The notes beneath the pieces are model-generated. The model had not been told where the DNA came from. It searched no databases and saw only the letters and a program-made list of their open reading frames with translations. Below, piece by piece: positions 1-64,000 of a stretch of 64,000 nucleotides of DNA. Within the stretch, counting starts at the first letter, position 1. The number at the start of each line of letters is the position of its first letter. Where the stretch lies: positions 1-64,000 of the IMG/VR virus record IMGVR_UViG_3300027320_000006. The stretch is one strand, 5' to 3'. Position numbers and translations under genes: made by a program. This DNA is from a virus.

Positions 1-79
1 AAACACGCTCATGACCAAATTCATATAGGGTGTCATCATTAACTTCTTTTTTCAGATTCGCACTAAATTCAATACTCAT
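1..79 (-). CDS. 5' end of an unknown gene, cut by the window edge
   Basis: The reading frame starts with ATG at 79 and runs leftward off the window. It encodes MSIEFSANLKKEVNDD and about ten more residues. A good ribosome site (GGAG, 7 nt upstream) supports the start, and an extended -10 (TGATATAAT) lies near 103-111. The product cannot be recognised from 26 residues. It is divergent from the tagged-protein cluster that begins at 189. Confidence 0.7.
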   Translation of the reverse strand, partial: MSIEFSANLKKEVNDDTLYEFGHERV

Positions 80-188
80 AATATTCTCCAATCTAATTAT
101 ATCAGAAAATATAAGATTACTCCTACTAAAAGGTGATAATAAAATTAATCAGTAAAATAATAATAATAACCTTAATAAGGACAAATAA

Positions 189-740
189 ATGAATCGAAGA
201 CAAATCCTAGCATCATTAAATAAAATAGCTAATGAACTAGATAATAAAGGTTTATATAGACAAGCTACTTCAATTACCGGAGTAATGAAAAGATTAGTCG
301 TAGCAGACGAATTCAATATATTGGACGAATCAAACGAAACACCTGAATCACCTTCTGCTACAAACGAGCAAAACACAAATCCAGAAAAAGAAAAATATAT
401 GGCAGATGTTTTGGGCAAGAAAATATATACACGATTATTACGTCAAGACCTTGAAGGTTTGGGAGATCAAATCACAGTTAAAGAATATTTAGATCTTTAT
501 GCTGGTCAAATAAAAGCAGAAATCGATTATTACACAAGACCAGATAAATATGACCCGAATAGAGATATTCAAAAAGATTTTGATTACTATCTAAATGGGC
601 AAATGAATAATATTACGAAAAAATTAGGTTTAATGGACATTCCTAAAGAACCAGTATCAGATTATTTAAAATCTAAAATCTTTCCACTGCAAAATTATTT
701 GAAAGATAAAATCAATAAACTTGATCAAATAAAAGGATAA
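189..740 (+). CDS. Tagged protein 1, N-terminal IANELD-module family
   Basis: 183 residues with an AAGGA ribosome site. Residues 1-38 form the shared module (MNRRQILASLNKIANELDN, then GLYRQA, then VMKRLVVA) found in five neighbouring genes. Residues ~40-70 are an acidic, Ser/Thr/Asn/Glu-rich linker. Residues 70-183 are a charged, mostly helical domain with no recognisable motif. The rest of the protein is unlike its neighbours, so the first ~38 residues behave like a portable tag. It heads a co-directional run with gaps of 3-30 nt. The function is unknown; a virion or delivery role is inference. Confidence 0.85.
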   Translation: MNRRQILASLNKIANELDNKGLYRQATSITGVMKRLVVADEFNILDESNETPESPSATNEQNTNPEKEKYMADVLGKKIYTRLLRQDLEGLGDQITVKEYLDLYAGQIKAEIDYYTRPDKYDPNRDIQKDFDYYLNGQMNNITKKLGLMDIPKEPVSDYLKSKIFPLQNYLKDKINKLDQIKG

Positions 741-744
741 AAAA

Positions 745-1140
745 ATGAATAAAAAACAAATCATAGCATCATTAAATAAGATAGCTAATCATTTAGATAA
801 TACAGGTTTACATAGAGAAGCTACATCTCTTACAAATGTTATGAGAAAAATAGCTGATAAACCACTATTTATGGAAGATGATGAGCCTATGTTTGGTAAA
901 GGCGAATTTTTTCCAGATGAAGAAATGAAACCAAAATCTCCTAAACCACAATTATCAGGTGGCGGAGCAGGACAACCACCAAAACCACCATATTGGGATA
1001 GTTTTGAAGAAGATGAAGAAGAAGATTTAATTAACGATAAACAAATAATTCCTGATCTTATTAAAGATAAAAAAGATAATAAAGATTATCCGATCATGGA
1101 AGAAGAAGACGAAGATATCCTAAATCCATACAATTACTAA
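745..1140 (+). CDS. Tagged protein 2, very acidic
   Basis: 131 residues, beginning 4 nt after the previous stop, with AAAAGGA ahead of the ATG. Residues 1-36 are the shared module (IIASLNKIANHLDN, GLHREA, NVMRKIAD). The remainder is low-complexity and strongly acidic, with a Pro/Gly stretch (LSGGGAGQPPKPP) and runs of Asp and Glu. It looks disordered. No enzyme motif is visible. Its place in the cluster and its tag suggest the same fate as its neighbours. Confidence 0.8.
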   Translation: MNKKQIIASLNKIANHLDNTGLHREATSLTNVMRKIADKPLFMEDDEPMFGKGEFFPDEEMKPKSPKPQLSGGGAGQPPKPPYWDSFEEDEEEDLINDKQIIPDLIKDKKDNKDYPIMEEEDEDILNPYNY

Positions 1141-1143
1141 ATT

Positions 1144-1776
1144 ATGAACAAATATAGCAAATATTATAACAATGATACTTATAAACCTGGCGGAATTAGA
1201 ACTAAGTTAGAATTCTATAGATGGATGATGAATGATAGGTTAAAAAATCTAAATGAAGCTAGACAAGCCTTATCATCTGATGAATCAAATACTAAATTAC
1301 AAAATGAAGTAGATAAGCTAGAACAAAATTATATGGGATGGCTAAATCAATATCAAGAATTTAAAAAAACACCTAATAATGACCCAGAAGTGATTAAAAC
1401 AATTTTTGATTCCCTAGTTGAATTATCTAAACATGATGTCCCAACACAATTATATATGTACTTAAGCGAATTAAAAAATATCACAATTACAAACTCTGAT
1501 ATTAATTACTTAATAGATATATTTAGTACACAAAAAGAAACATTTGAAAAAACATATTTTGATGATGTTGCTGATAATGTAGATGAATCAAAATCAAGAG
1601 CAGAAGCAGAAACCGAAATGTTCTCACCAAATATGAACAATTTTAATGAAGCTCTCAACAGAAGAATATCCAAAAATTATAATAAAATTGTCAAGTTAGC
1701 AGCTTATTATGATCAAACCGAACAATACAAGAAAGCAGACCGAATTACTTATATTCTTACAAATTATATAAAGTAA
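1144..1776 (+). CDS. Tagged protein 3, module relocated to the C-terminus
   Basis: 210 residues, 3 nt after the previous stop. The N-terminus (MNKYSKYYNNDTYKPGG) lacks the shared module. The last ~35 residues (KIVKLAAYYDQTEQYKKA, then DRITYIL) have the same pattern: KI..LA..D...Y..A..IT.IL. The middle is helical and rich in Asn, Lys and Glu. It therefore seems to carry the cluster's module at the other end. The resemblance is by eye and should be tested with a profile. The function is unknown. Confidence 0.8.
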   Translation: MNKYSKYYNNDTYKPGGIRTKLEFYRWMMNDRLKNLNEARQALSSDESNTKLQNEVDKLEQNYMGWLNQYQEFKKTPNNDPEVIKTIFDSLVELSKHDVPTQLYMYLSELKNITITNSDINYLIDIFSTQKETFEKTYFDDVADNVDESKSRAEAETEMFSPNMNNFNEALNRRISKNYNKIVKLAAYYDQTEQYKKADRITYILTNYIK

Positions 1777-1797
1777 TTATACCCAAAGGAAAAACAA

Positions 1798-2145
1798 ATG
1801 AATAAAAGACAAATTTTAGCATCTTTAAATAAGATTGCGAATGAATTAGATAATAGTAGACTTTATGCAGAAGCTAGTACAGTTACAAAAGTTATGAAAA
1901 GATTAGCTTCTGATATGGATGCTTTTAAAAAAGATCCTGATGGATTTATGACTGATCGAATAGATTTACAGTCTTCTGACAACCTTTTTGAAAAGTATAA
2001 AGCAAATAATAATAATAATAATGTTATTGATGCATTAAATGAAGCTATACAGGATATGGAAGATATGGTTGGTATTTCAATTTCAGAAGAAGAACTTAAT
2101 AGAGTAATAGAAATCAAGAATGAACTTGAGAGAATACTGAATTAA
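1798..2145 (+). CDS. Tagged protein 4, N-terminal module plus short acidic domain
   Basis: 115 residues with an AAAGGA ribosome site. Residues 1-37 are the shared module (MNKRQILASLNKIANELDN, RLYAEA, VMKRLAS). The C-terminal part is acidic, with an Asn run, and ends in a predicted helix (EEELNRVIEIKNELERIL). No known domain is visible. It belongs to the 189-2601 co-directional cluster. Confidence 0.8.
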   Translation: MNKRQILASLNKIANELDNSRLYAEASTVTKVMKRLASDMDAFKKDPDGFMTDRIDLQSSDNLFEKYKANNNNNNVIDALNEAIQDMEDMVGISISEEELNRVIEIKNELERILN

Positions 2146-2172
2146 ACAGCCACAAATAAAAAGGAAAAAAAT

Positions 2173-2601
2173 ATGAATAAAAGACAAATTCTAGCATCCC
2201 TAAATAAGATTGCTAATGAATTAGATAATACAGGCTCATATAAAGAAGCTACATCAATCACCGGAGTTATGAAGAAAATAGCTCAAAGTATGCCACCGGA
2301 ATTAGCTGTCATGGAACCAAAAAAAGAAGAATACGGAGATAGAAATAAAAACGTCGTAAGAGAAATTATGGAAAAAATTGCTAGATTACTAAGAGGTAAT
2401 GAAGCAGCAAAACAATATTTCCGTGGTGGTAATTTACAATCTTTAGTATTAGCTATTCTTGATGTCTTAGAAAGCGAAGGAATGCAAGAAGCTATTTCAA
2501 AACTAAACCAAGACTTAAAAGAATTCGGTGTGTCGGTTGGATCAGAAGCTTTAGGTGCCTTATTTAATCAATATCTTTCAAATAAGAGAAGCAAAGAATA
2601 A
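2173..2601 (+). CDS. Tagged protein 5, N-terminal module plus helical domain
   Basis: 142 residues preceded by AAAAAGGA. Residues 1-37 are the cleanest copy of the module (MNKRQILASLNKIANELDN, GSYKEA, GVMKKIAQ). Residues ~55-142 are helical and contain a Gly/Leu-rich stretch (GSEALGALFNQYLSNK). It is the last gene before a strong terminator at 2614-2649. The function is not recognised. Confidence 0.82.
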   Translation: MNKRQILASLNKIANELDNTGSYKEATSITGVMKKIAQSMPPELAVMEPKKEEYGDRNKNVVREIMEKIARLLRGNEAAKQYFRGGNLQSLVLAILDVLESEGMQEAISKLNQDLKEFGVSVGSEALGALFNQYLSNKRSKE

Positions 2602-2613
2602 ATATAGATATAT

Positions 2614-2649
2614 AAAAAAGAGGGAGAATAAAATCTCCCTCTTTTTTTT
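2614..2649 (+). terminator. Rho-independent terminator after the tagged cluster
   Basis: Perfect 8-bp stem GAGGGAGA/TCTCCCTC (2620-2627 with 2634-2641) followed by eight T. An A-run on the left side makes it potentially bidirectional. Confidence 0.9.
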
Positions 2650-2677
2650 GTCAGATCCTAATAATCTATGATAATAT
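2648..2677 (+). promoter_or_regulatory. Sigma-70-like promoter overlapping the terminator T-run
   Basis: TTGTCA (2648-2653), 18 bp, TAATAT (2672-2677). The next gene's ATG (2684) lies exactly 6 nt beyond the -10, so the mRNA would be leaderless. Confidence 0.6.
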
Positions 2678-2683
2678 ATATAC

Positions 2684-2932
2684 ATGACAGATCAATTACT
2701 TAAAACCAAATATACAACAGATGAGCTAAATGAAGCTATAACAGAACAAGGTATAGTAAAAGCATTCGAACAATATAAAAACAATGCTGGTGCCGCTAAT
2801 ATGACCGCTTTTTTAGATCAATGGCAATCACTCGTAAAAAGAATGATCGAAGGCTATAAGAATAATATTGGGGTGGCTATAGCTGAAGAAAAATATAAAA
2901 GAAATAATCCATTCTGGGATCCGAGAGATTAA
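2684..2932 (+). CDS. Small helical protein of unknown function
   Basis: 82 residues starting MTDQLLKTKYTTDELNEAI. It has no recognisable domain and looks all-helical with mixed charge. The start codon falls at the predicted transcription start, so no ribosome site precedes it. Terminators lie on both sides (2614-2649 and 2935-2965), making it a one-gene unit. It does not carry the module of its upstream neighbours. Confidence 0.7.
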   Translation: MTDQLLKTKYTTDELNEAITEQGIVKAFEQYKNNAGAANMTAFLDQWQSLVKRMIEGYKNNIGVAIAEEKYKRNNPFWDPRD

Positions 2933-2934
2933 AT

Positions 2935-2965
2935 AAAAAAGGGAGAATTTATTCTCCCTTTTTTG
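2935..2965 (+). terminator. Bidirectional terminator
   Basis: Stem AAAGGGAGAAT/ATTCTCCCTTT with an A-run on the left and a T-run on the right. It lies between convergent genes 2684-2932 (+) and 2973-3359 (-) and can serve both. Confidence 0.88.
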
Positions 2966-2972
2966 TAATAAA

Positions 2973-3359
2973 TTATTTACTTTTACCACATTTAGAGCAC
3001 ATGGATGAATAAGGACTTGTTTTATTTCCACAATGTTCACAAAATAATTGTCCTCGATCGAATTCTAAATATTCTTTTTTTTCATCTTTAGTACCAGGTC
3101 TCCAAGAAAAAGCTTCCTCACTATTTGGATCTTTTTGCTCTACCCCTACAGAATAATCAAAAGGTTTCCCCGCTCCAAAATTACCACAAGCACCACACAT
3201 AGATGAATATTTGCCCATCTCTTTACCACATTTAGTACAGAATAAATCTACATCGGCAATTTTAACAAATAAACTGTGCAACTTTGATGCTTCTCTATTA
3301 CCAACTCTCTCTAACTCTAAAATAACCTTGTTTAAATCTTTTAATATTTTATAAGACAT
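2973..3359 (-). CDS. Zinc-ribbon protein with a diverged N-terminal module
   Basis: 128 residues. Residues 1-34 (LNKVILELERVGNREASKL, then LFVKIAD) match the pattern of the IANELD module seen in genes 189-4906, though weakly. Two treble-clef or zinc-ribbon units follow: CTKCGKEMGKYSSMCGACG near 40-58 and CEHCGNKTSPYSSMCSKCG near the C-terminus. They are near-duplicates, each with CxxC...CxxC. It would bind two zinc ions. It overlaps the downstream gene's frame by 11 nt at 3349. It could be a nucleic-acid or protein adaptor; the role is unknown. Confidence 0.8.
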   Translation of the reverse strand: MSYKILKDLNKVILELERVGNREASKLHSLFVKIADVDLFCTKCGKEMGKYSSMCGACGNFGAGKPFDYSVGVEQKDPNSEEAFSWRPGTKDEKKEYLEFDRGQLFCEHCGNKTSPYSSMCSKCGKSK

Positions 3360-4146
3360 TTACATTTTCCTCATTGTTAAAATCTAACATATTGATATTA
3401 TATTTTATTCTAAGATCATTATAACAATTCATTGCTATCTCTCCAATAAAACTTAAATCCTTGTCAGAACTCGAATAAGGAATTCTACAAATATTAATCT
3501 CATGTTCTTCACAATATTTATCTTTAATAGCATCGTTTCTAATAGTATCTTCTAAATTCTTTTGTTTTGCTTCAGGAGTGGATCCAAAAATAGCCTTTCT
3601 GTGACCGTCTCCATCTACTTCGATTACTAGATTAACAATTGGAATATATACATCACATTTGAGCGGGTTTATATTTCTAAGACCTGGAAATGGATGCTGA
3701 GGGTTAAATTCTATATTATTTTCTTTTAATATCTTTTTTAAATACAATTCACCTTTAGATTCATTACATATTGGACAACCCGAACCTCTTATATGAATAT
3801 AAGGTCTTTGATAAAATACAGTATTACAATCATTACATTTTATTTCTAACGGTATACTATAATTTTCATAATATGATCCACTATAATCATATTTATATCC
3901 ATGAACTTTTATTGATTGTTCTATAAACAATGGTGTATCTTTAGTTTTTTTAATTATCGATTTATTTATCGCACATCCTTTACAGAGATAAAACTCATTT
4001 ATTCGTTGTTCTTTTTCTATACCACACAAATTACATTTAGTCTTAAAATATCTGTATGTACGTCTCTTTTCAACTTCACAAATTATAGTCTTATTATTGT
4101 CATAAGCACGTAAATCAATTTCTTCCGGTGATATAATTGCAGCCAT
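3349..4146 (-). CDS. Zinc-finger plus VSR-like endonuclease (DUF723-type), likely mobile
   Basis: About 265 residues from the ATG at 4146; an earlier TTG at 4188 is possible but less likely. Residues ~35-130 hold CNLCGIEKEQR, CKGC, an HG.KYDYS.SYY block, CNDC and GSGCPICN, typical of the DUF723 zinc modules in phage endonucleases. The C-terminal half (GELYLKKILKENNIEFNPQ, then LVIEVDGDGHR) resembles VSR/restriction-fold nucleases with an E..D.H active site. Such genes are usually selfish homing-type endonucleases. Target and activity are unknown. Confidence 0.75.
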   Translation of the reverse strand: MAAIISPEEIDLRAYDNNKTIICEVEKRRTYRYFKTKCNLCGIEKEQRINEFYLCKGCAINKSIIKKTKDTPLFIEQSIKVHGYKYDYSGSYYENYSIPLEIKCNDCNTVFYQRPYIHIRGSGCPICNESKGELYLKKILKENNIEFNPQHPFPGLRNINPLKCDVYIPIVNLVIEVDGDGHRKAIFGSTPEAKQKNLEDTIRNDAIKDKYCEEHEINICRIPYSSSDKDLSFIGEIAMNCYNDLRIKYNINMLDFNNEENVNVL

Positions 4147-4252
4147 ACCATATATATACAAAAAAAGAGAGACCCGAAAGCTTCCCAAATAAAAGGATAT
4201 AAATATTTACAAATGAATATATATAATAAGATCTTTAGTGGAATAACTTAGA

Positions 4253-4906
4253 ATGAATAAAAAACAAATATTAGCTTCTCTTAATAATATAGCTAATAAC
4301 CTAGATAAAAATGGATTATATGAAGAAGCAAATACTCTTACTAATATAATGACAAGAGTGGCACAACAAACTGGGCAATCGAATCTCAATACACTATATA
4401 ACAATTTTCAGCAAACTACTCAACAACCTAATCAAGCACCCCAACAGCCTGGAAATATGCAACAATTTTGGGGTCAGGGTCAAAATAATGAATCAAATTA
4501 TAGAAACTATAAACCATTAAGTGATCAATTCAATAAAATTTACTACGAGATTTACAATAATATTGGAAAAATTAATTCTATAATGAAAGAAATAAATAGA
4601 AAAAGAGATTCGGGAGCACCATTACAACAATCTCAAAATAGTTTTCAATCTATTGTGATGTGTAATAATATTTTGCATCAAAACAAAACCTTACAAACTC
4701 AATTGCAAAATGCGTTTAACCAAATACTGAAACTTCATAATCCATTCAACCCAAATGATTCACTTGCAATGAGTGGTTATCAAAGAAGTTTAAATAGTTC
4801 ACAAAATACTATATATAAATGGTCTGAACTTGTAAATAAATATAATTCAATAATGAAACAATATCAACCTAACCAAACACAACAACCAGTGCAGACACCA
4901 AAGTAA
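4253..4906 (+). CDS. Tagged protein 6, Gln/Asn-rich
   Basis: 217 residues. Residues 1-37 are the shared module (MNKKQILASLNNIANNLDK, GLYEEA, NIMTRVAQ). Residues 38-85 are a Gln/Asn/Pro-rich linker. The rest is helical (MKEINRKRDSG and nearby stretches) with a Gln/Pro-rich tail. A terminator follows at 4921. It is separated from the other tagged genes by the endonuclease insertion at 2.97-4.15 kb, which suggests the cluster was once continuous. Confidence 0.82.
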   Translation: MNKKQILASLNNIANNLDKNGLYEEANTLTNIMTRVAQQTGQSNLNTLYNNFQQTTQQPNQAPQQPGNMQQFWGQGQNNESNYRNYKPLSDQFNKIYYEIYNNIGKINSIMKEINRKRDSGAPLQQSQNSFQSIVMCNNILHQNKTLQTQLQNAFNQILKLHNPFNPNDSLAMSGYQRSLNSSQNTIYKWSELVNKYNSIMKQYQPNQTQQPVQTPK

Positions 4907-4920
4907 AAAGTTATTAGAAC

Positions 4921-4951
4921 AAAAAGAGAGATCTTAAGATCTCTCTTTTTT
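4921..4951 (+). terminator. Rho-independent terminator
   Basis: Perfect palindrome AAGAGAGATCTTAAGATCTCTCTT flanked by A- and T-runs. It can act in both directions, downstream of 4253-4906 (+) and 5037-5963 (-). Confidence 0.85.
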
Positions 4952-5036
4952 ACATCTTCTTCATCTTCTTTAATTCATATAACAAATTGCCCAAGACATA
5001 ATTAGGAACATTTATTATATCTGACACCAAGATTCT

Positions 5037-5963
5037 TTAAACATCTTCCTTAATAAACTCTTCAATCAATTCTGGTATTATATTGAAATCCAAATAAGAA
5101 ATCACTAATAAAGGTATACCTCTCTTAAAACACCAATGAACCTTAGACGTATCACCATGCTTATATAGCTCTAAATTTCTTATATTCAATTCCATGTTCT
5201 TAGTTATATTGACATGCTTATAATGATGCTTGCCATTTAAGTCAATCGCTAACATAAAATCATCAAATTTTAACATGAAATCTATCTTCAAATCATTTAC
5301 AAAATTTAATGTTGGATCTTTAAACTGTTTATCAAAATTAATTCCTTTTTTAATCAAATATTTCTCAGCACGTATTTTAGCCTTACTTCTACTACAATTA
5401 GGGCATCCATCAGGCTTTACTGGTCTAATGTGAGCATGACCTAAAATATCAAAATATTCACCACATAAAGTGCAAAGAATATTCTCTACAATATGATTAT
5501 AAGATTTAAATCTAATAGAATCATAATTAGTGTGTTTATGACGTTTTTTAGCTATTATTTCGAAATCTGATTGCGATATTTCTTTCCTTGCCAATTGATC
5601 CATTCTTTTACAATATGAACAACCATTTTGAATATGCTCATTTGGTGTCTGATGGAAAAATCTTACACAAGTCTTACAAAACACGATTACATCAGTGTTT
5701 TCATTAAGATAAACAGTGTAGGGATAACAATACTTATTACCATGGATTTTTTTGCACTTTTCAATATATATTTGAGTGTTCTTATAATCAGATGATAATT
5801 TTTCTTTTTTGCTAATAGAACTATCATATTTTTCGGCAAATTCACGCAAAACAACCATCTTATCCAAAAAATCATCTATATACGGGTCAGGAACTAAATG
5901 ATTATAATTGTTTAGTTTTACTAGATTCAATTCTGAAAAATTCATATCTCTATAATACCACAT
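5037..5963 (-). CDS. Second zinc-finger/VSR-like endonuclease
   Basis: 308 residues if it starts at MWYYRD; the internal ATG MNFSEL (5945), preceded by AGAG, may be the true start. Zinc motifs: CKTC...CSYCKR, CTLCGEYFD and GCPNCSRSK. The C-terminal part has EKYLIKKGINFDKQ, IDFMLKFDDFMLAIDLNG and KHHYKH, the D...(E/D)..G.HH layout of VSR-like nucleases. It is a homolog of 3349-4146. The N-terminus MWYY echoes the MWYR tag family at 56.5-61.3 kb, which may be chance. Confidence 0.72.
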   Translation of the reverse strand: MWYYRDMNFSELNLVKLNNYNHLVPDPYIDDFLDKMVVLREFAEKYDSSISKKEKLSSDYKNTQIYIEKCKKIHGNKYCYPYTVYLNENTDVIVFCKTCVRFFHQTPNEHIQNGCSYCKRMDQLARKEISQSDFEIIAKKRHKHTNYDSIRFKSYNHIVENILCTLCGEYFDILGHAHIRPVKPDGCPNCSRSKAKIRAEKYLIKKGINFDKQFKDPTLNFVNDLKIDFMLKFDDFMLAIDLNGKHHYKHVNITKNMELNIRNLELYKHGDTSKVHWCFKRGIPLLVISYLDFNIIPELIEEFIKEDV

Positions 5964-5983
5964 ACAAAAAAAAGGATGGTTAT

Positions 5984-6204
5984 ATTTCTGGGGAATTCAA
6001 TTAAATTTATAGCCCCCCATAACATTCCAGAAAATTAAATTCCAGAAATTTCAGAAAAGATACTAGGCTATTTCTGGGAATTCAATTATTTATATAGCCC
6101 CCCCTATAGTCTGTGAGAATATACTTGCCGATTAGTGAGGGTATGAAAATTAAATTGCCGGTGTGCGGATCCATATAGTATCTAAAATTCAAATATACCC
6201 CCCT
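5984..6204. repeat. AT-rich repeats ending in poly-C tracts
   Basis: A ~38-bp unit (TTTCTGGGGAATTCAATT..., ending TATAGCCCCCC) at ~5984-6020 recurs at ~6069-6107 and in shortened form at 6186-6204. Between them are inverted copies of TTCCAGAAA. The region holds no gene. On the minus strand the tracts are G-runs downstream of gene 6203-6514 and upstream of gene 5037-5963. Confidence 0.6.
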
Positions 6205-6514
6205 AACACTTCTCTAATAAAAAAGCAGATATGGGCTCACCTTTATCATTATATAAGAGAGGCTTGCCCAGATATAAAAGATCATCCCTGTGTAAAGATA
6301 AGGCTATTGTTTTGTCCACTAAATAATATATGCCTTGTTGTGGTTCAGGTATCTTTATCTCTTTGATCTCTTTGATGTTAACAGTATATCCTGAAATGTC
6401 TATGGTGTCAAGGGTAGAATAAAATATTTCTGCTTTTGGCATATCTGCTAATAATGTGATAAAATGATTATTAGAATAAACCGAAACTGTCCTGCCCAGC
6501 AAATTAACTATCAT
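6203..6514 (-). CDS. Conserved phage protein of unknown function (INLTPH-type)
   Basis: 103 residues starting MIVNLLGRTVSVYSNNHF. The order of a hydrophobic start, a GYTVNIKE block, LPEP-like IPEPQQGIYYLVD, an ALSLHRDDLLYLG segment and a terminal DKGEPISAF is that of a widespread small phage protein usually beginning 'INLTPH'. Its function is not established. A promoter with TTAACA, 17 bp and TATAAT and a GGAG site lie upstream. It is a one-gene unit. Confidence 0.7.
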   Translation of the reverse strand: MIVNLLGRTVSVYSNNHFITLLADMPKAEIFYSTLDTIDISGYTVNIKEIKEIKIPEPQQGIYYLVDKTIALSLHRDDLLYLGKPLLYNDKGEPISAFLLEKC

Positions 6515-6623
6515 GTTCTATAATATTCTCCACTACTAATATTATAAACACGATTGCCCACATTGTTAACACAGCATATATATTATTCATAATACCTATT
6601 ACCATTATTCTTATTATATTCTA

Positions 6624-6659
6624 CTGCAGGTTAGGGCTGTTTACAGACCTAAGACACAG
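6624..6659. repeat. 36-nt palindromic element, copy 1 (variant)
   Basis: CTGCAGG flank, then TTAGGGCTG-TTTA-CAGACCTAA, then GACACAG. A diverged stem copy. Confidence 0.85.
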
Positions 6660-6674
6660 CTTTAAATAAAAAGA

Positions 6675-6703
6675 AATATCCCTTGACAATGATCAAGGGA
6701 TAT
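6675..6703 (-). terminator. Terminator of gene 6711-6968
   Basis: ATATCCCTTGA/TCAAGGGATAT hairpin with a T-rich tail on the minus strand. It is the same hairpin used by the plus-strand cassettes. Confidence 0.8.
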
Positions 6704-6710
6704 GATAAGT

Positions 6711-6968
6711 CTAGTCGATACAAACAAACCCGCATTGCATAAGATTGTATAGCGAGTATTCCTTCAGATCGCTTTTAATTTGTTCACCATTAGCAACAGA
6801 TTCCAAGAAACCATTAAGGCTACGAATGAAAGCGAATTTTTGGATAATCGGTTTTGTAATGTTATCACTGTATGTAAACCGCTCCAAGAACTCATTCACG
6901 TCACCCTGATCCATCTCAATAGCTGTAAAGATATTGGATGCATCTACATAGTGCAATTGTTCAATCAT
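6711..6968 (-). CDS. Small cassette protein, unknown
   Basis: 85 residues starting MIEQLHYVDASNIFTAIEMD. It is acidic, probably helical, with no known motif. It has its own sigma-70-like promoter (6992-7019) and terminator, and 36-nt palindromes lie on both sides (6624 and 7043). This is the standard one-gene cassette layout of the region. Confidence 0.72.
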   Translation of the reverse strand: MIEQLHYVDASNIFTAIEMDQGDVNEFLERFTYSDNITKPIIQKFAFIRSLNGFLESVANGEQIKSDLKEYSLYNLMQCGFVCID

Positions 6969-6991
6969 CTGACTATCTCACTTTCAATATA

Positions 6992-7019
6992 ATAATATCA
7001 TATGCTACATAGGATGCAA
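6992..7019 (-). promoter_or_regulatory. Promoter of 6711-6968
   Basis: TTGCAT, 16 bp including TAGCATATGA, TATTAT. Nearly identical to the orphan promoter near 38.99 kb. Confidence 0.75.
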
Positions 7020-7042
7020 ATTAATTATCTTATTATTTAACA

Positions 7043-7078
7043 CTGCAGGTTAGGCTTGTTTACAAGCCTAAGACACAG
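7043..7078. repeat. 36-nt palindromic element, copy 2
   Basis: CTGCAGG flank, arms TTAGGCTTG/CAAGCCTAA, loop TTTA, GACACAG flank. Confidence 0.92.
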
Positions 7079-7101
7079 CAGATAATAATATAAATTCAGT
7101 G

Positions 7102-7130
7102 TTGCATATGTTATTTAAATGATGTAATAT
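7102..7130 (+). promoter_or_regulatory. Promoter of 7166-7405
   Basis: TTGCAT, 17 bp, TAATAT. The spacer is almost identical to that of the promoter of gene 14796-15092. Confidence 0.8.
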
Positions 7131-7165
7131 AGGTATGTAGGCTCCAGTCTACAAGGAGAAACCAG

Positions 7166-7405
7166 ATGCAGGAAATTTTGAGCAAAACCTATGCGGAATT
7201 GACCTCTGACAAAGAACGGGGTCTGGCTAGTGATGAAATAACCAAATTCGTTGAAGCGACAAAGGAGCGTAATATCCACTATGTAACTCCAGAGGGCGAG
7301 GAAACCCCTGTAGAATGGCTTAACCTCCCAGTCACCTACATCCGCTTTAGAATTTTCTGGCAGTTGTTCAAAAACGGCGGAACTCTTAAAGACACCCTCG
7401 TATAA
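7166..7405 (+). CDS. Small cassette protein, unknown
   Basis: 79 residues with a strong AAGGAG site. It starts MQEILSKTYAELTSDKERG. It has an N-terminal helix and a C-terminal aromatic/basic stretch (TYIRFRIFWQLFKNGG). Codons are more GC-rich than in the tagged cluster, as in several cassette genes. No family is recognised. Confidence 0.75.
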   Translation: MQEILSKTYAELTSDKERGLASDEITKFVEATKERNIHYVTPEGEETPVEWLNLPVTYIRFRIFWQLFKNGGTLKDTLV

Positions 7406-7410
7406 TCTAG

Positions 7411-7446
7411 ATATTCCCTCTGATAAATGTCAGGGGGATTTTTTTA
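7411..7446 (+). terminator. Terminator of 7166-7405
   Basis: Stem TCCCTCTGA/TCAGGGGGA followed by TTTTTTTA. Confidence 0.88.
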
Positions 7447-7453
7447 TTTAACA

Positions 7454-7489
7454 CTGTAGGTTAGGCTTGTTTACAAGCCTAACCTACAG
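7454..7489. repeat. 36-nt palindromic element, copy 3 (perfect)
   Basis: A fully symmetric copy: CTGTAGG and CCTACAG flanks also pair, giving a perfect 16-bp stem with loop TTTA. Confidence 0.93.
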
Positions 7490-7545
7490 CAGATAATAAT
7501 AAGAATGCTATCCAGTTGTTACACACATATTCTGTCAAGTGTGAA

Positions 7546-7650
7546 TACCTCTACAAGGCTCCACAATGACCATACACAAGAGTTATGTATGATATTGAAT
7601 AACTACTTGGTATTGATAAAATCTAGTCTATAATGGCAAAATTTGGTATG
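7546..7650 (+). repeat. ~100-bp non-coding repeat upstream of 7731
   Basis: Shares a diverged ~100-bp sequence with 9453-9552, including CATACACAAGAGTTATG, GATATTGAATAACTA and TAATGGCAAA. No ORF. The two copies sit in the same place, between a palindrome and a promoter. Confidence 0.75.
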
Positions 7651-7671
7651 AAAAATAATTTAAAAATAAAC

Positions 7672-7700
7672 TTGCAAAGCGTGTAATTTAATCCTATACT
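7672..7700 (+). promoter_or_regulatory. Promoter of 7731-8036
   Basis: TTGCAA, 17 bp, TATACT. Confidence 0.8.
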
Positions 7701-7730
7701 AGTATTGTAAGTTGGTTGATAGGAGTTAGC

Positions 7731-8036
7731 ATGAAAGTAGAACAAATTTATCAACGATTATGGGTTAAGTCATTCCCAATCGGTTTTGCGGAGGGTAGGG
7801 CGGAATTTGACAATTTCTGGAATTCGCCTTATTCCGAGTTGCCTGAGCATCGCCAAGCCAAGGCAGTGATATTTTCCAATTTGCTCACGGAAATGGGCAA
7901 TTTCGATTCTTCGTCTTATTATGACGGTGACGAGGACTATAACGATGCGTGTTACGCTCGTGTGCGTGATGCCAAAAACGCAAACCGTAACAGGCTATCG
8001 GAGGATAACCTCTCACTAGCACAAATTTTCGGGTAA
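7731..8036 (+). CDS. Small cassette protein, unknown
   Basis: 101 residues from the ATG at 7731, which is preceded by TAGGAG; an upstream TTG is not needed. It starts MKVEQIYQRLWVKSFPIGF. An aromatic, acidic middle (SSSYYDGDEDYNDACYARV) and a helical C-terminus are visible. No domain is recognised. It is a one-gene unit with promoter 7672 and terminator 8046. Confidence 0.75.
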   Translation: MKVEQIYQRLWVKSFPIGFAEGRAEFDNFWNSPYSELPEHRQAKAVIFSNLLTEMGNFDSSSYYDGDEDYNDACYARVRDAKNANRNRLSEDNLSLAQIFG

Positions 8037-8045
8037 TCCTTATTA

Positions 8046-8084
8046 TATCCCTTGGCGAAAGTCAAGGGATATTTCTTTTTATTT
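8046..8084 (+). terminator. Cassette terminator
   Basis: ATATCCCTTG.../...CAAGGGATAT with TTTCTTTTTATTT tail. Part of a near-identical terminator family in this region. Confidence 0.9.
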
Positions 8085-8088
8085 AACA

Positions 8089-8124
8089 CTGCAGGTTAGG
8101 CTTGTTTACAAGCCTAAGACACAG
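8089..8124. repeat. 36-nt palindromic element, copy 4
   Basis: CTGCAGG flank, TTAGGCTTG-TTTA-CAAGCCTAA, GACACAG flank. Confidence 0.92.
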
Positions 8125-8157
8125 CAGATAATAATAAGATTATTTTTCATAAATTCC

Positions 8158-8186
8158 TTGCAGTCTTGTTTGCAGTGAGATATTAT
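8158..8186 (+). promoter_or_regulatory. Promoter of 8226-8537
   Basis: TTGCAG, 17 bp, TATTAT. Confidence 0.75.
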
Positions 8187-8225
8187 CAGTATGTAGGAAT
8201 TGACCTGCACTGACCGGAGTAACAA

Positions 8226-8537
8226 ATGACCGAACTAAACACCATCACCAAAGAAACCAACGAACTCGTCAAGCAATTGGCAGAAATCGACCTCAAGCTG
8301 TTTCACGCAGAGAATGCCCTTGAAGATGCAAAGGCTCATATTCGCATCACCGTAGACCCAAAGGAATTGGGTAGCAACGAAGCAACCCGTGAGGCTAAAA
8401 TCGACTCCATGGTTGCAGAGCAGGTCAAGGTTGTAAGAGAATTGAAGGCGCAACGTATCATGGTTGTAGCCCGTAAGACAGTAGCGTCCAACTGGTTGTC
8501 TACTGCAAAGGCGATTGTCACAAGCGTACAATCGTAG
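8226..8537 (+). CDS. Coiled-coil cassette protein
   Basis: 103 residues with a CGGAG ribosome site. It starts MTELNTITKETNELVKQLAE. Heptad-like Leu/Ala spacing over residues 5-50 and again 60-85 suggests an antiparallel coiled coil. Codon use is clearly GC-richer than in the flanking AT-rich genes, consistent with recent acquisition. The function is unknown. Confidence 0.78.
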   Translation: MTELNTITKETNELVKQLAEIDLKLFHAENALEDAKAHIRITVDPKELGSNEATREAKIDSMVAEQVKVVRELKAQRIMVVARKTVASNWLSTAKAIVTSVQS

Positions 8538-8576
8538 TCAAGCAAAGGAATATAGCAGAATTTCTGTTATATTCCA

Positions 8577-8612
8577 CTGTTGCTTAGGCTTGTAAACAAG
8601 CCTAACATACAG
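8577..8612. repeat. 36-nt palindromic element, copy 5 (inverted loop)
   Basis: CTGTTGC flank, TTAGGCTTG-TAAA-CAAGCCTAA, CATACAG flank. Confidence 0.9.
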
Positions 8613-8634
8613 CCTTAAATAATAGAATTATAAT

Positions 8635-8663
8635 TTGCATTCTCTCTTGAAATGCTGTAAATT
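8635..8663 (+). promoter_or_regulatory. Promoter of 8717-8959
   Basis: TTGCAT, 17 bp, TAAATT. Confidence 0.75.
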
Positions 8664-8716
8664 AGTATTGTCAGATAATCCTATGATGGAAATTCACTCT
8701 GACCCTAGGTGAAACT

Positions 8717-8959
8717 ATGGAATTCAAAGTTGACGGCAAGCCAGTAGACGTGTGCGCAGACGGTGGATATCCGCTGTTCTACGTCACAACAGACAGATGC
8801 GCTCTCTGTCCTGAATGTGTTAACAAGAATTTGGAATTGTGCAGTGATACAAATGACGACCAATGGTACGTCACACATAGGGACGTTAATTGGGAATCTG
8901 AACAACTATACTGTGAACATTGCAGTCAAAGAATTGATTCCGCATACGGCGAAGACTAA
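8717..8959 (+). CDS. Zinc-ribbon cassette protein
   Basis: 80 residues, ribosome site AGGTG. Cysteine pairs CALCPEC and CEHCSQ frame a short beta-rich middle containing DDQWYVTHRDVNWE, suggesting one zinc site. It starts MEFKVDGKPVDVCADGG. A small DNA- or protein-binding role is possible but not shown. Composition is GC-richer than average. Confidence 0.75.
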   Translation: MEFKVDGKPVDVCADGGYPLFYVTTDRCALCPECVNKNLELCSDTNDDQWYVTHRDVNWESEQLYCEHCSQRIDSAYGED

Positions 8960-8965
8960 ACGATA

Positions 8966-9003
8966 TATTCCCTTGAAGAAATTCAAGGGAATTCTTTTTA
9001 TTT
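8966..9003 (+). terminator. Cassette terminator
   Basis: TTCCCTTGAA/TTCAAGGGAA hairpin, then TTCTTTTTATTT. Confidence 0.88.
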
Positions 9004-9007
9004 AACA

Positions 9008-9043
9008 CTGTGTCTTAGGCTTGTAAACAAGCCTAACCGACAG
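9008..9043. repeat. 36-nt palindromic element, copy 6 (inverted)
   Basis: CTGTGTC flank, TTAGGCTTG-TAAA-CAAGCCTAA, CCGACAG flank. This is essentially copy 2 in reverse orientation. Confidence 0.92.
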
Positions 9044-9076
9044 CAGAAAATAATAGAAATATTATTTAAATATACA

Positions 9077-9105
9077 TTGCATTATGTTGCAATTGCCTGT
9101 AAAAT
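9077..9105 (+). promoter_or_regulatory. Promoter of 9111-9311
   Basis: TTGCAT, 17 bp, TAAAAT. The ATG at 9111 follows after 5 nt, so the transcript is leaderless. It overlaps and excludes the upstream in-frame ATG at 9084. Confidence 0.78.
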
Positions 9106-9110
9106 TAGGT

Positions 9111-9311
9111 ATGAACACAAACACCAGAGTGGAAGTCGAAGAACCGACTGGCCATATGCACTTCTTTACCCTCGGACAGATTGGCATTACCCCGTCAATG
9201 TCCGAAGCAGACATCATCGCACGGTTAGGTAAGAGTATCTATACAGACAGGTTCAAGCACACCTACCATGTGTCTCACAACCTGCTAATAGTCAAAACCC
9301 TACCAGGCTAG
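9111..9311 (+). CDS. Small cassette protein, leaderless start
   Basis: 66 residues starting MNTNTRVEVEEPTGHMHFF. The upstream ATG at 9084 sits inside the promoter, so 9111 is the logical start. The protein is a compact mixed alpha/beta chain ending HVSHNLLIVKTLPG. No family is recognised. Terminator 9316-9354 follows directly. Confidence 0.72.
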   Translation: MNTNTRVEVEEPTGHMHFFTLGQIGITPSMSEADIIARLGKSIYTDRFKHTYHVSHNLLIVKTLPG

Positions 9312-9315
9312 TACC

Positions 9316-9354
9316 ATATCCCTTGATGAAAATCAAGGGATATTTCTTTTTATT
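9316..9354 (+). terminator. Cassette terminator
   Basis: ATATCCCTTGA/TCAAGGGATAT hairpin with T-rich tail. Confidence 0.9.
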
Positions 9355-9359
9355 TAACA

Positions 9360-9395
9360 CTGTGTCTTAGGCTTGTAAACAAGCCTAACCGACAG
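9360..9395. repeat. 36-nt palindromic element, copy 7 (inverted)
   Basis: Same as copy 6: CTGTGTC flank, TAAA loop, CCGACAG flank. Confidence 0.92.
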
Positions 9396-9452
9396 CAGAT
9401 AATAATAAGATTATTCATTAAATCAATTACAGGATAATCTAACAAATACAAA

Positions 9453-9552
9453 TGCCTCTGTAAGCCCCTACAATGCTCATACACAAGAGTTATGAATGAT
9501 ATTGAATAACTATATGGTAATGAATAAATAAAGCCTGTAATGGCAAATATGA
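9453..9552 (+). repeat. Second copy of the ~100-bp non-coding repeat
   Basis: Diverged copy of 7546-7650 (CATACACAAGAGTTATG, GATATTGAATAACTA, TAATGGCAAA). No ORF. Confidence 0.75.
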
Positions 9553-9572
9553 GAATAGAATAAAATTATTTA

Positions 9573-9601
9573 TTGCAATGTTTGTAAATTCACTGTAACA
9601 T
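9573..9601 (+). promoter_or_regulatory. Promoter of 9608-10087
   Basis: TTGCAA, 17 bp, TAACAT. ATG 9608 lies exactly 6 nt further, giving a leaderless mRNA. Confidence 0.78.
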
Positions 9602-9607
9602 ACAGGC

Positions 9608-9862
9608 ATGAAAACTCAAACTCCTGCACCAGCACTTTCTGGGCATCTTTGCGTCTCAAATTATAATGACATCCAACATTTGGATGCTTACCTTGAATTC
9701 CCTTTTAGTGGAAATTCTGTTGAACTTTGGAAATTAGCCGCCGTGAAATTCCAAGAGTACTACGCTATGGGTTGGACTCCTGCTATATATTTCAAGAATC
9801 ACAAACAACATATTTCACTTCAAATCAGTGCTGAAGACATTGATATGATAATGGCATTGTAA
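9608..9862 (+). CDS. Small cassette protein, leaderless start
   Basis: 84 residues starting MKTQTPAPALSGHLCVSNYN. It is a mixed alpha/beta protein with an aromatic middle (FQEYYAMGWTPAIYFKNH). No domain is recognised. It is co-transcribed with 9872-10087, which follows after 9 nt. Its ATG coincides with the expected transcription start. Confidence 0.72.
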   Translation: MKTQTPAPALSGHLCVSNYNDIQHLDAYLEFPFSGNSVELWKLAAVKFQEYYAMGWTPAIYFKNHKQHISLQISAEDIDMIMAL

Positions 9863-9871
9863 ATTATAATT

Positions 9872-10087
9872 ATGAAAAACACTTCAATCAACCAATTCGT
9901 CGATGAAAACGTCAACAGTGCTACAGGCTCACACTACAAGGCTTACGTTGTGTATGCTTTGAAAGACTTGGTAAGCCAATATCCAACAAAGCAACTTTCA
10001 GAGTTGCTCCCATATGCAACAGAATATGCAAACGAACAATGGGAAAAAAACAAAGATTACCTACACTTCAACAGAGTGTATTCATAG
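9872..10087 (+). CDS. Small cassette protein of a three-member family
   Basis: 71 residues starting MKNTSINQFVDENVNSATGS. It shares its plan with 10297-10503 and 11501-11668: an MK/EN.T start, a hydrophobic F(V) at 9-13, an acidic helix ending in A.E.W, and a C-terminal YF/HF motif. No ribosome site is evident, so translation may be coupled to 9608-9862. The function is unknown. Confidence 0.72.
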   Translation: MKNTSINQFVDENVNSATGSHYKAYVVYALKDLVSQYPTKQLSELLPYATEYANEQWEKNKDYLHFNRVYS

Positions 10088-10092
10088 AAATC

Positions 10093-10132
10093 ATATCCCT
10101 TGATGAAAGTCAAGGGATATTTCTTTTTATTT
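10093..10132 (+). terminator. Cassette terminator
   Basis: ATATCCCTTGA/TCAAGGGATAT hairpin with T-rich tail. Confidence 0.9.
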
Positions 10133-10136
10133 AACA

Positions 10137-10172
10137 CTGCAGGTTAGGCTTGTTTACAAGCCTAAGGCACAG
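10137..10172. repeat. 36-nt palindromic element, copy 8
   Basis: CTGCAGG flank, TTTA loop, GGCACAG flank. Confidence 0.92.
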
Positions 10173-10192
10173 CAGATAATAATAAGAATAAT

Positions 10193-10239
10193 GATCAGGA
10201 TCCGATCACTAGCGTGGATCTCTATCACAGATCCGATCA
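10193..10239. promoter_or_regulatory. Cluster of six GATC sites
   Basis: GATC occurs at 10193, 10199, 10204, 10217, 10230 and 10235, and GATCCGATCA is repeated at 10199 and 10230. It lies just upstream of the 10261 promoter. The window encodes a Dam-type methylase (20396-21253). An operator or methylation-sensitive site is inferred. Confidence 0.5.
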
Positions 10240-10260
10240 GTTGTCAAGAAAAATAATAAA

Positions 10261-10290
10261 TTGGCAGAATGTAGAATTATATTGTAAACT
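10261..10290 (+). promoter_or_regulatory. Promoter of 10297-10503
   Basis: TTGGCA, 18 bp, TAAACT. ATG follows after 6 nt (leaderless). Confidence 0.65.
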
Positions 10291-10296
10291 ATAGTC

Positions 10297-10503
10297 ATGA
10301 AAACCACTCCTACTATCGATCAGTTTGTCTGGTCACACGTCACAGGCGAGTCTGCATACAAAACTTTGGTGTCAGCAGAACTTTATTACATGAAGATCAA
10401 ATTTCCAGAACAAACTCTGGAAGATCTTCTGCAAGACGCAGAAGAAAAAGCCCTTGAAGCATGGGACAGCGAACAAAACGCAGACTACTTTCAAGGAGAG
10501 TAA
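10297..10503 (+). CDS. Small cassette protein of a three-member family, leaderless
   Basis: 68 residues starting MKTTPTIDQFVWSHVTGESA. Paralogous by eye to 9872-10087 and 11501-11668; it ends ADYFQGE, compared with SEYFQG in 11501-11668. It is acidic and helical. The ATG lies at the predicted transcription start. The GATC cluster directly upstream suggests added control of this cassette. Confidence 0.74.
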   Translation: MKTTPTIDQFVWSHVTGESAYKTLVSAELYYMKIKFPEQTLEDLLQDAEEKALEAWDSEQNADYFQGE

Positions 10504-10511
10504 TCCTTATC

Positions 10512-10551
10512 ATATCCCTTGATGAAAATCAAGGGATATTTCTTTTTATTT
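10512..10551 (+). terminator. Cassette terminator
   Basis: ATATCCCTTGA/TCAAGGGATAT hairpin with T-rich tail. Confidence 0.9.
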
Positions 10552-10555
10552 AACA

Positions 10556-10591
10556 CTGCAGGTTAGGCTTGTAAACAAGCCTAAGACACAG
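10556..10591. repeat. 36-nt palindromic element, copy 9 (flipped core)
   Basis: Flanks are in the CTGCAGG/GACACAG orientation but the loop is TAAA rather than TTTA, as if only the core had inverted. Confidence 0.92.
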
Positions 10592-10624
10592 CAGAAAATA
10601 ATAAGATTATTATTAACATATTTC

Positions 10625-10653
10625 TTGCAATCAGCCTCATAATGCTGTAAATT
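10625..10653 (+). promoter_or_regulatory. Promoter of 10678-10929
   Basis: TTGCAA, 17 bp, TAAATT. Confidence 0.78.
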
Positions 10654-10677
10654 GATAGTGAAAGGTTGGTAACGAAG

Positions 10678-10929
10678 ATGGAAAGTTTCTATGAACAGCT
10701 GTATCGGAGTAATCAAGAAAAGAATTTTGATTACTTGTTTCGTTTGGGATATATGGAAGCATCGATATATAGACTTAAGAGTCTTATCGAGAGCGGTAGA
10801 ATCAAGGCAGACAAGTATGACACTGCTACACTTATTGAAATCGCAAATGTTTTTGAAACTGCAAAGCAAGAATCGATAAAGCACAAAGAAGCGATTGAAG
10901 AATTAAAGGCAAAACAAGCCTCCCTCTAA
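10678..10929 (+). CDS. Small helical cassette protein
   Basis: 83 residues starting MESFYEQLYRSNQEKNFDYL. It is almost entirely helical with a C-terminal charged coiled-coil-like segment (HKEAIEELKAKQASL). No domain is recognised. The ATG at 10678 is preferred over the TTG 12 nt upstream. Terminator 10934-10974 follows. Confidence 0.72.
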   Translation: MESFYEQLYRSNQEKNFDYLFRLGYMEASIYRLKSLIESGRIKADKYDTATLIEIANVFETAKQESIKHKEAIEELKAKQASL

Positions 10930-10933
10930 TGAC

Positions 10934-10974
10934 CATATCCCTTGATGAAAGTCAAGGGATATTTCTTTTTATTT
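10934..10974 (+). terminator. Cassette terminator
   Basis: ATATCCCTTGA/TCAAGGGATAT hairpin with T-rich tail. Confidence 0.9.
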
Positions 10975-10978
10975 AAGG

Positions 10979-11014
10979 CTGTATCTTAGGTTTGTAAACA
11001 AACCTAACCTCCAG
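10979..11014. repeat. 36-nt palindromic element, copy 10
   Basis: Arm variant TTAGGTTTG-TAAA-CAAACCTAA with a compensatory change on both sides. Flanks CTGTATC and CCTCCAG. Confidence 0.92.
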
Positions 11015-11042
11015 TGTTAAATAAAAGAAACAAGGTTGTAGC

Positions 11043-11363
11043 CTATGCTACAACCTTGCCCAAGAGGTCTTTGTTTTTGAGTAAGTCTTCAGTTAACTTT
11101 GGAAATTCATTAACCATCTGATTATAATGTCCCGGTTCTACATCAGCGAGGAAAGTTTCAAAAGTTTCCCGTGCATTGTTGATGTGGTTTTCTAAAGTTG
11201 TCAGGTCTTCGCAGAATTCATCTCTCCAAGACCAATCTGAAATATGGCTGACAGTTATACCGCATACAGACAAAGCAAAGTAATTGATAATTCGCATCCA
11301 TTGACGATAAGTTAATTCTACCTTGGTCTTTTTAGTGACAGGCTTGATAGTAGTGTTTTCCAT
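11043..11363 (-). CDS. Cassette protein, leaderless minus-strand gene
   Basis: 106 residues from ATG 11363 (MENTTIKPVTKKTKVEL). A longer frame starting at 11381 would overlap the -10 box, so it is not used. The protein has a basic N-terminus, a WMRIINYFALSVCG segment and an acidic helical C-terminus. No family is recognised. Its last codons form the hairpin CAAGGTTGTAG/CTACAACCTTG (11031-11058), so the terminator overlaps the coding end. Confidence 0.75.
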   Translation of the reverse strand: MENTTIKPVTKKTKVELTYRQWMRIINYFALSVCGITVSHISDWSWRDEFCEDLTTLENHINNARETFETFLADVEPGHYNQMVNEFPKLTEDLLKNKDLLGKVVA

Positions 11364-11369
11364 ACCTGT

Positions 11370-11398
11370 ATGATAAGCCATATTTTGATATATTGCAA
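11370..11398 (-). promoter_or_regulatory. Promoter of 11043-11363
   Basis: TTGCAA, 17 bp, TATCAT, then 6 nt to the ATG. Confidence 0.78.
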
Positions 11399-11421
11399 AT
11401 TATATTTCTTATTATTTAAGG

Positions 11422-11457
11422 CTGTATCTTAGGTTTGTAAACAAACCTAACCTCCAG
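11422..11457. repeat. 36-nt palindromic element, copy 11
   Basis: Identical core and flanks to copy 10. Confidence 0.92.
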
Positions 11458-11462
11458 TGTTA

Positions 11463-11492
11463 AATAAAAAAACCCTGATGTTATTCAGGGTT
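11463..11492 (-). terminator. Terminator of 11501-11668
   Basis: AACCCTGA/TCAGGGTT hairpin with TTTTTTTATTTA on the minus strand. Confidence 0.85.
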
Positions 11493-11500
11493 GTATATTA

Positions 11501-11668
11501 TTAGCCTTGGAAATATTCAGATTCTACATAAGAATCCCATCGTTCATATGCTAATTCTATCGCTTGTTCCATGAGGTTTTCTTTGGACATATCAGGGTGT
11601 TGTTTTGACAACTCTTCAAAAGCTTGTGTAACGAAGAGTGAGAACATTGGGCTTGTAGTGTTTTCCAT
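11501..11668 (-). CDS. 55-residue cassette protein of a three-member family
   Basis: A short gene: MENTTSPMFSLFVTQAFEEL, then helical acidic sequence ending SYVESEYFQG. It resembles 9872-10087 and 10297-10503. It has its own promoter (11675-11703), and the ATG is exactly 6 nt past the -10 (leaderless). A terminator follows. The first residues MENTT match those of neighbour 11043-11363. Confidence 0.72.
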   Translation of the reverse strand: MENTTSPMFSLFVTQAFEELSKQHPDMSKENLMEQAIELAYERWDSYVESEYFQG

Positions 11669-11674
11669 GTTTAT

Positions 11675-11703
11675 ATATTATCAAACAAAACAAGCCTTTG
11701 CAA
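11675..11703 (-). promoter_or_regulatory. Promoter of 11501-11668
   Basis: TTGCAA, 17 bp, TAATAT, 6 nt, ATG. Confidence 0.8.
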
Positions 11704-11710
11704 TATAATT

Positions 11711-12019
11711 TTATTGTGGAGCGTTTATCTTATCAAGGTATTTACACAACAGGCTTTTATGTTCTTGGTGTGATATTGATAGAACAATTCCGATAGGGAA
11801 ACACATCACTCCCCAAAGGTTCCACAAGAAGAACATATCTGGGAAATCACGATGCAATACAAAAGTGATAACTTTGGTTACAACAGCAAGACCTAGAATA
11901 GCCGTAGAAACCATTCCGATAGCAGTCATAGAACCTGCTCCAACCATATGAAACAATACATAGTAGGAAATGAATAGTCCTACAGGTATCAGCACTAGTA
12001 ACAATCTGACAAAATCCAT
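11711..12019 (-). CDS. Small integral membrane protein
   Basis: 102 residues with a TAGGAG site. Three hydrophobic segments are visible: ~4-27 (LLLVLIPVGLFISYYVLF), ~31-52 (AIGMVSTAILGLAVVTKV) and ~64-82 (FLWNLWGVMCFPIGIVLSI). The C-terminus is short and charged. It is an inner-membrane protein of unknown role. Promoter TTGCAT, 16 bp, TATTAT at 12041-12068. Confidence 0.8.
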   Translation of the reverse strand: MDFVRLLLVLIPVGLFISYYVLFHMVGAGSMTAIGMVSTAILGLAVVTKVITFVLHRDFPDMFFLWNLWGVMCFPIGIVLSISHQEHKSLLCKYLDKINAPQ

Positions 12020-12040
12020 TGTTTTATTTCTCCTACATCT

Positions 12041-12068
12041 ATAATATCACGCCAGAAATAAAATGCAA
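12041..12068 (-). promoter_or_regulatory. Promoter of 11711-12019
   Basis: TTGCAT, 16 bp, TATTAT. Confidence 0.75.
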
Positions 12069-12070
12069 AT

Positions 12071-12129
12071 AAAAAAAGGTTGCTATCTTTTTAAGGGACA
12101 GCAACCGAGTAACATGAAAACCTATGAAC
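12071..12129 (-). ncRNA. Candidate ~59-nt small RNA
   Basis: A minus-strand promoter (TTGCTA, 17 bp, TATAAT at 12136-12164) is followed within ~60 nt by a terminator (GGTTGCT/AGCAACC then seven T, 12071-12106). No reading frame closes before the terminator. It looks like a self-contained small-RNA unit. The target is unknown. Confidence 0.5.
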
Positions 12130-12163
12130 ATCTGTATTATAGGACATCAAACATAATATAGCA

Positions 12164-12203
12164 AGAGAAAAGACAAGGTATTTTTTTACCTTGTCTTTTC
12201 TCT
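12164..12203. repeat. 17-bp perfect hairpin
   Basis: AGAGAAAAGACAAGGTA and its exact complement are separated by six T. It lies upstream of a strong ribosome site and a 19-codon frame. It could be a terminator or a regulatory hairpin. Confidence 0.7.
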
Positions 12204-12225
12204 TTTGAAAGGAGATAACAAACAG

Positions 12226-12285
12226 ATGTCAGTATCGAACATCAAGTGTATTATATCAGCATTTAAGGTTATTGCAAAGTATTAG
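12226..12285 (+). CDS. Possible 19-residue peptide
   Basis: ATG with an AAAGGAG site upstream encodes MSVSNIKCIISAFKVIAKY then stop. It is short and amphipathic or hydrophobic, like small membrane-active peptides. ACATCTGT upstream (12129-12136) could pair with ACAGATGT over the start codon. Weak support; may be chance. Confidence 0.25.
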   Translation: MSVSNIKCIISAFKVIAKY

Positions 12286-12300
12286 TATAACAATTAAAGT
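12272..12300 (+). promoter_or_regulatory. Promoter of 12324-12740
   Basis: TTGCAA, 17 bp, TAAAGT. Confidence 0.6.
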
Positions 12301-12323
12301 AAAATATAAATAGAGGTACTATT

Positions 12324-12740
12324 ATGACGACAATCTTAGCAATGTTAAGTATATCATTACTTTTTGCCATTTATGTAATTATTCAGCATAAGAAAGATAA
12401 CCTTTCTCTAATGAAATTGAATAATATTGTATCTGAGCAAATAACAGAATTAAGAGCAAAGAATTCATCTCTTTGGGCTGATATTAATAAACTGTCCCAT
12501 GAATCAGATGAAATGAATTTTAAATTACAAGAGATATTAAATAAACAGGAAAAAGTATTAATCGAACCCGGTCTCAAAGTAAAGTGGATAGATAAATCTG
12601 GGGAAGAAGAGTTTGGTATTGTTTATGATAGTTTTAACACATCTAATAATCATTTAGTGGTGGTTAGAGGTCTTAAAAAAAATAAACCTACTGGACGTTA
12701 TTTCACAGTAGGTTTTGATAAGATTACTATTATTGATTAA
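12324..12740 (+). CDS. Membrane-anchored coiled-coil protein
   Basis: 138 residues. A single N-terminal transmembrane helix (residues 3-22, LAMLSISLLFAIYVIIQ) is followed by a coiled coil (~30-80, EQITELRAKNSSLWADIN). A small beta-rich C-terminal domain follows (LKVKWIDKSGEEEFGIVYD). The topology resembles phage membrane regulators, but no family is recognised. It is convergent with 12730-13236 and overlaps it by 11 nt. Confidence 0.78.
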   Translation: MTTILAMLSISLLFAIYVIIQHKKDNLSLMKLNNIVSEQITELRAKNSSLWADINKLSHESDEMNFKLQEILNKQEKVLIEPGLKVKWIDKSGEEEFGIVYDSFNTSNNHLVVVRGLKKNKPTGRYFTVGFDKITIID

Positions 12741-13236
12741 CTTCTTTTAATCTCATAATGGAATAATTATCTTTGGGATATTTTTTAAGGGCGAGGATAC
12801 AATAATCCTTCGCTCTTATTTTTTCTTTATTCTTGATACATAATGCTACAAGAGAATTATATGTAGATGCTGGACAATCTTTCCATCGAACAGCACTCTC
12901 ATAATATCTAATGGCTAATCTTTCATCTTTAACCATAGAACGATATACAATGCCTAAATATTCGTAAGACCTATAACCATTAGGCATTACTGATAGATAT
13001 CTCTTAGCAAATTTCTCTGCCTCTAACAATAATCCAGTATCTTTATTATTAATTGATAAAGACCAGAACAGCCAAATCATATTCTCCCAAGCATCTCTAT
13101 CTTTGGGATTAAGTTTTAACACTTCTTTATATAAGTTAATAATCTTTGGATAATCACCAGTATTTGTATCTGTACCATGCCAAAGTGTTTCTATAGTTTT
13201 ATATAGATATTTTAATTTTTGTTCAGACGTTTGCAT
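12730..13236 (-). CDS. TPR-like helical repeat protein
   Basis: 168 residues. Repeated helix pairs with TPR spacing are visible: YKEVLKLNPKDRDAWENMIW, LLEAEKFAKRYLSVMPNGY, AIRYYESAVRWKDCPASTYN and AKDYCILALKKYPKDNYS. These occur about every 36-40 residues, with Pro/Asn turns. Such folds bind partner proteins. It is the last gene of a three-gene minus-strand operon (13895 to 12730). Confidence 0.82.
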   Translation of the reverse strand: MQTSEQKLKYLYKTIETLWHGTDTNTGDYPKIINLYKEVLKLNPKDRDAWENMIWLFWSLSINNKDTGLLLEAEKFAKRYLSVMPNGYRSYEYLGIVYRSMVKDERLAIRYYESAVRWKDCPASTYNSLVALCIKNKEKIRAKDYCILALKKYPKDNYSIMRLKEVNQ

Positions 13237-13567
13237 TCTTCTCTAAATCCAATTCTTCATTTTCGTTGTAATACATTGTTAAAATTTTACTAGATACATT
13301 TAGAGGTAATTTATCAATGTCCTTAACCATACCCATTAGAATCTTTTCTTTTTGGTATCCCTCATAAATAGTTCTACGTCTCTTTTGAGAATTGTCCCAT
13401 TGATAAATAAAGAAATGCATCTCGTTTATCAATTCACTATGGGAATATTCAATAAGATAAGTTCCATCCTTAAGTATAAAAGCATCAATCCCTGAAATAA
13501 TATCAGAACCGGACATTTCATAGCCTGTTCCTGTTTTAGAGAAATAAATCCAAACTTTAGATTCCAT
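13223..13567 (-). CDS. Beta-rich protein of unknown function
   Basis: 114 residues starting MESKVWIYFSKTGTGYEMSG. Alternating strands with aromatic residues are visible (YLIEYSHSELINEMHFFIYQ). The end is acidic (NENEELDLEKNANV). It overlaps the TPR gene by 14 nt and lies 1 nt after 13569-13895, so it is translationally coupled. No family is recognised. Confidence 0.75.
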   Translation of the reverse strand: MESKVWIYFSKTGTGYEMSGSDIISGIDAFILKDGTYLIEYSHSELINEMHFFIYQWDNSQKRRRTIYEGYQKEKILMGMVKDIDKLPLNVSSKILTMYYNENEELDLEKNANV

Positions 13568-13568
13568 G

Positions 13569-13895
13569 TTACATTTTACCAGACTTGAGATATTTCTGGT
13601 ATATTTTGTTGTAATATTCCCAGAGATATTTTGCTCCGTTACTTGATATATTGTGAGAAATGTGATATTCTGATAGTAACTCTAAATTTGCATCCTTGTC
13701 TCTCATCATACTGTAGAACTTTTGATGCTTTTTTCTGTCTATCATCGAAACGTTCATAAATCTTTTCGAAATAGATACGAACTCGATATTCGAATTTCTT
13801 TTTCCTTTTAATTGGATTGCGAATTTGATATCGAAATTTCCAATGTTCAAATAACACTCTCGAATTATTTTATCTATCCATTGTTTTTCATTCAT
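13569..13895 (-). CDS. Unknown basic protein, first gene of a TPR operon
   Basis: 108 residues starting MNEKQWIDKIIRECYLNIGN. It is rich in Lys, Ser and Tyr with mixed alpha/beta pattern (FDIKFAIQLKGKRNSNIEFV). A TATAAT box lies only a few nt upstream, next to palindrome copy 12. No family is recognised. Confidence 0.72.
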   Translation of the reverse strand: MNEKQWIDKIIRECYLNIGNFDIKFAIQLKGKRNSNIEFVSISKRFMNVSMIDRKKHQKFYSMMRDKDANLELLSEYHISHNISSNGAKYLWEYYNKIYQKYLKSGKM

Positions 13896-13906
13896 ATTAT
13901 ATTCTA

Positions 13907-13942
13907 CTGTATGTTAGGCTTGTTTACAAGCCTAAGCACCAG
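13907..13942. repeat. 36-nt palindromic element, copy 12
   Basis: CTGTATG flank, TTAGGCTTG-TTTA-CAAGCCTAA, GCACCAG flank. Confidence 0.9.
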
Positions 13943-13954
13943 TGTTAAATAAAA

Positions 13955-13986
13955 AGAATCCCTTGCTACTCGAACAAGGGATTTAA
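13955..13986 (-). terminator. Terminator of 14011-14595
   Basis: AATCCCTTG/CAAGGGATT hairpin with a T-rich minus-strand tail. Confidence 0.75.
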
Positions 13987-14010
13987 GAGTGAACAGGAAA
14001 GTTCTACAGA

Positions 14011-14595
14011 TTACAGCTTTTTCGACAGATTATGAAATTCAGCACAATCCATCAACACCTCTCGAACGGTGTTTTCGATTTCCTTGCTAGTAAAACTACA
14101 GTCGGAAATCATAATGACATTCTTGCCGATTCTAACTTGATTGAAACCGTGACTCGAATTCTCACGATTTACAACAACATGGAAAATACGCTTCAGGTCA
14201 TCGTACAAGCCGGAGTCATTACAAGAAACAAATGTAAGGTGGGTGAAATGAGTTTCCTTGGATGCTCGAATTGTTTCATACCAGAAATTCTTGTGGAACC
14301 ATTTCTTTGATGCATCCGCTCCGCTCTCACAATGAACCCGTGTAATCATAAGGATAGGGTCATTGTCCATCGTTACAACACCTTCACCGGTGTATCGAAT
14401 ACCCGTGCCAAAGTCGATAAGACCAAGACCTCCGGGATAGTCCACACTCGAAATTTTGGTTTTGAATCCAATGGTAGGATAATGCTTAGATGCTTCCTGT
14501 ACATAATGGTCAACAATGTGACCGAGTGCCAACATCTGCTGAACGCTCTGAGGATGAGCCGTTCCTCTTGAGCCGGGTTGAATTCCGATTGCCAT
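14011..14595 (-). CDS. Cassette protein of unknown function, GC-richer
   Basis: 194 residues with a CGGAG site. It starts MAIGIQPGSRGTAHPQSVQQ. A Gly-rich beta segment (YPGGLGLIDFGTGIRYTGEG), an ILMITRVHCESGADASKKWF segment and a helical C-terminus are visible. No catalytic motif is recognised. Composition is GC-richer than the AT-rich operon beside it. It has its own promoter (14634-14662), a terminator and palindromes on both sides. Confidence 0.78.
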   Translation of the reverse strand: MAIGIQPGSRGTAHPQSVQQMLALGHIVDHYVQEASKHYPTIGFKTKISSVDYPGGLGLIDFGTGIRYTGEGVVTMDNDPILMITRVHCESGADASKKWFHKNFWYETIRASKETHFTHLTFVSCNDSGLYDDLKRIFHVVVNRENSSHGFNQVRIGKNVIMISDCSFTSKEIENTVREVLMDCAEFHNLSKKL

Positions 14596-14633
14596 CTTTG
14601 TTACTATCTCCGTGTAGAATTTATCTACAACGT

Positions 14634-14662
14634 ATTATAGGCTAACAGATGCTATAGTGCAA
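14634..14662 (-). promoter_or_regulatory. Promoter of 14011-14595
   Basis: TTGCAC, 17 bp, TATAAT. Confidence 0.78.
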
Positions 14663-14706
14663 GGGGTGATGTAGAAATAAATTGATGATAATCTTATTAT
14701 TTTCTA

Positions 14707-14742
14707 CTGAAGGTTAGGTTTGTTTACAAACCTAAGATACAG
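14707..14742. repeat. 36-nt palindromic element, copy 13
   Basis: CTGAAGG flank, TTAGGTTTG-TTTA-CAAACCTAA, GATACAG flank; compensatory stem change as in copies 10, 11 and 14. Confidence 0.92.
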
Positions 14743-14757
14743 CCTTAAATAAAAAGA

Positions 14758-14786
14758 ATCCCTCTGAATTTCTCCAGAGGGTTTTA
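14758..14786 (-). terminator. Terminator of 14796-15092
   Basis: AACCCTCTGGA/TCCCTCTGAA-type hairpin with ATTCTTTTTATTT on the minus strand. Confidence 0.75.
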
Positions 14787-14795
14787 CTAAGTATC

Positions 14796-15092
14796 TTACA
14801 ATGTATTTTTGTAAGATACTTCACCGCCCCAACAAGAGAATTCTGCCGGGTCTTCAGTGTACAGCAGACGCATCAGTCTGCCCAAGGAGCCACCGTTCGT
14901 TACGGTTTGCTTTATCAGGTCGCAGAATCCTTCTCCACACTGGTAGATGTAAACTTTGCGACTTTTGTTAAATTCTACGTAGACACAATCCTCTACGATT
15001 GCCAATGCTTTTACAGCGGTGGATTTGACCAAGGTCATTTCCAAGACGGGGATATATTGGAACGAGGCGTTCCATGTGGTTTCTAGGCTCAT
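14796..15092 (-). CDS. KTSC-like small protein, leaderless
   Basis: 98 residues starting MSLETTWNASFQYIPVLEMT. The middle (VEFNKSRKVYIYQC, then a helix ending NGGSLGRLMR) resembles the beta-beta-alpha KTSC domain (V.F..G..Y.Y..). The ATG lies 6 nt after the -10 TAAGAT (leaderless). The KTSC assignment is tentative; the domain's function is unknown in any case. Confidence 0.68.
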   Translation of the reverse strand: MSLETTWNASFQYIPVLEMTLVKSTAVKALAIVEDCVYVEFNKSRKVYIYQCGEGFCDLIKQTVTNGGSLGRLMRLLYTEDPAEFSCWGGEVSYKNTL

Positions 15093-15098
15093 GTCTCT

Positions 15099-15127
15099 AT
15101 CTTACAGCATTTAAATAACATATGCAA
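15099..15127 (-). promoter_or_regulatory. Promoter of 14796-15092
   Basis: TTGCAT, 17 bp, TAAGAT, 6 nt, ATG. The spacer is nearly identical to that of the 7102-7130 promoter. Confidence 0.8.
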
Positions 15128-15202
15128 CACTAAAAAATAAATTTGACAAAATAGATTTTTCGTGATAGCGATCCGATCGTTACAGAATTCTATTATTTAA
15201 GG

Positions 15203-15238
15203 CTGTATCTTAGGTTTGTAAACAAACCTAACCGCCAG
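15203..15238. repeat. 36-nt palindromic element, copy 14
   Basis: CTGTATC flank, TTAGGTTTG-TAAA-CAAACCTAA, CCGCCAG flank. A GATCCGATCG motif lies just upstream at 15170-15179. Confidence 0.92.
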
Positions 15239-15320
15239 TAAAAAATAATTGAAATATTTTCTTGACAAAGCTGGGAATGTGTGGTCAAACAGGGAGGGGT
15301 TTCCCCCTCCCTCCCAAGCC

Positions 15321-16646
15321 CTACCCGATGTACACATACTGCTCTACGGTACGGGCATCAAGCGTGGATGCCTTGTTGGATTCGGTGTTCCAACGCTTGC
15401 GGATGGCATCCAAGGTCGCATCGATGGCAGGTGCGAGAATGATGGATGCGGTCGTTTCCATGTGTTCACGCATATGCCCTGTGTAGCCCTGTGCAGACCG
15501 TGTAAGACCGTTGACGATGCCGAATGCGGTACGGTCGGATACCTCACCGTTTGGCTCTTGTAGGGTCTCCAAGTAGCCCTTGTGCCATGCCTTACCTTGT
15601 TCCACGGTCATCTTGTGGTCACGGGCAAACAGTGCAATTGTCTGCTCTACGTTTTTGACCGTTACCTGCTTGGAGTAGCCCATCAAGGTTAACATATCGT
15701 TACCTTCGGTAAGGGCTACGCCGATGGCATGGGCAACGCTTTGCTTAAGGTCATCCTTGTTGATGATACCTAAGTGCTTTTTGTTCACGCCGATGGCAGA
15801 TGTACGCCGTCCCCAAATCATTCCGTTAAGGCAGATGGCACGGAATAAGAATGGTGCAATGGTAAACGCCGACTTGCGAATCTCGCTGTTGCGGAATGAG
15901 ATGCCAACACCGTAGTCGGAATCCGGTTGACTTTTCATGTGGTCGGGCAACAGAATGTTACCGATGACCGAATCACCGTCATTCCACCAGTGTGATGCAA
16001 GAGCGTCCTGCAACGATGGCAAAGCGTCAATTACCATCCCTAGTGCTTCATCGTTATCTATGACCCCGTAGCGGTCAGATACGATAGCCCGGACGATATC
16101 CGAACCATCATCGGTCTTACGGCAACGTAGGCGGAATTCTTTGCCCGCACGATAATCTGCCGACCGGCGGTTAAGACCGTCATTGATGTAGCGTACAAGG
16201 TCACCAGTGTAACCATGCTCCAATTGGAATTCCACGGTTTTGCCCGGTACGGCAGGGTTGTTGACGTTACCGGTAAGCAAACGCAGAGCCTCCAAGCCGG
16301 ATTCGTTAATAGGTGTTCCGTTCACCAGTTTGAACGGTTCGACCAAGCGTACCTGCTCTTCTGGTACAGTAAGGTCAAACTTTGTTGTTGCTTCCTGCTT
16401 GATGACGGTGTATGCATCGTCAAGTGAGATGCACTTGTCCTGCCATACCTTAGCAACGTGGCGGTGCGCTTCCGTGCTTGCCAAGCCGATAGCGTTTACC
16501 CAATTGCCGTTGGTGTCCTGCTTTGCAACAGAATCAGGACGAACCTGCAAACCGGTCTCATTGCCGAATACAGAATTGTTTGGTTGTGCTACAGGCACAG
16601 CATCGCCAAATTCGATGAACGATGCACGGTTGTTGTTATCTGACAT
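15321..16646 (-). CDS. DUF932-family phage/plasmid protein
   Basis: 441 residues. The central part (AIVSDRYGVIDNDEALGMV near 195-215, then VGISFRNSEIRKSAFTIAPF and RAICLNGMIWG) carries the hallmark blocks of DUF932 proteins, common on phages and plasmids and of unknown function. Full family length is present. It is the most GC-rich gene in the window, with codon use unlike its AT-rich surroundings, which suggests transfer from a higher-GC genome. The 5' UTR has a hairpin GTCGCA/TGCGAC ahead of GAGGAG. Promoter at 16684-16711. Confidence 0.85.
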   Translation of the reverse strand: MSDNNNRASFIEFGDAVPVAQPNNSVFGNETGLQVRPDSVAKQDTNGNWVNAIGLASTEAHRHVAKVWQDKCISLDDAYTVIKQEATTKFDLTVPEEQVRLVEPFKLVNGTPINESGLEALRLLTGNVNNPAVPGKTVEFQLEHGYTGDLVRYINDGLNRRSADYRAGKEFRLRCRKTDDGSDIVRAIVSDRYGVIDNDEALGMVIDALPSLQDALASHWWNDGDSVIGNILLPDHMKSQPDSDYGVGISFRNSEIRKSAFTIAPFLFRAICLNGMIWGRRTSAIGVNKKHLGIINKDDLKQSVAHAIGVALTEGNDMLTLMGYSKQVTVKNVEQTIALFARDHKMTVEQGKAWHKGYLETLQEPNGEVSDRTAFGIVNGLTRSAQGYTGHMREHMETTASIILAPAIDATLDAIRKRWNTESNKASTLDARTVEQYVYIG

Positions 16647-16683
16647 TTTCCAAATCTCCTCGTCGCAACGGGTGCGACATAGA

Positions 16684-16711
16684 ATTATATCATTCTTCGC
16701 CAGTGTAGCAA
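16684..16711 (-). promoter_or_regulatory. Promoter of the DUF932 gene
   Basis: TTGCTA, 16 bp, TATAAT. Confidence 0.75.
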
Positions 16712-16751
16712 GATTATATTTATATTAACTTTCCATTAAACGTCCGGCTCT

Positions 16752-16761
16752 AACCGACAGT
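16752..16761. repeat. Remnant of a 36-nt element (right half)
   Basis: AACCGACAGTG followed by TAATATAA matches the right edge of copies 6/7 and the downstream context of copy 15; the left half is missing. Confidence 0.45.
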
Positions 16762-16805
16762 GTAATATAACAGGAATTGTTGGGAACGATTCTTATTATT
16801 TAAGG

Positions 16806-16841
16806 CTGTAGGTTAGGCTTGTTTACAAGCCTAAGTACCAG
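16806..16841. repeat. 36-nt palindromic element, copy 15
   Basis: CTGTAGG flank, TTAGGCTTG-TTTA-CAAGCCTAA, GTACCAG flank. Confidence 0.92.
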
Positions 16842-16878
16842 TGTAATATAATATAAATCTAGTTTGTATAAATTCTAT

Positions 16879-17301
16879 ATGTTATTAAAAAACAGAATCT
16901 GGTACATGATTGAAAATGGTGAAGACGTATTCCCCAAGAAGATTATGAATAAATTACCAAGAGTAGATGCTGACCCTGTTTATTGTTATTTAAAAATATC
17001 TAGTATGGCTACGTATACAGATTTTTATATTGCTGGAGGTTCTTGGGTTGATAAATATAATAACCGTCTCTCCTGTCAATATTCTAACGTAAAAAGAGCC
17101 AAGAGTTTAGGAGCAGTAGAGTATTTATTAAATGTAATCATAGACGAGGGTATTTGGTATCAGAATCAAATACCATTAACATTTTTTTATTCTCATACTC
17201 CTGACAGTGTTTGGTCTGCTGGTAATAAAATCTGGGTTACTAAGAAAGAAGATTTTAATCTAGGTTTAATTGTAGGACAGAAAGTTATAAAGCGGTCATG
17301 A
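16879..17301 (+). CDS. Unknown protein encoded ahead of RusA
   Basis: 140 residues from ATG 16879 (MLLKNRIWYMIENGED); a TTG at 16864 would add five. Mixed alpha/beta with aromatic strands (CYLKISSMATYTDFYIAGG). TATAAA lies 6 nt before the ATG, so this gene may also be leaderless. It overlaps the RusA gene by 4 nt (ATGA), so the two are coupled. No family is recognised. Confidence 0.7.
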   Translation: MLLKNRIWYMIENGEDVFPKKIMNKLPRVDADPVYCYLKISSMATYTDFYIAGGSWVDKYNNRLSCQYSNVKRAKSLGAVEYLLNVIIDEGIWYQNQIPLTFFYSHTPDSVWSAGNKIWVTKKEDFNLGLIVGQKVIKRS

Positions 17302-17654
17302 TAAAAACTTCATGTATGTTATATAGTTTATTTTCTGCTAATAATATGTATGTCCCATTGGCTCGTGGGGTTATGAGTAAGAGTAAGAAATATAATAAGT
17401 GGATAGAAGCAAACTTACCTCTTGTTGATTTGTCTTCTCCTACTGAATATCCTGTTAAAGTAGAAATATTATTAATGGTGAATCATGTTTGGTCTAGGAA
17501 GAACGACCCTGACAATTATATCAAACCTGTTATGGATTTGCTTGTCAGGGCTAATGTATTTCCTGATGATACAAATAAATATATATCTGGTGTTGAAGTT
17601 AGAACATTATATTTATTTGGAGACCCTTGTGTTAGAATTAGTTATCTACTGTAG
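17298..17654 (+). CDS. rusA: RusA-like Holliday junction resolvase
   Basis: 118 residues. The C-terminal half carries the RusA signature: DPDNYIKPVMDLL followed by NVFPDDTNKYISGVEV, providing the acidic metal-binding residues (D.DN..K...D and DD). RusA dimers cut four-way DNA junctions during phage recombination or before packaging. Length fits the family (~120). It overlaps the preceding gene by 4 nt and the convergent gene 17646-17909 by 9 nt. Confidence 0.85.
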   Translation: MIKTSCMLYSLFSANNMYVPLARGVMSKSKKYNKWIEANLPLVDLSSPTEYPVKVEILLMVNHVWSRKNDPDNYIKPVMDLLVRANVFPDDTNKYISGVEVRTLYLFGDPCVRISYLL

Positions 17655-17909
17655 TTTCCATTTGAGATAATTATTATATTCTTGTTTTAGGTCTGCTTCA
17701 TTCGTATAATTAAAATAATTCATTATCTTGTATTCAGACTCTGGTAATGTTTGTTCTTGGAGAGATTCTTTTAGTATTTTATTTTCATACCATAGTGCTT
17801 TAATAATATTTTTACTATTATTAATCTTATCTTGTTGTAATTTAGCAAAAGTAATCCAAGTGACAAAGAGCAAGATGAAAGCGATTATTTTTGTGGTGTC
17901 TTTTCTCAT
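17646..17909 (-). CDS. Small single-pass membrane protein
   Basis: 87 residues: MRKDTTKIIAFILLFVTWIT. It has one N-terminal transmembrane helix (8-24), then a Lys/Asn/Gln-rich helical, possibly coiled-coil region. The topology is like phage i-spanins, but no lysis genes are nearby, so this is only a possibility. Confidence 0.65.
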   Translation of the reverse strand: MRKDTTKIIAFILLFVTWITFAKLQQDKINNSKNIIKALWYENKILKESLQEQTLPESEYKIMNYFNYTNEADLKQEYNNYLKWKLQ

Positions 17910-17983
17910 AAGGTCAGTGTATCATATGTTTGTGTGATTGGTATATTGATTTGGGATTTTATTTATGGGAGATTTAAAAGAAA

Positions 17984-18010
17984 TAACCTTAGATTATTAG
18001 TCTAAGGTTA
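17984..18010 (-). terminator. Terminator downstream of tRNA-Arg
   Basis: TAACCTTAGA/TCTAAGGTTA perfect 10-bp stem, with TTTCTTTT on the minus strand. Confidence 0.85.
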
Positions 18011-18015
18011 TTAAA

Positions 18016-18089
18016 TACACCAGGAGGGATTCGAACCCCCGACAAACAAGGTAGAAGCTTGTTACTCTAATCCACTGAGTTACTGGTGC
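18016..18089 (-). tRNA. tRNA-Arg (anticodon TCT)
   Basis: Minus-strand cloverleaf: acceptor GCACCAG/CTGGTGT, D arm, anticodon arm ACAAG-CTTCTAC-CTTGT (anticodon TCT), T arm GGGGG-TTCGAAT-CCCTC. CCA is not encoded. It reads AGA, a codon common in this AT-rich DNA and often rare in hosts. Confidence 0.93.
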
Positions 18090-18128
18090 GTATGTAAGTC
18101 TCTTCAAACTTACAAATCTATTATACCA

Positions 18129-18260
18129 CTAGTCTACGAGTTTTTCCGTCTTTTTTGCGATTGATTTGATTATTTTTCGCAACATATAAATTTCATAAAA
18201 GACTGGAATATACATCATAAATAAAACTCCGCCGATAATATAAATGTAAAGGTTGTTCAT
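18129..18260 (-). CDS. 43-residue membrane peptide
   Basis: MNNLYIYIIGGVLFMMYIPV, then FYEIYMLRK and a Lys-rich tail. It has one transmembrane helix (residues 4-22) and a basic cytoplasmic tail. It sits between tRNA-Arg and 18268-18576 on the same strand. Unknown. Confidence 0.55.
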   Translation of the reverse strand: MNNLYIYIIGGVLFMMYIPVFYEIYMLRKIIKSIAKKTEKLVD

Positions 18261-18267
18261 ATTATTA

Positions 18268-18576
18268 TTATATCACATTTCTTTCAGACTTGGGATTTAT
18301 TTTTAGGGAACCATGTATATTAATATATTCTTTGGTTGCCTCTAAAGCATCAGCCCAGCCTTTTAGTTTATCAATAACAGTATGATAATTATATTCTAAA
18401 GATGCGAATTGAATCCAATCTTCTTCTGTTATGAGATGTATTATTGTGACGAACCAATTATCTTCTTGTTCCACTTTTCTAATACAGGCGGCATCAAAGT
18501 GCAGAGTGATAGGTGAGTAAAGATTATTTATTTCTTCCACCTTATCTTTTATTATTCTAGTTTGAAATTCTGTCAT
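18268..18576 (-). CDS. Unknown small protein
   Basis: 102 residues starting MTEFQTRIIKDKVEEINNLY. Alpha/beta pattern with ITLHFDAACIRKV and WFVTIIHLITEEDW. It ends basic (KINPKSERNVI). No family is recognised. It is encoded just upstream of 18129-18260. Confidence 0.7.
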   Translation of the reverse strand: MTEFQTRIIKDKVEEINNLYSPITLHFDAACIRKVEQEDNWFVTIIHLITEEDWIQFASLEYNYHTVIDKLKGWADALEATKEYINIHGSLKINPKSERNVI

Positions 18577-18599
18577 AGGATTATCTTTTTAAATAATAA

Positions 18600-18625
18600 A
18601 TCCCCATATTTTACTATGGGGAAAA
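18600..18625 (-). terminator. Terminator after the tRNA-Asn transcript
   Basis: TCCCCATA/TATGGGGA-type hairpin, T-rich on the minus strand. It closes the 18635-18903 RNA unit. Confidence 0.8.
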
Positions 18626-18634
18626 GGCAAAACC

Positions 18635-18830
18635 AATTCAATCTTGTTTTGATGGCTTGAGTTCACCATAAAGCGCAAGTGGGTTATTAATACCACTGTT
18701 GATAAAGAGGAATTCTACCTCATTCTGCCCTAGCCTGATATAGATTCCGCACTAATCAAGCATATTCTCTGGCTCTATCTAAAGGTATCCATTGTTACCT
18801 TTGTGCTACGATTACACTACCGAAAGAAAA
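18635..18830 (-). ncRNA. Structured RNA candidate downstream of tRNA-Asn
   Basis: About 195 nt without an ORF, lying between tRNA-Asn and a terminator on the same strand. Visible helices: AAAGGTA/TACCTTT, AGTGG/CCACT, GAGG/CCTC, and a longer-range GCTTGA/TCAAGC. It may be a processed spacer or an independent structured RNA. Confidence 0.45.
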
Positions 18831-18831
18831 A

Positions 18832-18903
18832 CTCCAACTGATGGGATCGAACCATCGACCGAACGGTTAACAGCCGTTTGCTCTACCTCTGAGCTAAGTT
18901 GGA
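18832..18903 (-). tRNA. tRNA-Asn (anticodon GTT)
   Basis: Minus-strand cloverleaf: acceptor TCCAACT/AGTTGGA, anticodon arm AACGG-CTGTTAA-CCGTT, T arm GATGG-TTCGATC-CCATC. CCA not encoded. Confidence 0.93.
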
Positions 18904-19012
18904 TTATTTACGTCTATATTATACCACAAATAATCTGTTGTCAAGACATATTTTGAAAACTATATATTCGAAAACATTGAGAAATAATACTCGAAAATAA
19001 TCTATACTCGAA

Positions 19013-19051
19013 AAAAGGGGAAGAAGGAACTATTGCTCTACCTCTTCCCCA
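19013..19051 (-). terminator. Terminator of 19127-19381
   Basis: GGGGAAGA/TCTTCCCC hairpin with TTTTTT on the minus strand. Confidence 0.82.
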
Positions 19052-19126
19052 TGATACTTTACTCTGTCTTAGGCTCGATAAGATTTTCAAGTATCCTCTT
19101 AATATTACCTGTAATATATGTGTGTG

Positions 19127-19381
19127 TCAATTGCGTTGAGTATATTTGTCGCTTAATAAAGGTTGTTTCTTCGTAATATGAGTCTTAACATTTCTCGATT
19201 TATCAAAATATTCTTTATTATAATATGTATGCATTGCTCGATAACATTCCATTGCTTCTACAGATGGTTTATTATTTTCAATTGGTTGCTCGATATTAGC
19301 AAAAGAATAGCCTGAAAAACAGCCAATAGACAAGAAAAATAGTCCAAGTAATACATCAATCGCTTTTAGATTTTTATTCAT
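19127..19381 (-). CDS. Probable exported small protein
   Basis: 84 residues from ATG 19381 (GGTG upstream). MNKNLKAIDVLLGLFFLSIG is a signal peptide or anchor, with a lipobox-like SIGC at residues ~18-21. A basic, Tyr-rich domain follows (CYRAMHTYYNKEYFDKS). It may be a periplasmic or lipid-anchored protein, for example a superinfection-exclusion factor, but no family match is recognised. Confidence 0.62.
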   Translation of the reverse strand: MNKNLKAIDVLLGLFFLSIGCFSGYSFANIEQPIENNKPSVEAMECYRAMHTYYNKEYFDKSRNVKTHITKKQPLLSDKYTQRN

Positions 19382-19400
19382 TGTTTTCACCTTAAAAGAC

Positions 19401-19429
19401 AAAAAGCCTACTAGATAATTCTAATAGGC
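19401..19429 (-). terminator. Hairpin between 19473-19676 and 19127-19381
   Basis: AAGCCTATTAGA/TCTAGTAGGCTT stem with TTTTTGTCTTTT. Terminator or attenuator just before the next ribosome site. Confidence 0.75.
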
Positions 19430-19472
19430 TTCGTCGCTTATTATTTTTATTATATATGTTAGGATTTAATTC

Positions 19473-19676
19473 CTACATAACAATAAAATCAACGTTCCAA
19501 GATTTGATAATTTTAGATGCTGTGTGTTCTTTAAGAATATGCAGTAATCTATGAGTGGCGATTTTATTTCCTGGGATTGCGACGTTGAGAGGTTGCTGCA
19601 AAACAATAGTTCTCAATTTCTTATATTCGTCTTCTCCCACTGTTTTTTTAATGTGTGAAAAGTGTTGGCTCTTCAT
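19473..19676 (-). CDS. Unknown small basic protein
   Basis: 67 residues starting MKSQHFSHIKKTVGEDEYKK. Basic, probably helical followed by strands (ATHRLLHILKEHTASKI). No family is recognised. Confidence 0.65.
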   Translation of the reverse strand: MKSQHFSHIKKTVGEDEYKKLRTIVLQQPLNVAIPGNKIATHRLLHILKEHTASKIIKSWNVDFIVM

Positions 19677-19724
19677 TCGATTTCCTTATAAGGGTTGGTA
19701 TGTTGTATTGTATCTTTGTATTTT

Positions 19725-20366
19725 TTATTTGTCAAGGGAGAATTTGCAAACAGTAAGAATATCTACGGTAAACTTTGGAACGCCTATGTGGTCTGCTATT
19801 CCATGTTTTAGTGCGTCTTCTGCTTTCATATACCAATCACTTCTGCCTCTTCGAAAAACTAATCTATCGAAATAGCCAGTAAACTTGTCTGCGTTTTTGT
19901 CTAATATATTAAACATTTCTTTTTGCAGTCTAGTAGTTTCTCTAGCGTTCGATTTTACTTCTTCAAATTTACCGTCAGAATAAGCTGATACATCGTGAAT
20001 CATAACTGTTGCATGATTACCTATGTATCTATGTCCTTTATGCCCACAAGACAGCAGAATAGCACCACAGGACATTGCTTTACCGACACATACGGTTGCT
20101 ACTGGTTTACTCGAATTTTCTATAACATCAATCATAGATAATAATGAGTAAACATCTCCGCCGTAAGAATCAATAATAATAGGAATAATTGGTTGAAATG
20201 AATTGCTTGCTCTAGTAAAGTCTTCTAAAAATAATTTAGAAGATTCCTCATCAAAGTTATTAACATAAACAGTGTGAGGAATCTCCATTACTTCTTCAGG
20301 TTTAATGAGCAAACCGGGAGCCACATTGAAAGAAACATTGATTGTAGGATTAACTTGTAATATCAT
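19725..20366 (-). CDS. ClpP-like serine protease (divergent copy)
   Basis: 213 residues. The ClpP triad is in place: Ser in GKAMSCGAILLSCG, His in ATVMIHDVS, Asp in GRSDWYMKAEDALKHGIAD. The substrate strand IDSYGGDVYSL matches the NSPGG region but with SYGG. In phages, ClpP-fold enzymes act in head maturation or degrade proteins with host Clp ATPases. No capsid genes are nearby, so a takeover role is as likely. A second, more canonical ClpP lies at 48278-48877. Confidence 0.88.
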   Translation of the reverse strand: MILQVNPTINVSFNVAPGLLIKPEEVMEIPHTVYVNNFDEESSKLFLEDFTRASNSFQPIIPIIIDSYGGDVYSLLSMIDVIENSSKPVATVCVGKAMSCGAILLSCGHKGHRYIGNHATVMIHDVSAYSDGKFEEVKSNARETTRLQKEMFNILDKNADKFTGYFDRLVFRRGRSDWYMKAEDALKHGIADHIGVPKFTVDILTVCKFSLDK

Positions 20367-20395
20367 TATAATCCTCCCTTCATGTAAATATAATT

Positions 20396-21253
20396 CTACA
20401 TATTTCTAATCAATACTTCTGTTGCTTTCTTCGCTTCAAACCCATCTTCTGTCTTTTTTCTTCTTCCTGCTGTATAGGTAACAGGATATTTATTTATTAA
20501 TAAGTCCTCTAAGATATTTTCATAAAAATTATCTTCTATATCTCGATTACATAAGAACACTCTAGTATGCTCGAATTTCTTTGCGAACTCTACTAAGTTT
20601 GTTTGGTCATTGTCATTGAATGTTTGACCATAAGAAGTAAACGAGCCTCTATACGGTGGGTCTAAGAATACAAATGTGTCAGGGATATCTTTTACTAGTG
20701 ATGTTGTTTCTTTCCAGTCTCCAGAAAGAATGGTGGTATTTTGTAGTGCTTTATTCCACCAGAGAACAACATCCTTATCGAACACCTTATCTTTTTGGTT
20801 TAATAATCCTGATGGTGTTCCGAAACGATTATTTGTATTTATATTAACTTGGAATATACCGTTGAATCCAGTCTTCATTAAGAAATATAAATTAGCCGCT
20901 TCTTCTGTTGCGTCCCATTTTAAATAATCATAAGCGTGTGTATGTCGTAAGGAATAATAAAATTCTTTTCGATTTTCTTTATCTAATGGTAAATATTGTT
21001 GGGATAGATTGTCTAATATTTTAATAAAAGAATTACAATCTGATTTAATCGTTTTGTATATTCTAACTATATCTGTATTTATATCATTAATCACCATTTC
21101 ATCAGGTTTATAATTATTAAATACGTGGATAAACATTGCGCCACCACCGAAGAAAGGCTCGAAATATTTATCTACTGTTTTAGGCATCCACGGCTTATAA
21201 TGTTTTAACATTTTATTTTTACCGCCAGCCCATATGAATAAAGGTTTGGACAT
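20396..21253 (-). CDS. dam: D12-class N6-adenine DNA methylase
   Basis: 285 residues. Motif X/I: FIWAGGKNKML and FEPFFGGGAMF (SAM binding). Motif IV: VFLDPPYRG (catalytic DPPY). The C-terminal EVLIRNM is like EVL in Dam. Length and order fit Dam/T4 Dam-like D12 methylases that modify adenine, classically in GATC. It would protect phage DNA from restriction or alter repressor binding. GATC clusters at 10193-10239 and 15170-15178 are possible regulated sites. Specificity is not proven. Confidence 0.92.
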   Translation of the reverse strand: MSKPLFIWAGGKNKMLKHYKPWMPKTVDKYFEPFFGGGAMFIHVFNNYKPDEMVINDINTDIVRIYKTIKSDCNSFIKILDNLSQQYLPLDKENRKEFYYSLRHTHAYDYLKWDATEEAANLYFLMKTGFNGIFQVNINTNNRFGTPSGLLNQKDKVFDKDVVLWWNKALQNTTILSGDWKETTSLVKDIPDTFVFLDPPYRGSFTSYGQTFNDNDQTNLVEFAKKFEHTRVFLCNRDIEDNFYENILEDLLINKYPVTYTAGRRKKTEDGFEAKKATEVLIRNM

Positions 21254-21298
21254 ATAGTTCTCTCAAAGTAAGATAATCTATTATATCCTAAACCTATA

Positions 21299-21541
21299 TT
21301 ATTTTTGCTCGATATTTTCCTTTGCTCGATTTGCTAAGGTTTCCCAGTCAACATTAGCGAGAGCGATTTGAAACATATCTCTTTCAAATATATTCATCTT
21401 ATCCATTTTGTTCTTGCTGATAATATAATATTTAATATCATCAATATCCATATTCCGTCTCACCGCTTCTTCAACGTGGAGCATATGAAACATACTCACA
21501 CACCACGTCTCTTGGTTCTTCCAGCCGTTGTAGTCTTTCAT
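21299..21541 (-). CDS. Conserved phage protein (YNGWKNQETW type)
   Basis: 80 residues. The N-terminal MKDYNGWKNQETWCVSMF matches a widely distributed phage protein with a 'GW.N.ETW.V' motif (DUF7249-like). It is of unknown function. Promoter 21548-21575. Confidence 0.72.
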   Translation of the reverse strand: MKDYNGWKNQETWCVSMFHMLHVEEAVRRNMDIDDIKYYIISKNKMDKMNIFERDMFQIALANVDWETLANRAKENIEQK

Positions 21542-21547
21542 ATCTTT

Positions 21548-21575
21548 AGTATATCACCTGCTACAATGATGTCAA
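21548..21575 (-). promoter_or_regulatory. Promoter of 21299-21541
   Basis: TTGACA, 16 bp ending TAGCAGGTGA, TATACT. Confidence 0.82.
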
Positions 21576-21609
21576 GAAAATAGGGGAGATGATTAGTCTC
21601 CCCTGTATA

Positions 21610-21765
21610 TTATTTTTGTTTCTTGCGTTCTTCTTTTTTCTCTTGGTAGCAATCTTCACAGGCTACTATCCAACGCTTCGCTTCTTCCCATCTCCAGCAT
21701 CGTCCCTCTTCTGGCTCTACCCAGCAAGAACAGTAACAACACTTCTTACCGTATGCATTCTTCAT
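21610..21765 (-). CDS. 51-residue Cys-rich zinc-binding protein
   Basis: A short gene: MKNAYGKKCCYCSCWVEPEE, then RCWRWEEAKRW and ACEDCYQEKK with a Lys-rich tail. CxxC...CxxC suggests one zinc knuckle. A phage-encoded host-targeting or nucleic-acid-binding peptide is possible. It ends just before terminator-like GGGGAGACTAATC/GATTAGTCTCCCC sequence. Confidence 0.62.
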   Translation of the reverse strand: MKNAYGKKCCYCSCWVEPEEGRCWRWEEAKRWIVACEDCYQEKKEERKKQK

Positions 21766-21845
21766 ACCCTATCTCCTTGGATTAAGTATATCATATGCTA
21801 CAATCTTGTCAATAGGAATCCCCAGATTTTCACTTGGGGTTCTTT

Positions 21846-22136
21846 TTAGTTTGCAATGTCGATTAGTGAACCTTCATACAAATGTTGAGCATAATAGTTT
21901 TCAATTTCTTTGCGAACTACGGTATCATCAATTTGTTCGCCATTAGTGTCTACGATTTCTGAAAAATTATACACTACATAAGAAATCAACTGTGGAATTA
22001 CTGTACGTGCATACACCAATACGTGTTCACCTTCACAAAATTCCCAATCAGCCCAAGTAACAAAAGACTCTGCGAACTTTGTATCAATACCACAGTCATG
22101 AAAGATATCTGTCAGTTTCCAACATTCTACTGTCAT
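21846..22136 (-). CDS. Unknown acidic protein
   Basis: 96 residues starting MTVECWKLTDIFHDCGIDTK. Helical, aromatic and acidic (VTWADWEFCEGEHVLVYA). Own promoter region and a terminator (CCCCAGATTTTCACTTGGGG) downstream at ~21820-21845. No family is recognised. Confidence 0.7.
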   Translation of the reverse strand: MTVECWKLTDIFHDCGIDTKFAESFVTWADWEFCEGEHVLVYARTVIPQLISYVVYNFSEIVDTNGEQIDDTVVRKEIENYYAQHLYEGSLIDIAN

Positions 22137-22261
22137 TGTCCTATCTCCCTTACACCAATAGTATATAGTAAGTGGAACTGTATGTCAAGAAAATATATTT
22201 ATATCTCCAATAATAAAAATCCCCCAAGAAAACACCACTAAACTTGGGGGATTTGATTGGA

Positions 22262-22591
22262 TTATTTGGGTTGTACGAGTATACCGTTTAATAATCCAGC
22301 CATCTTATAAGCATCAGAAATAAAAGAATGAAGGGCTGATGAGATGTGTAAAGCAGATAACATACAATCAGCAATATCTACAGATTTTACCGATAATACC
22401 ATTTCTTTTGCATCTGTAATATCAGCGTAAACAACACCTTCTAAAAGGCAAGTGATAGGATTGAATTTAATATCAATGAGACCGTAGTTGTGTTCAATCC
22501 TTAGTAGCAAATCATTTTTTGTCCAAATTGCTTCTTTGACAAATTCTTCTGTAGTTTCAAATACTTTGAAATCTTTTCTAAATGACAACAT
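22262..22591 (-). CDS. Unknown small protein
   Basis: 109 residues from ATG 22591 (AGAGG site); a longer TTG-started frame is less likely. Alpha/beta: LLLRIEHNYGLIDIKF, then helices near the C-terminus (SALHISSALHSFISDAY). No family is recognised. It lies between two small-RNA-like units. Confidence 0.68.
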   Translation of the reverse strand: MLSFRKDFKVFETTEEFVKEAIWTKNDLLLRIEHNYGLIDIKFNPITCLLEGVVYADITDAKEMVLSVKSVDIADCMLSALHISSALHSFISDAYKMAGLLNGILVQPK

Positions 22592-22664
22592 GATTATTAC
22601 CTCTCTTACAGAACATTGTATCACGTATTAAAATGGAAGCAAGAAATATTTTGGAAAAGATTGG

Positions 22665-22778
22665 ATTTGTGGTTGGCTGGATTTCAACCAGTACGGAACA
22701 CTAGGGCAGTTCTTTCGATGGTCTCTGCCTCCGATGATACCCGTGTCTCCTAAGAGAGCATAGTATCCAACCACAAAT
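22665..22778 (-). ncRNA. Structured RNA candidate A closed by a 12-bp stem
   Basis: On the minus strand ATTTGTGGTTGG (from 22778) pairs perfectly with CCAACCACAAAT (to 22665), enclosing CTC/GAG, GGCAG/CTGCC and CTGG-TTGAAAT-CCAG hairpins. The last resembles a tRNA T arm. No ORF. Transcribed from the promoter at 22950-22978 together with candidate B. No known family is assigned. Confidence 0.6.
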
Positions 22779-22782
22779 TATT

Positions 22783-22945
22783 TGCCTTGACATAACAGTT
22801 TGCGTCAGTCCCTGCCAAGGAATCAGTAAGAGATTGTAGATTTAACTACTCCAAGGTTGCTACCCTTATTTGAATCTCGCAATAGATTCTAGCCGTTCTG
22901 GACTCTTACTGGGTGGAGGTTGTACTCTCGGCTCCAACCTCACAT
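22783..22945 (-). ncRNA. Structured RNA candidate B
   Basis: No ORF. Minus-strand helices: GAGGTTG/CAACCTC at the 5' end, long-range CAGTAAGAG/CTCTTACTG, internal GAATCT/AGATTC, AAGG/CCTT and GTAG/CTAC, then CCTTG/CAAGG. Starts directly after a strong promoter. May be one RNA with candidate A, about 280 nt in total. Confidence 0.6.
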
Positions 22946-22949
22946 CAAT

Positions 22950-22978
22950 ATAATACGCCATCTCTGGGAAGAATGCAA
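22950..22978 (-). promoter_or_regulatory. Promoter of structured RNAs A/B
   Basis: TTGCAT, 17 bp, TATTAT, just past the stop of 22985-23386 and pointing into the non-coding region. Confidence 0.78.
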
Positions 22979-22984
22979 GAAGAT

Positions 22985-23386
22985 TTACAACAAATCTTCT
23001 ACTTTTTTCCAACCGTCTTTTTCATAACAATCGTAGACAGACCATTCATTACCAGAATATAAATATAAATATTCAATCATTGTATTATTTAAATATTCAT
23101 CTATAGAGCGGATACTAGCATCTTCATCTACATCGCCTCTATCTCTGCTATAAAAAATACATACATCTGGTTCTGGGTTATCAAAAGAATGTTCACCCTC
23201 TGGATAGATATTCTGTTCTAATACACTAAGATTACCAAAGAGTAATAATTCTTTTACTTTATCTTCATCACTATAATGATTTAAAAGTGCTTCACCAACA
23301 GATTCTACATCTCCGTCATGATGGCAATAAATACTTTTAATAGTACCATCTGACAACATCATTCCAATTCGGCTTCTAGTGGACAT
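22985..23386 (-). CDS. Conserved phage protein (MSTRSRIG type)
   Basis: 133 residues. MSTRSRIGMMLSDGTIKSIY, then CHHDGDVESVGEALLNHYSD is the signature of a common phage protein of unknown function, here with full length. The C-terminus is acidic and aromatic (YLYLYSGNEWSVYDCYEKDG). The downstream gene overlaps its start (23386). Confidence 0.78.
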   Translation of the reverse strand: MSTRSRIGMMLSDGTIKSIYCHHDGDVESVGEALLNHYSDEDKVKELLLFGNLSVLEQNIYPEGEHSFDNPEPDVCIFYSRDRGDVDEDASIRSIDEYLNNTMIEYLYLYSGNEWSVYDCYEKDGWKKVEDLL

Positions 23387-23577
23387 TATTTATTTACTCC
23401 TCTTTGTGAATAAATATTATTATTATCACAAAGAACCCATTCTGTATTATATTTCTTAGCATACATCTCACCTAGTTCTTGAGCATTGGAACCAGAGGAA
23501 AGAAGCAATCCATTATAATGTGCAGTAAACTTCATCTTAGGGAAGTTGGTAACGTATCTAATCTCTACTTTGTTCAT
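23386..23577 (-). CDS. Unknown small protein coupled to 22985-23386
   Basis: 63 residues: MNKVEIRYVTNFPKMKFTAH. Beta then helix. It overlaps the next start by 1 nt. Promoter 23584-23611. Confidence 0.7.
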   Translation of the reverse strand: MNKVEIRYVTNFPKMKFTAHYNGLLLSSGSNAQELGEMYAKKYNTEWVLCDNNNIYSQRGVNK

Positions 23578-23583
23578 GTATGT

Positions 23584-23611
23584 AGTATACCATATGCTAC
23601 AGGGATTACAA
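23584..23611 (-). promoter_or_regulatory. Promoter of 23386-23577
   Basis: TTGTAA, 16 bp ending TAGCATATGG, TATACT. Confidence 0.8.
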
Positions 23612-23953
23612 GACGCAGATAGTATTTTCTTGATATTGAAATTTAGGAGCGTCTTCTTTTTTTAATATTCCTAAACTATGGAAAACAGATTCAGGTATGA
23701 TTGGTTCCTCATCATAGAAATTAAAACTATATGGTAGGACAGGATGATTAGAAGATATTTTTACTAATGCTGTTCTTCCGTCTCTACAATGTACTTTTAA
23801 AATAAACGTACCTGATTCATGTCTTAGAACTTTTGGACTATGAAAAAGAAATCCATTCCATTCTATTTTAAAAGATGGTGTATTTCTCTCATAAACATAT
23901 CGCCAAGGATTATATTTAATAGGTGACGATTCCCACAATTCTTTTATTGTCAT
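23606..23953 (-). CDS. Unknown beta-rich protein
   Basis: 115 residues starting MTIKELWESSPIKYNPWRYV. Strand-rich middle (FKIEWNGFLFHSPKVLRHES, TFILKVHCRDGRTALVKI). Its stop overlaps the next gene's -35. No family is recognised. Confidence 0.7.
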   Translation of the reverse strand: MTIKELWESSPIKYNPWRYVYERNTPSFKIEWNGFLFHSPKVLRHESGTFILKVHCRDGRTALVKISSNHPVLPYSFNFYDEEPIIPESVFHSLGILKKEDAPKFQYQENTICVL

Positions 23954-23964
23954 CTCTATCGCCT

Positions 23965-24285
23965 TTACAACAGATTATATTTGTATTGTTTCTTGCCTTG
24001 CCATTCACGGGAGAGAACTACAAATACTAACCACAAAGCAGATAATAAACTAACTCCACAAAGACATCCGACAAAATTGAATGTCATGTCAAAGTTTCCA
24101 CCCAAGATGTATTCTATCAAACCTGCAATTGGAAACATCCATAAAAGATAAAATGGAGTAACAATCAGGAATTCCAATAGGTTAAATAGTACTTTTGGCA
24201 TATTCTTTGTAATCTGCCAAAACGCTAGAAATCCACCAGTGTATAGAAAAACCTGCATTGCTCTTTGAATAATCTCTTGTGTCAT
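23965..24285 (-). CDS. Integral membrane protein
   Basis: 106 residues from ATG 24285, which overlaps the stop of the Tad2-like gene 24282-24500 (ATGA). About three transmembrane segments: LYTGGFLAFWQI, LLEFLIVTPFYLLWMFPIAG and FVGCLCGVSLLSALWLVFVV. Basic C-terminus. It is translationally coupled to a Tad2-like gene. Unknown. Confidence 0.75.
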   Translation of the reverse strand: MTQEIIQRAMQVFLYTGGFLAFWQITKNMPKVLFNLLEFLIVTPFYLLWMFPIAGLIEYILGGNFDMTFNFVGCLCGVSLLSALWLVFVVLSREWQGKKQYKYNLL

Positions 24286-24500
24286 CCTGCTATCTCCCAG
24301 TCTTCTGCTAAAATATCTTGTTCTCGCATACTGTACATATGCCAAGAAGTAGTTGTTCCGTCTCTAGCGATGAACTTGAATTTTAGTTGTTCATCCATAA
24401 TCTTGACAAAATAAACTACTCTGCTACGACCGTTCCAAAGCCTAGTCCTAGTAATCGTTTCACCATTTCTAAGCATCGGTAGTACTTGTTCAAGTTTCAT
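24282..24500 (-). CDS. DUF2829/Tad2-like protein (isolated copy)
   Basis: 72 residues. The N-terminal MKLEQVLPMLRNGETITRTR, followed by W, matches the A..L..GK.V.R..W signature. The C-terminal QDILAEDWEIAG matches D.LA.DWEVV. The family includes Thoeris anti-defence 2, which sequesters a cyclic ADP-ribose-type immune signal. It lies ~27 kb from the main array at 51.7-54.6 kb. Confidence 0.78.
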   Translation of the reverse strand: MKLEQVLPMLRNGETITRTRLWNGRSRVVYFVKIMDEQLKFKFIARDGTTTSWHMYSMREQDILAEDWEIAG

Positions 24501-24624
24501 AATCTAATGTATCATATGTTATTGTAGTTGTCAAAAAAAATCCCCATATTTACTATCTCTGTAGTAATTAATATGGGGATGAGTGAAAGGAGATTAGAAC
24601 AAACACCAACCAGAAACAAATCTT

Positions 24625-24828
24625 TTATAGTTCAGAATCAGGAATATCTGAAATAAAATTATTAACATCCTCACGTAATTCCAACAACATCTCATCAGGA
24701 TAATCTAACTTCTCAGCCAAAATATCAAATAATTCTGAATCAGCCAACAGCATTTTAAAACCTTCAAGAATCACCAGTAAATCATGTTCTGATTTATTTT
24801 CTAGATATGAGAGAGTATCGTTTGGCAT
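24625..24828 (-). CDS. Unknown acidic helical protein downstream of a tRNA
   Basis: 67 residues from ATG 24828 (MPNDTLSYLENKSEHDLLVI). Leu/Asp/Glu-rich, all-helical. It starts 26 nt after the CCA end of the tRNA at 24854-24931, so tRNA and mRNA are probably co-transcribed. No family is recognised. Confidence 0.62.
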   Translation of the reverse strand: MPNDTLSYLENKSEHDLLVILEGFKMLLADSELFDILAEKLDYPDEMLLELREDVNNFISDIPDSEL

Positions 24829-24853
24829 TTTTTTATATCTTTCTAACAAAAAT

Positions 24854-24931
24854 TGGTGGCAGTTGTAGGATTCTAACCTACGATATTTCGATTATGAGTC
24901 GAGTGCTTTAGGACAACTAAGCTAAACTGCC
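24854..24931 (-). tRNA. tRNA with CAT anticodon (Met or Ile2)
   Basis: Cloverleaf on the minus strand: acceptor GGCAGTT/AACTGCC, discriminator A, CCA encoded, anticodon arm CTCGA-CTCATAA-TCGAA, T arm GTAGG-TTAGAAT-CCTAC. The anticodon arm resembles tRNA-Ile2 (lysidine-modified) more than elongator Met. That choice is inference. Confidence 0.9.
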
Positions 24932-25036
24932 ATATCAATATATTACCATATCTAAAACTGAATGCAAGGAATATCAATTAACTTTTTTGTATAAAAAATT
25001 ATGACAATGTTCATAATCTATGTAAAAGGAAAACAA

Positions 25037-25531
25037 ATGGAAAAAGAATTATTAGTAAACATGATAAGAGAAAATAAATCCTTAATTCAAATATCAAAAA
25101 TCACAGGCAAAAGTCTGACCTCTATCAGATATTGGGTAGCAAAATATGAATTAGGAAAAATCAATAATATTAATTGCGAGATATGTAAAACTCCTCTAAC
25201 AGGAAATCAAACTAAATTTTGTTCAGTTAAATGCAAAGTAAAAAGCACTAATCATAAACATCAAGTATATACTGCACAACAAGCAAGAGGATTGGAAAGA
25301 AAAAAACAATTGATTGAAATTGCTGGAGGAAAATGTTGCGATTGCGGATATAATAAAAATATATCAGCCCTTGAATTTCACCATCTTAATCCAGAAGAAA
25401 AATCATTTGGTATTGACTTAAGAAAATGTTCTTGTTCAAAATGGGATAGGTTAGTAGAAGAAGTAAACAAGTGTGTATTAGTCTGTGCGAATTGCCATAG
25501 AGAAAGACACAATCCAGACTTAATATTATAA
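25037..25531 (+). CDS. HNH homing endonuclease
   Basis: 164 residues from ATG 25037 (AAAGGA site). N-terminal helix-turn-helix (SLIQISKITGKSLTSIRYWV), a zinc knuckle (CEICKTPLTGNQTKFCSVKC), then the HNH module CCDCGYNKNISALEFHHLN and CVLVCANCHRERHN. It is the only plus-strand gene in this minus-strand block and sits between tRNA units, as expected for a mobile endonuclease. Target unknown. Confidence 0.87.
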   Translation: MEKELLVNMIRENKSLIQISKITGKSLTSIRYWVAKYELGKINNINCEICKTPLTGNQTKFCSVKCKVKSTNHKHQVYTAQQARGLERKKQLIEIAGGKCCDCGYNKNISALEFHHLNPEEKSFGIDLRKCSCSKWDRLVEEVNKCVLVCANCHRERHNPDLIL

Positions 25532-25597
25532 AATTGCCTTCCTGATTGACCTTACTCATACCCCTACAAGTAAATTTTCAAACCATCAATCAGGAAA

Positions 25598-25667
25598 AAG
25601 GTGGTATAGGATTCGCACCCATACAGAAGGCTTATGTTCCTTTGCTCTACTATTAAGCTAACCACCT
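25598..25667 (-). tRNA. Atypical tRNA-like gene
   Basis: Minus strand: 7-bp acceptor AGGTGGT/ACCACCT, TA, D arm GCTT/GAGC and T arm ATGGG-TGCGAAT-CCTAT are good. The anticodon stem is only 4 bp (AAGG/CCTT) with an 8-nt loop AACATAAG, so the anticodon is unclear (CAT possible, but U33 is missing). It could be degenerate or specialised. Confidence 0.6.
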
Positions 25668-25788
25668 AAGGGTGTGAGAAGAATGGGGCGGAAAACACAA
25701 CCGGAAAGGAGTATAACCATTCTTCTCACATTGATACCAGAATCACCACATTCTGGATTTTGTTCTTGATGCTGTAGTCATCTTGAAC
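25668..25788 (-). ncRNA. Three-hairpin leader ahead of the tRNA-like gene
   Basis: From a promoter at 25795-25822 the RNA forms GTTC..GATG/CATC..GAAC, CCAGAAT/ATTCTGG and a perfect 14-bp stem TGTGAGAAGAATGG/CCATTCTTCTCACA (25673-25686 with 25717-25730). No ORF. It runs directly into the tRNA-like sequence. Confidence 0.55.
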
Positions 25789-25794
25789 ACCCTT

Positions 25795-25822
25795 ATATTA
25801 TCATGTCTACTGAAGATGTCAA
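25795..25822 (-). promoter_or_regulatory. Promoter of the 25.6-25.8 kb RNA unit
   Basis: TTGACA, 16 bp, TAATAT. Confidence 0.8.
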
Positions 25823-25852
25823 GGTGAATTTCAAACTATCTTTCATAAAAAA

Positions 25853-26013
25853 CCCTTATAGAAAATAAATCTATAAGGGGATATACTCATCCTGTTTTAA
25901 AATATTAATATCCTACCCCAAAGGCAATACAGGATGAGAAAGGGTTGCCCCCTTCCTTATGAGCGGAAGAAGGGGGCGTTACAAGAGGCTATGAGCGGTT
26001 CCTCTTGTAAATC
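25853..26013 (-). ncRNA. Hairpin array with repeated loop motif
   Basis: After the stop of 26014-26340, the minus strand forms TACAAGAGG/CCTCTTGTA (25980-26009), GCCCCCTTC/GAAGGGGGC (25947-25977), CTCATCCTG/CAGGATGAG (25886-25938), and a terminator CCCTTATAGA/TCTATAAGGG plus T-run (25853-25880). The first two loops share CCGCTCATA. A 3' UTR-derived or independent RNA. Confidence 0.55.
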
Positions 26014-26340
26014 CTATATAATCTGTTCGTCGTTAATGTAAACAGAATCTACTTTATTTTCTACATCGTATTGAACTGCTGTAACATCGCCTTTTAGTTC
26101 AATAGCAACCTCGTCTACACTCATCCTAGAATAGTCGTGAATGTCGTTGTATGAAAGGTGCAGTTCATTATCAATACAGGTATCTAAGAATTCTTTACGA
26201 ATCTTCACCCAATCGTCTGCTGTAAATGATTGATGATTCTCGGCTTTTAATGAAAAAATTTCACAAATCTCTTCAAACTTATCTGTATCAATTTCTAACT
26301 CAAAATGAACAGTAACAATACCTCTAACAAAAGTTTGCAT
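26014..26340 (-). CDS. Unknown acidic protein
   Basis: 108 residues starting MQTFVRGIVTVHFELEIDTD. Beta-alpha pattern, acidic; ends VQYDVENKVDSVYINDEQII. No family is recognised. Promoter 26364-26391. Confidence 0.72.
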   Translation of the reverse strand: MQTFVRGIVTVHFELEIDTDKFEEICEIFSLKAENHQSFTADDWVKIRKEFLDTCIDNELHLSYNDIHDYSRMSVDEVAIELKGDVTAVQYDVENKVDSVYINDEQII

Positions 26341-26363
26341 CGTCTATCCAACCTTTCAAGAGT

Positions 26364-26391
26364 AGTATATCATATGCTAATCAGATTACAA
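26364..26391 (-). promoter_or_regulatory. Promoter of 26014-26340
   Basis: TTGTAA, 16 bp ending TAGCATATGA, TATACT. Confidence 0.8.
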
Positions 26392-26866
26392 GGAATTCCT
26401 GATATTTATCTTCGTCTTTTACAGGGACGTTTGAGATAAGATAATTTTCTCTATTTACCCAATGAAGACCGGGAATAATATAATCATCGTCTCCAGTACA
26501 AACCAGAGTCCAGACGTTTTCTGCTTTCTGTTTTTTAATATACTTCCATTGGTCTTCCTCTGTGTAATCAAACACAAAGCCTTGCAATGTACTAGTATTT
26601 TCAAATTCATTCTTAACAGGATTATATTTTTCAATCCAGTCATCAAAAGTATATATTCTTTTAATGGACAAGATTCTCAAATCACGAACTTCACAGATTC
26701 CATGCTTGTAGTCATTGATAAAAGAATTAATAAACTTCTCAGCGATTAATCTATCTTCGGTTTCTGTTGTCTGTAGTAAACCTGATTTATTAATAACTCG
26801 AATAGGTTTGCTTGGATAACTCCAAGCAAACTCTACTTCAACTTTATAGGTAGGGGTGTTTGTCAT
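26381..26866 (-). CDS. Unknown protein
   Basis: 161 residues starting MTNTPTYKVEVEFAWSYPSK. Strand-rich N-terminus, an acidic aromatic middle (FVFDYTEEDQWKYIKKQ) and a C-terminal DDDYIIPGLHWVNRENYLIS. Its stop overlaps the -35 of the next promoter. No family is recognised. Confidence 0.72.
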   Translation of the reverse strand: MTNTPTYKVEVEFAWSYPSKPIRVINKSGLLQTTETEDRLIAEKFINSFINDYKHGICEVRDLRILSIKRIYTFDDWIEKYNPVKNEFENTSTLQGFVFDYTEEDQWKYIKKQKAENVWTLVCTGDDDYIIPGLHWVNRENYLISNVPVKDEDKYQEFLVI

Positions 26867-26880
26867 ATGCTAATCTTATC

Positions 26881-27147
26881 CTATCTATAGTTCTCTTGCA
26901 AGTTTTTGATATCATTTTCCAATTGTTTTCGGTTCTCGATATCAAGATATTTGATAACTTGAGCATCTTCAATCTGCGGCATATATCGATTCTCAGATGT
27001 TTCCAAAGTATATTTATAATAATATGCTCTGGCGATAGATTGTGTCTTCTTAATCTCTAAAGACAAAAGAATAATAGAGACGAGAGTGATAGAGGAGACG
27101 AGAAGCAAACCAATCATCTCATCTGTCAGGCGGTGTTTTGTGTTCAT
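26881..27147 (-). CDS. Single-pass membrane protein
   Basis: 88 residues: MNTKHRLTDEMIGLLLVSSI, with one transmembrane helix at residues ~10-31, then a charged, partly coiled-coil C-terminal part (YLDIENRKQLENDIKNLQEN). Promoter 27154-27181. Unknown. Confidence 0.72.
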   Translation of the reverse strand: MNTKHRLTDEMIGLLLVSSITLVSIILLSLEIKKTQSIARAYYYKYTLETSENRYMPQIEDAQVIKYLDIENRKQLENDIKNLQENYR

Positions 27148-27153
27148 GGCTAT

Positions 27154-27181
27154 AGTATATCATCTGCTACAATGATGTCAA
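27154..27181 (-). promoter_or_regulatory. Promoter of 26881-27147
   Basis: TTGACA, 16 bp ending TAGCAGATGA, TATACT; near-copy of the 21548-21575 promoter. Confidence 0.85.
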
Positions 27182-27183
27182 GA

Positions 27184-27223
27184 AAAAATCCCCCATCACA
27201 TACACAAAATGGGGGATTTTTTA
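27184..27223 (-). terminator. Terminator of 27263-27559
   Basis: AAAAAATCCCCCAT/ATGGGGGATTTTTT hairpin, bidirectional. Confidence 0.82.
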
Positions 27224-27262
27224 TTCGTTTGGAAAAAGAGTAAACCAAACGAAAGTGGGATA

Positions 27263-27559
27263 TTATTTTACTTCTTTAAGCCATACTGTAGGATAGGCAT
27301 CAAATTCATCTACCCTAGTAACCTCAAAGACCTTACCAAAGTAAGAGTTGGCTCCACTAACAAGTTGATTAGGATTGACTCTTCCAGAAGCAAAGTCAGA
27401 ACCTTGATGCTTTACAATTGACTTGCGATACATATCAACGTATACTTTAATATCTTCAGCATTATACAAGCCATCTGATTTATGAAGACGTTTCGCTTCA
27501 TCCATCTTTCCTTGTAATCCTGTATTTAAATCTTCCAAAGTACTAAAAGAAACTTCCAT
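27263..27559 (-). CDS. Unknown protein next to tRNA-Lys
   Basis: 98 residues starting MEVSFSTLEDLNTGLQGKMD. Helical N-terminal half with KSDGLYNAEDIKVYVDMYRK, then a beta-like C-terminus (FEVTRVDEFDAYPTVWLKEV). GGGAG ribosome site; starts 30 nt after tRNA-Lys on the same strand, so probably co-transcribed. No family is recognised. Confidence 0.72.
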   Translation of the reverse strand: MEVSFSTLEDLNTGLQGKMDEAKRLHKSDGLYNAEDIKVYVDMYRKSIVKHQGSDFASGRVNPNQLVSGANSYFGKVFEVTRVDEFDAYPTVWLKEVK

Positions 27560-27589
27560 TTTAATCTCCCAAAGAATTTAATCAAACAA

Positions 27590-27662
27590 TGGGACGGGTG
27601 GTATTCGAAACCACGACAAATCGCTTAAAAGGCGACTACTCTAGCCACTGAGTTACCGTCCC
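27590..27662 (-). tRNA. tRNA-Lys (anticodon TTT)
   Basis: Acceptor GGGACGG/CCGTCCC with discriminator A, anticodon arm TCGC-CTTTTAA-GCGA, T arm GTGGT-TTCGAAT-ACCAC. CCA not encoded. Confidence 0.94.
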
Positions 27663-27668
27663 AAACCA

Positions 27669-27750
27669 TAGCACCTGAGAGGGTCGAACTCTCATGGGTT
27701 GCCCCAACAACTTTTAAGGCTGTCGCATATGCCAATTTCGCCAAGGTGCC
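27669..27750 (-). tRNA. tRNA-Leu (anticodon TAA)
   Basis: Class II tRNA with long variable arm (TTGGGG.AACCCA region). Acceptor GGCACCT/AGGTGCT, anticodon arm ACAGC-CTTAAAA-GTTGT, T arm GAGAG-TTCGACC-CTCTC. Followed by tRNA-Lys after 6 nt. Confidence 0.92.
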
Positions 27751-27787
27751 TCACCAAACTTACATATCTATTATACCATCATTCCAA

Positions 27788-27868
27788 AGTTGTCGCTGAT
27801 ATTTTATCGCACAAAACTTTTAAAGCAAGGTTTACTTTCTTTTAGTATTTTGTATATCAGCGACAACT
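27788..27868. promoter_or_regulatory. Inverted repeat framing the tRNA promoter
   Basis: AGTTGTCGCTGATAT (27788-27802) and its exact inverse (27854-27868), 51 bp apart. A promoter TTGCTT, 16 bp, TAAAAT (27801-27828) lies between the arms, and a TATAAT lies just beyond. Probably an operator pair or a large hairpin. Confidence 0.6.
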
Positions 27869-27880
27869 AATATTACCAGA

Positions 27881-28552
27881 CTAGGCTGTCTCTGTCAAGG
27901 GTTCCAATGAAGAAACTTTCCGGACAACAATACCATCGCCAGTTCCCTTGTATAGTTCGCCATCTTTCCTCATTTTGCCCAGAATGGCATATACACGACC
28001 ATACAACCTGCTATTACTACCACCCGTACGTTCTTCATGTGTGATAATATTGCCGTGTCGTTTTTCAAGTTGGGTCATAACAACCTTAATCTTGATAGCA
28101 CCTTTCTCTTCATTGTTGACAAGTTCAATGATAATATTTTTAATCATTTGTGTTGTTAGTTGAGACTGATATCGGACATACTTTTGGCGGGGCTTGGCTT
28201 CTGTAGTATCAGATGCTGGTTCTACGCTAGTAACGAAACCAATACTGCCGTTGAGATTTTCAATACCAGAATAGAGGGAAGTGATTGTAAGTTTATTTTC
28301 TTCAATCTGCTTGCTGATGGTCTGGATTTTGGTTTTGAATTCGCTATCAATATTCAACAGTTGCTTTTCGTAGTTCCGTTGAATAGTCTGCTTCTTCTTG
28401 TCTGCTTTGCTCTGGATTTTATCAAGACTACGTGAAAGATTTGTGTTAACACTAGCCAATGTGTTAATCTCAGTTACAGCCTTCTTCGTCGTGTCTTGGA
28501 CTTTTTTCTTATAGTCCACAAGAGCAGTCATTTCGCTCAAAATATTACTCAT
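27881..28552 (-). CDS. Coiled-coil protein with winged-helix-like C-terminus
   Basis: 223 residues from ATG 28552 (GGGAG site). Residues 1-90 are a long coiled coil (MSNILSEMTALVDYKKKVQD; ISKQIEENKLTITSL). The C-terminal ~100 residues (TQMIKNIIIELVNNEEKGAI, GSNSRLYGRVYAILGKMRKD) look like a winged helix, with RKDGELYKGTGDGIVVRK as the wing. Possible DNA-binding regulator. Confidence 0.72.
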   Translation of the reverse strand: MSNILSEMTALVDYKKKVQDTTKKAVTEINTLASVNTNLSRSLDKIQSKADKKKQTIQRNYEKQLLNIDSEFKTKIQTISKQIEENKLTITSLYSGIENLNGSIGFVTSVEPASDTTEAKPRQKYVRYQSQLTTQMIKNIIIELVNNEEKGAIKIKVVMTQLEKRHGNIITHEERTGGSNSRLYGRVYAILGKMRKDGELYKGTGDGIVVRKVSSLEPLTETA

Positions 28553-28682
28553 CTTTTTTTCTCCCAAAGTTCTCCGCCCAGATTGGTTGGATGTCCTATA
28601 GTATCAAATGCTACAGACAATGCAAGGACAATTAGCAGATATTTTGAGATATTCGTATTATTTTGTGCTGGTGGTTAGGTAA

Positions 28683-28722
28683 AGAAAAACCCCTATATTA
28701 AAAATAATATAAGGGTTTAGGA
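28683..28722 (-). terminator. Terminator of 28740-29696
   Basis: AAACCCTTATATT/AATATAGGGGTTT hairpin and T-run on the minus strand. Confidence 0.82.
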
Positions 28723-28739
28723 TGTAATACTATATTATT

Positions 28740-29696
28740 TTATTTAATCCAAACTTCAATAATATCTCCATTGGTTCCGCCTGTGATTCCAATAGAAAAT
28801 ATTCCTTTATATTTTGTAGTATCATTGATTGCGTATTGAGTTTTATTTGCTGTTGTTGCTGGTATATTTAAAGTCTTTGGTGAATCGTTAGTTCCATCTG
28901 ATTTGATTGGCACTAGGGTAACAACAACATCAGAAGCACCGATGAGAGACCCTGTTCTAACTTCCAGCAGAGTAGCAAGCATATTAGTAGTAGAGTAGTG
29001 GTTAACAGTAGAACCCCAGACACCTACGGATTTGGTATTAGAATATAATTTTACAATCAATTCTTCTGATTTAATTCTTCTATAGAAACTACGATAATTT
29101 TCTGTAAATGCTACTGATCTTTCTACGGATAAGGAATTATAATAATTTCTTACTGTTGCTGATTTATTAGCGTTAACATATGTATCTAATGCTGTTTGAT
29201 AAGATGCGTAAACAGAAGACAAAGTGCTGGACAATGCGTTTTCTGATGTTCTCATGCTCTGTGCTAATATTGTGCTACTATCAAAATCAGCATTAACAAT
29301 ATTATTATCAGCAATACAATCTGCTACTGTTAATCTATTTTCAGTTCCAAGCTTTAATCCGCTTCTTTTCTGTTGTAATACATAGGAGGAACCAGAACCA
29401 ATAATACCAGCAGAGGATAATAATGTGATTTGTGTATTTGTATTAATCACTGTTACATCATACCAAGTAGAAATTAAATCTGGGTTAGTACTACCGAATC
29501 CAATTCTAGCCCCTGATAAAAAGGGTGATACTTGCCATGTTGTTCCTGTTCCTGTTACTACTGTATTACTAACAGATACAGTTCCAATGATATAAGTAGA
29601 AGGAAGAGTATTAACCTCTGCCTGTAATGTCGCATCCGCATTACCTATATTTGTAGTGATTGATAATATTGTTGCCGGGTCATATACAAAAGCCAT
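28740..29696 (-). CDS. Structural-looking protein (fibre or decoration type)
   Basis: 318 residues starting MAFVYDPATILSITTNIGNA. Ser/Thr/Val/Gly-rich beta segments (GTVSVSNTVVTGTGTTWQV; VTVINTNTQITLLSSAGI) alternate with a helical part (SALSSTLSS...YASYQTALDTYVNANK). The C-terminus is beta-rich (FSIGITGGTNGDIIEVWIK). Composition resembles phage tail-fibre or head-decoration proteins, yet it lies among early-type genes. No family is recognised. Confidence 0.65.
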   Translation of the reverse strand: MAFVYDPATILSITTNIGNADATLQAEVNTLPSTYIIGTVSVSNTVVTGTGTTWQVSPFLSGARIGFGSTNPDLISTWYDVTVINTNTQITLLSSAGIIGSGSSYVLQQKRSGLKLGTENRLTVADCIADNNIVNADFDSSTILAQSMRTSENALSSTLSSVYASYQTALDTYVNANKSATVRNYYNSLSVERSVAFTENYRSFYRRIKSEELIVKLYSNTKSVGVWGSTVNHYSTTNMLATLLEVRTGSLIGASDVVVTLVPIKSDGTNDSPKTLNIPATTANKTQYAINDTTKYKGIFSIGITGGTNGDIIEVWIK

Positions 29697-29806
29697 ATGT
29701 AATCTCCAAAGAGTAATATTGTTATTTTTGGCTGTTGCTTAGGGAATAATCCTTTAAAAAAAATAAGGAGAGGGTATTAGCCTCTCCTTCTATTAGGTTT
29801 TTATTA

Positions 29807-30496
29807 TTAAGCTGTTATCGCTCTAGAGCCATTAAGCCCAACTCTATTACCTGCTCTATCGCCTTGAGCATAAGCACTACCGTTGATTCTACTGTTGCTC
29901 TCCTGCTGTTGTGTTACTCTAAACTTGCTTCTTATGTAGTCGTTGTTTTCAGCCTTAGAAAGCGTATATGGGTCTACTTTAATAAGAGCATTGGACTTTG
30001 ACTCTAAGATAATAGAATTCTTCTTTTCCATCAATCTTTGTCGTAGTCTATGAACCATGCCTAGTTTGAAACTGTTAGCATATGTCTTGCCTTCTTGTTT
30101 GGTAAGGGACAGGCTAGCCATATGACTTTTGCATTCAAATTCTACAACATTGGCTAAGTATGTAAACATCAAGATAGTTGCTTGTCTGTTCGTTTGCTTG
30201 CCGATAATATAATATACTCCAGTGCCAGATACTTTTAGGATGTGACAATAGTGAGCATCAGATACAGAGTTAAGCAATTCTGTTCGCCATGTAGAAAATC
30301 TCTTGCCGGTGAACTTTACTTCTTCGTGTTCTACAGATTCTTTTTTCTCTACGTTGATTTCTGTCATAGAGAGGTTATGTTTAGAGAGCATATCCATTGC
30401 CATTCTCAGGGCGGTGGATGCTTCGTTCTCATTAGGGGATGCTGAAAGGGCGAGTAGTTTCTTAATCTTCTCGATGATGTTTTGATTTGGTTCCAT
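29807..30496 (-). CDS. DUF2786 domain protein
   Basis: 229 residues from ATG 30496 (GTGGAGG site). The N-terminal IEKIKKLLALSASPNENEAS, then ALRMAMDMLSKHNLSM is the DUF2786 helical motif. A basic middle and a Ser/Asn/Gly-rich, probably disordered C-terminus (RINGSAYAQGDRAGNRVG) follow. DUF2786 proteins are common in phages and may bind nucleic acid; the role is unknown. Promoter 30513-30540. Confidence 0.82.
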   Translation of the reverse strand: MEPNQNIIEKIKKLLALSASPNENEASTALRMAMDMLSKHNLSMTEINVEKKESVEHEEVKFTGKRFSTWRTELLNSVSDAHYCHILKVSGTGVYYIIGKQTNRQATILMFTYLANVVEFECKSHMASLSLTKQEGKTYANSFKLGMVHRLRQRLMEKKNSIILESKSNALIKVDPYTLSKAENNDYIRSKFRVTQQQESNSRINGSAYAQGDRAGNRVGLNGSRAITA

Positions 30497-30512
30497 TATT
30501 TCCTCCACACAT

Positions 30513-30540
30513 ATATTATCACATATGCTACAGGTTGCAA
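30513..30540 (-). promoter_or_regulatory. Promoter of the DUF2786 gene
   Basis: TTGCAA, 16 bp ending TAGCATATGTGA-type, TAATAT. Confidence 0.78.
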
Positions 30541-30896
30541 GGGTCGAATGAGAAATCTATCATTTTAATTGGGAAGAATATATTTGGGTATGGGATTCGT
30601 AGAGCGTATCCTATTTTATTATTCCCAATCACATCACCATATTTAATTCCTATTGGGTTGGAATGGTATAGGGTGATTATATTTCTTTCATAGAACGGGA
30701 TGTCTGAATCGGTGAAGAGGCATAGTGATTCAATCCACAATCTCTTCGGGGATATGATGTCGTTCTCAGGGAAGGCTATATTACCTGACGCTACATGATA
30801 CAACTTGGATGTGTCTAGAACATAAGATTTTAAATATTCTATATCATCCTTGCGTTCTTCAAGGCTAGTATCATAGTTCTTGAGGTAGTGAATCAT
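30528..30896 (-). CDS. Unknown protein, probably leaderless
   Basis: 122 residues from ATG 30896 (MIHYLKNYDTSLEERKDD). An earlier ATG at 30911 overlaps the -10 (TACACT, 30902-30907) and is unlikely to be used. Aromatic, mixed alpha/beta (IPFYERNIITLYHSNPIGIK). The -35 (TTGCAG) lies in the loop of the rIIB terminator. Its stop codon lies in the next promoter. Confidence 0.68.
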   Translation of the reverse strand: MIHYLKNYDTSLEERKDDIEYLKSYVLDTSKLYHVASGNIAFPENDIISPKRLWIESLCLFTDSDIPFYERNIITLYHSNPIGIKYGDVIGNNKIGYALRIPYPNIFFPIKMIDFSFDPCNL

Positions 30897-30916
30897 AATG
30901 TAGTGTAACATGGAAA

Positions 30917-30942
30917 GAGGGAGACTGCAAGCAATCTCCCTC
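30917..30942 (-). terminator. rIIB terminator carrying the next -35 box
   Basis: GAGGGAGA/TCTCCCTC hairpin then TTTCC. The loop contains TTGCAG (30925-30930), the -35 of 30528-30896. Confidence 0.75.
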
Positions 30943-30950
30943 GAAATTCT

Positions 30951-32222
30951 TTATGCGTCTACTTTATATTGCAGAAGGATATCGAAAATATAATCTGAAT
31001 CGTCATAGATGGAATCAATATATTTTAATACTTCTCCCATTTGAACAGACTCGAAATCTTTGTATTCCTTTTCCAATGCGTTCTTCAGCTTAACATATTG
31101 TGCTTCATCAAGGTTCTTTAATGTAGCCTTCATATCAATATGAGATGATAGGTCTACAGTAATCTCCTCGTAAGAATCCTCATCCTCATCATCCTCGAAT
31201 TCCTCGGAGTCTTGTTCTTCCGGCTCGAATTCTTCAGGGTCTTGCTCCTCGAATTCTTCCATTAGTTCATCAAAGAGGTTTTCAGATATAGTATCTTTTA
31301 ATACACCCAGAGGCATTACATCTTCTGTCGGGGATATTTTTTTAATATCTTGTACTGCTTCATCTTCTCCCCATTTGTCAAGAAGATTAACAACATCGGA
31401 TACAGATATTACATCCATCATTAATGGTTTGTTTTCCCATTTCTGATTAACATAAGTATCATTGTCTGTTTCCAGATATGAATCCTGAATTTTATTTTCA
31501 TCCAAGGTTACATTATATTCTTGTGTAACCTTATATTTACAGGTACGCAATTTCTGGAAATTACAATCTGTTGGAATACTTACAACATCAGCAGGGTCGA
31601 TTTCCACGATGAGCAGATGACCGCCTTCAGGCATAAAGTCTTTGGCGTAATCAAATGTCCCTGCATGGAAGCCGTGGGAGCATCCTACGTCCTTGTTATC
31701 ATCGACCTTGTTACGAGGCATTTGAAGAGTATTACCAACCGTATTATTAAACGTTCCAGTATGACAATCGGTGTAATTTGCTCTCACTGCTTTGTAGGCT
31801 TGAATTGTGCCATTGGATGTAATGGGCAAATTCCTATGCTCTAAGAATGTATACAATTCATCCACTGCTCTTTTGCTAGGATTTAATTGTAGTCGGGTCA
31901 TGAACTTGAAAATCGGTGTACAGTCGATATTATTAGCCATGAGATTAATAATACGAGATGCGATAATGCCGTTTACCATTTCCCCATCGATTGTTACATT
32001 GCCGTCTTTAACAATAATATTCTCATATTGTGCGTAGAGGGAATTAAACTTAAGAGTAGGGTTGAGAACGAATTTCAGTTCCTCCCAATTCTTTTCGGAG
32101 AGAAACTTGATAGCATTACGAAAGTTTACGTTCTCCGCTGTAATGGTGTACTGTTCAGAATCAATGAACACGGTGAGGAATCCGGATGATGGGGCGGGAT
32201 TACAAGTGAATGAAGGTTCCAT
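30951..32222 (-). CDS. rIIB: rIIB-like protein
   Basis: 423 residues. Conserved rIIB-type blocks: RIINLMANNIDCTPIFKFMT, NPSKRAVDELYTFLE, LPITSNGTIQAYKAVRANY and CSHGFHAGTFDYAK. An acidic low-complexity tract follows near residues 325-355 (EEQDPEEFEPEEQDSEEF). In T4, rIIA and rIIB act at the membrane and counter exclusion by RexAB. The rIIA-like gene lies directly upstream, as in T4. The acidic insert is unusual. Confidence 0.85.
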   Translation of the reverse strand: MEPSFTCNPAPSSGFLTVFIDSEQYTITAENVNFRNAIKFLSEKNWEELKFVLNPTLKFNSLYAQYENIIVKDGNVTIDGEMVNGIIASRIINLMANNIDCTPIFKFMTRLQLNPSKRAVDELYTFLEHRNLPITSNGTIQAYKAVRANYTDCHTGTFNNTVGNTLQMPRNKVDDNKDVGCSHGFHAGTFDYAKDFMPEGGHLLIVEIDPADVVSIPTDCNFQKLRTCKYKVTQEYNVTLDENKIQDSYLETDNDTYVNQKWENKPLMMDVISVSDVVNLLDKWGEDEAVQDIKKISPTEDVMPLGVLKDTISENLFDELMEEFEEQDPEEFEPEEQDSEEFEDDEDEDSYEEITVDLSSHIDMKATLKNLDEAQYVKLKNALEKEYKDFESVQMGEVLKYIDSIYDDSDYIFDILLQYKVDA

Positions 32223-32242
32223 ACTAATTTCCTTTCAAGAAT

Positions 32243-32270
32243 AGTATATCATATGACAGGAGGGATGCAA
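32243..32270 (-). promoter_or_regulatory. Promoter of rIIB
   Basis: TTGCAT, 16 bp containing GTCATATGA, TATACT. The -35 lies in the rIIA terminator hairpin. Confidence 0.8.
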
Positions 32271-32281
32271 GCCCTCCTGTC
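32256..32281 (-). terminator. rIIA terminator hairpin
   Basis: ACAGGAGGG/CCCTCCTGT stem whose loop carries the rIIB -35 (TTGCAT). No good T-run follows, so termination may be partial. Confidence 0.6.
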
Positions 32282-32289
32282 ATCATTTG

Positions 32290-34290
32290 TTACATTTCCA
32301 TTATTTGATTATATATTGAAAATGGGCTTCTAATGTATTGGGAGATAATATTAATCTTTTCATCCTTCATTAGAACTTCTTGTTTTTCTTTAACAATGTA
32401 AGGTTCGTATGGAATATTATAATTAATATACGCTTTTATCATTTTAATATTATGAAGAGCATTTGCGCTTTTGTAATCATTATCAGCGAAATCAAGCAAT
32501 TCCATAATATATTTCAATTCAGGATTTGTGATACTAGTATTTGACGTTTTATATCTATGAATGGACTTGAATAAATCATCTACACGTTCTGCTTCTAAGA
32601 GTTTATTAATCTCCTGTTCATTATTATAATATAGTTCGTCTGCACTTTTCTTTAACGCTTCTGTAAGACTAAGCCAAGAATCACCTACAGATTTAATATG
32701 TTTTGGTTTAACACCGATGATATTTTTAATACCATATTGTTCTAAATCGTTAATAGTGCTGTTAGTGATATCAAATTTCAATCCGTTGCGTTCAGGGGAG
32801 AATCTGGAAATAACAACATAAATTCGCTGTTCATCCAAGTCTACTTCTTTCGCAACTTTCCAATGGTCGCTGTTAGTACTACCATATCTATTGAAAGAAT
32901 AATATTCTGCATCTGCCATTGCTACTCTCGGTGTTTTGGATTTGACCGATTGAACAGCAGGTAAGGTTTTGACATGAACTAGATTTGCTCCAATCATATC
33001 TGGACTATTAATAAATTCTTGCGCTTTTGCATCAGATGAGAAATATATTAATGTAGGCTTTTCACTATCACCTAGATGTTGGATTAATCTTTGTTTAATA
33101 GTATATTCTGGAGTACAAGGACTAGCAACATAATAGACTGTATTCGATTGGCAAATAATATATTTTTGAATTCTAGCCCGATTAGCAAGAGTACTATAAT
33201 ATACTTTTACTTTCGCTCCGTCTAATGAAAGATTATTATTTGTTATAGTATGAGCATTATATTTATAAGACGGAATTCCCATACTTGCAAACGAAACATC
33301 ATAATAGATTGATTTTGCTTCAAAGATACTACGGCATTTAGTAACCTTCTGCTGTATTACTTTTTGCACTTCCACGTTGATATTATTGATAGCGTTGATA
33401 ATCCATTTTTGGGTTTTATCATTTAATTCTAATGATTCCCTAGACGCTGAATTTGTAACATCACCAATTTCTGCTTTAAGATGAATAGTGTAACCGTTTT
33501 GGTCTAATATTTTTCTATCATCAGATTCTAGATTAATATTTTCAGTAGATACAGGATAAGCGATATTTCCCATATGAACGATAAGAGTCGGTTCACCATA
33601 GTGCTTTTTAACAATATACCAGTTATTGCCTTCTAGGGTTTTGAATGAAGACTTGAATGTGTTAATCTGCCGGACGATATTATCATTATTGAAGGTAGGA
33701 ATATTATCCCAATATCGGAAGAAGAAATAACATTTATCAGATAATATTTTAGCGTCTTGTGCTTTTATTGGGATTGTAATTTCTAATCCAGTTTCATCTG
33801 TTTCGGAAGATGAAACGAGCGATACTACACCTTTATTGGATTCATCGATAAAAGCATTGTATACATTTTTAATACCATTGTGATAAGAGGTAATAAGGAA
33901 TGTGCTAGTATATGCAAAAGCGGATTTACTACCCAGACCAAGCATACCTACTTGATTATTTGTATTTCGCTTTGTAGATTCGCCATAGGATGCAAAGACA
34001 TTTTTAATATCATCATCGGACAAACCAGTGCCATAATCACGAACTACAAACTTACCATCGCCCCAATAAGACGGTAGGCTAATGTTGATAGGCTTTGTAA
34101 TACCAGAAGCAACATGAGCATCTAAGGCATTCGTGCTGTATTCACGAATAATAGCCATTATCTTATCAGAATATAGTTGTCCCCTGAGAATTGAGAAAAT
34201 ATGCGCTGTATTCTCTTCTTTAATGGAGAAAAATGTCTCTACGCTATTGTTACTACGAATAATAACATTGTTGGTTGTTTCTGCTATCAT
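32290..34290 (-). CDS. rIIA: rIIA-like GHKL ATPase protein
   Basis: 666 residues. The N-terminal GHKL ATPase fold is clear: IMAIIREYSTNALDAHVASG (N box), FVVRDYGTGLSDDDI (DxGxG), YGESTKRNTNNQVGMLGLGS (G2, GLGSKSAF). This matches T4 rIIA. The long C-terminal region is helical and Lys/Asn-rich. It pairs with the rIIB-like gene downstream. Role in membrane/exclusion interplay is inferred from T4. Confidence 0.88.
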   Translation of the reverse strand: MIAETTNNVIIRSNNSVETFFSIKEENTAHIFSILRGQLYSDKIMAIIREYSTNALDAHVASGITKPINISLPSYWGDGKFVVRDYGTGLSDDDIKNVFASYGESTKRNTNNQVGMLGLGSKSAFAYTSTFLITSYHNGIKNVYNAFIDESNKGVVSLVSSSETDETGLEITIPIKAQDAKILSDKCYFFFRYWDNIPTFNNDNIVRQINTFKSSFKTLEGNNWYIVKKHYGEPTLIVHMGNIAYPVSTENINLESDDRKILDQNGYTIHLKAEIGDVTNSASRESLELNDKTQKWIINAINNINVEVQKVIQQKVTKCRSIFEAKSIYYDVSFASMGIPSYKYNAHTITNNNLSLDGAKVKVYYSTLANRARIQKYIICQSNTVYYVASPCTPEYTIKQRLIQHLGDSEKPTLIYFSSDAKAQEFINSPDMIGANLVHVKTLPAVQSVKSKTPRVAMADAEYYSFNRYGSTNSDHWKVAKEVDLDEQRIYVVISRFSPERNGLKFDITNSTINDLEQYGIKNIIGVKPKHIKSVGDSWLSLTEALKKSADELYYNNEQEINKLLEAERVDDLFKSIHRYKTSNTSITNPELKYIMELLDFADNDYKSANALHNIKMIKAYINYNIPYEPYIVKEKQEVLMKDEKINIISQYIRSPFSIYNQIMEM

Positions 34291-34309
34291 AATAAAATCC
34301 CTTCACACA

Positions 34310-34337
34310 TATATTACCACATATGCTACACATTGCA
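34310..34337 (-). promoter_or_regulatory. Promoter of rIIA
   Basis: TTGCAA, 16 bp with TAGCATATGTGG, TAATAT; near-copy of the DUF2786 promoter. Confidence 0.8.
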
Positions 34338-34383
34338 AGGTAGGGACAAAAAAAGAGAGACATATTATTGTCTCTCTTATAAT

Positions 34384-34746
34384 TTAAAAGTTATCTATAA
34401 ACTGGTCAACATCACCATAGTCTTCTACTATTTTATTTTTCCAATTATTGTATGTTTTAATACAGGCTTCTGCTAGCATATGTTCATCTACTTGTATTGC
34501 TTTTGCCAATTGTTTAATATGATTTGCGTTCATCGTTCCTCTTGATAAAATTGTTAGTAGATTATGATAAGATATAACGTAGCCATTCTGTGTAATAACA
34601 TCGCATACAGAAACGTTATTATAATTTAATTCACGAACTCTTTGGTTATAAATTAATCTTACTCTATTTAGTTTAGCATGAGTTCCGATTCTTTCAGGTT
34701 GTGGTTTAGCACCTTTTGAATTGTAAGTGATATAATTATTTCCCAT
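34384..34746 (-). CDS. Unknown protein, possible helix-turn-helix
   Basis: 120 residues starting MGNNYITYNSKGAKPQPERI. The middle (NGYVISYHNLLTILSRGTMN, then HIKQLAKAIQVDEHMLAEAC) has the spacing of an XRE-type helix-turn-helix. Overlaps 34736-34972 by 11 nt. A repressor role is possible. Confidence 0.68.
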   Translation of the reverse strand: MGNNYITYNSKGAKPQPERIGTHAKLNRVRLIYNQRVRELNYNNVSVCDVITQNGYVISYHNLLTILSRGTMNANHIKQLAKAIQVDEHMLAEACIKTYNNWKNKIVEDYGDVDQFIDNF

Positions 34747-34972
34747 AGATTCCTGTTTTCTGATTATATTCTATTGATTCAAGACCAATAGAGTTTAGTA
34801 TAGATTCATTAATAAAATGTTCTTTATTATTTGAATCTAATTTTACTACACCTAAGCATGGGAGATATAAATTCCCACATTCATCTTCTAACATAACATT
34901 CCCATTTTCGTCTTTATGAGGTTTTAGATTAGACTTCATAGTTCCAGCCACTAAGAATTTGTATTCTTGCAT
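34736..34972 (-). CDS. Unknown small protein
   Basis: 78 residues starting MQEYKFLVAGTMKSNLKPHK. Beta-rich with an LEDECGNLYLPCLGVVKL segment. Part of an overlapping operon (35714 to 34384). No family is recognised. Confidence 0.7.
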   Translation of the reverse strand: MQEYKFLVAGTMKSNLKPHKDENGNVMLEDECGNLYLPCLGVVKLDSNNKEHFINESILNSIGLESIEYNQKTGIYGK

Positions 34973-34978
34973 AGTGTA

Positions 34979-35515
34979 TCAAATTTCTGGATTTATTTCA
35001 ATATAGTTATTTGGTAATATTCTGGAGTATGTCATATCTAAGTTTAAATTATCATATTCGATAAAATTGAATAGATTAGATAAGTTGAATATTAATTTAT
35101 TATTCTTTATATTGCTGTTTGTTTTAGATAAATAATGTTTGTTAGGCATTTCTATTCTACAATAAGCGGTATATTCTTCTGTATCATCGTCTTTGTATCC
35201 CACACCAATAATAGCAACACCGTCTGCTTCTTTTTCAAATGCGGTTAACTGCATCATATTTACAGATAATTTTGTTGCTTCTGTGGATGACAAATCTAAA
35301 TCTGGTAATGCGAAGACAGATGATTCATTTCTATCGCCTAAACCTAATATTGCTTTATGTTCTTTTAACAAGAAGAAAGCAACAGTGGGGAATAAGCCTG
35401 ACCCGCCTATTGTATTTAAAATAGGAGAGACTGCCCATCCCCAAGGTTCATTATTTAATCTATCATATAATTCTTTTAATGTAATATCCACATTAGAAAT
35501 TCCAATATGTGTCAA
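34979..35515 (-). CDS. Unknown protein
   Basis: 178 residues starting MTHIGISNVDITLKELYDRL. Mixed alpha/beta; contains GGSGLFPTVAFFLLKEHKAI and VAIIGVGYKDDDTEEYTAYC. Overlaps the next upstream gene by 23 nt. No family is recognised. Confidence 0.72.
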   Translation of the reverse strand: MTHIGISNVDITLKELYDRLNNEPWGWAVSPILNTIGGSGLFPTVAFFLLKEHKAILGLGDRNESSVFALPDLDLSSTEATKLSVNMMQLTAFEKEADGVAIIGVGYKDDDTEEYTAYCRIEMPNKHYLSKTNSNIKNNKLIFNLSNLFNFIEYDNLNLDMTYSRILPNNYIEINPEI

Positions 35516-35714
35516 AATGGATTCTAGGAATTACAATATTAACATTCTCACCATCCACATTGCTATAAAGAGAACAGGAATCAAAAGTCATCCTATTTCG
35601 AATCATCATATGGAGATTATTATCTTTGTCTCTGAATGAAATAGATTGTGTCTGTAAACCTTCATTCTTATTTACGATATCAAAAGATTTTAACTGCGAG
35701 ATTACTTTATCCAT
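35493..35714 (-). CDS. Unknown small protein
   Basis: 73 residues starting MDKVISQLKSFDIVNKNEGL. Beta-rich, basic. Overlaps the UVDE gene by 8 nt and the following gene by 23 nt: translational coupling. Confidence 0.68.
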   Translation of the reverse strand: MDKVISQLKSFDIVNKNEGLQTQSISFRDKDNNLHMMIRNRMTFDSCSLYSNVDGENVNIVIPRIHFDTYWNF

Positions 35715-36603
35715 TGTTTTTCCTCAACATATCCAGTATAGCATAGTCTTTACTCTTAAGCTCTACATCAAACATTACATCTTCATCATAATGTGTAGGT
35801 AAATGCTCCGCCATATCCTTGTGCGCTCTTGTACCGTTCTTTCCTTCACTGTAATGGAATAAAGGCTGAACTGTCCAAGTAGAAAGAGCATCATAAAAAG
35901 CATCATAATAAGATGTTCCATGATTTAACATTTCGTGATGTAAATTATCAAATGTTACTGGAATACCGTGAGAAGAATAAAAATATTTCTTTAGATTAGC
36001 AACAGTCCAAGTATTACCTGTATCATTATTTTCTAATACAAGTCTATTCTTTACACTGTCAGATAACTTATTATAATTATCCATGAATGTTTTGGCTAAT
36101 GCATCTGCTTCGCCTTCTTTTCGTACATGGATATTAAGTGGATTATAATACGTTTGGGATAATTCTAATCTATCAAATATCTCCCCATGAAATTCCAAAT
36201 CAACAATAGAATGATTTACTTTCACAGGGTCATCAGAAGTAAGAGTAATATATTCTGATGGATGAGCAGAAACACGAATACCTGTTTCTTTAATAGTTCT
36301 TTTTAATTTATCTATCTCATACTTAATAAATCCATAGTTAGGCAAATCTTCTAAATTTAACATAACATCAGGATGCTTAATTACTGGACATAAATCAGAA
36401 GACAAACGATAACCTTTAATACCAGAAGAAGAACAATGCTTTACTATCTTCTCAGCAACAGAAAAATTATTACTTATTATAGAAGATAACTTTTCTAATG
36501 ATTCCTCTCTCGGTTTGGAAGAAAAAGATTTATATGTCATGGTGCGGAATTTATATCCCTGTTCAGCCAAGACATTAGATATACAACACAAGGAGAGGTT
36601 CAT
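35707..36603 (-). CDS. uvdE: UV-damage endonuclease (UVDE family)
   Basis: 298 residues; a TIM-barrel nuclease. UVDE hallmarks: LCCISNVLAEQGYKFRTMTY at the start, then YRLSSDLCPVIKHPD, IRVSAHPSEYITL (metal ligand His), NPLNIHVRKEGEAD, LVLENNDTG (Glu), PVTFDNLHHE and PLFHYSEGKNG. The enzyme nicks 5' of UV photoproducts to start repair. Phage copies are uncommon; it may repair phage DNA after UV exposure. First gene of an overlapping operon. Confidence 0.92.
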   Translation of the reverse strand: MNLSLCCISNVLAEQGYKFRTMTYKSFSSKPREESLEKLSSIISNNFSVAEKIVKHCSSSGIKGYRLSSDLCPVIKHPDVMLNLEDLPNYGFIKYEIDKLKRTIKETGIRVSAHPSEYITLTSDDPVKVNHSIVDLEFHGEIFDRLELSQTYYNPLNIHVRKEGEADALAKTFMDNYNKLSDSVKNRLVLENNDTGNTWTVANLKKYFYSSHGIPVTFDNLHHEMLNHGTSYYDAFYDALSTWTVQPLFHYSEGKNGTRAHKDMAEHLPTHYDEDVMFDVELKSKDYAILDMLRKNNG

Positions 36604-36614
36604 AAGGTATTATA

Positions 36615-36698
36615 TCACCGCAATCTAGATTTCAACCTAGTAATAACAAAAAGTATAACAATTGTTACAATAATATCAAATAAAATAATATACATCAT
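36615..36698 (-). CDS. Possible 27-residue membrane peptide
   Basis: MMYIILFDIIVTIVILFVIT followed by RLKSRLR: one hydrophobic helix and a basic tail. It fits neatly between two same-strand genes. Short, so uncertain. Confidence 0.4.
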   Translation of the reverse strand: MMYIILFDIIVTIVILFVITRLKSRLR

Positions 36699-36704
36699 TG
36701 TGAA

Positions 36705-36953
36705 TTATTTCTTCTTAAAAAAATAGTATCCGCCTAGTTGTTTGTGTTCTACCCCAATAGAATCTAGATATATAAAAAAATCATCTTTGGATTTTTCGAT
36801 TATATTTACTCTAGGATAGTCTGCGATATTTTCATCAATAAAATATACTTGACAATGAATCTTAGCATTCTCAGAGATATAAGTTTTTAATGATACGAAA
36901 TTCTTAATCGGGTTTAAGGAAGATAAAATTAATACACTGATTATAGGCAACAT
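36705..36953 (-). CDS. Small protein with N-terminal hydrophobic signal
   Basis: 82 residues: MLPIISVLILSSLNPIKNFV may be a signal or anchor; a soluble beta/alpha part follows, ending GVEHKQLGGYYFFKKK. No family is recognised. Confidence 0.65.
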   Translation of the reverse strand: MLPIISVLILSSLNPIKNFVSLKTYISENAKIHCQVYFIDENIADYPRVNIIEKSKDDFFIYLDSIGVEHKQLGGYYFFKKK

Positions 36954-36983
36954 ATTTAAATTATACCTTGTTCTTTTAGTTCT

Positions 36984-37205
36984 TTAACTTGCTCGATTTT
37001 TTTTGTGTTCGTCATTAATTTTTTCAATTGCATATCTTTCTGCTACTCTTCTTGTTTGTAATTGTAGTTGGACATATCTCTCGCAAGTCTTAACTGTCTT
37101 GGCTGTTTTTAATGTATAGCCGAATTGGTCTTTGACTGCATATCCATCTTCCATTTTATAAACATAGAAGCCATCAGCCATATAGATAAATTTTTCAATC
37201 TTCAT
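36984..37205 (-). CDS. Unknown basic protein
   Basis: 73 residues from ATG 37205 (GAGG 6 nt upstream). MKIEKFIYMADGFYVYKMED, then a KTAKTVKTCERYVQLQLQTR helix. It overlaps 37195-37392 by 11 nt. No family is recognised. Confidence 0.68.
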   Translation of the reverse strand: MKIEKFIYMADGFYVYKMEDGYAVKDQFGYTLKTAKTVKTCERYVQLQLQTRRVAERYAIEKINDEHKKNRAS

Positions 37206-37392
37206 CTGCATCCTCGAAATAATCTGATTCAATTAGAGAAGAAGATTTTAATTCTTCCACAATACCGGGATTTTGGAATAGCCCGTTACGAAATGCTCTA
37301 ATAATTAAATCTTTAGTTTCGTCATCATACTCTTTTGAAAGTTCATCTCTCAATCGTTCTGACATTGCTGATATCCACTTAAGGTTTTCCAT
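37195..37392 (-). CDS. Unknown helical protein
   Basis: 65 residues starting MENLKWISAMSERLRDELSK. All-helical, acidic C-terminus (SLIESDYFEDADED). Promoter TTGCAT, 17 bp, TATAAT at 37398-37426, whose -35 is in a terminator hairpin. Confidence 0.7.
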   Translation of the reverse strand: MENLKWISAMSERLRDELSKEYDDETKDLIIRAFRNGLFQNPGIVEELKSSSLIESDYFEDADED

Positions 37393-37397
37393 GGCTT

Positions 37398-37436
37398 ATT
37401 ATAACATATGATAAGGGGAGATGCAAGCATCTCCCC
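37398..37436 (-). promoter_or_regulatory. Promoter with -35 inside a terminator hairpin
   Basis: TATAAT at 37398-37403 and TTGCAT at 37421-37426. The latter lies within GGGGAGATGC/GCATCTCCCC (37415-37436), the terminator of 37445-37654. Confidence 0.75.
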
Positions 37437-37444
37437 AATATCTT

Positions 37445-37654
37445 TTAGTCTTCTTGTTGGGTCAGTTCACCGTGAAGACATACACTATAGACATAACCAT
37501 CATTAGTGTCCATTGCTTCATATTTATTTACTACAACATCAAGAAGGTTAGTCTCATTAAAAGCATCAGATGTGTCAATAGAGAGGACACAATCAACGTC
37601 TCCATACTCTTTTTTAATTTTCTGGAGTTCTGCGATAAGTTTACTCAGCGTCAC
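37445..37654 (-). CDS. Unknown small protein, GTG start
   Basis: 69 residues from GTG 37654 (GAGGAG site). (V)TLSKLIAELQKIKKEYGDVD, then CVLSIDTSDAFNETNL. The L...L..I...YGD..V pattern recalls a common small phage protein. Overlaps 37641-38294 by 14 nt. Confidence 0.68.
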   Translation of the reverse strand: MTLSKLIAELQKIKKEYGDVDCVLSIDTSDAFNETNLLDVVVNKYEAMDTNDGYVYSVCLHGELTQQED

Positions 37655-38294
37655 TTTCTTCACTCTCCTCAAATACTTCAGCCCATTCAGCCATACCGCC
37701 CCATTTACCACATTCTACGGCTTCTCGAAATGAACCATAGCAACAGGTTATTTCAAGTTTGCCATCCTTACAGGTAAACTCATAATGGTTATCATTTTCA
37801 ATAGAACCCGATACCATCTCGAATACAACATTAGGATACAGTTTAGACAATCCTTCTACAAATTTCTCTGGAGTATCCCAAGGACTATTGAAAGAATAAA
37901 TTACTGTATTGAAATCAGGTAGTTTTTTTACTATAACTTGAGAAGCATCCCACTTGACACCCCAATTATCAACAGACCAATCGTACCAGTTAGTGAATCC
38001 AGTAGCGATTTGTGCTTGTTGATTCTTGAGAGCCTGTTGTGCAATACTTGTAAACAAAGAATGACCACTGTTGATAATTTCAGTGAGACCCATTGCTGTA
38101 GAATTTGTTTCCCGATTGTAATCAAGAATCAATGCATTTACATTAACATCAGGACTTTGTGTTTCGCTCAAAATCTCAGGCATAGGGAAGAAAGAATGAT
38201 ATAAATTATCTTCATCTACCTTGCTCATAAAAGAATCGCACTCTTCCTTAGTTTGGAAGATGCAGGTTAGTTCGTTCATTACCCAGTTCGGCAT
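37641..38294 (-). CDS. Api92-like / DUF1281 ferredoxin-like-fold protein
   Basis: 217 residues. MPNWVMNELTCIFQTKEECD, a DWSVDNWGVKWDASQV segment, FNSPWDTPEKFVEGLSKLYP and VVFEMVSGS match the DUF1281/Api92-like family (W...NWG.KW, .PW..P...). Found on phages and plasmids; function unknown. Confidence 0.82.
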   Translation of the reverse strand: MPNWVMNELTCIFQTKEECDSFMSKVDEDNLYHSFFPMPEILSETQSPDVNVNALILDYNRETNSTAMGLTEIINSGHSLFTSIAQQALKNQQAQIATGFTNWYDWSVDNWGVKWDASQVIVKKLPDFNTVIYSFNSPWDTPEKFVEGLSKLYPNVVFEMVSGSIENDNHYEFTCKDGKLEITCCYGSFREAVECGKWGGMAEWAEVFEESEESDAE

Positions 38295-38387
38295 TTTATT
38301 CTCCTAATCAAAATCACCAACAAAGAATAGTATCACCTGTTACATACGATAGCAAGAAAAAGCCCAGATTATTTTCTGGGCTATATT

Positions 38388-38624
38388 TTATTCGCTAAAC
38401 TCTGCTGAATCATAACGAACATTTTTAATATCATGTTTTTCCATGTCGTCATATTGGTGTAACATTTCATATTCACCATTAGGACTTTCAGCAACTAAAC
38501 ATACCTGAAGCATATACATTTTATTATTAAACTCAACTGCATATAATTGATTTAAAATATCTTGATGAAAAACTGCATCATCAGGAATTTCCATAGTGCC
38601 GGTAACTGAAAAATTAATCTTCAT
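38388..38624 (-). CDS. Unknown protein, paralog of 38614-38865
   Basis: 78 residues: MKINFSVTGTMEIPDDAVFH, acidic beta-rich. It shares an F.VTG/AEF.IPD..V.H start and a DIKNVR/EIKHIR end with 38614-38865, which it overlaps by 11 nt. Terminator at ~38352-38385 (AGCCCAGATTATTTTCTGGGCT). Confidence 0.7.
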   Translation of the reverse strand: MKINFSVTGTMEIPDDAVFHQDILNQLYAVEFNNKMYMLQVCLVAESPNGEYEMLHQYDDMEKHDIKNVRYDSAEFSE

Positions 38625-38865
38625 TATTCTCTACCTCTATTGTTGAATTTACTCGAATATGTTTAATTTCATATTCACTAACAGACCAGATATCATTAGG
38701 AAACTGAATCAATTCTTCTGGATTATTAACATCCACTTCGACACAATTAAAGTTTAATTCAGGTTCAAATACTACGCCTTCACATTCGAATATTCCGCCG
38801 TCATGAATTACAACATTATCTGGTATTTCAAACTCTGCTGTAAAAACCACTCGCATTTTTCTCAT
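38614..38865 (-). CDS. Unknown protein, paralog of 38388-38624
   Basis: 83 residues: MRKMRVVFTAEFEIPDNVVI. Acidic beta-rich; shares start and end motifs with its downstream neighbour, suggesting a tandem duplication. Function unknown. Confidence 0.7.
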   Translation of the reverse strand: MRKMRVVFTAEFEIPDNVVIHDGGIFECEGVVFEPELNFNCVEVDVNNPEELIQFPNDIWSVSEYEIKHIRVNSTIEVENNED

Positions 38866-38922
38866 GCCCTAATATATCACATTTACTATAACACTAGCAA
38901 CACTAAATTTCTATTATGTTAC

Positions 38923-38940
38923 ACTGGAGGTTAGGCTTGT
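38923..38940 (+). repeat. Truncated 36-nt element far from the array
   Basis: ACTGGAGGTTAGGCTTGT matches the left half of the palindromic elements, preceded by a TTATGTTAC flank, then breaks off. A terminator-like hairpin and a plus-strand promoter follow, as in intact cassettes. Confidence 0.75.
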
Positions 38941-38955
38941 GGATTAAAACAAAAA

Positions 38956-38984
38956 ATCCCTAAAATAAATTAGGGATTATATTG
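38956..38984. terminator. Terminator-like hairpin
   Basis: AATCCCTAA/TTAGGGATT stem with flanking A/T-runs, after the truncated 36-nt element. Confidence 0.75.
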
Positions 38985-39009
38985 CATCCTATGTAGCATA
39001 TGATAATAT
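38981..39009 (+). promoter_or_regulatory. Orphan plus-strand promoter
   Basis: TTGCAT, 16 bp including TAGCATATGA, TAATAT. Followed by AAAGGAG and ATG (39028, 19 codons) inside the antisense of 39012-39485. Remnant of a lost cassette. Confidence 0.6.
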
Positions 39010-39011
39010 AT

Positions 39012-39485
39012 CTATGGTGAAAGGAGAATGTTCAAAAGTATATTATTTAGTATAGATTGGTATTCTTTTAGTCGGCTTCGTTTGTAACCAGATATATGTA
39101 GAGAAAGCATAGAGAATTTATTATCAGAATAGCCGGTAGAGATTTCAAATGTTCTTCCGCCAAATAGAGGAAAGTTAATATCATCAATGTCTTTATTAAA
39201 TGAATTATATATATTCTCTAACAGTAGTCCTTTATATTTATTATCTACAATAAATACGATATAAGGATGAGAAAATTTATTCATATGACCTGAACATGAG
39301 TATACAGTCCAAACCCAATTGCTTTTATTGATTCTTACTATACCGTCTCTAATCTTTTTATCTATGTTTTTTGGGTTTACATTTCTTGGGTCTGGGTAAT
39401 TAATCTTATCTAAAAATCTAGACAAGTGATTATGGTTGTAATGATTTAAGTTATTATATTCGTGTTGATAAAGATCGCTAGTCAT
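39012..39485 (-). CDS. Unknown protein, paralog of 49837-50304
   Basis: 157 residues. Shared blocks with 49837-50304: SRFLDKINYPDPR, DGIVRINKSNWVWTVYSCSG (H follows), PYIVFIVDNKY. The conserved W.WT..SC.GH core may be an active or metal site. Overlaps the next upstream gene by 8 nt. Function unknown. Confidence 0.75.
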   Translation of the reverse strand: MTSDLYQHEYNNLNHYNHNHLSRFLDKINYPDPRNVNPKNIDKKIRDGIVRINKSNWVWTVYSCSGHMNKFSHPYIVFIVDNKYKGLLLENIYNSFNKDIDDINFPLFGGRTFEISTGYSDNKFSMLSLHISGYKRSRLKEYQSILNNILLNILLSP

Positions 39486-39702
39486 TTTTTACAAGGGCTA
39501 AAATTGGTTCTTCTTGGGATAATGGGAAATCAGAGACAGATACTTGGAACTCATCAATAGAGAAATTCCAGTTATTATCTTCACACAATAATCTGAAATC
39601 TTCAAGGCTGTACACATTATCATTTTCTAAAAATCGTACTAACTGGTCATCTCCATATAAATCTATTAATCTATCAATAGCGGTCAAATCTAATAATGTC
39701 AT
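39478..39702 (-). CDS. Unknown acidic protein
   Basis: 74 residues starting MTLLDLTAIDRLIDLYGDDQ. Helical and acidic. Overlaps both neighbours by 4-8 nt within a compact operon. Confidence 0.72.
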   Translation of the reverse strand: MTLLDLTAIDRLIDLYGDDQLVRFLENDNVYSLEDFRLLCEDNNWNFSIDEFQVSVSDFPLSQEEPILALVKND

Positions 39703-40313
39703 CTTGTTATTTTTATTCCAGGTAAGGTTCCAATTAATTTATGGTCTTCCTGAAGTAATCCTCTATATATATCATACCCCCATCTAACTTTGCGGAATAT
39801 CTTTTTTGATGTTATTTTATGGAAGGTAACGTTGTCTAAAAAACCACTTGCGAGATTATTATATATAGAAAAATCAACGAAGAAATCTCTATAAGGTTTT
39901 ACTATATTAAAAGCAGAACCTAAATCTCCCAGCATAATATTAATATAGAAATTTAATGAATCCCTTATAATGTCCAGTTCCTCTAATGTTATATAAAAAG
40001 ATTCACCAACATTAGGATTATTTTTATTCTTATTAGAGAATTGTATTAATCTATGTTTAAGATCTAATATAACTTTATTCTCCTGTAATACATTTAGATA
40101 TTTTATTTCTTTTTGTATTGTGTATAGATTATATTTTAAGTTATGTAATCTTAAAATGAATATCTCTTCCAGTTCACCTTCATTAACAGCTGCGGTAATG
40201 TTTTGTTCTAATAAAGGGATAATAGAAATTAAATCTCCTTTTATTACGTTTTTAAAAGATCCTACAATATGGGCTAATAATTTCGCTTGAGTATATAAAA
40301 CGATAATATTCAT
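39699..40313 (-). CDS. Unknown helical protein
   Basis: 204 residues starting MNIIVLYTQAKLLAHIVGSF. Long helices (KYNLYTIQKEIKYLNVLQEN), C-terminal basic segment. Coupled to 40310-40624 (4-nt overlap). No family is recognised. Confidence 0.72.
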   Translation of the reverse strand: MNIIVLYTQAKLLAHIVGSFKNVIKGDLISIIPLLEQNITAAVNEGELEEIFILRLHNLKYNLYTIQKEIKYLNVLQENKVILDLKHRLIQFSNKNKNNPNVGESFYITLEELDIIRDSLNFYINIMLGDLGSAFNIVKPYRDFFVDFSIYNNLASGFLDNVTFHKITSKKIFRKVRWGYDIYRGLLQEDHKLIGTLPGIKITR

Positions 40314-40624
40314 AATGTTGTATTATTTATTTTCTTGTTTAATATATATCCAAATGGCGGAATTAAAAATAATAGACCGGCCAGCTTGTGAATAAGACTA
40401 GATTTAAAATAATCTAATAAGAAAAATAATCCTGTAGCAAATATCGGATATATAATAATAAATAATAATAAGATGAATTTTAATTTAGCTATTATTATTA
40501 TTCTGTCTTTTTCATATTTTTCACAGTTTTTACAAATGTTACTAAACGTACATGTAAGAAAAGGATCTCCACAAATTTTGCAGAGATCCCATTTAGATTT
40601 TAATGTGTAACTGGAAATTATCAT
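40310..40624 (-). CDS. Zinc-finger membrane protein
   Basis: 104 residues. N-terminal zinc knuckle (CKICGDPFLTCTFSNICKNC), then two transmembrane helices (LKFILLLFIIIYPIFATGLF and LAGLLFLIPPFGYIL). A small membrane protein with a cytoplasmic zinc site; unknown role. Confidence 0.75.
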   Translation of the reverse strand: MIISSYTLKSKWDLCKICGDPFLTCTFSNICKNCEKYEKDRIIIIAKLKFILLLFIIIYPIFATGLFFLLDYFKSSLIHKLAGLLFLIPPFGYILNKKINNTTL

Positions 40625-40658
40625 ATATAATAATTTCCAGATTAAGTACGGTTACACT

Positions 40659-41111
40659 TTAGAGACGAACACCTAATACGGATAGTGTCTTATTCAAATC
40701 GATTCTACATGTAACTGCGGGAACGACACGATTACTAATACGACCCTTATCAGCTAAATCTGTACCTTCGAAATAGGCCCCAGCTTTAAGAGATACACCG
40801 AAATGCTCACCTAATGGAAGTAATAGACCAGCACCAACAGCAGCCTTATTACCATAGCGATCTGTACTAACGGTAGCTACGGTTTCTACTGTACGATTAA
40901 AAACCTTGTAAGAATCAAGATTAGTAACAAGAAGAGCATTACTGTTTCGGCCATCTAAAGATACACCCATGGAAACACTCTGAATCTTGCCGTCCTTAAA
41001 ACCAGGCTTGACAAAAAATGATTGTGCCTTAGGTGGAGCTGCTGGACCATACTCTAAAGCATAACAATTAGAAACAGCCAATAAAGCTGCAATAGATAAA
41101 AAGATCTTCAT
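40659..41111 (-). CDS. Secreted, beta-barrel-like envelope protein
   Basis: 150 residues. Signal peptide MKIFLSIAALLAVSNCYALE with likely cleavage after CYA. Amphipathic strands follow (IQSVSMGVSLDGRNSNALLV, VGAGLLLPLGEHFGVSLKAG), ending in TLSVLGVRL. This resembles small outer-membrane or periplasmic beta proteins, so it may alter the surface of a Gram-negative host (exclusion). AAAAGGA ribosome site. Confidence 0.68.
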   Translation of the reverse strand: MKIFLSIAALLAVSNCYALEYGPAAPPKAQSFFVKPGFKDGKIQSVSMGVSLDGRNSNALLVTNLDSYKVFNRTVETVATVSTDRYGNKAAVGAGLLLPLGEHFGVSLKAGAYFEGTDLADKGRISNRVVPAVTCRIDLNKTLSVLGVRL

Positions 41112-41122
41112 ATTTTTTCCTT

Positions 41123-41578
41123 TTATAATATAGCACTTAACTTCTTCCTAGCTCGAAATACTTTAACCTTAACTGTATTATAATTAAGATTCATATTAAC
41201 AGCTATTTCGTTAAGACTATATCCCTCTAACAAACATAACATTATATCACGATCTATAGACTCGAATTTTTCAATCTCGATTTTTAAAGATCTTAACGTT
41301 TCCTTAGCTTCCACTTCTCTCGAAATATTTACATCATTATTTATAAGATAAGCTTGCTCTAAATCTACAATGCTAAGTTTCTTAATCCTGTAATAATCTA
41401 TATAAGCGTTTTTAGCCATCATTTTAAGATAACCTCGAACATTATTTACTACAGGTTTATTAATCCAATAATTAATTAAAACACTTTGAACTAAATCTTC
41501 AGCTAATAATCTATCCCTCGAAATAAGAGAAAGATAATTAACCAAATAATTTCTATGTTCTAAATAATCTGGCTTCAT
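41123..41578 (-). CDS. ECF-type sigma factor
   Basis: 151 residues. Region 2: LLAEDLVQSVLINYWINKP, then VRGYLKMMAKNAYIDYYRIK. Region 4: LCLLEGYSLNEIAVNMNLNY followed by NTVKVKVFRARKKL. This is the two-domain layout of ECF sigma factors, which would redirect host RNA polymerase to phage genes. Its cognate promoters are unknown. It is last in the operon with the radical-SAM and methyltransferase genes. Confidence 0.87.
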   Translation of the reverse strand: MKPDYLEHRNYLVNYLSLISRDRLLAEDLVQSVLINYWINKPVVNNVRGYLKMMAKNAYIDYYRIKKLSIVDLEQAYLINNDVNISREVEAKETLRSLKIEIEKFESIDRDIMLCLLEGYSLNEIAVNMNLNYNTVKVKVFRARKKLSAIL

Positions 41579-41586
41579 CTAACACA

Positions 41587-41793
41587 TTATACCATGTCTT
41601 CTAATTTGTTCTTCTCGAATTCTTGAATTAATTTATTGCCGGTATATTTACTCTTCGAAAAGAAAAATATTGTATGGTTATCAAATCGCAAATCATAAAT
41701 ATCATTCTTATCTTCTTTACCTTTTAAATACTCGAAAAACTCATTAGTATAGTTATAGTATTTTAATTTAATACTATAACTATAAACAGTCAT
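41587..41793 (-). CDS. Unknown small basic protein
   Basis: 68 residues from ATG 41793 (MTVYSYSIKLKYYNYTNEFF). Aromatic and Lys-rich; a longer frame from 41862 overlaps the neighbour more. Ends EFEKNKLEDMV. Upstream of the sigma gene. Confidence 0.62.
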   Translation of the reverse strand: MTVYSYSIKLKYYNYTNEFFEYLKGKEDKNDIYDLRFDNHTIFFFSKSKYTGNKLIQEFEKNKLEDMV

Positions 41794-41803
41794 CTCTACT
41801 ATA

Positions 41804-42301
41804 TTAATCAAGTTCTTCAATAACCTGGAACACATATTTAAAAGCATGTGATCTAACAACAATTTCTTCTGGATCCTGGATATTAAGTCTCTTACCGTGA
41901 TACCCTAGTAAGTTAACAATAGGTGGAACAGAAGGCGCTACTCCCGTTTGATGCTGATACTGTGCCCATGATTGATATAAATTAGCATCAGATCCAAGGT
42001 TAGCAAATAAAATATCCTTCTCATTCTCGAAAGGAATACTATATCTCTCTAACATATCACTTAACTCATTATAATTAGATTCTTGATATCTTGCTAAACT
42101 ACTCGAATTTTCCCTAGCATATCCAATTAATCTATCATCCTCGAAAACAGCATAAAACTCACCTGTACTAATATTAACAGGCTCCCTTAACGCTTCTACT
42201 GTATCTTCCATTACTTCTACGTTTTCTACAGTTTCAACATCTTCGAAAACTTCCACAGCTTCTACAGTAGTCTCTTCAACAACTTTCTTTAATCTACCCA
42301 T
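41804..42301 (-). CDS. Unknown acidic protein
   Basis: 165 residues from ATG 42301 (AAGGGGG site). Starts MGRLKKVVEETTVEAVEVFE with Val/Glu-rich repeats to residue ~45, then a folded region (YAVFEDDRLIGYARENSSSL). Ends YVFQVIEELD. No family is recognised. Confidence 0.7.
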   Translation of the reverse strand: MGRLKKVVEETTVEAVEVFEDVETVENVEVMEDTVEALREPVNISTGEFYAVFEDDRLIGYARENSSSLARYQESNYNELSDMLERYSIPFENEKDILFANLGSDANLYQSWAQYQHQTGVAPSVPPIVNLLGYHGKRLNIQDPEEIVVRSHAFKYVFQVIEELD

Positions 42302-42311
42302 ATTATCCCCC

Positions 42312-42887
42312 TTATAATCTTTTTTGTCCAATAATATTAATCTGCACCAAAGCACCATTTAAAGTTTGATCTATCTTAGCTGGTAAAGAATAATCATAAC
42401 CTTCATCTTGTAATACAGCTTCTATTAGATTAACATTATACGAATTTAATAACGGCTCTAAATCCTCGGAGATATTATAATGATTAATTCTATTAACATC
42501 ACTTCTCTTATAATTACTCGAAAAAGAAAATTTGTGATCTAGATTAAAATTACTCGGCCAATTACATTTCTCATATAACTCGAAATCTGGAATTGTAATA
42601 TATAAATATCCACCAGGCTTTAAAATTCTACACCAATTAAATAAACTTGTTCTAACACTCTTCATATGCTCTAAACAATGACTCGAATAAACAAAATCAT
42701 AAATGTTGTCTTTCTGATCTTCCATAAAATTCGCATCACCCTGCTTAAAATCATAACTCTTAACAGTGCCATCTAATACTACTAAAGGATCAGGACCAGA
42801 ACCAATATCAATTCCCTTACCATTTAAATACTTCTCGAAATGACACTCTCTAATTCTTAAATTATAACTCTTACTTGTTTCAGTCAC
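42312..42887 (-). CDS. Class I SAM-dependent methyltransferase
   Basis: 191 residues. Motif I GIDIGSGPDPL, motif II acidic SYDFKQGDANF, motif IV YDFVYSSHCLEHM, post-motif RILKPGGYLYITIPD. This is the methyltransf_11/SAM fold typical of small-molecule or glycan methylases. Adjacent to a radical-SAM gene (4-nt overlap), hinting at a shared pathway, which is inference. Confidence 0.85.
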   Translation of the reverse strand: MTETSKSYNLRIRECHFEKYLNGKGIDIGSGPDPLVVLDGTVKSYDFKQGDANFMEDQKDNIYDFVYSSHCLEHMKSVRTSLFNWCRILKPGGYLYITIPDFELYEKCNWPSNFNLDHKFSFSSNYKRSDVNRINHYNISEDLEPLLNSYNVNLIEAVLQDEGYDYSLPAKIDQTLNGALVQINIIGQKRL

Positions 42888-43450
42888 TTTACTCGAATTC
42901 CTAACTTTATTAATTCACTATTTATAAGAGGAAAACCAGTAACGTAATCAAAACCTACTTCTACTTCTTGATCAATTAAAAGATCTTTAACCTTACTCGA
43001 AAAATAAATTATATTCTGATTACTACTGCCTCTTAAACCATCTTTAGTTATACAATCCTTAACAAATCTACCGTCTATCAAAACGTCTAGATAATTTAAA
43101 CAATCCCTCATAGTATTATCACTATTAATCTCATCTATAGTAAAACCAGAAAATACAATAATCCCATCCTTATAATCTTTCTTATATAACTCTTTTAATA
43201 ATTCTAATAGGAATTCAGATTGCTCGAAAGGATCACCACCAGAAATAGTAATGCCAGTAGGATTAATCTTTTCTATTATGGTAATTAAACTTTGAACAGT
43301 ATAAAGAGAAACAGGTCTATCGTTCCAAGTCTCAGGATTAAAACAACCGAGACAACCTTTAGAACAACCCTGAAACCATAATACAAAACGATTTCCAGGA
43401 CCATTAACAAAAGAACTCGAAATATAAGAATGGATATTGCCGGTTAACAT
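42884..43450 (-). CDS. Radical-SAM activase, NrdG-like
   Basis: 188 residues. RFVLWFQGCSKGCLGCFNPE carries the CxxxCxxC cluster motif, and TGITISGGDPFEQSEFL the GGDP motif. This is the NrdG-type activating enzyme layout that makes a glycyl radical in anaerobic ribonucleotide reductase. No NrdD is in the window, so the partner may be elsewhere or host-encoded. A role with the neighbouring methyltransferase is possible. Confidence 0.83.
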   Translation of the reverse strand: MLTGNIHSYISSSFVNGPGNRFVLWFQGCSKGCLGCFNPETWNDRPVSLYTVQSLITIIEKINPTGITISGGDPFEQSEFLLELLKELYKKDYKDGIIVFSGFTIDEINSDNTMRDCLNYLDVLIDGRFVKDCITKDGLRGSSNQNIIYFSSKVKDLLIDQEVEVGFDYVTGFPLINSELIKLGIRVK

Positions 43451-44478
43451 AAAAAGTTGCAGGTATAAAACAAATTAGGATAGAATACATATATAGACAC
43501 TTCTACATAGGTAACAATATTATACAAAATATGTCTAGCAGGTATCTAGAATATACAGTGTAGAAATAATAATATATAATAAGGGACATTAAAAGAATAC
43601 AAAAATATATAGAAGAAGAATAGGGCTTATGATTTAGCTTCGAAATTCTATAAGATTAGTGGATATTTTAATCGAACGTAAATAAAAATAAACATAAGGC
43701 GGAACAACATATAAGTAAGTATTGAAGAATAGGTTCGGAAATATACATAAAGCTTAGAGGAATTATTTGAAGCTACACAGAATGTTAACAATTACAGTTA
43801 ATTTTATAGTTTAACTGTCGATTATTGTTTGACGTTTGAATGTGTGCTGATTAACCGTCCCGTATTAAAAAGCCACTTATTCGTTATTATTGTATTATTT
43901 CATAGATATTTATTTGTTCTTATTTATTCTATTATTTGTTTTTTCTCTATTGTATTAATTTATTTTTTTTTCTTCATTTGTAGTATATTGTTTTTTGTTT
44001 TGTAGTATTGGATAGATTTTATTTTATTGTCTATTAGTTATTATTCGTTCTTAGGTAATAAATATAATCTTTTAGAATATTCTTTTTCTCATATAGGTTA
44101 ATTTGTATTTCTTCTATATAGTAAATTAAATATTCTCCCTTATATGTAATTATTTATTCTTCTCTTATAATTGCTCGAAAATCTTATAATCACTCGAAAA
44201 TCTTTATCCTCATAAGCTAAAATGTATCAATAGCTATTATCAATCGTTTCCTATGTGATTAGTTAGTAGTAATGTGTTTTATTGTTATTAGTAGAGAACC
44301 AAGTGAATTTCTTTTATTTTCTTATATAGGGAAATTAATTATTGTTATATTGTAATTGCTCGAATTTTTGTTTTTTGTTATATGGGTTATTTTGTTTCTT
44401 TCTTATGTAATTGGGTTTTAGTCTCCACTCAGTCTCCATTGTGATTTTTATTTTTATTCTTTTTTTCTATATAGTATT
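43451..44478. other. Gene-free AT-rich region, possible control/origin region
   Basis: About 1 kb with no credible ORF between the leftward operon (starting 43450) and rightward small frames (44479). The plus strand is A-rich to ~43840 and then T-rich, a sharp switch at ATTGTTTGACGTTTGAATG (43824-43842). CTCGAA occurs at 44174, 44190 and 44359. Could be a replication origin, promoter region or non-coding RNA locus. No DnaA-box or iteron cluster is obvious. Confidence 0.4.
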
Positions 44479-44673
44479 TTGAATTTGGGTTATCTATGTC
44501 ATTTACTATCCACTGTAATTTTATTAATTATCCTATATAAGAATTATATTTTTACGTTTAGTCTAATTATCTTATTTTTCATACTTCCCAGCTCCTTTCT
44601 AATCCTAAAGCTAATCTGTATAATTTTTTTATTATATTTCGTTTACGGTCTCTTGTTATATTTCCTTATGTGA
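44479..44673 (+). CDS. Possible small membrane protein
   Basis: 64 residues, TTG start, almost entirely hydrophobic (LSTVILLIILYKNYIFTFSL). T-rich DNA gives such frames easily, but it overlaps the next frame by GTGA in a coupling arrangement and a terminator follows the pair. Doubtful. Confidence 0.35.
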   Translation: MNLGYLCHLLSTVILLIILYKNYIFTFSLIILFFILPSSFLILKLICIIFLLYFVYGLLLYFLM

Positions 44674-44873
44674 TTTTTTATTATTTCATTTATACTACGG
44701 GGGTAATTATAGGTGTTAAGTATAAAAAAGGGGTATCTCTAGCAACATTTTATTCGTTTAGGGTATTTGTATTCTTTGGTATATTTTATTGCTCTATTGT
44801 AAAGATTTCAGGTTATTTTTTGGATGTATTATTCTTCTCAGTGATGTTTATTTTATCTATATGTTTTTGTTAG
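44670..44873 (+). CDS. Possible small membrane protein, GTG start
   Basis: 67 residues starting (M)IFYYFIYTTGVIIGVKYKKG, with two hydrophobic segments and a basic loop. Overlaps 44479-44673 by 4 nt. A bidirectional terminator lies 16 nt downstream, which suggests real rightward transcription. Confidence 0.4.
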   Translation: MIFYYFIYTTGVIIGVKYKKGVSLATFYSFRVFVFFGIFYCSIVKISGYFLDVLFFSVMFILSICFC

Positions 44874-44888
44874 TGGTATTAAAAAAGA

Positions 44889-44917
44889 AACACCCCTATA
44901 TTTTTATGTAGGGGTGT
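44889..44917. terminator. Bidirectional terminator
   Basis: AACACCCCTA/TAGGGGTGTT stem with A- and T-rich flanks between convergent frames. Confidence 0.85.
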
Positions 44918-44924
44918 TATTGTT

Positions 44925-47300
44925 TTATTCTATTTCTATTTTGTTAGGTAATATTTTTTTATGTTCTATTGGGTTTTCTATGTCGCCGGATCTTTGTGTG
45001 ATATTGATTTTATTAAAGTAAGCTATGTCTAGTATTCTTTGGCTTAGTGTTATTGGTCTTGTATCGAGTATGTGTATATTTCCTGATGTTGCTACGTATT
45101 TGATATTATTATCTTTTAGGTATTGATATATTGTTATTTTTGGATCTTGTATTATGTCTTGATATTTAGTTTTGATATTAGTGGATATTTGATTTTCTTG
45201 ACCCCATTCAAAGCATTCTCGTAATATTTTAAGTAATCTTTGTTTTGCGTCTGTTCTTATATATAGGTTGATTAGTTCATATAGATAATTTGTTTCTATG
45301 TCATTTATAATCAATCTCATAATTTCATCATATATTTTTTGGTCAGCGTTAGGTGTAAAGTTTTGGTAGAGGTCTGTTTGTTTTAATTGTTCTGTATTGA
45401 ATTCTTCTTTAAGTGCTTTTTGGAATAGATCTATTTCTAGTGTAATTCGATCCATGCTTGTAAAGTCAGTTTTAGTTTTACCTAGTTCATATATATATTT
45501 GCCTTGTTGATAATTTGAATTTCTAAATGCGGCGAATAATTTATATAGGTACAATTCTTTATCTTTTGTGTTATCTGGTTTATCGTTTAGGTTTATACTA
45601 GAATAGTCCATATGGAATAGTTTTTTCTTACTTGAGTCGCCTTTATATATTCCGGTTTGGTTTTTGAATTCTCTTTCGTATACTTTTGGTGATAATGTTT
45701 TAATATTTGTAGCTGGTGTATTATTATTTCCTATAAATACGAGGTCACCTAATTCTGCTGCAAATTGTTTATATATATTTGCTAGATGTATTTTAAAGAA
45801 GTCTTGTAATATTATATTGTCTTCAGCTACAGTTTTTATTTGTGATTCTATGCTGTCTATTGTGTATGTATCTTCAGATTTCCATATATAGGATTGCACG
45901 ATTATTTTATTAGAGTCGTCGAAGATAGCGAATATCCAGGAGTCCATATTTTGTGCAGTGTCCCAAACCACGGATTCAGCTTCTCCATTTATTTTTTGGC
46001 AGCAGTCGGTTATATTTCCAGCAAAGAGATATGTAGGATTATTTTTAGGTAATAATTTAGCTGTGTATACTTTATCGTTTTTTGTATCTGGGTATATTAT
46101 ATTAATATCTCTTATAGGTATTTGATTTTTATTTTCTAGGTATAGATTTTGTAAGCTGATGAAGTTTTTAGCATTAAAATATGGTTTAGTATAGTTATAA
46201 TACATTTTGAAGAATGTTTGATCTTTTATATCTTCTGGTTTTAATTCTTTTATTAATTTGTCCATAGCTATAGCTTCTTCTGTAGCTTTGGGTGTTGATG
46301 TTCTTATTAGGTCTCTTACAGCTATTTTTTTCACTTGTCCATCTTTAATGACATTTATAATTTCGTCTAAATGTTGTGATGTTGTTAGTGTGCTTCTCAG
46401 TGTTTCTTTTTTTATTCTAGCAGTATATTCTTTTATTTGTTTTTCATCTGGTTGTAGATCTGGGTAATTTATTCCTTGGCGGATTAATTTATCTTTAATT
46501 TCTTTTAGGGGTACAGGTGCTTTTAAGTTATCGAGCACATATTTTTTTCTTTCTTTGTTAAATGAGAAATTATTATCTTTTATATTAGCTCCAAAGAAGT
46601 GAACAGCGGTATATGGTCTTGTGTTATAGTAAGGGCTGTAAGGATTTTCCCATATTTCTTTTGTATCGGTGTTTAGTGTTTTAGCTGTTTTGATTAGGTA
46701 TCCCATATCTTCTGGTACACTTGCTCCAGATAAATTTTGTTCTTGTAATACGTTAAACAATTCTGGTATTATTGGTGAGTTGAAGAATATGTGGTTTTTA
46801 TTTTCTTCTGTATATTTTTCGTTTATATCTTTTGTTAATGTAGATGCTAGGATAAGGAATTCAGGTAGATATTTTTCTTTGCCTTTATTTATTTCTTTTA
46901 TGTGATTAAAGAATTCTAATGTTAATTTTTTTGCATCTTGTATTTTATTATTCGTGTATGTTTCTCTAGGATTATATTTTTGTGTTATTAGGTCAGTTAT
47001 ACCCATTTTATTAATATCTAGTAATAATGCTGCTGACAATTCATCTGGGGATAGTAGGTCTGTTATTTCTTGTTCTGGGTTAGCAATACCGTCTAGTAAT
47101 ATATGATGAATAGATACCTGGCTTGATATAGAGAATACATATTTTGCTTGTGATAATTTATCTTCTATTTTTCTTATTGTTTGTTTAGCAATTTCTTTTT
47201 GTTCTTGAGATATATTAAGGTCTCTAATTTGGAAATCAAAACCTTGAATCATCGTGTGTAGATTTACTAGTTTATTTTGCATCTGGCTATATCTGTTCAT
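44925..47300 (-). CDS. Large protein with 'CCQ' domain
   Basis: 791 residues starting MNRYSQMQNKLVNLHTMIQG. Helical N-terminal 400 residues. Around 440-540: TAKLLPKNNPTYLFAGNITD, CCQKINGEAES, then MDSWIFAIFDDSNKIIVQSY and IWKSEDTYTIDSIES. The same block (GN.xxCCQ...F.I.D...I..SY.W......DS.E) occurs in 61580-64000. A GNAT- or other enzyme-like fold is possible but not shown. Size and company suggest a virion or injected protein. Confidence 0.75.
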   Translation of the reverse strand: MNRYSQMQNKLVNLHTMIQGFDFQIRDLNISQEQKEIAKQTIRKIEDKLSQAKYVFSISSQVSIHHILLDGIANPEQEITDLLSPDELSAALLLDINKMGITDLITQKYNPRETYTNNKIQDAKKLTLEFFNHIKEINKGKEKYLPEFLILASTLTKDINEKYTEENKNHIFFNSPIIPELFNVLQEQNLSGASVPEDMGYLIKTAKTLNTDTKEIWENPYSPYYNTRPYTAVHFFGANIKDNNFSFNKERKKYVLDNLKAPVPLKEIKDKLIRQGINYPDLQPDEKQIKEYTARIKKETLRSTLTTSQHLDEIINVIKDGQVKKIAVRDLIRTSTPKATEEAIAMDKLIKELKPEDIKDQTFFKMYYNYTKPYFNAKNFISLQNLYLENKNQIPIRDINIIYPDTKNDKVYTAKLLPKNNPTYLFAGNITDCCQKINGEAESVVWDTAQNMDSWIFAIFDDSNKIIVQSYIWKSEDTYTIDSIESQIKTVAEDNIILQDFFKIHLANIYKQFAAELGDLVFIGNNNTPATNIKTLSPKVYEREFKNQTGIYKGDSSKKKLFHMDYSSINLNDKPDNTKDKELYLYKLFAAFRNSNYQQGKYIYELGKTKTDFTSMDRITLEIDLFQKALKEEFNTEQLKQTDLYQNFTPNADQKIYDEIMRLIINDIETNYLYELINLYIRTDAKQRLLKILRECFEWGQENQISTNIKTKYQDIIQDPKITIYQYLKDNNIKYVATSGNIHILDTRPITLSQRILDIAYFNKINITQRSGDIENPIEHKKILPNKIEIE

Positions 47301-47347
47301 AATCTTTAATTTATTTATAAAAGGTATATTATCCTTGGGGGTGTGTT

Positions 47348-47611
47348 ATGGTTAGATGGAGAGATTTGATAGTTTATTGTATGTCTGAATATAATGAGAA
47401 ATGGGAAGATGTAGTTAGTTATGTTCCAGATGATGGTAAGTGGTTAGATTATTTATTTGATGATACATATGGTTCTATTGAGGGAGAGCCATTTACTCTT
47501 TGGACTAAGGGTAGGGTTTATTTTCCTATGGTGTTTGATGGTAGTGAGTGGGTTGCGAGTATTAGTAGAAATCCTGATGGTGTAATTACTAAGCATTTGG
47601 GTTCTTGGTGA
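47348..47611 (+). CDS. Conserved small phage protein
   Basis: 87 residues starting MVRWRDLIVYCMSEYNEKWE. C-terminal part FTLWTKGRVYFPMVFDGSEW, then SISRNPDG matches a pattern seen in other phage proteins (WT...VYFP..YDG.E.....R.P). Function unknown. Opens the plus-strand block. Confidence 0.72.
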   Translation: MVRWRDLIVYCMSEYNEKWEDVVSYVPDDGKWLDYLFDDTYGSIEGEPFTLWTKGRVYFPMVFDGSEWVASISRNPDGVITKHLGSW

Positions 47612-47716
47612 ATAAAATCTTGTTATTTGTTGTATTATATATATAGGTTATTAACCAAGGTGATCTTTTAGACACCTATTTTAGAGCGTACCTTATGGGC
47701 GCAAATGGAGAATTAT

Positions 47717-48208
47717 ATGGCTAGTATTGATGATGTATTGAATCTACCTCAGCGTAGAATTTTAATGCCCAATCGTAATGTGATCATGGATCAACATGAA
47801 CAGATTATCAACAAGTTTTTTGACGATTTTTTAGGTAATCGTAAAAACTTTATTCATTCCAACACTTCTTATCCAAAAATGGATATCTTTGAAGATGATT
47901 CTTATTTCTGTTTGGACTTTGCTGTACCCGGTGTTGAAGAAAAAGATCTTGACATTGAAGTTGTCAAAGAAACTAAGCTTTTAACAATCACTGGAAATTC
48001 AAGAATCCTTAGAGAGAAGAGTTATTTCTATCATCTTAAAGAATTGAAGCAATCTGCTTTTACAAGAACAATTCAATTACCAGACAATCTTGAGCTTGAC
48101 CCTGAAGTTTGTCATTTAGAAGCTGGTATTCTTAAATTAGCTTTTAAGAAGATTGTTTTTAAAGAAGAAGAGCTTAAAGAAACAGTAAAGAAAATTAAAA
48201 TTAAGTAA
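47717..48208 (+). CDS. Hsp20-family small heat-shock protein
   Basis: 163 residues from ATG 47717 (GGAG 8 nt upstream); an ATG at 47705 is possible. Alpha-crystallin domain: MDIFEDDSYFCLDFAVPGVE, LDIEVVKETKLLTITG, TRTIQLPDNLELDPEVCHLE, AGILKLAFKK (conserved A.G.L). Holdase chaperone, probably protecting phage proteins during assembly or stress. A small AGGTG/CACCT hairpin lies upstream (47658-47679), not over the ribosome site. Terminator 48229. Confidence 0.88.
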   Translation: MASIDDVLNLPQRRILMPNRNVIMDQHEQIINKFFDDFLGNRKNFIHSNTSYPKMDIFEDDSYFCLDFAVPGVEEKDLDIEVVKETKLLTITGNSRILREKSYFYHLKELKQSAFTRTIQLPDNLELDPEVCHLEAGILKLAFKKIVFKEEELKETVKKIKIK

Positions 48209-48228
48209 ATCATAATTTTACTTAAGGA

Positions 48229-48257
48229 AGAGAGGTATTTTATGCCTCTCTTTTTTT
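48229..48257 (+). terminator. Terminator of the Hsp20 gene
   Basis: GAGAGGT/GCCTCTC hairpin followed by TTTTTTT. Confidence 0.88.
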
Positions 48258-48271
48258 GTGTGTGGTAAAAT
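48255..48271 (+). promoter_or_regulatory. Extended -10 promoter of clpP
   Basis: TTTTTGTGTGTGGTAAAAT with TGG ahead of TAAAAT; ATG 48278 follows after 6 nt (leaderless). A similar TTTTTTTGTGGTAGAAT precedes 51709. Confidence 0.5.
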
Positions 48272-48277
48272 AGGTTT

Positions 48278-48877
48278 ATGATTATTCCTACAGTATTAGA
48301 AAAATCATCTACCGGTGAACGTGCTTATGATATTTGGTCTAGATTACTTAAAGACCGAATTATCTTTTTAGGGCAAGAGGTAGATGATTATATTATTAAT
48401 TTGATTATCGCTCAGATGTTATTTTTAGACAAGGAAGATAGTCATAGACCGATTGAGTTTTATATTAATAGTCCTGGTGGTAGTGTTAGTGCGGGATTAG
48501 CTTTGTATGATGTTATTAATACAATTTCTGCTCCTGTTAATACCACTTGTGTAGGTATGGCAGCTAGTATGGGAGCTATTCTTTTAGCTGGTGGTACTGG
48601 TACTCGATCTGCTTTGCCTCATTCTCGTATTATGATTCATCAGGTATCTTCTGGTTTTCGTGGTACATCTGCTGACATTCGTATTCAGGTTAATGAGACA
48701 AATAAGTTGGAAGATCAATTATTCGATATTCTTTCTCTCTCCACTGGTAAAACGAAGAAGCAGATTGCTAAAGACTGTGATAGAGATTATTACATGAGTG
48801 CGGAAGAAGCCAAAACGTATGGTGTTATTGATTGTGTAATTGAAAGTAAGAAAAATGGCAGAAATTCTCAAGTCTAA
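48278..48877 (+). CDS. clpP: ClpP protease (canonical copy)
   Basis: 199 residues. FYINSPGGSVSAGLALYD, CVGMAASMGAILLAGG (catalytic Ser), SRIMIHQVSSGFRGTSADI (His) and CDRDYYMSAEEAKTYGVID (Asp) are all intact and close to bacterial ClpP. It lacks a long propeptide. With a host ClpX/A-like ATPase it could degrade host or phage proteins; phage ClpP-like enzymes also act in capsid maturation. It overlaps the GMP-reductase-like gene by 23 nt. Confidence 0.93.
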   Translation: MIIPTVLEKSSTGERAYDIWSRLLKDRIIFLGQEVDDYIINLIIAQMLFLDKEDSHRPIEFYINSPGGSVSAGLALYDVINTISAPVNTTCVGMAASMGAILLAGGTGTRSALPHSRIMIHQVSSGFRGTSADIRIQVNETNKLEDQLFDILSLSTGKTKKQIAKDCDRDYYMSAEEAKTYGVIDCVIESKKNGRNSQV

Positions 48878-49835
48878 GTCTATTTATTATAATGATGTAA
48901 ATCTTGTAGCTCAACCTTGTAAAGTTAAGTCTCGTAAAGATATTCCTGTAGAGTTAAATAGAATCATAGTTTCTCCTATGGAAGCTATTGTTGGTAAAAC
49001 ATTTGCTCTAAAGGCTAATGAGCTTGGTCTTACAGTTTGTCTTCATCGTTTTTGTTCTATTGAGGAGCAGGTTGAGCTTTATAATTCTTTACCTAATAAA
49101 GCTAATGTATTTGTATCTATCGGTTTGAATGATTGGGATAGGGTCAAGGCATTAAAAGATTGTGGTGCTGATAAATGGCTAATTGATATGGCTAATGGTT
49201 ATATGCACAAAGAAATTACTGAATGTACTGAAAAGCTAGAACAGATTGCTCCAGTGTATGATTTAATGTTGGGTAATGTTCATTCAGCTCTTGGATTTGA
49301 GTTGCTTTCAAAAATTAAATTAAATTCCAAGCATGATAAATATATTCGTGTAGGTATTGCTGGTGGAAGTCCTTGTGCTACTAATGATTCTACTGGATAC
49401 AATCGTGGTCCAATTACTGAAATCATGGAAATTGAAGAATATACTTATGATTCAGGTCCATTTGTAATTGCTGACGGTGGTATTAAGAATGCTGGATATG
49501 CTGCTAAGGCATTTGGTGCTGGAGCGGATTATGTTATGATGGGTGGGTATTTTGCTAGAGCGTTTGAAGCAGAAACTCATTTAAGAGGAGACGGAAACTA
49601 TTGGGGTGGTGCATCTCATAAGCAACAGATTCTCTCCACTGGTAAAGTATATCGTCATTCTGAGGGTAAAGAAGTAGCTATTGTTGATGAATTGCGTCCT
49701 CTTGAAGTTCTTGTAGATGAGCTTTGGGGTGGGCTATCTTCAGCAGTTTCGTACAGTGGATATAAAACGCTTGGTGATTTTGTTGGTAATGGTGTTTTTG
49801 AAGTAAAGCAAAATTCATTACCACCTAAGAGATAA
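48855..49835 (+). CDS. guaC: GMP reductase / IMP dehydrogenase family enzyme
   Basis: 326 residues from ATG 48855. TIM-barrel IMPDH/GMPR motifs: NRIIVSPMEAIVG, WLIDMANGYM, GIAGGSPCATNDSTGYNRGP (catalytic Cys loop), FVIADGGIKNAGYAAKAFGA then GADYVMMGG (phosphate site). No CBS domain, as in GMP reductase. GMP reductase converts GMP to IMP with NADPH. Phage use could be nucleotide rebalancing. GMPR versus IMPDH is an inference from length. Confidence 0.87.
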   Translation: MAEILKSKSIYYNDVNLVAQPCKVKSRKDIPVELNRIIVSPMEAIVGKTFALKANELGLTVCLHRFCSIEEQVELYNSLPNKANVFVSIGLNDWDRVKALKDCGADKWLIDMANGYMHKEITECTEKLEQIAPVYDLMLGNVHSALGFELLSKIKLNSKHDKYIRVGIAGGSPCATNDSTGYNRGPITEIMEIEEYTYDSGPFVIADGGIKNAGYAAKAFGAGADYVMMGGYFARAFEAETHLRGDGNYWGGASHKQQILSTGKVYRHSEGKEVAIVDELRPLEVLVDELWGGLSSAVSYSGYKTLGDFVGNGVFEVKQNSLPPKR

Positions 49836-49836
49836 C

Positions 49837-50304
49837 ATGAATAACCCTGACAACTTAACTAGTTTTTTAAATTACATAGATCATCCATCGAAGTATGATC
49901 CTAGATCTCTTAAAAAACAAAGAGTAAAATTAGATCCAAAGATTAAAGATTCTATTTATAAGATTAATAGTAGTGGTTGGCTTTGGACTATTTGGAGTTG
50001 TCAGGGTCATTTATTAGGAAGAGAAAAAGGTTCAATCCCTTATTTTACTTTCATTGTAGATAAGAAATATTTAGATAGATTATTTTATATAATTCATCTT
50101 TCATTCCCTAAAGAAGCTAATTTAAAGTTCCCTATATATAGTAATGGATTTTGGTATGGAATTTCGCAAGGTGTTGAAGACGATATTTATTGTGTTATTA
50201 GTTGGCATCTTTATTTTTCTCAAGGTAAAGTGGGATTAGATAAAATTCAAAAGTGCATGATACAATTTGCAGACAGTATTGAGGTATTAGATGTCAAGAA
50301 ATAA
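49837..50304 (+). CDS. Unknown protein, paralog of 39012-39485
   Basis: 155 residues. Shares FLNYIDHPSKYDPR, IYKINSSGWLWTIWSCQGH and YFTFIVDKKY with 39012-39485. Starts 1 nt after the previous stop and overlaps the next gene by 14 nt. Function unknown; W.WT..SC.GH may be functional. Confidence 0.75.
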   Translation: MNNPDNLTSFLNYIDHPSKYDPRSLKKQRVKLDPKIKDSIYKINSSGWLWTIWSCQGHLLGREKGSIPYFTFIVDKKYLDRLFYIIHLSFPKEANLKFPIYSNGFWYGISQGVEDDIYCVISWHLYFSQGKVGLDKIQKCMIQFADSIEVLDVKK

Positions 50305-50821
50305 ATTTTATGATCAAACAATAAGTAATATGAAAGCTAAATTTACTAATGAAACAGCTTTAGATATTCTTGATAACATGCAGAGTGTTTATGAGGCTAA
50401 GGATAATGATTATTCTGCTACTGGTCTTCCTATGGGTAATTTGCGCAAGTGTGAGGATGCTGGTATTGATGCTTGGCGAGGATGTTTAGTTAGAATTGGT
50501 GATAAGATGTCCCGCCTTGAAAATTTCCTCAAAGAAAAAGAATATTTGGTTATTTCTGAAAAGGCTGAAGATACAGTAATTGATTTGGCTAATTATGCTA
50601 TTCTTATGTCTTGTTTAATTGAAGAGATTAAACCACCTCATTCAGTTTATTATTGGGATTTATCTGAAAAAGCCCAGGAAGATTTATTTAACCTTTCTTT
50701 TCATTGTGTATTTCAAGCAATGTTATGGAAGTACAAGGATGAAGAAGTTGATCTTAGTAATTTGGAAAAAGCTCTTAGTTATTGGTCTTCTCTTTGTTCC
50801 TATTCTTTGGAGATGATTTAA
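50291..50821 (+). CDS. Nucleotide modification associated domain 1 (DUF1599) protein
   Basis: 176 residues. KDNDYSATGLPMGNLRKCED, then WRGCLVRIGDKMSRLENFLK and EKAEDTVIDLANYAILMSCL match DUF1599/Nmad1: K..DY......NF, R..DK..R..NL, D...DLANY. Nmad1 proteins are all-alpha, MazG-like, and linked to phage nucleotide modification. Close linkage to a GMP-reductase-like gene suggests purine-pool manipulation (inference). Confidence 0.84.
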   Translation: MSRNKFYDQTISNMKAKFTNETALDILDNMQSVYEAKDNDYSATGLPMGNLRKCEDAGIDAWRGCLVRIGDKMSRLENFLKEKEYLVISEKAEDTVIDLANYAILMSCLIEEIKPPHSVYYWDLSEKAQEDLFNLSFHCVFQAMLWKYKDEEVDLSNLEKALSYWSSLCSYSLEMI

Positions 50822-51411
50822 TGTCAAAGTTTAGGCATTCTTTTTGGCGATATGTTCCTAGTACAGAAAAGTTTAAATCTGAGTTTAAATTTGTAGAATC
50901 GATTGAAACAGATTCTGATGCTGTTCCTGAATTCCATGATCATTATTGTATCGATCAGGTAGTAGATTTAGTAACAGGTCAAATGAGAGTAAAAAATCAT
51001 TCTGCTCCTGAGTATTGTGTATCCAAGTATGTTGGTTTTAATCTTAGTTTACCTCCTGTAGAAAAAGCTAACAAACAAGAAATTTATGTAGTAATTCATA
51101 GAAGTTCATTTTCTCACAAGAAGATTGAATTTGATGAGTTTTTAGAGCCAAAAGAAAAACGATATACTCAAGAAGAATGGGAGTTTCTTTTATCTGTAAT
51201 TGAAAAAAGATTTAATAAGCAGAAAGATTGGGCTAAAGAGGGTATTAGAGTTCCTAGTCAATATGAGGATGGAACTCAGGTATTTAAAACACAAGAAGAA
51301 TTCCGTGCTTTTTCATTAGGTAGACGTGCTTATTTTCTTTATCATCTTGTGCTTAATTATAGATTCACTCATCTTATTCGTAGGTTAAACATAGGATATA
51401 CAAGTGGATAA
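50821..51411 (+). CDS. Unknown protein
   Basis: 196 residues from ATG 50821 (TAATG junction with the previous stop). Starts MSKFRHSFWRYVPSTEKFKS. Contains EKRYTQEEWEFLLSVIEKRF and a basic Arg/Tyr-rich C-terminus (RRAYFLYHLVLNYRFTHLIR). No family is recognised. Part of the 47.3-51.6 kb operon. Confidence 0.72.
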   Translation: MSKFRHSFWRYVPSTEKFKSEFKFVESIETDSDAVPEFHDHYCIDQVVDLVTGQMRVKNHSAPEYCVSKYVGFNLSLPPVEKANKQEIYVVIHRSSFSHKKIEFDEFLEPKEKRYTQEEWEFLLSVIEKRFNKQKDWAKEGIRVPSQYEDGTQVFKTQEEFRAFSLGRRAYFLYHLVLNYRFTHLIRRLNIGYTSG

Positions 51412-51649
51412 AACTACTATTATTAATTGTGACTGTTTATGTCATTCTTTACATATACGTCCTGATACAGAATCCAAAACTGTAGACATTTCTCTTTGGA
51501 ATTATGGTTTCAATGATGGCAAGTTAAATTGGAAGAAAAGATTGAAAATTCTTTTTGATGGATTTGCTTATTCAGATTTAGTTGTTTTAGATAAAGAAGA
51601 ACTTGATCTACTTATTGAAGCTCTCCAAGAAGCTAAAAAGAATATGTGA
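51404..51649 (+). CDS. Unknown small protein, GTG start
   Basis: 81 residues, GTG start overlapping the previous stop. (M)DKTTIINCDCLCHSLHIRPD, then LWNYGFNDGKLNWKKRLKIL and LDKEELDLLIEALQEAKK. Resembles a small phage protein with a C.C..H start; function unknown. Confidence 0.68.
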   Translation: MDKTTIINCDCLCHSLHIRPDTESKTVDISLWNYGFNDGKLNWKKRLKILFDGFAYSDLVVLDKEELDLLIEALQEAKKNM

Positions 51650-51651
51650 AA

Positions 51652-51683
51652 AAAAGGCTTGAGAAATCAGGCCTTTATTTTTT
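51652..51683 (+). terminator. Terminator closing the 47.3-51.6 kb block
   Basis: AAAGGC/GCCTTT-type hairpin followed by ATTTTTTT. Confidence 0.75.
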
Positions 51684-51708
51684 TGTGGTAGAATGTTATG
51701 AGGCTTAA

Positions 51709-52407
51709 ATGTCAAAGAAATATTTTGGTTATTTAAATGAGATAGATTATAAGGGAAGAAATTTTACTTTTGAAGAAGCTAAAAGAATTCTACTCTCTGG
51801 AAGATATTTTGCTTTTGGTGAAGATAATCATTCATCCTCTGTAATCGCTTGTAAATTTAAAGATTTCTACCTGTACGATTTAAATACACAAGATTTTTTG
51901 ATTCCTGTAAGGTTTGATCATTGGAAGAACTATAATAATTGGAAGATTTTACCTATGCCTAAGAATAAATTTAATAATAAGTTCGTTGGTAGTGATTTTG
52001 ATACTTTTGCTGAAGAGAATGATATTAGGTTGAAAAGAGATATTAATTGGGCTCTTGATATGCTTAAACATGGGAAGATCGTTACAAGAGAAGGCAATCC
52101 AAAGATTTATTTATTTCCTCCTGATAACTATGATAATTCTAATGTTAAAATCACTGCTGAAGATTTATTCGCTGAGGATTGGGAGATTTTTCATTTTAAA
52201 ACATTCAAGGATGTATTAGATGATATGTATGCTGGAAAAACAATTAGACGTAAGAGTTGGCATTCTGACTTGGGTATTGGAATGTATACAAATTCACTAA
52301 TGATAAAATATGAAGATTTGTTAGCAGACGATTGGGAAGTTGTTGATGTTGTAGCTGAAGTTGATGAAATGCAAGATCAGATTATGAAAGATAGAAATGA
52401 GTACTGA
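51709..52407 (+). CDS. Three-module DUF2829/Tad2-like fusion protein
   Basis: 232 residues with GAGG upstream. Three Tad2-like units are visible. Unit 1: ~19-85, TFEEAKRILLSGRYFAFGED to NNWKIL (diverged). Unit 2: ~110-160, NWALDMLKHGKIVTREGN to AEDLFAEDWEIF. Unit 3: ~162-215, TFKDVLDDMYAGKTIRRKSW to DLLADDWEVVDV. Single-domain Tad2 assembles into oligomers that bind a nucleotide immune signal; a covalent trimer is unusual. First gene of the array. Confidence 0.82.
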   Translation: MSKKYFGYLNEIDYKGRNFTFEEAKRILLSGRYFAFGEDNHSSSVIACKFKDFYLYDLNTQDFLIPVRFDHWKNYNNWKILPMPKNKFNNKFVGSDFDTFAEENDIRLKRDINWALDMLKHGKIVTREGNPKIYLFPPDNYDNSNVKITAEDLFAEDWEIFHFKTFKDVLDDMYAGKTIRRKSWHSDLGIGMYTNSLMIKYEDLLADDWEVVDVVAEVDEMQDQIMKDRNEY

Positions 52408-52657
52408 ACAATTTATTTATTCTGAGGATTTTGTCCGTGGAAGAATTTACAGTTATCTTAAGTTTCAAAAGTATATGGAATCTATTGCTAAAATTGTATG
52501 TGATGAATTAAATTTTGGTGATTTTAAATCTGTACGTCTTGATCCTAAAGGTGATTTTATTTGGGTGACATTTGAAGATAGTGAATTTGGCTTTGATGCT
52601 TGTTATTTGTGGGATAAAGATATCAAAGGTAATATTGAGAATTATATAAATCAATGA
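52397..52657 (+). CDS. Unknown protein inside the Tad2-like array
   Basis: 86 residues: MSTEQFIYSEDFVRGRIYSY. Helical N-terminus, then beta (VRLDPKGDFIWVTFEDSEFG). Overlaps the previous gene by 11 nt and the next by 4 nt. Not obviously Tad2-like. Confidence 0.72.
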   Translation: MSTEQFIYSEDFVRGRIYSYLKFQKYMESIAKIVCDELNFGDFKSVRLDPKGDFIWVTFEDSEFGFDACYLWDKDIKGNIENYINQ

Positions 52658-52902
52658 ATGGTTTAGAAGCATTGCAATTTATTAAAAAAGGATGTAAAAT
52701 CAGATGTAAAGCTTGGGAAAATAAGGATTGGTATTTGTATTATTCTGATTATTCTGGATATGCTTTTTCAGTTAGGTCAGAAGAGTTTCCAAGGGTTCCA
52801 AATTTGAATCCTTCTACACCTTGGACTAACTTACATAATCAAGAAATTATAGAAGAATTCTTGCGTGATATATTTGAAAATGAATGGGAGCTAGTGGATT
52901 AG
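52654..52902 (+). CDS. DUF2829/Tad2-like protein 2
   Basis: 82 residues: MNGLEALQFIKKGCKIRCKA W, then aromatic beta middle (WYLYYSDYSGYAFSV) and terminal EEFLRDIFENEWELVD. Fits the A..L..GK..R...W / D.....WE.V pattern. Overlaps the previous gene by 4 nt. Confidence 0.8.
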   Translation: MNGLEALQFIKKGCKIRCKAWENKDWYLYYSDYSGYAFSVRSEEFPRVPNLNPSTPWTNLHNQEIIEEFLRDIFENEWELVD

Positions 52903-53136
52903 ATGTTTAATATTTCTTTTGATGTTACATATAAATTGAAAATGGGGTTTATCGTCGTTCAAAAACATGATAATGGAATTTCTAAGTGGAGAATCTTAGA
53001 CGAAAAGCTTGAGACTTGTTTTTTTGGTGAGAATCTGATCGAGGCTAATTGGGTTACAGCAGATGTATTGATTCTTGATCCTAATGCTTCTTATAGTTTT
53101 GAGCCTGTTACAAAAAATAAAAATGAATGGAACTGA
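52903..53136 (+). CDS. Unknown protein inside the Tad2-like array
   Basis: 77 residues: MFNISFDVTYKLKMGFIVVQ. Beta-rich; SKWRILDEKLETCFFGENLI, then EANWVTADVLIL. Begins directly after the previous stop. May be a degenerate relative of the array, but the signature is not clear. Confidence 0.65.
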   Translation: MFNISFDVTYKLKMGFIVVQKHDNGISKWRILDEKLETCFFGENLIEANWVTADVLILDPNASYSFEPVTKNKNEWN

Positions 53137-53401
53137 TGCATTAACTCTTTTACGAGCTGGATATATTCTTAGGCGTAAAGCTTGGGAACCTGATATAAAA
53201 TGTAAGGCTTATTTCAGTGATGATATGAAGTCTGTTAAGATTAATATTGATGACCCTATATTATTTGCTTTAGACACGCATTTAGTTCCACAATGGGTTC
53301 CTGAAAAGCCTGAATTTTCCAGCTATGTAAGTTATTATGATGTTATTGATAATGGGGATTTATTAGAAGACGATTGGGAAGTTGTAGATGAAATTCTCTG
53401 A
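53123..53401 (+). CDS. DUF2829/Tad2-like protein 3
   Basis: 92 residues from ATG 53123: MNGTDALTLLRAGYILRRKA W, ending DNGDLLEDDWEVVDEIL. Full signature. A longer frame upstream is inside the previous gene and rejected. Overlaps neighbours on both sides by 14 nt. Confidence 0.82.
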   Translation: MNGTDALTLLRAGYILRRKAWEPDIKCKAYFSDDMKSVKINIDDPILFALDTHLVPQWVPEKPEFSSYVSYYDVIDNGDLLEDDWEVVDEIL

Positions 53402-53606
53402 AGTAATTGATTCTTTGATGCAATACAAGCCAATATCGAGAAGCGTTTGGCCTGATGGTAAATTTTTGTATCTTGATAAAGAACAAAATTGGTTTGCTTA
53501 TCATATCAAAGAAGATTACGAAGAAGATGATTACGAATTTATCACCTATAGACTTGATTTAAAACCAGAAGATATTATTGCTGAAGATTGGGATGTTTTA
53601 ATATGA
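53388..53606 (+). CDS. DUF2829/Tad2-like protein 4
   Basis: 72 residues: MKFSEVIDSLMQYKPISRSV W, beta middle with FLYLDKEQNWFAYHI, ending PEDIIAEDWDVLI. Closest relative is the next gene. Its stop overlaps the next start (ATGA). Confidence 0.84.
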   Translation: MKFSEVIDSLMQYKPISRSVWPDGKFLYLDKEQNWFAYHIKEDYEEDDYEFITYRLDLKPEDIIAEDWDVLI

Positions 53607-53869
53607 AATTCTCTGAAGTAGTTGATTCATTAATGGAAGGTAAACCAATTTCTCGCACTGGTTGGGAAAATGGCAAATATATGTATTATGACAAAGAAGA
53701 AGATTCTTTTGTGTATGTATATTATGCAGATGATTCAGAAAACGGTTATGAATTAGGGACATTCGGTCTTGATTTAGAACCCCGTGATGTTGTTGCTGAA
53801 GATTGGGATATTGATACTTGGGATTTAGACCATATTGTTGACGCTAACAAAAAGGTAGATGAAGAATGA
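53603..53869 (+). CDS. DUF2829/Tad2-like protein 5
   Basis: 88 residues from ATG 53603: MKFSEVVDSLMEGKPISRTG W, KYMYYDKEEDSFVYVYY, PRDVVAEDWDIDTW, plus an extra acidic tail. A recent tandem duplicate of 53388-53606. Confidence 0.84.
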   Translation: MKFSEVVDSLMEGKPISRTGWENGKYMYYDKEEDSFVYVYYADDSENGYELGTFGLDLEPRDVVAEDWDIDTWDLDHIVDANKKVDEE

Positions 53870-53889
53870 CAGGACTGGGAGGAAGTAGA

Positions 53890-54108
53890 ATGAAATTTGC
53901 TGATGTCATTGACTCATTAATGTCTGGCAAGCGTGTGCGTAAGACCAATTGGGAAAGTACTACTGCTTTCTTAATCTACGACAAGGAAGATAACACTTTT
54001 GATTTCTACGAAGTCTTAGATGGAGAAGTATGTAGGACACAATTTTATTCAACACTAGATCTTACTCCTAAAGATTTGATGTCTGACTTCTGGGAGGTTG
54101 TAGAATGA
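53890..54108 (+). CDS. DUF2829/Tad2-like protein 6
   Basis: 72 residues from ATG 53890, which has a strong GGGAGG site; ATG 53866 overlapping the previous stop is an alternative. MKFADVIDSLMSGKRVRKTN W, FLIYDKEDNTFDFYE, PKDLMSDFWEVVE. Close to proteins 4 and 5. Confidence 0.83.
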   Translation: MKFADVIDSLMSGKRVRKTNWESTTAFLIYDKEDNTFDFYEVLDGEVCRTQFYSTLDLTPKDLMSDFWEVVE

Positions 54109-54383
54109 CTGGAATCGAAGCTTTGTCCCTTTTAAAAGATGGCAAAACATTAAGAAGAACATCCTGGGAAGCTCATGAAAAATGTAAAGCCTTAGATTTC
54201 TTTGGTAAATGGATTATACATCTGGAAAAAGTACAGGATGATAAAATTTTAGATAAAGAAATAGAGAAAATATTTCAAAATAGTTTTGCATTTACTAAGA
54301 CTACTTTTGATGATTTCTTTGGATTATTTGATAAGATAGAAGCGGGTGAGTTCTTACACGATGATTGGCAAATAGTAGAATGA
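54105..54383 (+). CDS. DUF2829/Tad2-like protein 7
   Basis: 92 residues: MTGIEALSLLKDGKTLRRTS W, ending GEFLHDDWQIVE. Its ATG overlaps the previous stop (ATGA), and the codons for the previous W-E-V-V-E provide GGGAGG as ribosome site. Confidence 0.84.
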   Translation: MTGIEALSLLKDGKTLRRTSWEAHEKCKALDFFGKWIIHLEKVQDDKILDKEIEKIFQNSFAFTKTTFDDFFGLFDKIEAGEFLHDDWQIVE

Positions 54384-54604
54384 CTGGAATAAAAGCACTT
54401 AAAGCAATTCGTAAAGGATATCAAGTGCGAAGAATTCATTGGAAAAAAGGCGAGTATTTGTTTCAGATGCTTGGTGTTTTAGATCAACATAATGAAATAA
54501 GGTGGGGTTTTGGCGGAAGACTTATTTGGACTAGTAAAGTTGTTGATGCTACTGAATTTTTGAGTGATGATTGGGAAATAGTAGAATGCCTAAGTACAGA
54601 TTAA
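54380..54604 (+). CDS. DUF2829/Tad2-like protein 8
   Basis: 74 residues from ATG 54380: MTGIKALKAIRKGYQVRRIH W, ending ATEFLSDDWEIVECLSTD. Overlaps the previous stop by ATGA and the next gene by 19 nt. Confidence 0.83.
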   Translation: MTGIKALKAIRKGYQVRRIHWKKGEYLFQMLGVLDQHNEIRWGFGGRLIWTSKVVDATEFLSDDWEIVECLSTD

Positions 54605-54798
54605 ACTTATCTTTTGATATTGATATTACTGCTGATGAAGATTCAGAAGTGCCAGAAGAAGAGATGGTTAAGATGCTTCAATCCCTTTATTACAATGATA
54701 GAAAAGAATTTCTTGAAGCTTTGAGATATTGTTTTGAAGAAGAAAAAGTGGCTTATAGTTTAGAAATCAAGCCACAGAAAGTATGTAGTGACGAATAA
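54586..54798 (+). CDS. Unknown acidic protein after the Tad2-like array
   Basis: 70 residues from ATG 54586, in the same GTAGAATG context as the array genes. MPKYRLNLSFDIDITADEDS, then helical (EEEMVKMLQSLYYNDRKEFL). Not Tad2-like. Confidence 0.72.
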   Translation: MPKYRLNLSFDIDITADEDSEVPEEEMVKMLQSLYYNDRKEFLEALRYCFEEEKVAYSLEIKPQKVCSDE

Positions 54799-54799
54799 T

Positions 54800-54952
54800 A
54801 TGGAAGATTTTCTTAACACTGCTCATTGGCTTATAATTCCTTTTGGACCTTTTATTTTAATTGTTTTGCTAGCAATACCTGTTGCAATAATTGCCTTACT
54901 AGTTAATATTATAATCAAGCTTGTTAAAATGGCAAAAAAGAGAGAAGAATAA
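54800..54952 (+). CDS. 50-residue membrane protein
   Basis: MEDFLNTAHWLIIPFGPFIL, then IVLLAIPVAIIALLVNII, with a Lys-rich tail. One long or two short hydrophobic helices. Starts 1 nt after the previous stop and ends 2 nt before the kinase gene. Unknown. Confidence 0.65.
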   Translation: MEDFLNTAHWLIIPFGPFILIVLLAIPVAIIALLVNIIIKLVKMAKKREE

Positions 54953-54954
54953 TT

Positions 54955-55380
54955 ATGAATAAAACTTTAATTATTATGAGAGGTTTACCTGGAAGTGGTA
55001 AATCAACAAGAGCAAAAGAATTATTAGAAGAGGGTGTTATTCATTCTACAGATTCTTTCTTAACAGATCCAAATACAGGTGAATACAAATTTAATCCTGA
55101 CAAAATTAAGGATTATCATCAGCAAAATTTAGAAGCAGCCATTCAATCTATGAAGGATGGTGTTTCTCCTGTAATAATCGATAATACTAATGTTCAGCGT
55201 TGGCAATATGAAAAATATATTGATGCTGCTGAAGAATTAGGATATGAAGTAAAATTTGAAACTTTAGATCCTACAAATTATTCAGATGATTTTATTAAAG
55301 AGCTTGCGGAAAGACAAAAAAGAACGCATAATGTTCCTGAGCATGTAATTATTGATATGCTAAAGAAATGGGAAGATTAA
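54955..55380 (+). CDS. P-loop kinase (polynucleotide-kinase / AAA_33 type)
   Basis: 141 residues. Walker A GLPGSGKST at 10-18. VIHSTDSFL and IIDNTNVQRWQYEKYIDAAE (NxTN-like) then ELGYEVKFETLD match the AAA_33 group of RNA/DNA 5'-kinases and N4BP2-like proteins. The lid has ERQKRTHNVPEHVIIDM. It may act in tRNA or DNA end repair (T4 Pnk analogue without phosphatase). Overlaps the next ATG (TAATG). Confidence 0.85.
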   Translation: MNKTLIIMRGLPGSGKSTRAKELLEEGVIHSTDSFLTDPNTGEYKFNPDKIKDYHQQNLEAAIQSMKDGVSPVIIDNTNVQRWQYEKYIDAAEELGYEVKFETLDPTNYSDDFIKELAERQKRTHNVPEHVIIDMLKKWED

Positions 55381-55790
55381 TGAGCAAGATTACGATTCCG
55401 GCGATTGATTGCTATAGACATGATTATTGGAAAGTCAGTTTAGAATTATTGAACGAGCTTAATATTATCGAAGCTATTTCAGAATATTCTTATCTTGGTA
55501 ATAGTAATGATACTCTCAACGAAGAGGGTTATGCTTATTTGGAGATTGATTCTGACTGTGGTATTTTTGATAAAGCTATGAAGTTTTACAAGAAAGAATT
55601 CCAATTAGACTTTGATACTCTTCAGGAAAAATTCGATGAAGAATATGAGGACTATACAGATTGGCTAGACCAGTTAGACCAATGGGATACAGAAACGATT
55701 GAAGAAAAAGGTCTAATGTGGGATATGGTTCCTGGAGATTTGATTGATTTTATTAACGGTGATTCTGAAGAGGCTAATGAAGATGAATGA
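55380..55790 (+). CDS. Unknown acidic protein
   Basis: 136 residues from ATG 55380. MSKITIPAIDCYRHDYWKVS, then very acidic helices (EKFDEEYEDYTDWLDQLDQW). DNA-mimic-like charge, but no family is recognised. Confidence 0.72.
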   Translation: MSKITIPAIDCYRHDYWKVSLELLNELNIIEAISEYSYLGNSNDTLNEEGYAYLEIDSDCGIFDKAMKFYKKEFQLDFDTLQEKFDEEYEDYTDWLDQLDQWDTETIEEKGLMWDMVPGDLIDFINGDSEEANEDE

Positions 55791-56094
55791 AGATAAGAAA
55801 AATCGATTAGAAGAAGCTGGATTTCAAGTAGGTTCTGTAGCTGATTTTTTGCAGTTATCCCCTGAAGAACAAGATAGAATTGAAAAGCTAGTTGTTCATG
55901 AAAAAACAGTAAAATCTAAAATCGATGACCTACGTACTATGGGCTGGCTTCTCATGGTTGGTGGAATTATGATTGGTATTTCTACATGGAATAAGATTGG
56001 TGGATTAACTTCTGATTTTATTCTTGGTGCATTATGTGCTTGGGCTATTCGTACAGCATCAGCATATTTTAGAAAAGCGGAAGATCTTGGATGA
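55783..56094 (+). CDS. Helix-turn-helix-like N-terminus fused to a membrane domain
   Basis: 103 residues from ATG 55783 (AGAGG site). RLEEAGFQVGSVADFLQLSP (EEQDRIEKLV follows) recalls the start of XRE-type antitoxin regulators. Instead of the rest of that fold, two hydrophobic segments follow (GWLLMVGGIMIGISTW and FILGALCAWAIRTASAYF). Unusual; function unknown. Confidence 0.7.
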   Translation: MNEDKKNRLEEAGFQVGSVADFLQLSPEEQDRIEKLVVHEKTVKSKIDDLRTMGWLLMVGGIMIGISTWNKIGGLTSDFILGALCAWAIRTASAYFRKAEDLG

Positions 56095-56537
56095 GCGAAA
56101 ACAAATCAAAATCGACCTTGAAGAAATCAAAAGACTACTTGCAATTATCTATAAAGCCAGAGGGTCTTAAGAATATTAATTTCAGTGTTGCAGAAGAATG
56201 TTATGGCAAGGACCCTACAACACTTGAAATGTACAAGCAACAAAGATTTGAGAATGGTTTTGACGACACTGAAACGTGGCATATTGACCGCACTATGGCA
56301 TTATTTATTATTCCTAGACTCAAGAGATTTATTGAAGTTAATAATGGTATCCCTACTGGTGAGACAGTAGAATCTTATAATGAAAAACTAAATTTCATCA
56401 TTAGTGCTTTTGAAAACTATTATACTACTAATAAATATTATGAATCTACTGATATTGAAGAAAGAAAGCAACTTACTGATGATGTTAGAAAAGCAGTAGA
56501 CTATCTTTCTAAATTATGGTTTGAACTTTGGTGGTAA
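56091..56537 (+). CDS. Conserved phage protein of unknown function
   Basis: 148 residues: MSENKSKSTLKKSKDYLQLS. The block NGFDDTETWHIDRTMALFII, then PRLKRFIEVNNGIPTG is found in other phage proteins (FDD.E.W.LD...A.FI.PRL..F). Function unknown. Ends the plus-strand block; convergent with the MWY cluster. Confidence 0.74.
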   Translation: MSENKSKSTLKKSKDYLQLSIKPEGLKNINFSVAEECYGKDPTTLEMYKQQRFENGFDDTETWHIDRTMALFIIPRLKRFIEVNNGIPTGETVESYNEKLNFIISAFENYYTTNKYYESTDIEERKQLTDDVRKAVDYLSKLWFELWW

Positions 56538-56540
56538 ATA

Positions 56541-56768
56541 CTATCTACATCTTTTTTGATATGTAGGAAAAATATCTCCGTAATCTGCTTTTCTGAGTAT
56601 TCTAATTACATCTTCATCATTCATAGCTAATTTTTGAACATTTGATTTAAGATAATATATATCTACCGAATTTGCATAAGGGAATATATCTTCTAAATGT
56701 TCAGCCAATGTTTTTTCTTCTTCATTGTAGATATATGTTTTAGTTCTAGCAGCTAATGAATACCACAT
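56541..56768 (-). CDS. MWY-tagged protein 1
   Basis: 75 residues starting MWYSLAARTKTYIYNEEEKT. It carries the short MWY...A tag shared by five consecutive minus-strand genes. The rest is helical, with a basic end. Starts 1 nt before the end of 56770-57129. Unknown function. Confidence 0.72.
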   Translation of the reverse strand: MWYSLAARTKTYIYNEEEKTLAEHLEDIFPYANSVDIYYLKSNVQKLAMNDEDVIRILRKADYGDIFPTYQKRCR

Positions 56769-56769
56769 T

Positions 56770-57129
56770 TTATATATTTCTTTTCTTATATAATATTTCT
56801 ACTGGATGATCATTTACAAGACTAGCCCAATATCCTGGGTGTATTTCATCCGCATTTACTACTACTTTATATACTTTGAATGTTTTTCTTTTATCATTCC
56901 AAAAGTTAGTATTACCAAAATCTTCAGCTTCTTGTGGAGATGTAGCTAATAAAGAGCCTGATCTAAGCTCTTCTAAGTCTAATCTAGAGCCATGATAAAA
57001 AACGTATTTATCGCCTTCTCTATCTACTTTATGTCTTTCTAGCCATTCTTCATTTGATTCTTGGTTATTTGATGTTTTTGTCCATGTTTTTTTGATATCT
57101 ATATTGTCTGCTGATATTCTATACCACAT
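56770..57129 (-). CDS. MWY-tagged ADP-ribosyltransferase-like protein
   Basis: 119 residues. Tag MWYRISA. Then KYVFYHGSRLDLEELRSGSL, LATSPQEAEDFGN and FKVYKVVVNADEIHPGYW, ending HPVEILYKK. An HGS strand, a T..P..A..(F/Y)G helix and a late E on a strand follow the layout of small ADP-ribosyltransferases. Catalysis is not proven. T4 carries comparable enzymes (Alt) in its virion, so the tag could mark packaged effectors (inference). Confidence 0.65.
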   Translation of the reverse strand: MWYRISADNIDIKKTWTKTSNNQESNEEWLERHKVDREGDKYVFYHGSRLDLEELRSGSLLATSPQEAEDFGNTNFWNDKRKTFKVYKVVVNADEIHPGYWASLVNDHPVEILYKKRNI

Positions 57130-57130
57130 A

Positions 57131-57829
57131 TTAATAATCTCTCCATTGACTCATAAGAGATGGTATTTTTTTTCTATTCATTTCAAAATCTTTAATGTCA
57201 TTTTTAAAATCAGCAACTTTATTTACATTATATACTCTATCAAACAAACCTTTTCCAGTATTAATTTTAAATCTTATATTTGCGGGTTGTATTAAATTAA
57301 TAATTTCAAATAACTTTTGCATTTGTGTATATGTTGGAACGTGTACAGAATTTACAGACATCATTGAACCCATGTGACTGATTCTTATACCTTTGTCAAA
57401 ATAATCATGTAGAATTTCAGTGACAGCATCTTCTTGTGCTAAAAAAGGTTGATCAGGTCCAGAATCAAAATTTATTCTTTCTGCATAATCCATTGGACCA
57501 TAAGCTTTGTCTGGCAAGTTTCTGATATTATATTTTTCTGATATTTCTGGATTATTACGAAGACTTTTACGAGATTGATCTAATATTTTATCTATATAGT
57601 TGCTATGGCTTGAACCTTGATGAATAGCTCCAGTTCCAGTGAGAATTAAATGATAATCGCCTTTGGAATGATCTATTTGATTTACTGGATCAGGGATATT
57701 TGATCTCACCACTTCTCTAAAAACATCATCAGGCACTCCGGGTTTTTCCATAGGTTCAGGAGTATTTGTTTGTTGTGGTTGTTCAATACCAAATAATTTT
57801 CCAAAATCAATTGCTGTCCTGTACCACAT
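57131..57829 (-). CDS. MWY-tagged protein 3
   Basis: 232 residues. Tag MWYRTAIDFGKLFGIE, a Pro/Thr-rich linker (QQTNTPEPMEKPGVPDD), then a folded domain with DYHLILTGTGAIHQGSSHSN and IRISHMGSMMSVNSVHVPTY. The His/Gly-rich segments suggest an enzyme, but no family is recognised. Confidence 0.74.
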   Translation of the reverse strand: MWYRTAIDFGKLFGIEQPQQTNTPEPMEKPGVPDDVFREVVRSNIPDPVNQIDHSKGDYHLILTGTGAIHQGSSHSNYIDKILDQSRKSLRNNPEISEKYNIRNLPDKAYGPMDYAERINFDSGPDQPFLAQEDAVTEILHDYFDKGIRISHMGSMMSVNSVHVPTYTQMQKLFEIINLIQPANIRFKINTGKGLFDRVYNVNKVADFKNDIKDFEMNRKKIPSLMSQWRDY

Positions 57830-57832
57830 ATC

Positions 57833-58396
57833 TTAGTCTCCTGATCTTCCTTTATAGAAAGATTGTGTATTATCAACTCTTTGTATAGGGGCAATATTAA
57901 TATCTTCTTTTACATTTGTGGTATTTTGTAATGAGAGATTGTTTATAGATTGTTTTAAGGAATCAAAGCCTCTGCCATGCGGATTATTAGGTACATTTAA
58001 TATTTCCCATTTGTTGATTGAATCTGGAGTAACAAATTTTATAATATTATTTAGGGTGAGATCATTTGTTGGGCCATAGATAGTTATGTCAGCCATATCT
58101 ATCATTTTAGTAACTCTGACTGTTCCGCCTTGAGCAAATTGTCCTAAGCCTCTCCCTACAAATTCAATAGGATGTTCTTCAAAATCTGCATCACCTGGCA
58201 TCATTCCATGTTTTAATTTTAACATCATTGAAGTATGTTGATGACCATAATTTTTAGGTGGTGCATATTTCTCACCATTTACTATCCAGAAGTGTTGTTC
58301 ATTTTCATTAGAAGCAACATTGGAAAAAGAATTAAAAAAATCTTCTTCTGGAATTTCTTTATTGTTAATTGTAATTGCTGCGTATCTGTACCACAT
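57833..58396 (-). CDS. MWY-tagged protein 4
   Basis: 187 residues from ATG 58396; a longer frame adds 19 residues but hides the tag. Tag MWYRYAA. Then EQHFWIVNGEKYAPPKNYGH, a PIEFVGRGLGQFAQGGTVRV beta stretch and helices. No family is recognised. Starts next to the divergent Tad2-like gene 58465. Confidence 0.74.
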   Translation of the reverse strand: MWYRYAAITINNKEIPEEDFFNSFSNVASNENEQHFWIVNGEKYAPPKNYGHQHTSMMLKLKHGMMPGDADFEEHPIEFVGRGLGQFAQGGTVRVTKMIDMADITIYGPTNDLTLNNIIKFVTPDSINKWEILNVPNNPHGRGFDSLKQSINNLSLQNTTNVKEDINIAPIQRVDNTQSFYKGRSGD

Positions 58397-58464
58397 AGTT
58401 CTTTTTTTACAGATATAATCATTTATGACCTTTCTATGATATAATAGATACATAGAGGTGAGAT

Positions 58465-58719
58465 ATGAAATTTGTGCAGACTCTTAAATATTTGAAGCAA
58501 GGATACAAAGCTCGTAGAACTTGCTGGGATGAAGTATCTTGGATTGCTTTAGGTAATACAAAACAAGATGATGAGGGTGAATTTGATGAAACTATTGTAG
58601 ATACCAGTGAGATTGATTATGCTACATTTTTCTTAATCAATCTTCAGGATGGTATTGAAGCTTATTGTCCATACCTTCAAGATATTGTTAATGATGATTG
58701 GATAATATTTGACGAATAA
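58465..58719 (+). CDS. DUF2829/Tad2-like protein 9 (outlying copy)
   Basis: 84 residues, GAGGTG site. MKFVQTLKYLKQGYKARRTC W, beta middle, ending CPYLQDIVNDDWIIFDE. It stands alone on the plus strand within the MWY cluster. Promoter -10 TATAAT at ~58439-58444; terminator 58733. Confidence 0.8.
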   Translation: MKFVQTLKYLKQGYKARRTCWDEVSWIALGNTKQDDEGEFDETIVDTSEIDYATFFLINLQDGIEAYCPYLQDIVNDDWIIFDE

Positions 58720-58732
58720 TAAGAAAGCCAGA

Positions 58733-58752
58733 GAATATTCTCTGGCTTTTAT
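58733..58752. terminator. Bidirectional terminator
   Basis: AAAGCCAGAGA/TCTCTGGCTTT stem between convergent genes 58465-58719 and 58753-61266. Confidence 0.88.
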
Positions 58753-61266
58753 TTATTTGAATGTGTCTGGATATTCTTCTCTCCATTTAGGATTATAGAT
58801 ATCATATGACATAAATGAAGGTTTAGGTTCTTTTAAAGTTTTACCACCTTCTGTACCTTGAGCGACCTGTCCTAAATCAAAATCTCTCATAGTTTTAAGT
58901 TCTTGATTTGAAAGTGGTGTTGTATCTCCCGTTGTATTTGCGGCCATCTGGTCTTTTCTAATTGATATTGGAGAAACATAATTAGGATCAGCAGCTATTT
59001 CATTAGTTATTTTGATATCTTTAAATGCTATATAAGACGCTACAGATTTAACGATAGTATAAATATCATGATCAAATGCACCCGCTTCAATATTTCTGAT
59101 TTTTAATTTTAACTTTTTGATGTCTTCTTGAAGTTTTTTATATTCTTCGCTATCTTCACTTACTCTTGTTTTTAATATTTCAGCTTGATCTTCTAATGAT
59201 TGTATTTCTTCGATAGTAGCTTTTTTTATGTCTTCTCGATTGACCTTACCAGCTTCTTCATAAAATTTAATTGCTAGTTGTTTTTGTTTTAGGTAATCTT
59301 CAGTAGCTTGGGTATAAGGTTGTTCAGAATTTTCATAAGGTCCAAATCTTTTTTCTGCCCATTCTTGAAGTTTTTGTTCAGATACCATAGGAGTAGCATT
59401 CAACCAGCTTGCTTCATTACTCATCAGCATATCTGATAATTCTTCTACAACAGCTTTTCTAATGATTTCCGATGTTCTCATTTCTTCAATTCTTTTATGC
59501 AGAATTTCAATCATATAAGAAGTATTTCCATATACTCTTGCAACAATTTCTCTAATGTCTGATAAATACAATCTAGATTGATTGTATGCTTCGCCTTCTT
59601 TTAAGGATGTTTTAGGATCTACATTACTGAATACTTCTGATCCGCCTTTGATAACATAATCTGCTAAATGGGCTAATTCATGAGCAGCTGTAGACATATT
59701 AATCATGTCTTTGGTTATTCCAAGATTGTTAATAATATTGTCACTATTTACATAGTCTTCAGATATAAATTCGTTGATAAATATTGAAGGACCATTATTG
59801 TTATCCGAAAATCTAGGAACAAAATATCCACAAGAGTTCATTAATGTAGGTGTGATAAAACCATATTCTTGAAGTGATGTATTTAATAAATCTTTATAAA
59901 ATTCAGAATTTTTAAATACATAAATCTTTAATCTTGATTTAATATCACTTATGATATTTTGATCATCTGAATTGAATCCAAATGAATTTAGAATATCATT
60001 TAGTAATTTTTCATATTCTCCAGTAATATCATGTTTTTCAATATATCCATTTTGTAGATTTTTTTGAAATATATCGAGTATAGGAGAATTAGCACTTTGT
60101 GGTGTTGTATTTTGAGTTTGTGTATTTTGAGCTCGTTGAGACTGATATGAATTAAGTTTTTCAGAGTTTTTTTGCACATAAGCATCAATTTCTTCTTTTG
60201 TGGGTATTTCTTTAAATTTCCTATTTGCTAAATCTTTATTTTCCAATGAAGCTTTTATGTATTCTTTGATTATTTCTTCTTTCGGTCCAACACCTAATCT
60301 GTGTAAATAAGGTTTGTAATAATATTCACAAGAAGGATAAATTTTTTCATTTATAATTTGTCTATTGTTTTTAAATATTTCATACCAAAAATCACCCATA
60401 AAATAAGTCATTCCGTATTTGAAAGCACCAACGAATCTATTTTCAAAATGCTCTGGACTAAATTTATTTTTATTTTTATCTAAATATTCTATATATTTAT
60501 CAAATTTTTGATCATTTATTAAAAGATCATAAACTTTGGGTAGATCATCCATTACTCTTTCATTGTGAGCTTCATCTAATAAATATAAATAATCGTCAAT
60601 AGGTAATCCAGAATATTGGACAACATCATAATAAAGTTGCCTACCAGCATCTGATTGTATGTTATCAATAATATTTTTAAGTATTTGTTCTCCAGAATAT
60701 TTATCAGCATTAAGAAATTCATACATAGGATCTTTATCCGTAATATATTTTTTAATTTCTGTTCTTGCTTCACTCTGTTGCATGCTTGAACTAGATAGTG
60801 TGTCCATATTCATCATTATATATATACGAACACGCTTTGGAAGATCAATGCCTTCTTTTGTGTATGCTAAGAGTTTATTATATCCGAAATTATATACAGT
60901 GTTATGTGTCTCTAATGTACTACCCATATGTGAGAAAGTGTCAGGCAATAACATCATTTCTTCGTTTTGAGAAATTTTATTATTCTTTATCATTAACGGA
61001 ACTAATCTATTAGCTCTATGTACAGTTTCAGCATCTTTCGAATACATATAAATCAAGTGTGTTATAACAGATGTTAAATAATCACTCGTATACTTGTTGT
61101 CAATCAAGTCAAGAAGATATTTATAAAGATGTTCAAAATTTGGTAATTTTGAAATAGAATAATTATGTCGTATTTCCCATAATATATCTTCTGGTGATTT
61201 ACTAGTATCCATTCCACCAGCCAACTCATCTAACGCACCAGCTTCTACTATTTTTTGATACCACAT
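58753..61266 (-). CDS. Large MWY-tagged metalloprotease-like protein
   Basis: 837 residues. Tag MWYQKIVEAGALDELAGG. Helical N-terminal half. Near residue 520-530: INMSTAAHELAHLADYVIKG, an HExxH zinc-protease motif, followed ~45 residues later by DIREIVARVYG, a candidate third ligand. A Gln/Thr-rich linker lies near 370-390 and a coiled coil near 690-730. Probably a virion-associated peptidase or ejected protein. Activity is inferred. Confidence 0.76.
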   Translation of the reverse strand: MWYQKIVEAGALDELAGGMDTSKSPEDILWEIRHNYSISKLPNFEHLYKYLLDLIDNKYTSDYLTSVITHLIYMYSKDAETVHRANRLVPLMIKNNKISQNEEMMLLPDTFSHMGSTLETHNTVYNFGYNKLLAYTKEGIDLPKRVRIYIMMNMDTLSSSSMQQSEARTEIKKYITDKDPMYEFLNADKYSGEQILKNIIDNIQSDAGRQLYYDVVQYSGLPIDDYLYLLDEAHNERVMDDLPKVYDLLINDQKFDKYIEYLDKNKNKFSPEHFENRFVGAFKYGMTYFMGDFWYEIFKNNRQIINEKIYPSCEYYYKPYLHRLGVGPKEEIIKEYIKASLENKDLANRKFKEIPTKEEIDAYVQKNSEKLNSYQSQRAQNTQTQNTTPQSANSPILDIFQKNLQNGYIEKHDITGEYEKLLNDILNSFGFNSDDQNIISDIKSRLKIYVFKNSEFYKDLLNTSLQEYGFITPTLMNSCGYFVPRFSDNNNGPSIFINEFISEDYVNSDNIINNLGITKDMINMSTAAHELAHLADYVIKGGSEVFSNVDPKTSLKEGEAYNQSRLYLSDIREIVARVYGNTSYMIEILHKRIEEMRTSEIIRKAVVEELSDMLMSNEASWLNATPMVSEQKLQEWAEKRFGPYENSEQPYTQATEDYLKQKQLAIKFYEEAGKVNREDIKKATIEEIQSLEDQAEILKTRVSEDSEEYKKLQEDIKKLKLKIRNIEAGAFDHDIYTIVKSVASYIAFKDIKITNEIAADPNYVSPISIRKDQMAANTTGDTTPLSNQELKTMRDFDLGQVAQGTEGGKTLKEPKPSFMSYDIYNPKWREEYPDTFK

Positions 61267-61314
61267 AATTGTTTTGTCCTACTATATTTTACAGGATTAT
61301 GATATTATAGACCT

Positions 61315-61593
61315 GTGTTTGATTTTCTTCTTGCTAAACCGTCTACAGCTCACAATAAAATAGAATATACTAATATGTCTACAAAATTATGCTGCGGGAC
61401 AGATGGTCATGAATATAAAGTAACGTCTGTTGTTGGGCCTTTTAGAAATAGATTGTCTGAACTTGGATTTACTAAAAATACCATAGTTATGATAGTGAGA
61501 CATATAAATAATAAAGGCCCGATAGAAATACTTATCAGAGGATATTACATTATTTTAAGACATGATGAAGCAGAATGTATTATCGTTGAATAA
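61315..61593 (+). CDS. FeoA-domain protein
   Basis: 92 residues from GTG 61315, or 72 from ATG 61375. EYKVTSVVGPFRNRLSELGF, then NTIVMIVRHI, GPIEILIRGYYIILRHDEAE and CIIVE match the SH3-like FeoA fold (L.ELG...G, GP....V.G..I.LR..EA..I.V). FeoA partners FeoB iron transport or serves in metal regulators; a stand-alone phage copy may modulate host iron handling. No ribosome site is evident for either start. Confidence 0.72.
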   Translation: MFDFLLAKPSTAHNKIEYTNMSTKLCCGTDGHEYKVTSVVGPFRNRLSELGFTKNTIVMIVRHINNKGPIEILIRGYYIILRHDEAECIIVE

Positions 61594-64000
61594 TAATTAT
61601 TTGGCTTTCAGAATCAGCTACATACAAGTCCTTAGTATTAATTTGTTTTGAATTTAAATCTAATATAGTTTTTACGTATGGATTTTCCCATGGTCTAGCG
61701 TTATTCTTAAATGGTGTTTTTGTGTCTTTCTTAAATTGTCTTGGTCTATATGCACCGCTAGATTGAGAACCAAAATTAACATTAGTGTTCATTTTTTTTG
61801 CTACATCATAAATAAGTTTGTCAACTATTGTTTGTGCTTCTACGCTACCGAATAATTTGCTTCCAATTGTTTCAAAACTATCAAAACAGATATTGCCGTT
61901 ATCATCTTCCCAAACATAACTACCCAGGATCATTTGACCTTTTTGATCTTCTATTATAAAGAACGAAGATTTATCTGATATTTGACCATCTAATGCAAGA
62001 GTTGCAGCATAACTATCTGGATGTTGACAGCATCCAGCATAATTTCCTATAAACATACCTCTTGTGTCATTTCTGTGTAAGAATCTAGCTGTATATCCGT
62101 AATATTCTTCTTCAATATCTGACCACTCTGGCTGAGGAAAGTTAGTTCTATGTTTGTATAATATTTCTATATTTTGATACATTTTTAATAATCTATCATT
62201 TTCATCCATACCTAAATGATCATGAAAATCCGGTTTATCAGAAAATTCAAAATGTTTATCAAATTCTTTTGCTAATCTAGGTTCTTGCACTTCAATCTTA
62301 CTGAAGAAAATTAATGATGATGAAGTTTTAATTAAATCAGAGAGTTCACTTACATCATACATTTTAGATAATTCAGACACGAGAGATTTGGAGGCTATAC
62401 TCATTTTTTCATCAGCAATATTTATTTCTTTATTCCACATTCTCGCTACTTTAGCAAGTTGAAATAAATTTTTATTATTCATTTGCTGAATGATATAATC
62501 AGATAAACCCGGACCAGGATCAATTTTGTCAAACTTTTGCGCAGCAGAATGTATTACAATACTTTGAACATAATCATCCATTTCCGAAAATTTAAATATC
62601 TTACCGTAATCTTTTCCTGATGCGATAATAAATTTATCAAGAAAATTAGGTAATGATTTATTAAATAATCTGAGAAGTGCCATAGATTCATTTACATATT
62701 CTAGTTGTGTATTTGAATTTAACCTTACTTCAGCTTTTGAAAAGTCTATATTTAATTTATTGGGAATTTGAGTACTTGTAATTTCTTTTATAAAATCTTC
62801 TGTTATGACATCAGGTAAATAATAATTTATATCTGCAGTAGCAGCTGTTGCTGCATATATAGGCATAAGTTTAGTAGTAGAGTCAGAATAATCAGGATTA
62901 ATCCCAATAATTTTATCCATTATTAATTTATAAAATTTTATCATTGATTCTCTATTTAAATAAATTAATAAACCATGCCCATCATTTATAGCTTGCAATG
63001 CATCACCAGCTTGATTAGCTGTTACACCTTTAGGTAAATAACTTTCAGCATCTTCATCTGTATTTAAAGCATTATCATATTTTGTTACGAAATCTAATAT
63101 TTGATTTATAGGATATTTAGCGATCTCAGTGTTTTGTGCTTTAATTGCTGTATGGTATTTATTGTATACTTTAACTTCTATATCATGTATAATAGTTTTT
63201 CTATTTCTTACATGTATTTTTGCATCTGAAACATTAATATTTGGTAAATCACAAGCAACCCTATTACGGATCATATGATTAACATCATCTAGTCCTAATT
63301 CTGTTATCATTTCATCTTTTGCATGAAGATCTAAAAGTTTGATAAGCAATTGAGGATTTCGCCCTCTTAGATCATAATTATGAAATAAAATATATAAGAG
63401 CTTATTGTAATCAGCACTTCCTTCTTCAAAGTTATGATATGCTGTATTTCTAGGATTCTTGAAACTATCTTTAACTAATTTAATTCTTTCTAATGTCTCA
63501 AAATGGTTTACTTTATCAGAAAGTAAATTTAATTCAGTTAATGATAAATGTGCAAATCTTGGATTACTTATATTTAGTAAACCTATCTTAGATATATCGA
63601 TAATATCACTGTCTTTAAAACGAGCTGCGATTTCTCTTGATCTATAACTGTTAGCTTTATAAATCTTGTCAGCTATTTTAGCTTTATTAGGGTCAGTAGA
63701 ACCAAACAAAATATAATTTTGAACATTCTTATTTGCAATATGAGGTTCTAAATCTTTATATGGAATATCTACAGCATTTGAATTATTTTTATAAAATTCT
63801 GAATACTTTTCAATATCATCTACACTTAAGCTTGAAAATTCTGGATTAGATTTATGATAGGCTAAAACAATGTCAGGATTATTATGCTTCAGAATCTCAA
63901 TAGGATGAATTTCTTGTAATCTGTCAGGGCGAAATTTGATGTAAGTAGAAAGATAATAAGTTTTTAAATATTGTTGAACATAGTCTCTGTCAAATTGTGT
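61580..64000 (-). CDS. Large 'CCQ'-domain protein, 5' end beyond the window
   Basis: The frame is open to the right edge (at least 806 residues), so a TTG at 63709 is not the true start. Helical for ~600 residues. The C-terminal domain has TARFLHRNDTRGMFIGNYAG, CCQHPDSYAA, SSFFIIEDQKGQMILGSYVW and ICFDSFETIG, matching 44925-47300. Both may be virion proteins with a shared enzyme-like domain of unknown type. It overlaps the FeoA gene by 14 nt. Confidence 0.78.
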   Translation of the reverse strand, partial: TQFDRDYVQQYLKTYYLSTYIKFRPDRLQEIHPIEILKHNNPDIVLAYHKSNPEFSSLSVDDIEKYSEFYKNNSNAVDIPYKDLEPHIANKNVQNYILFGSTDPNKAKIADKIYKANSYRSREIAARFKDSDIIDISKIGLLNISNPRFAHLSLTELNLLSDKVNHFETLERIKLVKDSFKNPRNTAYHNFEEGSADYNKLLYILFHNYDLRGRNPQLLIKLLDLHAKDEMITELGLDDVNHMIRNRVACDLPNINVSDAKIHVRNRKTIIHDIEVKVYNKYHTAIKAQNTEIAKYPINQILDFVTKYDNALNTDEDAESYLPKGVTANQAGDALQAINDGHGLLIYLNRESMIKFYKLIMDKIIGINPDYSDSTTKLMPIYAATAATADINYYLPDVITEDFIKEITSTQIPNKLNIDFSKAEVRLNSNTQLEYVNESMALLRLFNKSLPNFLDKFIIASGKDYGKIFKFSEMDDYVQSIVIHSAAQKFDKIDPGPGLSDYIIQQMNNKNLFQLAKVARMWNKEINIADEKMSIASKSLVSELSKMYDVSELSDLIKTSSSLIFFSKIEVQEPRLAKEFDKHFEFSDKPDFHDHLGMDENDRLLKMYQNIEILYKHRTNFPQPEWSDIEEEYYGYTARFLHRNDTRGMFIGNYAGCCQHPDSYAATLALDGQISDKSSFFIIEDQKGQMILGSYVWEDDNGNICFDSFETIGSKLFGSVEAQTIVDKLIYDVAKKMNTNVNFGSQSSGAYRPRQFKKDTKTPFKNNARPWENPYVKTILDLNSKQINTKDLYVADSESQIIIIQR

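Follow-up and report, generated by a model that had tools for sequence, protein, structure and literature searches.

The window analysed here, a 64,000-nucleotide stretch of phage DNA, is positions 1–64,000 of IMGVR_UViG_3300027320_000006; the merged phage genome is ~167 kb. It carries 15 copies of a palindromic element with the consensus CTGNNNN-TTAGGCTTG-TWWA-CAAGCCTAA-NNNNCAG. An earlier note on this DNA had placed 15 copies of a uniform 36 nt here; the positions are confirmed, with the copy at 6624 diverged, and every copy is exactly 36 nt (15/15). Across the merged ~167-kb genome the element occurs only at 6.6–16.8 kb. Fourteen copies have three or fewer mismatches to TTRGGCTTGNNNNCAAGCCYAA, against 0.03 expected from shuffled sequence. 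A second assembly of the phage, G001 (165,921 bp, 99.96% identical), also has 15 copies, at equal spacings. The elements divide the array into cassettes of one to few genes. Elements and cassettes are, from left to right:

6624..6659, plus strand: element 1, the left boundary of the array; loop TTTA and diverged arms GGGCTG/CAGACC; sits in a tandem minus-strand spacer
6711..6968, minus strand: cassette gene between elements 1 and 2; weak similarity to G002 array genes
7043..7078, plus strand: element 2; loop TTTA; divergent genes on either side
7166..7405, plus strand: cassette gene, no assigned function
7454..7489, plus strand: element 3; loop TTTA; the sole copy complementary across the whole 36 nt outside the loop
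7716..8036, plus strand: cassette gene, no assigned function
8089..8124, plus strand: element 4; loop TTTA
8226..8537, plus strand: cassette gene, no assigned function
8577..8612, minus strand: element 5; loop TAAA; its flanks are those of element 2, inverted
8717..8959, plus strand: cassette gene, phrog_18238/18452 family, which is present in many unrelated large phages
9008..9043, minus strand: element 6; entire 36-mer inverted inside outer flanks that are the same as those of element 4
9111..9311, plus strand: cassette gene, 83% amino-acid identity to a G004 array gene; start placed from its promoter (the called ORF starts at 9084)
9360..9395, minus strand: element 7; 36-mer identical to element 6
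9608..10087, plus strand: cassette of two genes, 9608-9862 and 9872-10087; the latter belongs to the A1 family
10137..10172, plus strand: element 8; loop TTTA
10297..10503, plus strand: cassette gene, A1 family; the route to the relatives
10556..10591, plus strand: element 9; flanks like elements 2 and 4, loop inverted to TAAA
10666..10929, plus strand: cassette gene, no assigned function
10979..11014, minus strand: element 10; lies in a convergent spacer with a terminator on each side; T-type arms TTAGGTTTG/CAAACCTAA
11043..11363, minus strand: cassette gene, 88% amino-acid identity to a G004 array gene
11422..11457, minus strand: element 11; 36-mer identical to element 10
11501..11668, minus strand: cassette gene, A1 family; its upstream neighbour is a low-GC block without an element
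13907..13942, plus strand: element 12; right edge of the low-GC resident block; start codon 11 nt away
14011..14595, minus strand: cassette gene; a distant homologue is the relocated cassette in L033/L035/L042
14707..14742, plus strand: element 13; T-type arms
14796..15092, minus strand: cassette gene, phrog_4357
15203..15238, minus strand: element 14; T-type arms
15321..16646, minus strand: cassette gene, DUF932 family; GC 0.515
16806..16841, plus strand: element 15; divergent genes on either side; closes the array on the right, GC returning there to the phage average

Large phages carry many small genes with no assigned function, often ones for host takeover or counter-defence; to our knowledge, how these are gained, lost and reordered is poorly understood. 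The element-bounded genes of this array are compositionally foreign: their GC3 is 0.32–0.60, compared with a mean of 0.22 in 190 other genes (Mann-Whitney p = 2e-10), and GC falls at either end of the array and again across the 11.7–13.5 kb block that lacks elements.

All 15 copies of the element start with CTG and end with CAG, a feature missed earlier. The arms TTAGGCTTG/CAAGCCTAA, previously attributed to each copy, are those of ten; the four copies at 10979, 11422, 14707 and 15203 have TTAGGTTTG/CAAACCTAA, and the copy at 6624 reads CTGCAGGTTAGGGCTGTTTACAGACCTAAGACACAG, with one stem pair mismatched. The compensatory change reported for those four (copies 10, 11, 13 and 14) is real, both arms being altered. 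The loop is TTTA (n=8) or TAAA (n=7), as had been noted; the self-complementary loops TATA and TTAA occur in 0/15 copies. At 10556 only the loop is inverted, whereas at 9008 and 9360 the whole element is. As single-stranded DNA the elements fold with z = −4.2 to −8.4. Arm-to-arm repair alone was rejected as the cause of the perfect pairing: the NNNN flanks beside the stem are complementary in only 1/15 window copies, so general homogenisation is not acting. The A/T-rich sequence extends past the 36-mer in both directions (TTATTTAACA-CTG...CAG-TGTTAAATAA), and the unit is therefore about 60–66 nt. Ends facing gene starts have (A/T)ATAAT some 5 nt beyond the 36-mer; ends facing terminators have AATAAA.

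Twelve of the spacers holding elements are tandem, one is convergent (10979) and two are divergent (7043 and 16806). Most elements are framed by a promoter and a terminator, as claimed before: a sigma70-like promoter lies on most gene-start sides, and a hairpin with a T-tract lies on most gene-end sides, the hairpin usually 13–17 nt from the 36-mer; a few sides of either kind have no call. Because nearly all cassettes have their own terminator and sigma70-like promoter, the palindrome sits between transcripts. With both signals outside it, the palindrome looks like a DNA element and not the terminator stem-loop itself; the terminator is a separate hairpin. A sigma70 promoter inside the palindrome was likewise rejected, as the loop makes a poor −10.

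We reached the arrays of relatives through a cassette protein, using an alignment of three paralogous cassette proteins (the A1 family). Close-range searches via DUF932, a 194-aa cassette protein and rIIA returned this phage alone; phage and plasmid collections gave only distant DUF932 matches and none for a 68-aa cassette protein. In IMG/VR, both the exact pattern of the window-type element and degenerate versions of it matched this phage alone; GTDB species genomes gave no match. A looser half-element pattern hit 13 other contigs, all of them chance or coding matches and non-palindromic.

The related phage contigs hold equivalent arrays with palindromes of their own: about 17 contigs have AGGNNNGGTNNNNACCNNNCCT, and one more has a 68-bp type. 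The NNN of AGGNNNGGTNNNNACCNNNCCT is complementary in 69/69 copies and comprises ten different triplets. Stem complementarity with unconstrained NNN is 57/57 and 69/69, against a shuffle mean of 8.3 and maximum of 19. The outer boxes of the relatives, TTG/CAA, are nearly invariant, compared with the invariant CTG/CAG of the window, and TTTGACA/TGTCAAA takes the place of the window's outer A/T box. Stem conservation by change on both arms, as the earlier note proposed, is thus far stronger in the relatives than in the window alone. Its description of a highly uniform kind of element is not borne out: every phage lineage has its own palindrome. Two window cassettes match the lineage of G004 as units of promoter, gene and terminator, with homology stopping at the element; cassette 11023–11398 is 83% identical to G004 across the promoter, gene and terminator.

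Cassette order compared between relatives upholds the idea of a gene-cassette array with exchange, since cassettes have been moved, lost or inverted between palindromes. In G002 versus G007, blocks are moved or inverted and most block ends lie 5–85 nt from an element centre. The order is X, B, A in L033 and X, A, ..., B in L035. At the L033 junction the sequence is L031-like in its left flank and arms, has an inverted loop and continues into the right flank of cassette B. A second mapped junction switches immediately right of the palindrome, and a third, in L042, immediately left. All three fall in or just beside the palindrome, with no constant base. Because they fall on either side, the data do not demonstrate cutting of the palindrome itself. 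Alignment ends are concentrated near elements (46% within 60 nt, versus 18%), an enrichment also expected from fast-evolving spacers, and a gene-level rearrangement must break near an element because nearly every intergenic gap holds one. No rearranged version of the window's own array was found among the relatives. Its only close relative is the second assembly, with an identical array, so we infer exchange there from the foreign composition and the two shared cassettes.

Integron cassettes and pdif modules are also gene arrays divided by inverted-repeat sites, and attC sites are conserved in structure. Here, by contrast, cassettes have their own promoters and terminators, there is no single crossover base, and no tyrosine recombinase (PF00589) was found in the fragment records G000, G001, G002, G004 and G007. 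Nor were a Y1 (HUH) transposase (PF01797), sought in five fragment records, or a serine resolvase/invertase (PF00239), also sought in fragment records. An integrase could act in trans. In attC (RYYYAAC...GTTRRRY) crossover is in the R box, whereas the order here, TTAGGC...GCCTAA, is inside out, with junctions on either side; the similarity of GTTAGGC to the R box stands in this inverted order. An attC identity was rejected on the box order and the lack of an integrase among the genes found.

The comparison drawn earlier was with the PeSLs of T4-like phages, which PMC4503421 outlines as spacers combining a terminator with an early promoter; lying between small genes, they mediate modular shuffling and are dense where it is intense (PMC4503421, citing Arbiol et al. 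2010; Comeau et al. 2014). It is apt in logic: here too a terminator stem-loop and an early promoter share one spacer, and flanking genes are shuffled, directly in related arrays and indirectly in the window array. Set against that outline, the arrays differ in having an extra palindrome between terminator and promoter, which is lineage-specific, of fixed length and with covarying arms. On whether this phage is T4-type, the search for gp23 (PF07068) says little, as it matched nothing here and nothing in controls either; the rIIA homologue is only ~27% identical to those of T4-like phages. In the Campylobacter group II phages CP21, CP220 and CPt10, repeat regions separate modules that are inverted or reordered between relatives, but those regions are 1–2.9 kb with many 72–86 bp units, and the modules 28–55 kb (PMC4546147); here a single short palindrome separates individual genes. 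The haloviruses HF1 and HF2 have repeats of 29 or 56–58 bp with A/T-rich motifs, in intergenic spacers only; these carry promoters and are not described in that paper as palindromic joints (PMC8707807). Cluster A mycobacteriophage stoperators are many copies of a short site across the genome, but they are asymmetric, are bound by a monomeric repressor and stop transcription, whereas the palindrome here lies beyond the terminator (PMC9283540, PMC6550527).

We favour, with modest confidence, the reading that the elements act as joints, neutral to orientation, in a shuffled modular array whose small genes are probably early ones. A module is a self-contained transcription unit with a sigma70-like promoter, one or a few genes and an intrinsic terminator; a joint is an A/T-rich, symmetrical spacer centred on a palindrome that can form a hairpin. 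Because a joint reads nearly alike on both strands, joints could pair in either orientation, any with any, and such free pairing would let modules be lost, gained, moved or inverted while every gene keeps its promoter and terminator. We infer that the palindrome itself promotes exchange. It would most likely extrude as a hairpin or cruciform, which is consistent with the loop-only and whole-element inversions, and would then be acted on by general recombination and junction-resolving enzymes of the phage or its host, and not by a conventional site-specific recombinase; the phage itself encodes RuvB-like and RusA-like proteins, the latter at 17298-17654. We advance much more tentatively the proposal that cassette swap, inversion and acquisition take place at palindromes whose hairpin or cruciform shape, regardless of sequence, is what is recognised. 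Each lineage would then homogenise its own palindrome and trade the same cassettes with other lineages, through a putative structure-specific nuclease or recombinase.

The principal rival to shuffling joints is a protein-binding site: an insulator, operator, roadblock or stoperator-like sequence for a dimeric or tetrameric phage or host protein, with shuffling a by-product of repeated spacers. We give this a limited but real chance. A bound protein would account for the perfect dyad symmetry, the fixed 36-nt length, the CTG/CAG (window) or TTG/CAA (relatives) boxes with their constant spacing to the inner arms and the constant position between transcription units, and lineage-specific sequences could follow a lineage-specific protein. 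However, the three middle arm positions in the relatives vary freely yet symmetrically, a symmetry that a sequence-reading protein does not need; the distance from early promoter to element ranges from about 24 to 180 nt, and no candidate regulator was identified. It seems unlikely that a dedicated, unrecognised recombinase or nuclease uses the palindromes as specific sites in an integron-like or pdif-like manner, even though the discrete 36-mer is inverted as a unit, the window loop is always asymmetric and cassette relocation is precise. The junction base is not constant, and known recombinase families were not detected in the records searched. One candidate, a Zn-ribbon/VSR-like endonuclease, is encoded beside the arrays of the window (VSR-like genes at 3349-4188 and 5037-5963), L033, L035, L038, L042, G006 and G007, but was not found beside those of G002 and G004; it resembles ordinary free-standing phage endonucleases and matches the VSR fold (1cw0/1vsr) only weakly (E 0.026, pLDDT 71).

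Two further readings concern transcription. The outer A/T-rich parts might be outward promoters with AATAAT/TATAAT-like boxes, the palindrome binding an activator or polymerase (compare halovirus HF2, PMC8707807). The (A/T)ATAAT on gene-start-facing ends points that way, as do the enrichment of TATAATA upstream of this phage's genes and gene 13569-13895, which has its start 11 nt from element 12 and lacks any other promoter. We nevertheless judge it quite improbable, given the separate sigma70-like promoter on nearly all gene-start sides and the lack of conservation of the outer box in relatives. That the palindrome acts as an RNA hairpin (a terminator, processing site or protector of mRNA 3′ ends) is more doubtful still and very improbable, despite the conserved stem pairing. 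With terminators upstream and promoters downstream, the palindrome lies outside transcripts, divergent spacers included. The 36-mer is followed by CAGATAATAA/TGTTAAATAA and not by a U-tract, true terminators adjoin it, the arms have no G-U intermediates and no Rfam family was significant in the array.

As shuffling joints, the elements make the joints of an array directly visible, in three sequence versions in different lineages; the cassettes are common across lineages and the joint sequence is not. Lineage-specific joints with shared cassettes raise the question of which enzyme, if any, recognises a hairpin of changing sequence and constant pairing. They also make cassette exchange testable, and AGGNNNGGTNNNNACCNNNCCT between a terminator and a promoter is one example of a simple handle for finding such arrays.

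The window carries 15 copies of the palindromic element, each where an earlier note placed it, and the 36-nt length claimed there is constant in every copy. A pattern search matched 14 copies at ≤3 mismatches (0.03 expected by chance); the fifteenth, at 6624, has diverged and has one unpaired stem position. The compensatory change proposed for four copies is indeed seen in both of their arms. All elements also start with CTG and end with CAG, a feature absent from the earlier description. The loop is TTTA in eight copies and TAAA in seven. Because A/T-rich sequence extends beyond the 36-mer both ways (typically TTATTTAACA before CTG...CAG and TGTTAAATAA after it), the symmetric unit is ~60–66 nt. 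The window comes from a virus record of 92,358 bp. G001, another assembly of this phage (165,921 bp, 99.96% identical), carries these 15 copies too and shows no difference within the array; across the merged genome (~167 kb) the element is confined to 6.6–16.8 kb.

The elements separate cassettes of one to a few genes. Most copies were said to be followed by a promoter and preceded by a terminator, and calls for each side agree for most sides. On most gene-end sides there is a hairpin with a T-tract, usually 13–17 nt from the 36-mer; on most gene-start sides a sigma70-like promoter (typically TTGCAN-17-TAnnnT) lies between element and start codon. Two sides depart from this pattern: that to the left of 13907, with just 11 nt of space, and that to the right of 16806. 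On the terminator sides of three further copies, 7454, 8577 and 10979, automatic calling gave no terminator; at 10979 a hairpin (11031–11058) overlaps the gene end. Whether the spacer is tandem, convergent or divergent, the palindrome therefore lies between transcription units, a position that argues for a role at the DNA level.

Predicted −10 boxes lie only 5–6 nt before the ATG at 9111, 9608, 10297, 11363 and 11668, which suggests leaderless mRNAs for several cassettes; the array genes of G004, a related viral contig, have the same short distance. In 7490–7700 and 9396–9600, two different cassettes have untranslated leaders of ~100 nt that resemble each other (ACACAAGAGTTATG..ATGATATTGAATAACTA..), as though recombination had brought leader and gene together.

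The cassettes are foreign in composition. GC3 of the element-bounded genes is 0.32–0.60, against a mean of 0.22 in 190 other genes of the same phage (p = 2e-10). GC content steps up at the first element, drops across 11.7–13.5 kb, climbs once more and, past the last element, settles at the phage average. The 11.7–13.5 kb block has no element, and its genes resemble resident genes of relatives. Two window cassettes are shared with G004: 11023–11398 with 47895–48276 (83% DNA identity, 88% protein) and 9097–9349 with 46187–46437 (78% and 83%), whereas for most other proteins that this comparison found in both phages, identity is 30–67%. Both alignments run from promoter through gene to terminator and end at the element edge. 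Cassettes therefore cross lineages; the palindrome would be left behind, or overwritten later.

Searches of virus and GTDB species genomes found no match to the window-type element in any contig other than this phage's. Alignment of three paralogous cassette proteins identified a further 12 viral contigs, among them one of 358 kb; each has an array of this kind, with different palindromes. Judged by shared flanking genes, these arrays occupy the same genomic position. The type 2 palindrome, AGG-NNN-GG-TNNNNA-CC-N'N'N'-CCT, has 18 copies in 154–181 kb of the related contig G002 and 15 in another, G007, and a further scan extended it to about 17 contigs. The type 3 element is 68 bp long (TTTATTAAC...TAAnAAATn...nATTTnTTA...GTTAATAAA) and occurs some 28 times within 35 kb of G004. 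The NNN of type 2, on which the search pattern places no constraint, is perfectly complementary in 57 of 57 copies and then 69 of 69 in a larger set, with ten different triplets; with partners shuffled, 8.3 of 57 were complementary on average and 19 at most. Nearly invariant TTG/CAA boxes stand 12 nt outside AGG/CCT. TTTAACA in the window and TTTGACA in relatives share an offset, 9 nt from AGG, which may reflect common descent of the window-type and type 2 elements.

The earlier note had called for comparing cassette order between relatives and for a search for junctions inside the element. Cassettes are indeed moved, inverted or missing in related arrays. Comparison of G002 with G007 shows blocks of one or a few cassettes that are inverted (18047–18826, 18819–19177 and 19620–20395) or stand elsewhere (25307–25920 and 25878–26356; numbering of the stretch beginning at G002 140,001), and most block ends lie 5–85 nt from an element centre. 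More closely related contigs permit finer mapping. In L033 cassette B precedes A, whereas the order in L035 is A...B. The first L033 junction has a left flank and arms like those of L031, an inverted loop and, to the right of the palindrome, the sequence of cassette B. The other two junctions lie just beside the palindrome, the second L033 switch just right and that of L042, which lacks two L035 cassettes, just left. Alignment ends fall ≤60 nt from elements in 46% of cases against 18% expected, an enrichment to be expected in part, since almost every spacer holds an element and spacers change quickly. The case for shuffling rests instead on the three mapped junctions together with the blocks that moved or inverted.

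The best reading is that the elements are the joints of a modular array. A joint that is its own mirror image could pair with another in either orientation, which would explain inversions as well as moves. We infer that the palindrome itself promotes exchange, and pairing kept despite sequence change favours this, as does strong single-strand folding. General arm-to-arm repair does not account for the pairing, since the NNNN flanks are complementary in just 1 of the 15 window copies. Hairpin extrusion would leave inversions of the loop only or of the whole 36-mer as traces. The loop alone is inverted at 10556 relative to 7043 and 8089, and the entire 36-mer at 9008 and 9360 relative to 8089, with outer flanks unchanged. 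Genes for RuvB-like and RusA-like proteins are present in the phage. A classical site-specific recombination system is less likely: no tyrosine recombinase, serine recombinase or Y1 transposase was detected in the searched phage records, and the mapped junctions have no constant crossover base. The main rival, a palindrome serving as a protein-binding insulator or operator, we consider unlikely.

PeSLs (promoter early stem-loops) of T4-like phages are composite promoter–terminator spacers that mediate shuffling. They are the nearest kind to these elements, as far as papers citing them describe (PMC4503421). The likeness that the earlier note drew extends to those two functional features, both found here. 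As to T4 membership, the rIIA homologue of the phage is only ~27% identical to T4-like phages, and a search for gp23 (PF07068) gave no hit here or in any control. The likeness stops at the palindrome, which is separate, lineage-specific and conserved in structure and, to present knowledge, an added part relative to PeSLs. The elements are clearly different from the long repeat regions that separate large modules in Campylobacter group II phages (PMC4546147) and from the promoter-carrying intergenic repeats of haloviruses HF1/HF2 (PMC8707807).

Other features of the window:
189–4906, several ORFs: tandem protein family sharing the N-terminal stretch MNKKQILASLNKIANxLDxxGLYxEA
3349–4188 and 5037–5963: two paralogues that combine treble-clef/Zn-ribbon modules with a VSR-like endonuclease domain, close to the left end of the array
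17298–17654: RusA-like Holliday-junction resolvase, next to the array on its right side
22661–22961: ~270 nt without a called gene
24183–24319, 25539–25666 and 25713–25789: further short stretches close to the tRNA cluster, almost or entirely free of called genes
25598–25667, minus strand: sixth tRNA, detected by Rfam and missed by ARAGORN

Most relatives, like the window, have the repeated tandem family close to their array; in the related contig L038 its region (508–1392) has a 195-nt tandem repeat. Homologues of the paralogous pair, with up to several Zn modules, adjoin the array in seven of nine arrays compared. The 22661–22961 stretch is a candidate non-coding RNA or conserved DNA site. 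It is 92.6% identical to G004 and roughly 87% to G002 and G007, well beyond the protein identity among these phages; neither Rfam nor the phage collection gave a match, and its folding energy is ordinary on both strands. The three stretches near the tRNA cluster are 82–90% identical to G004, G002 or G007.
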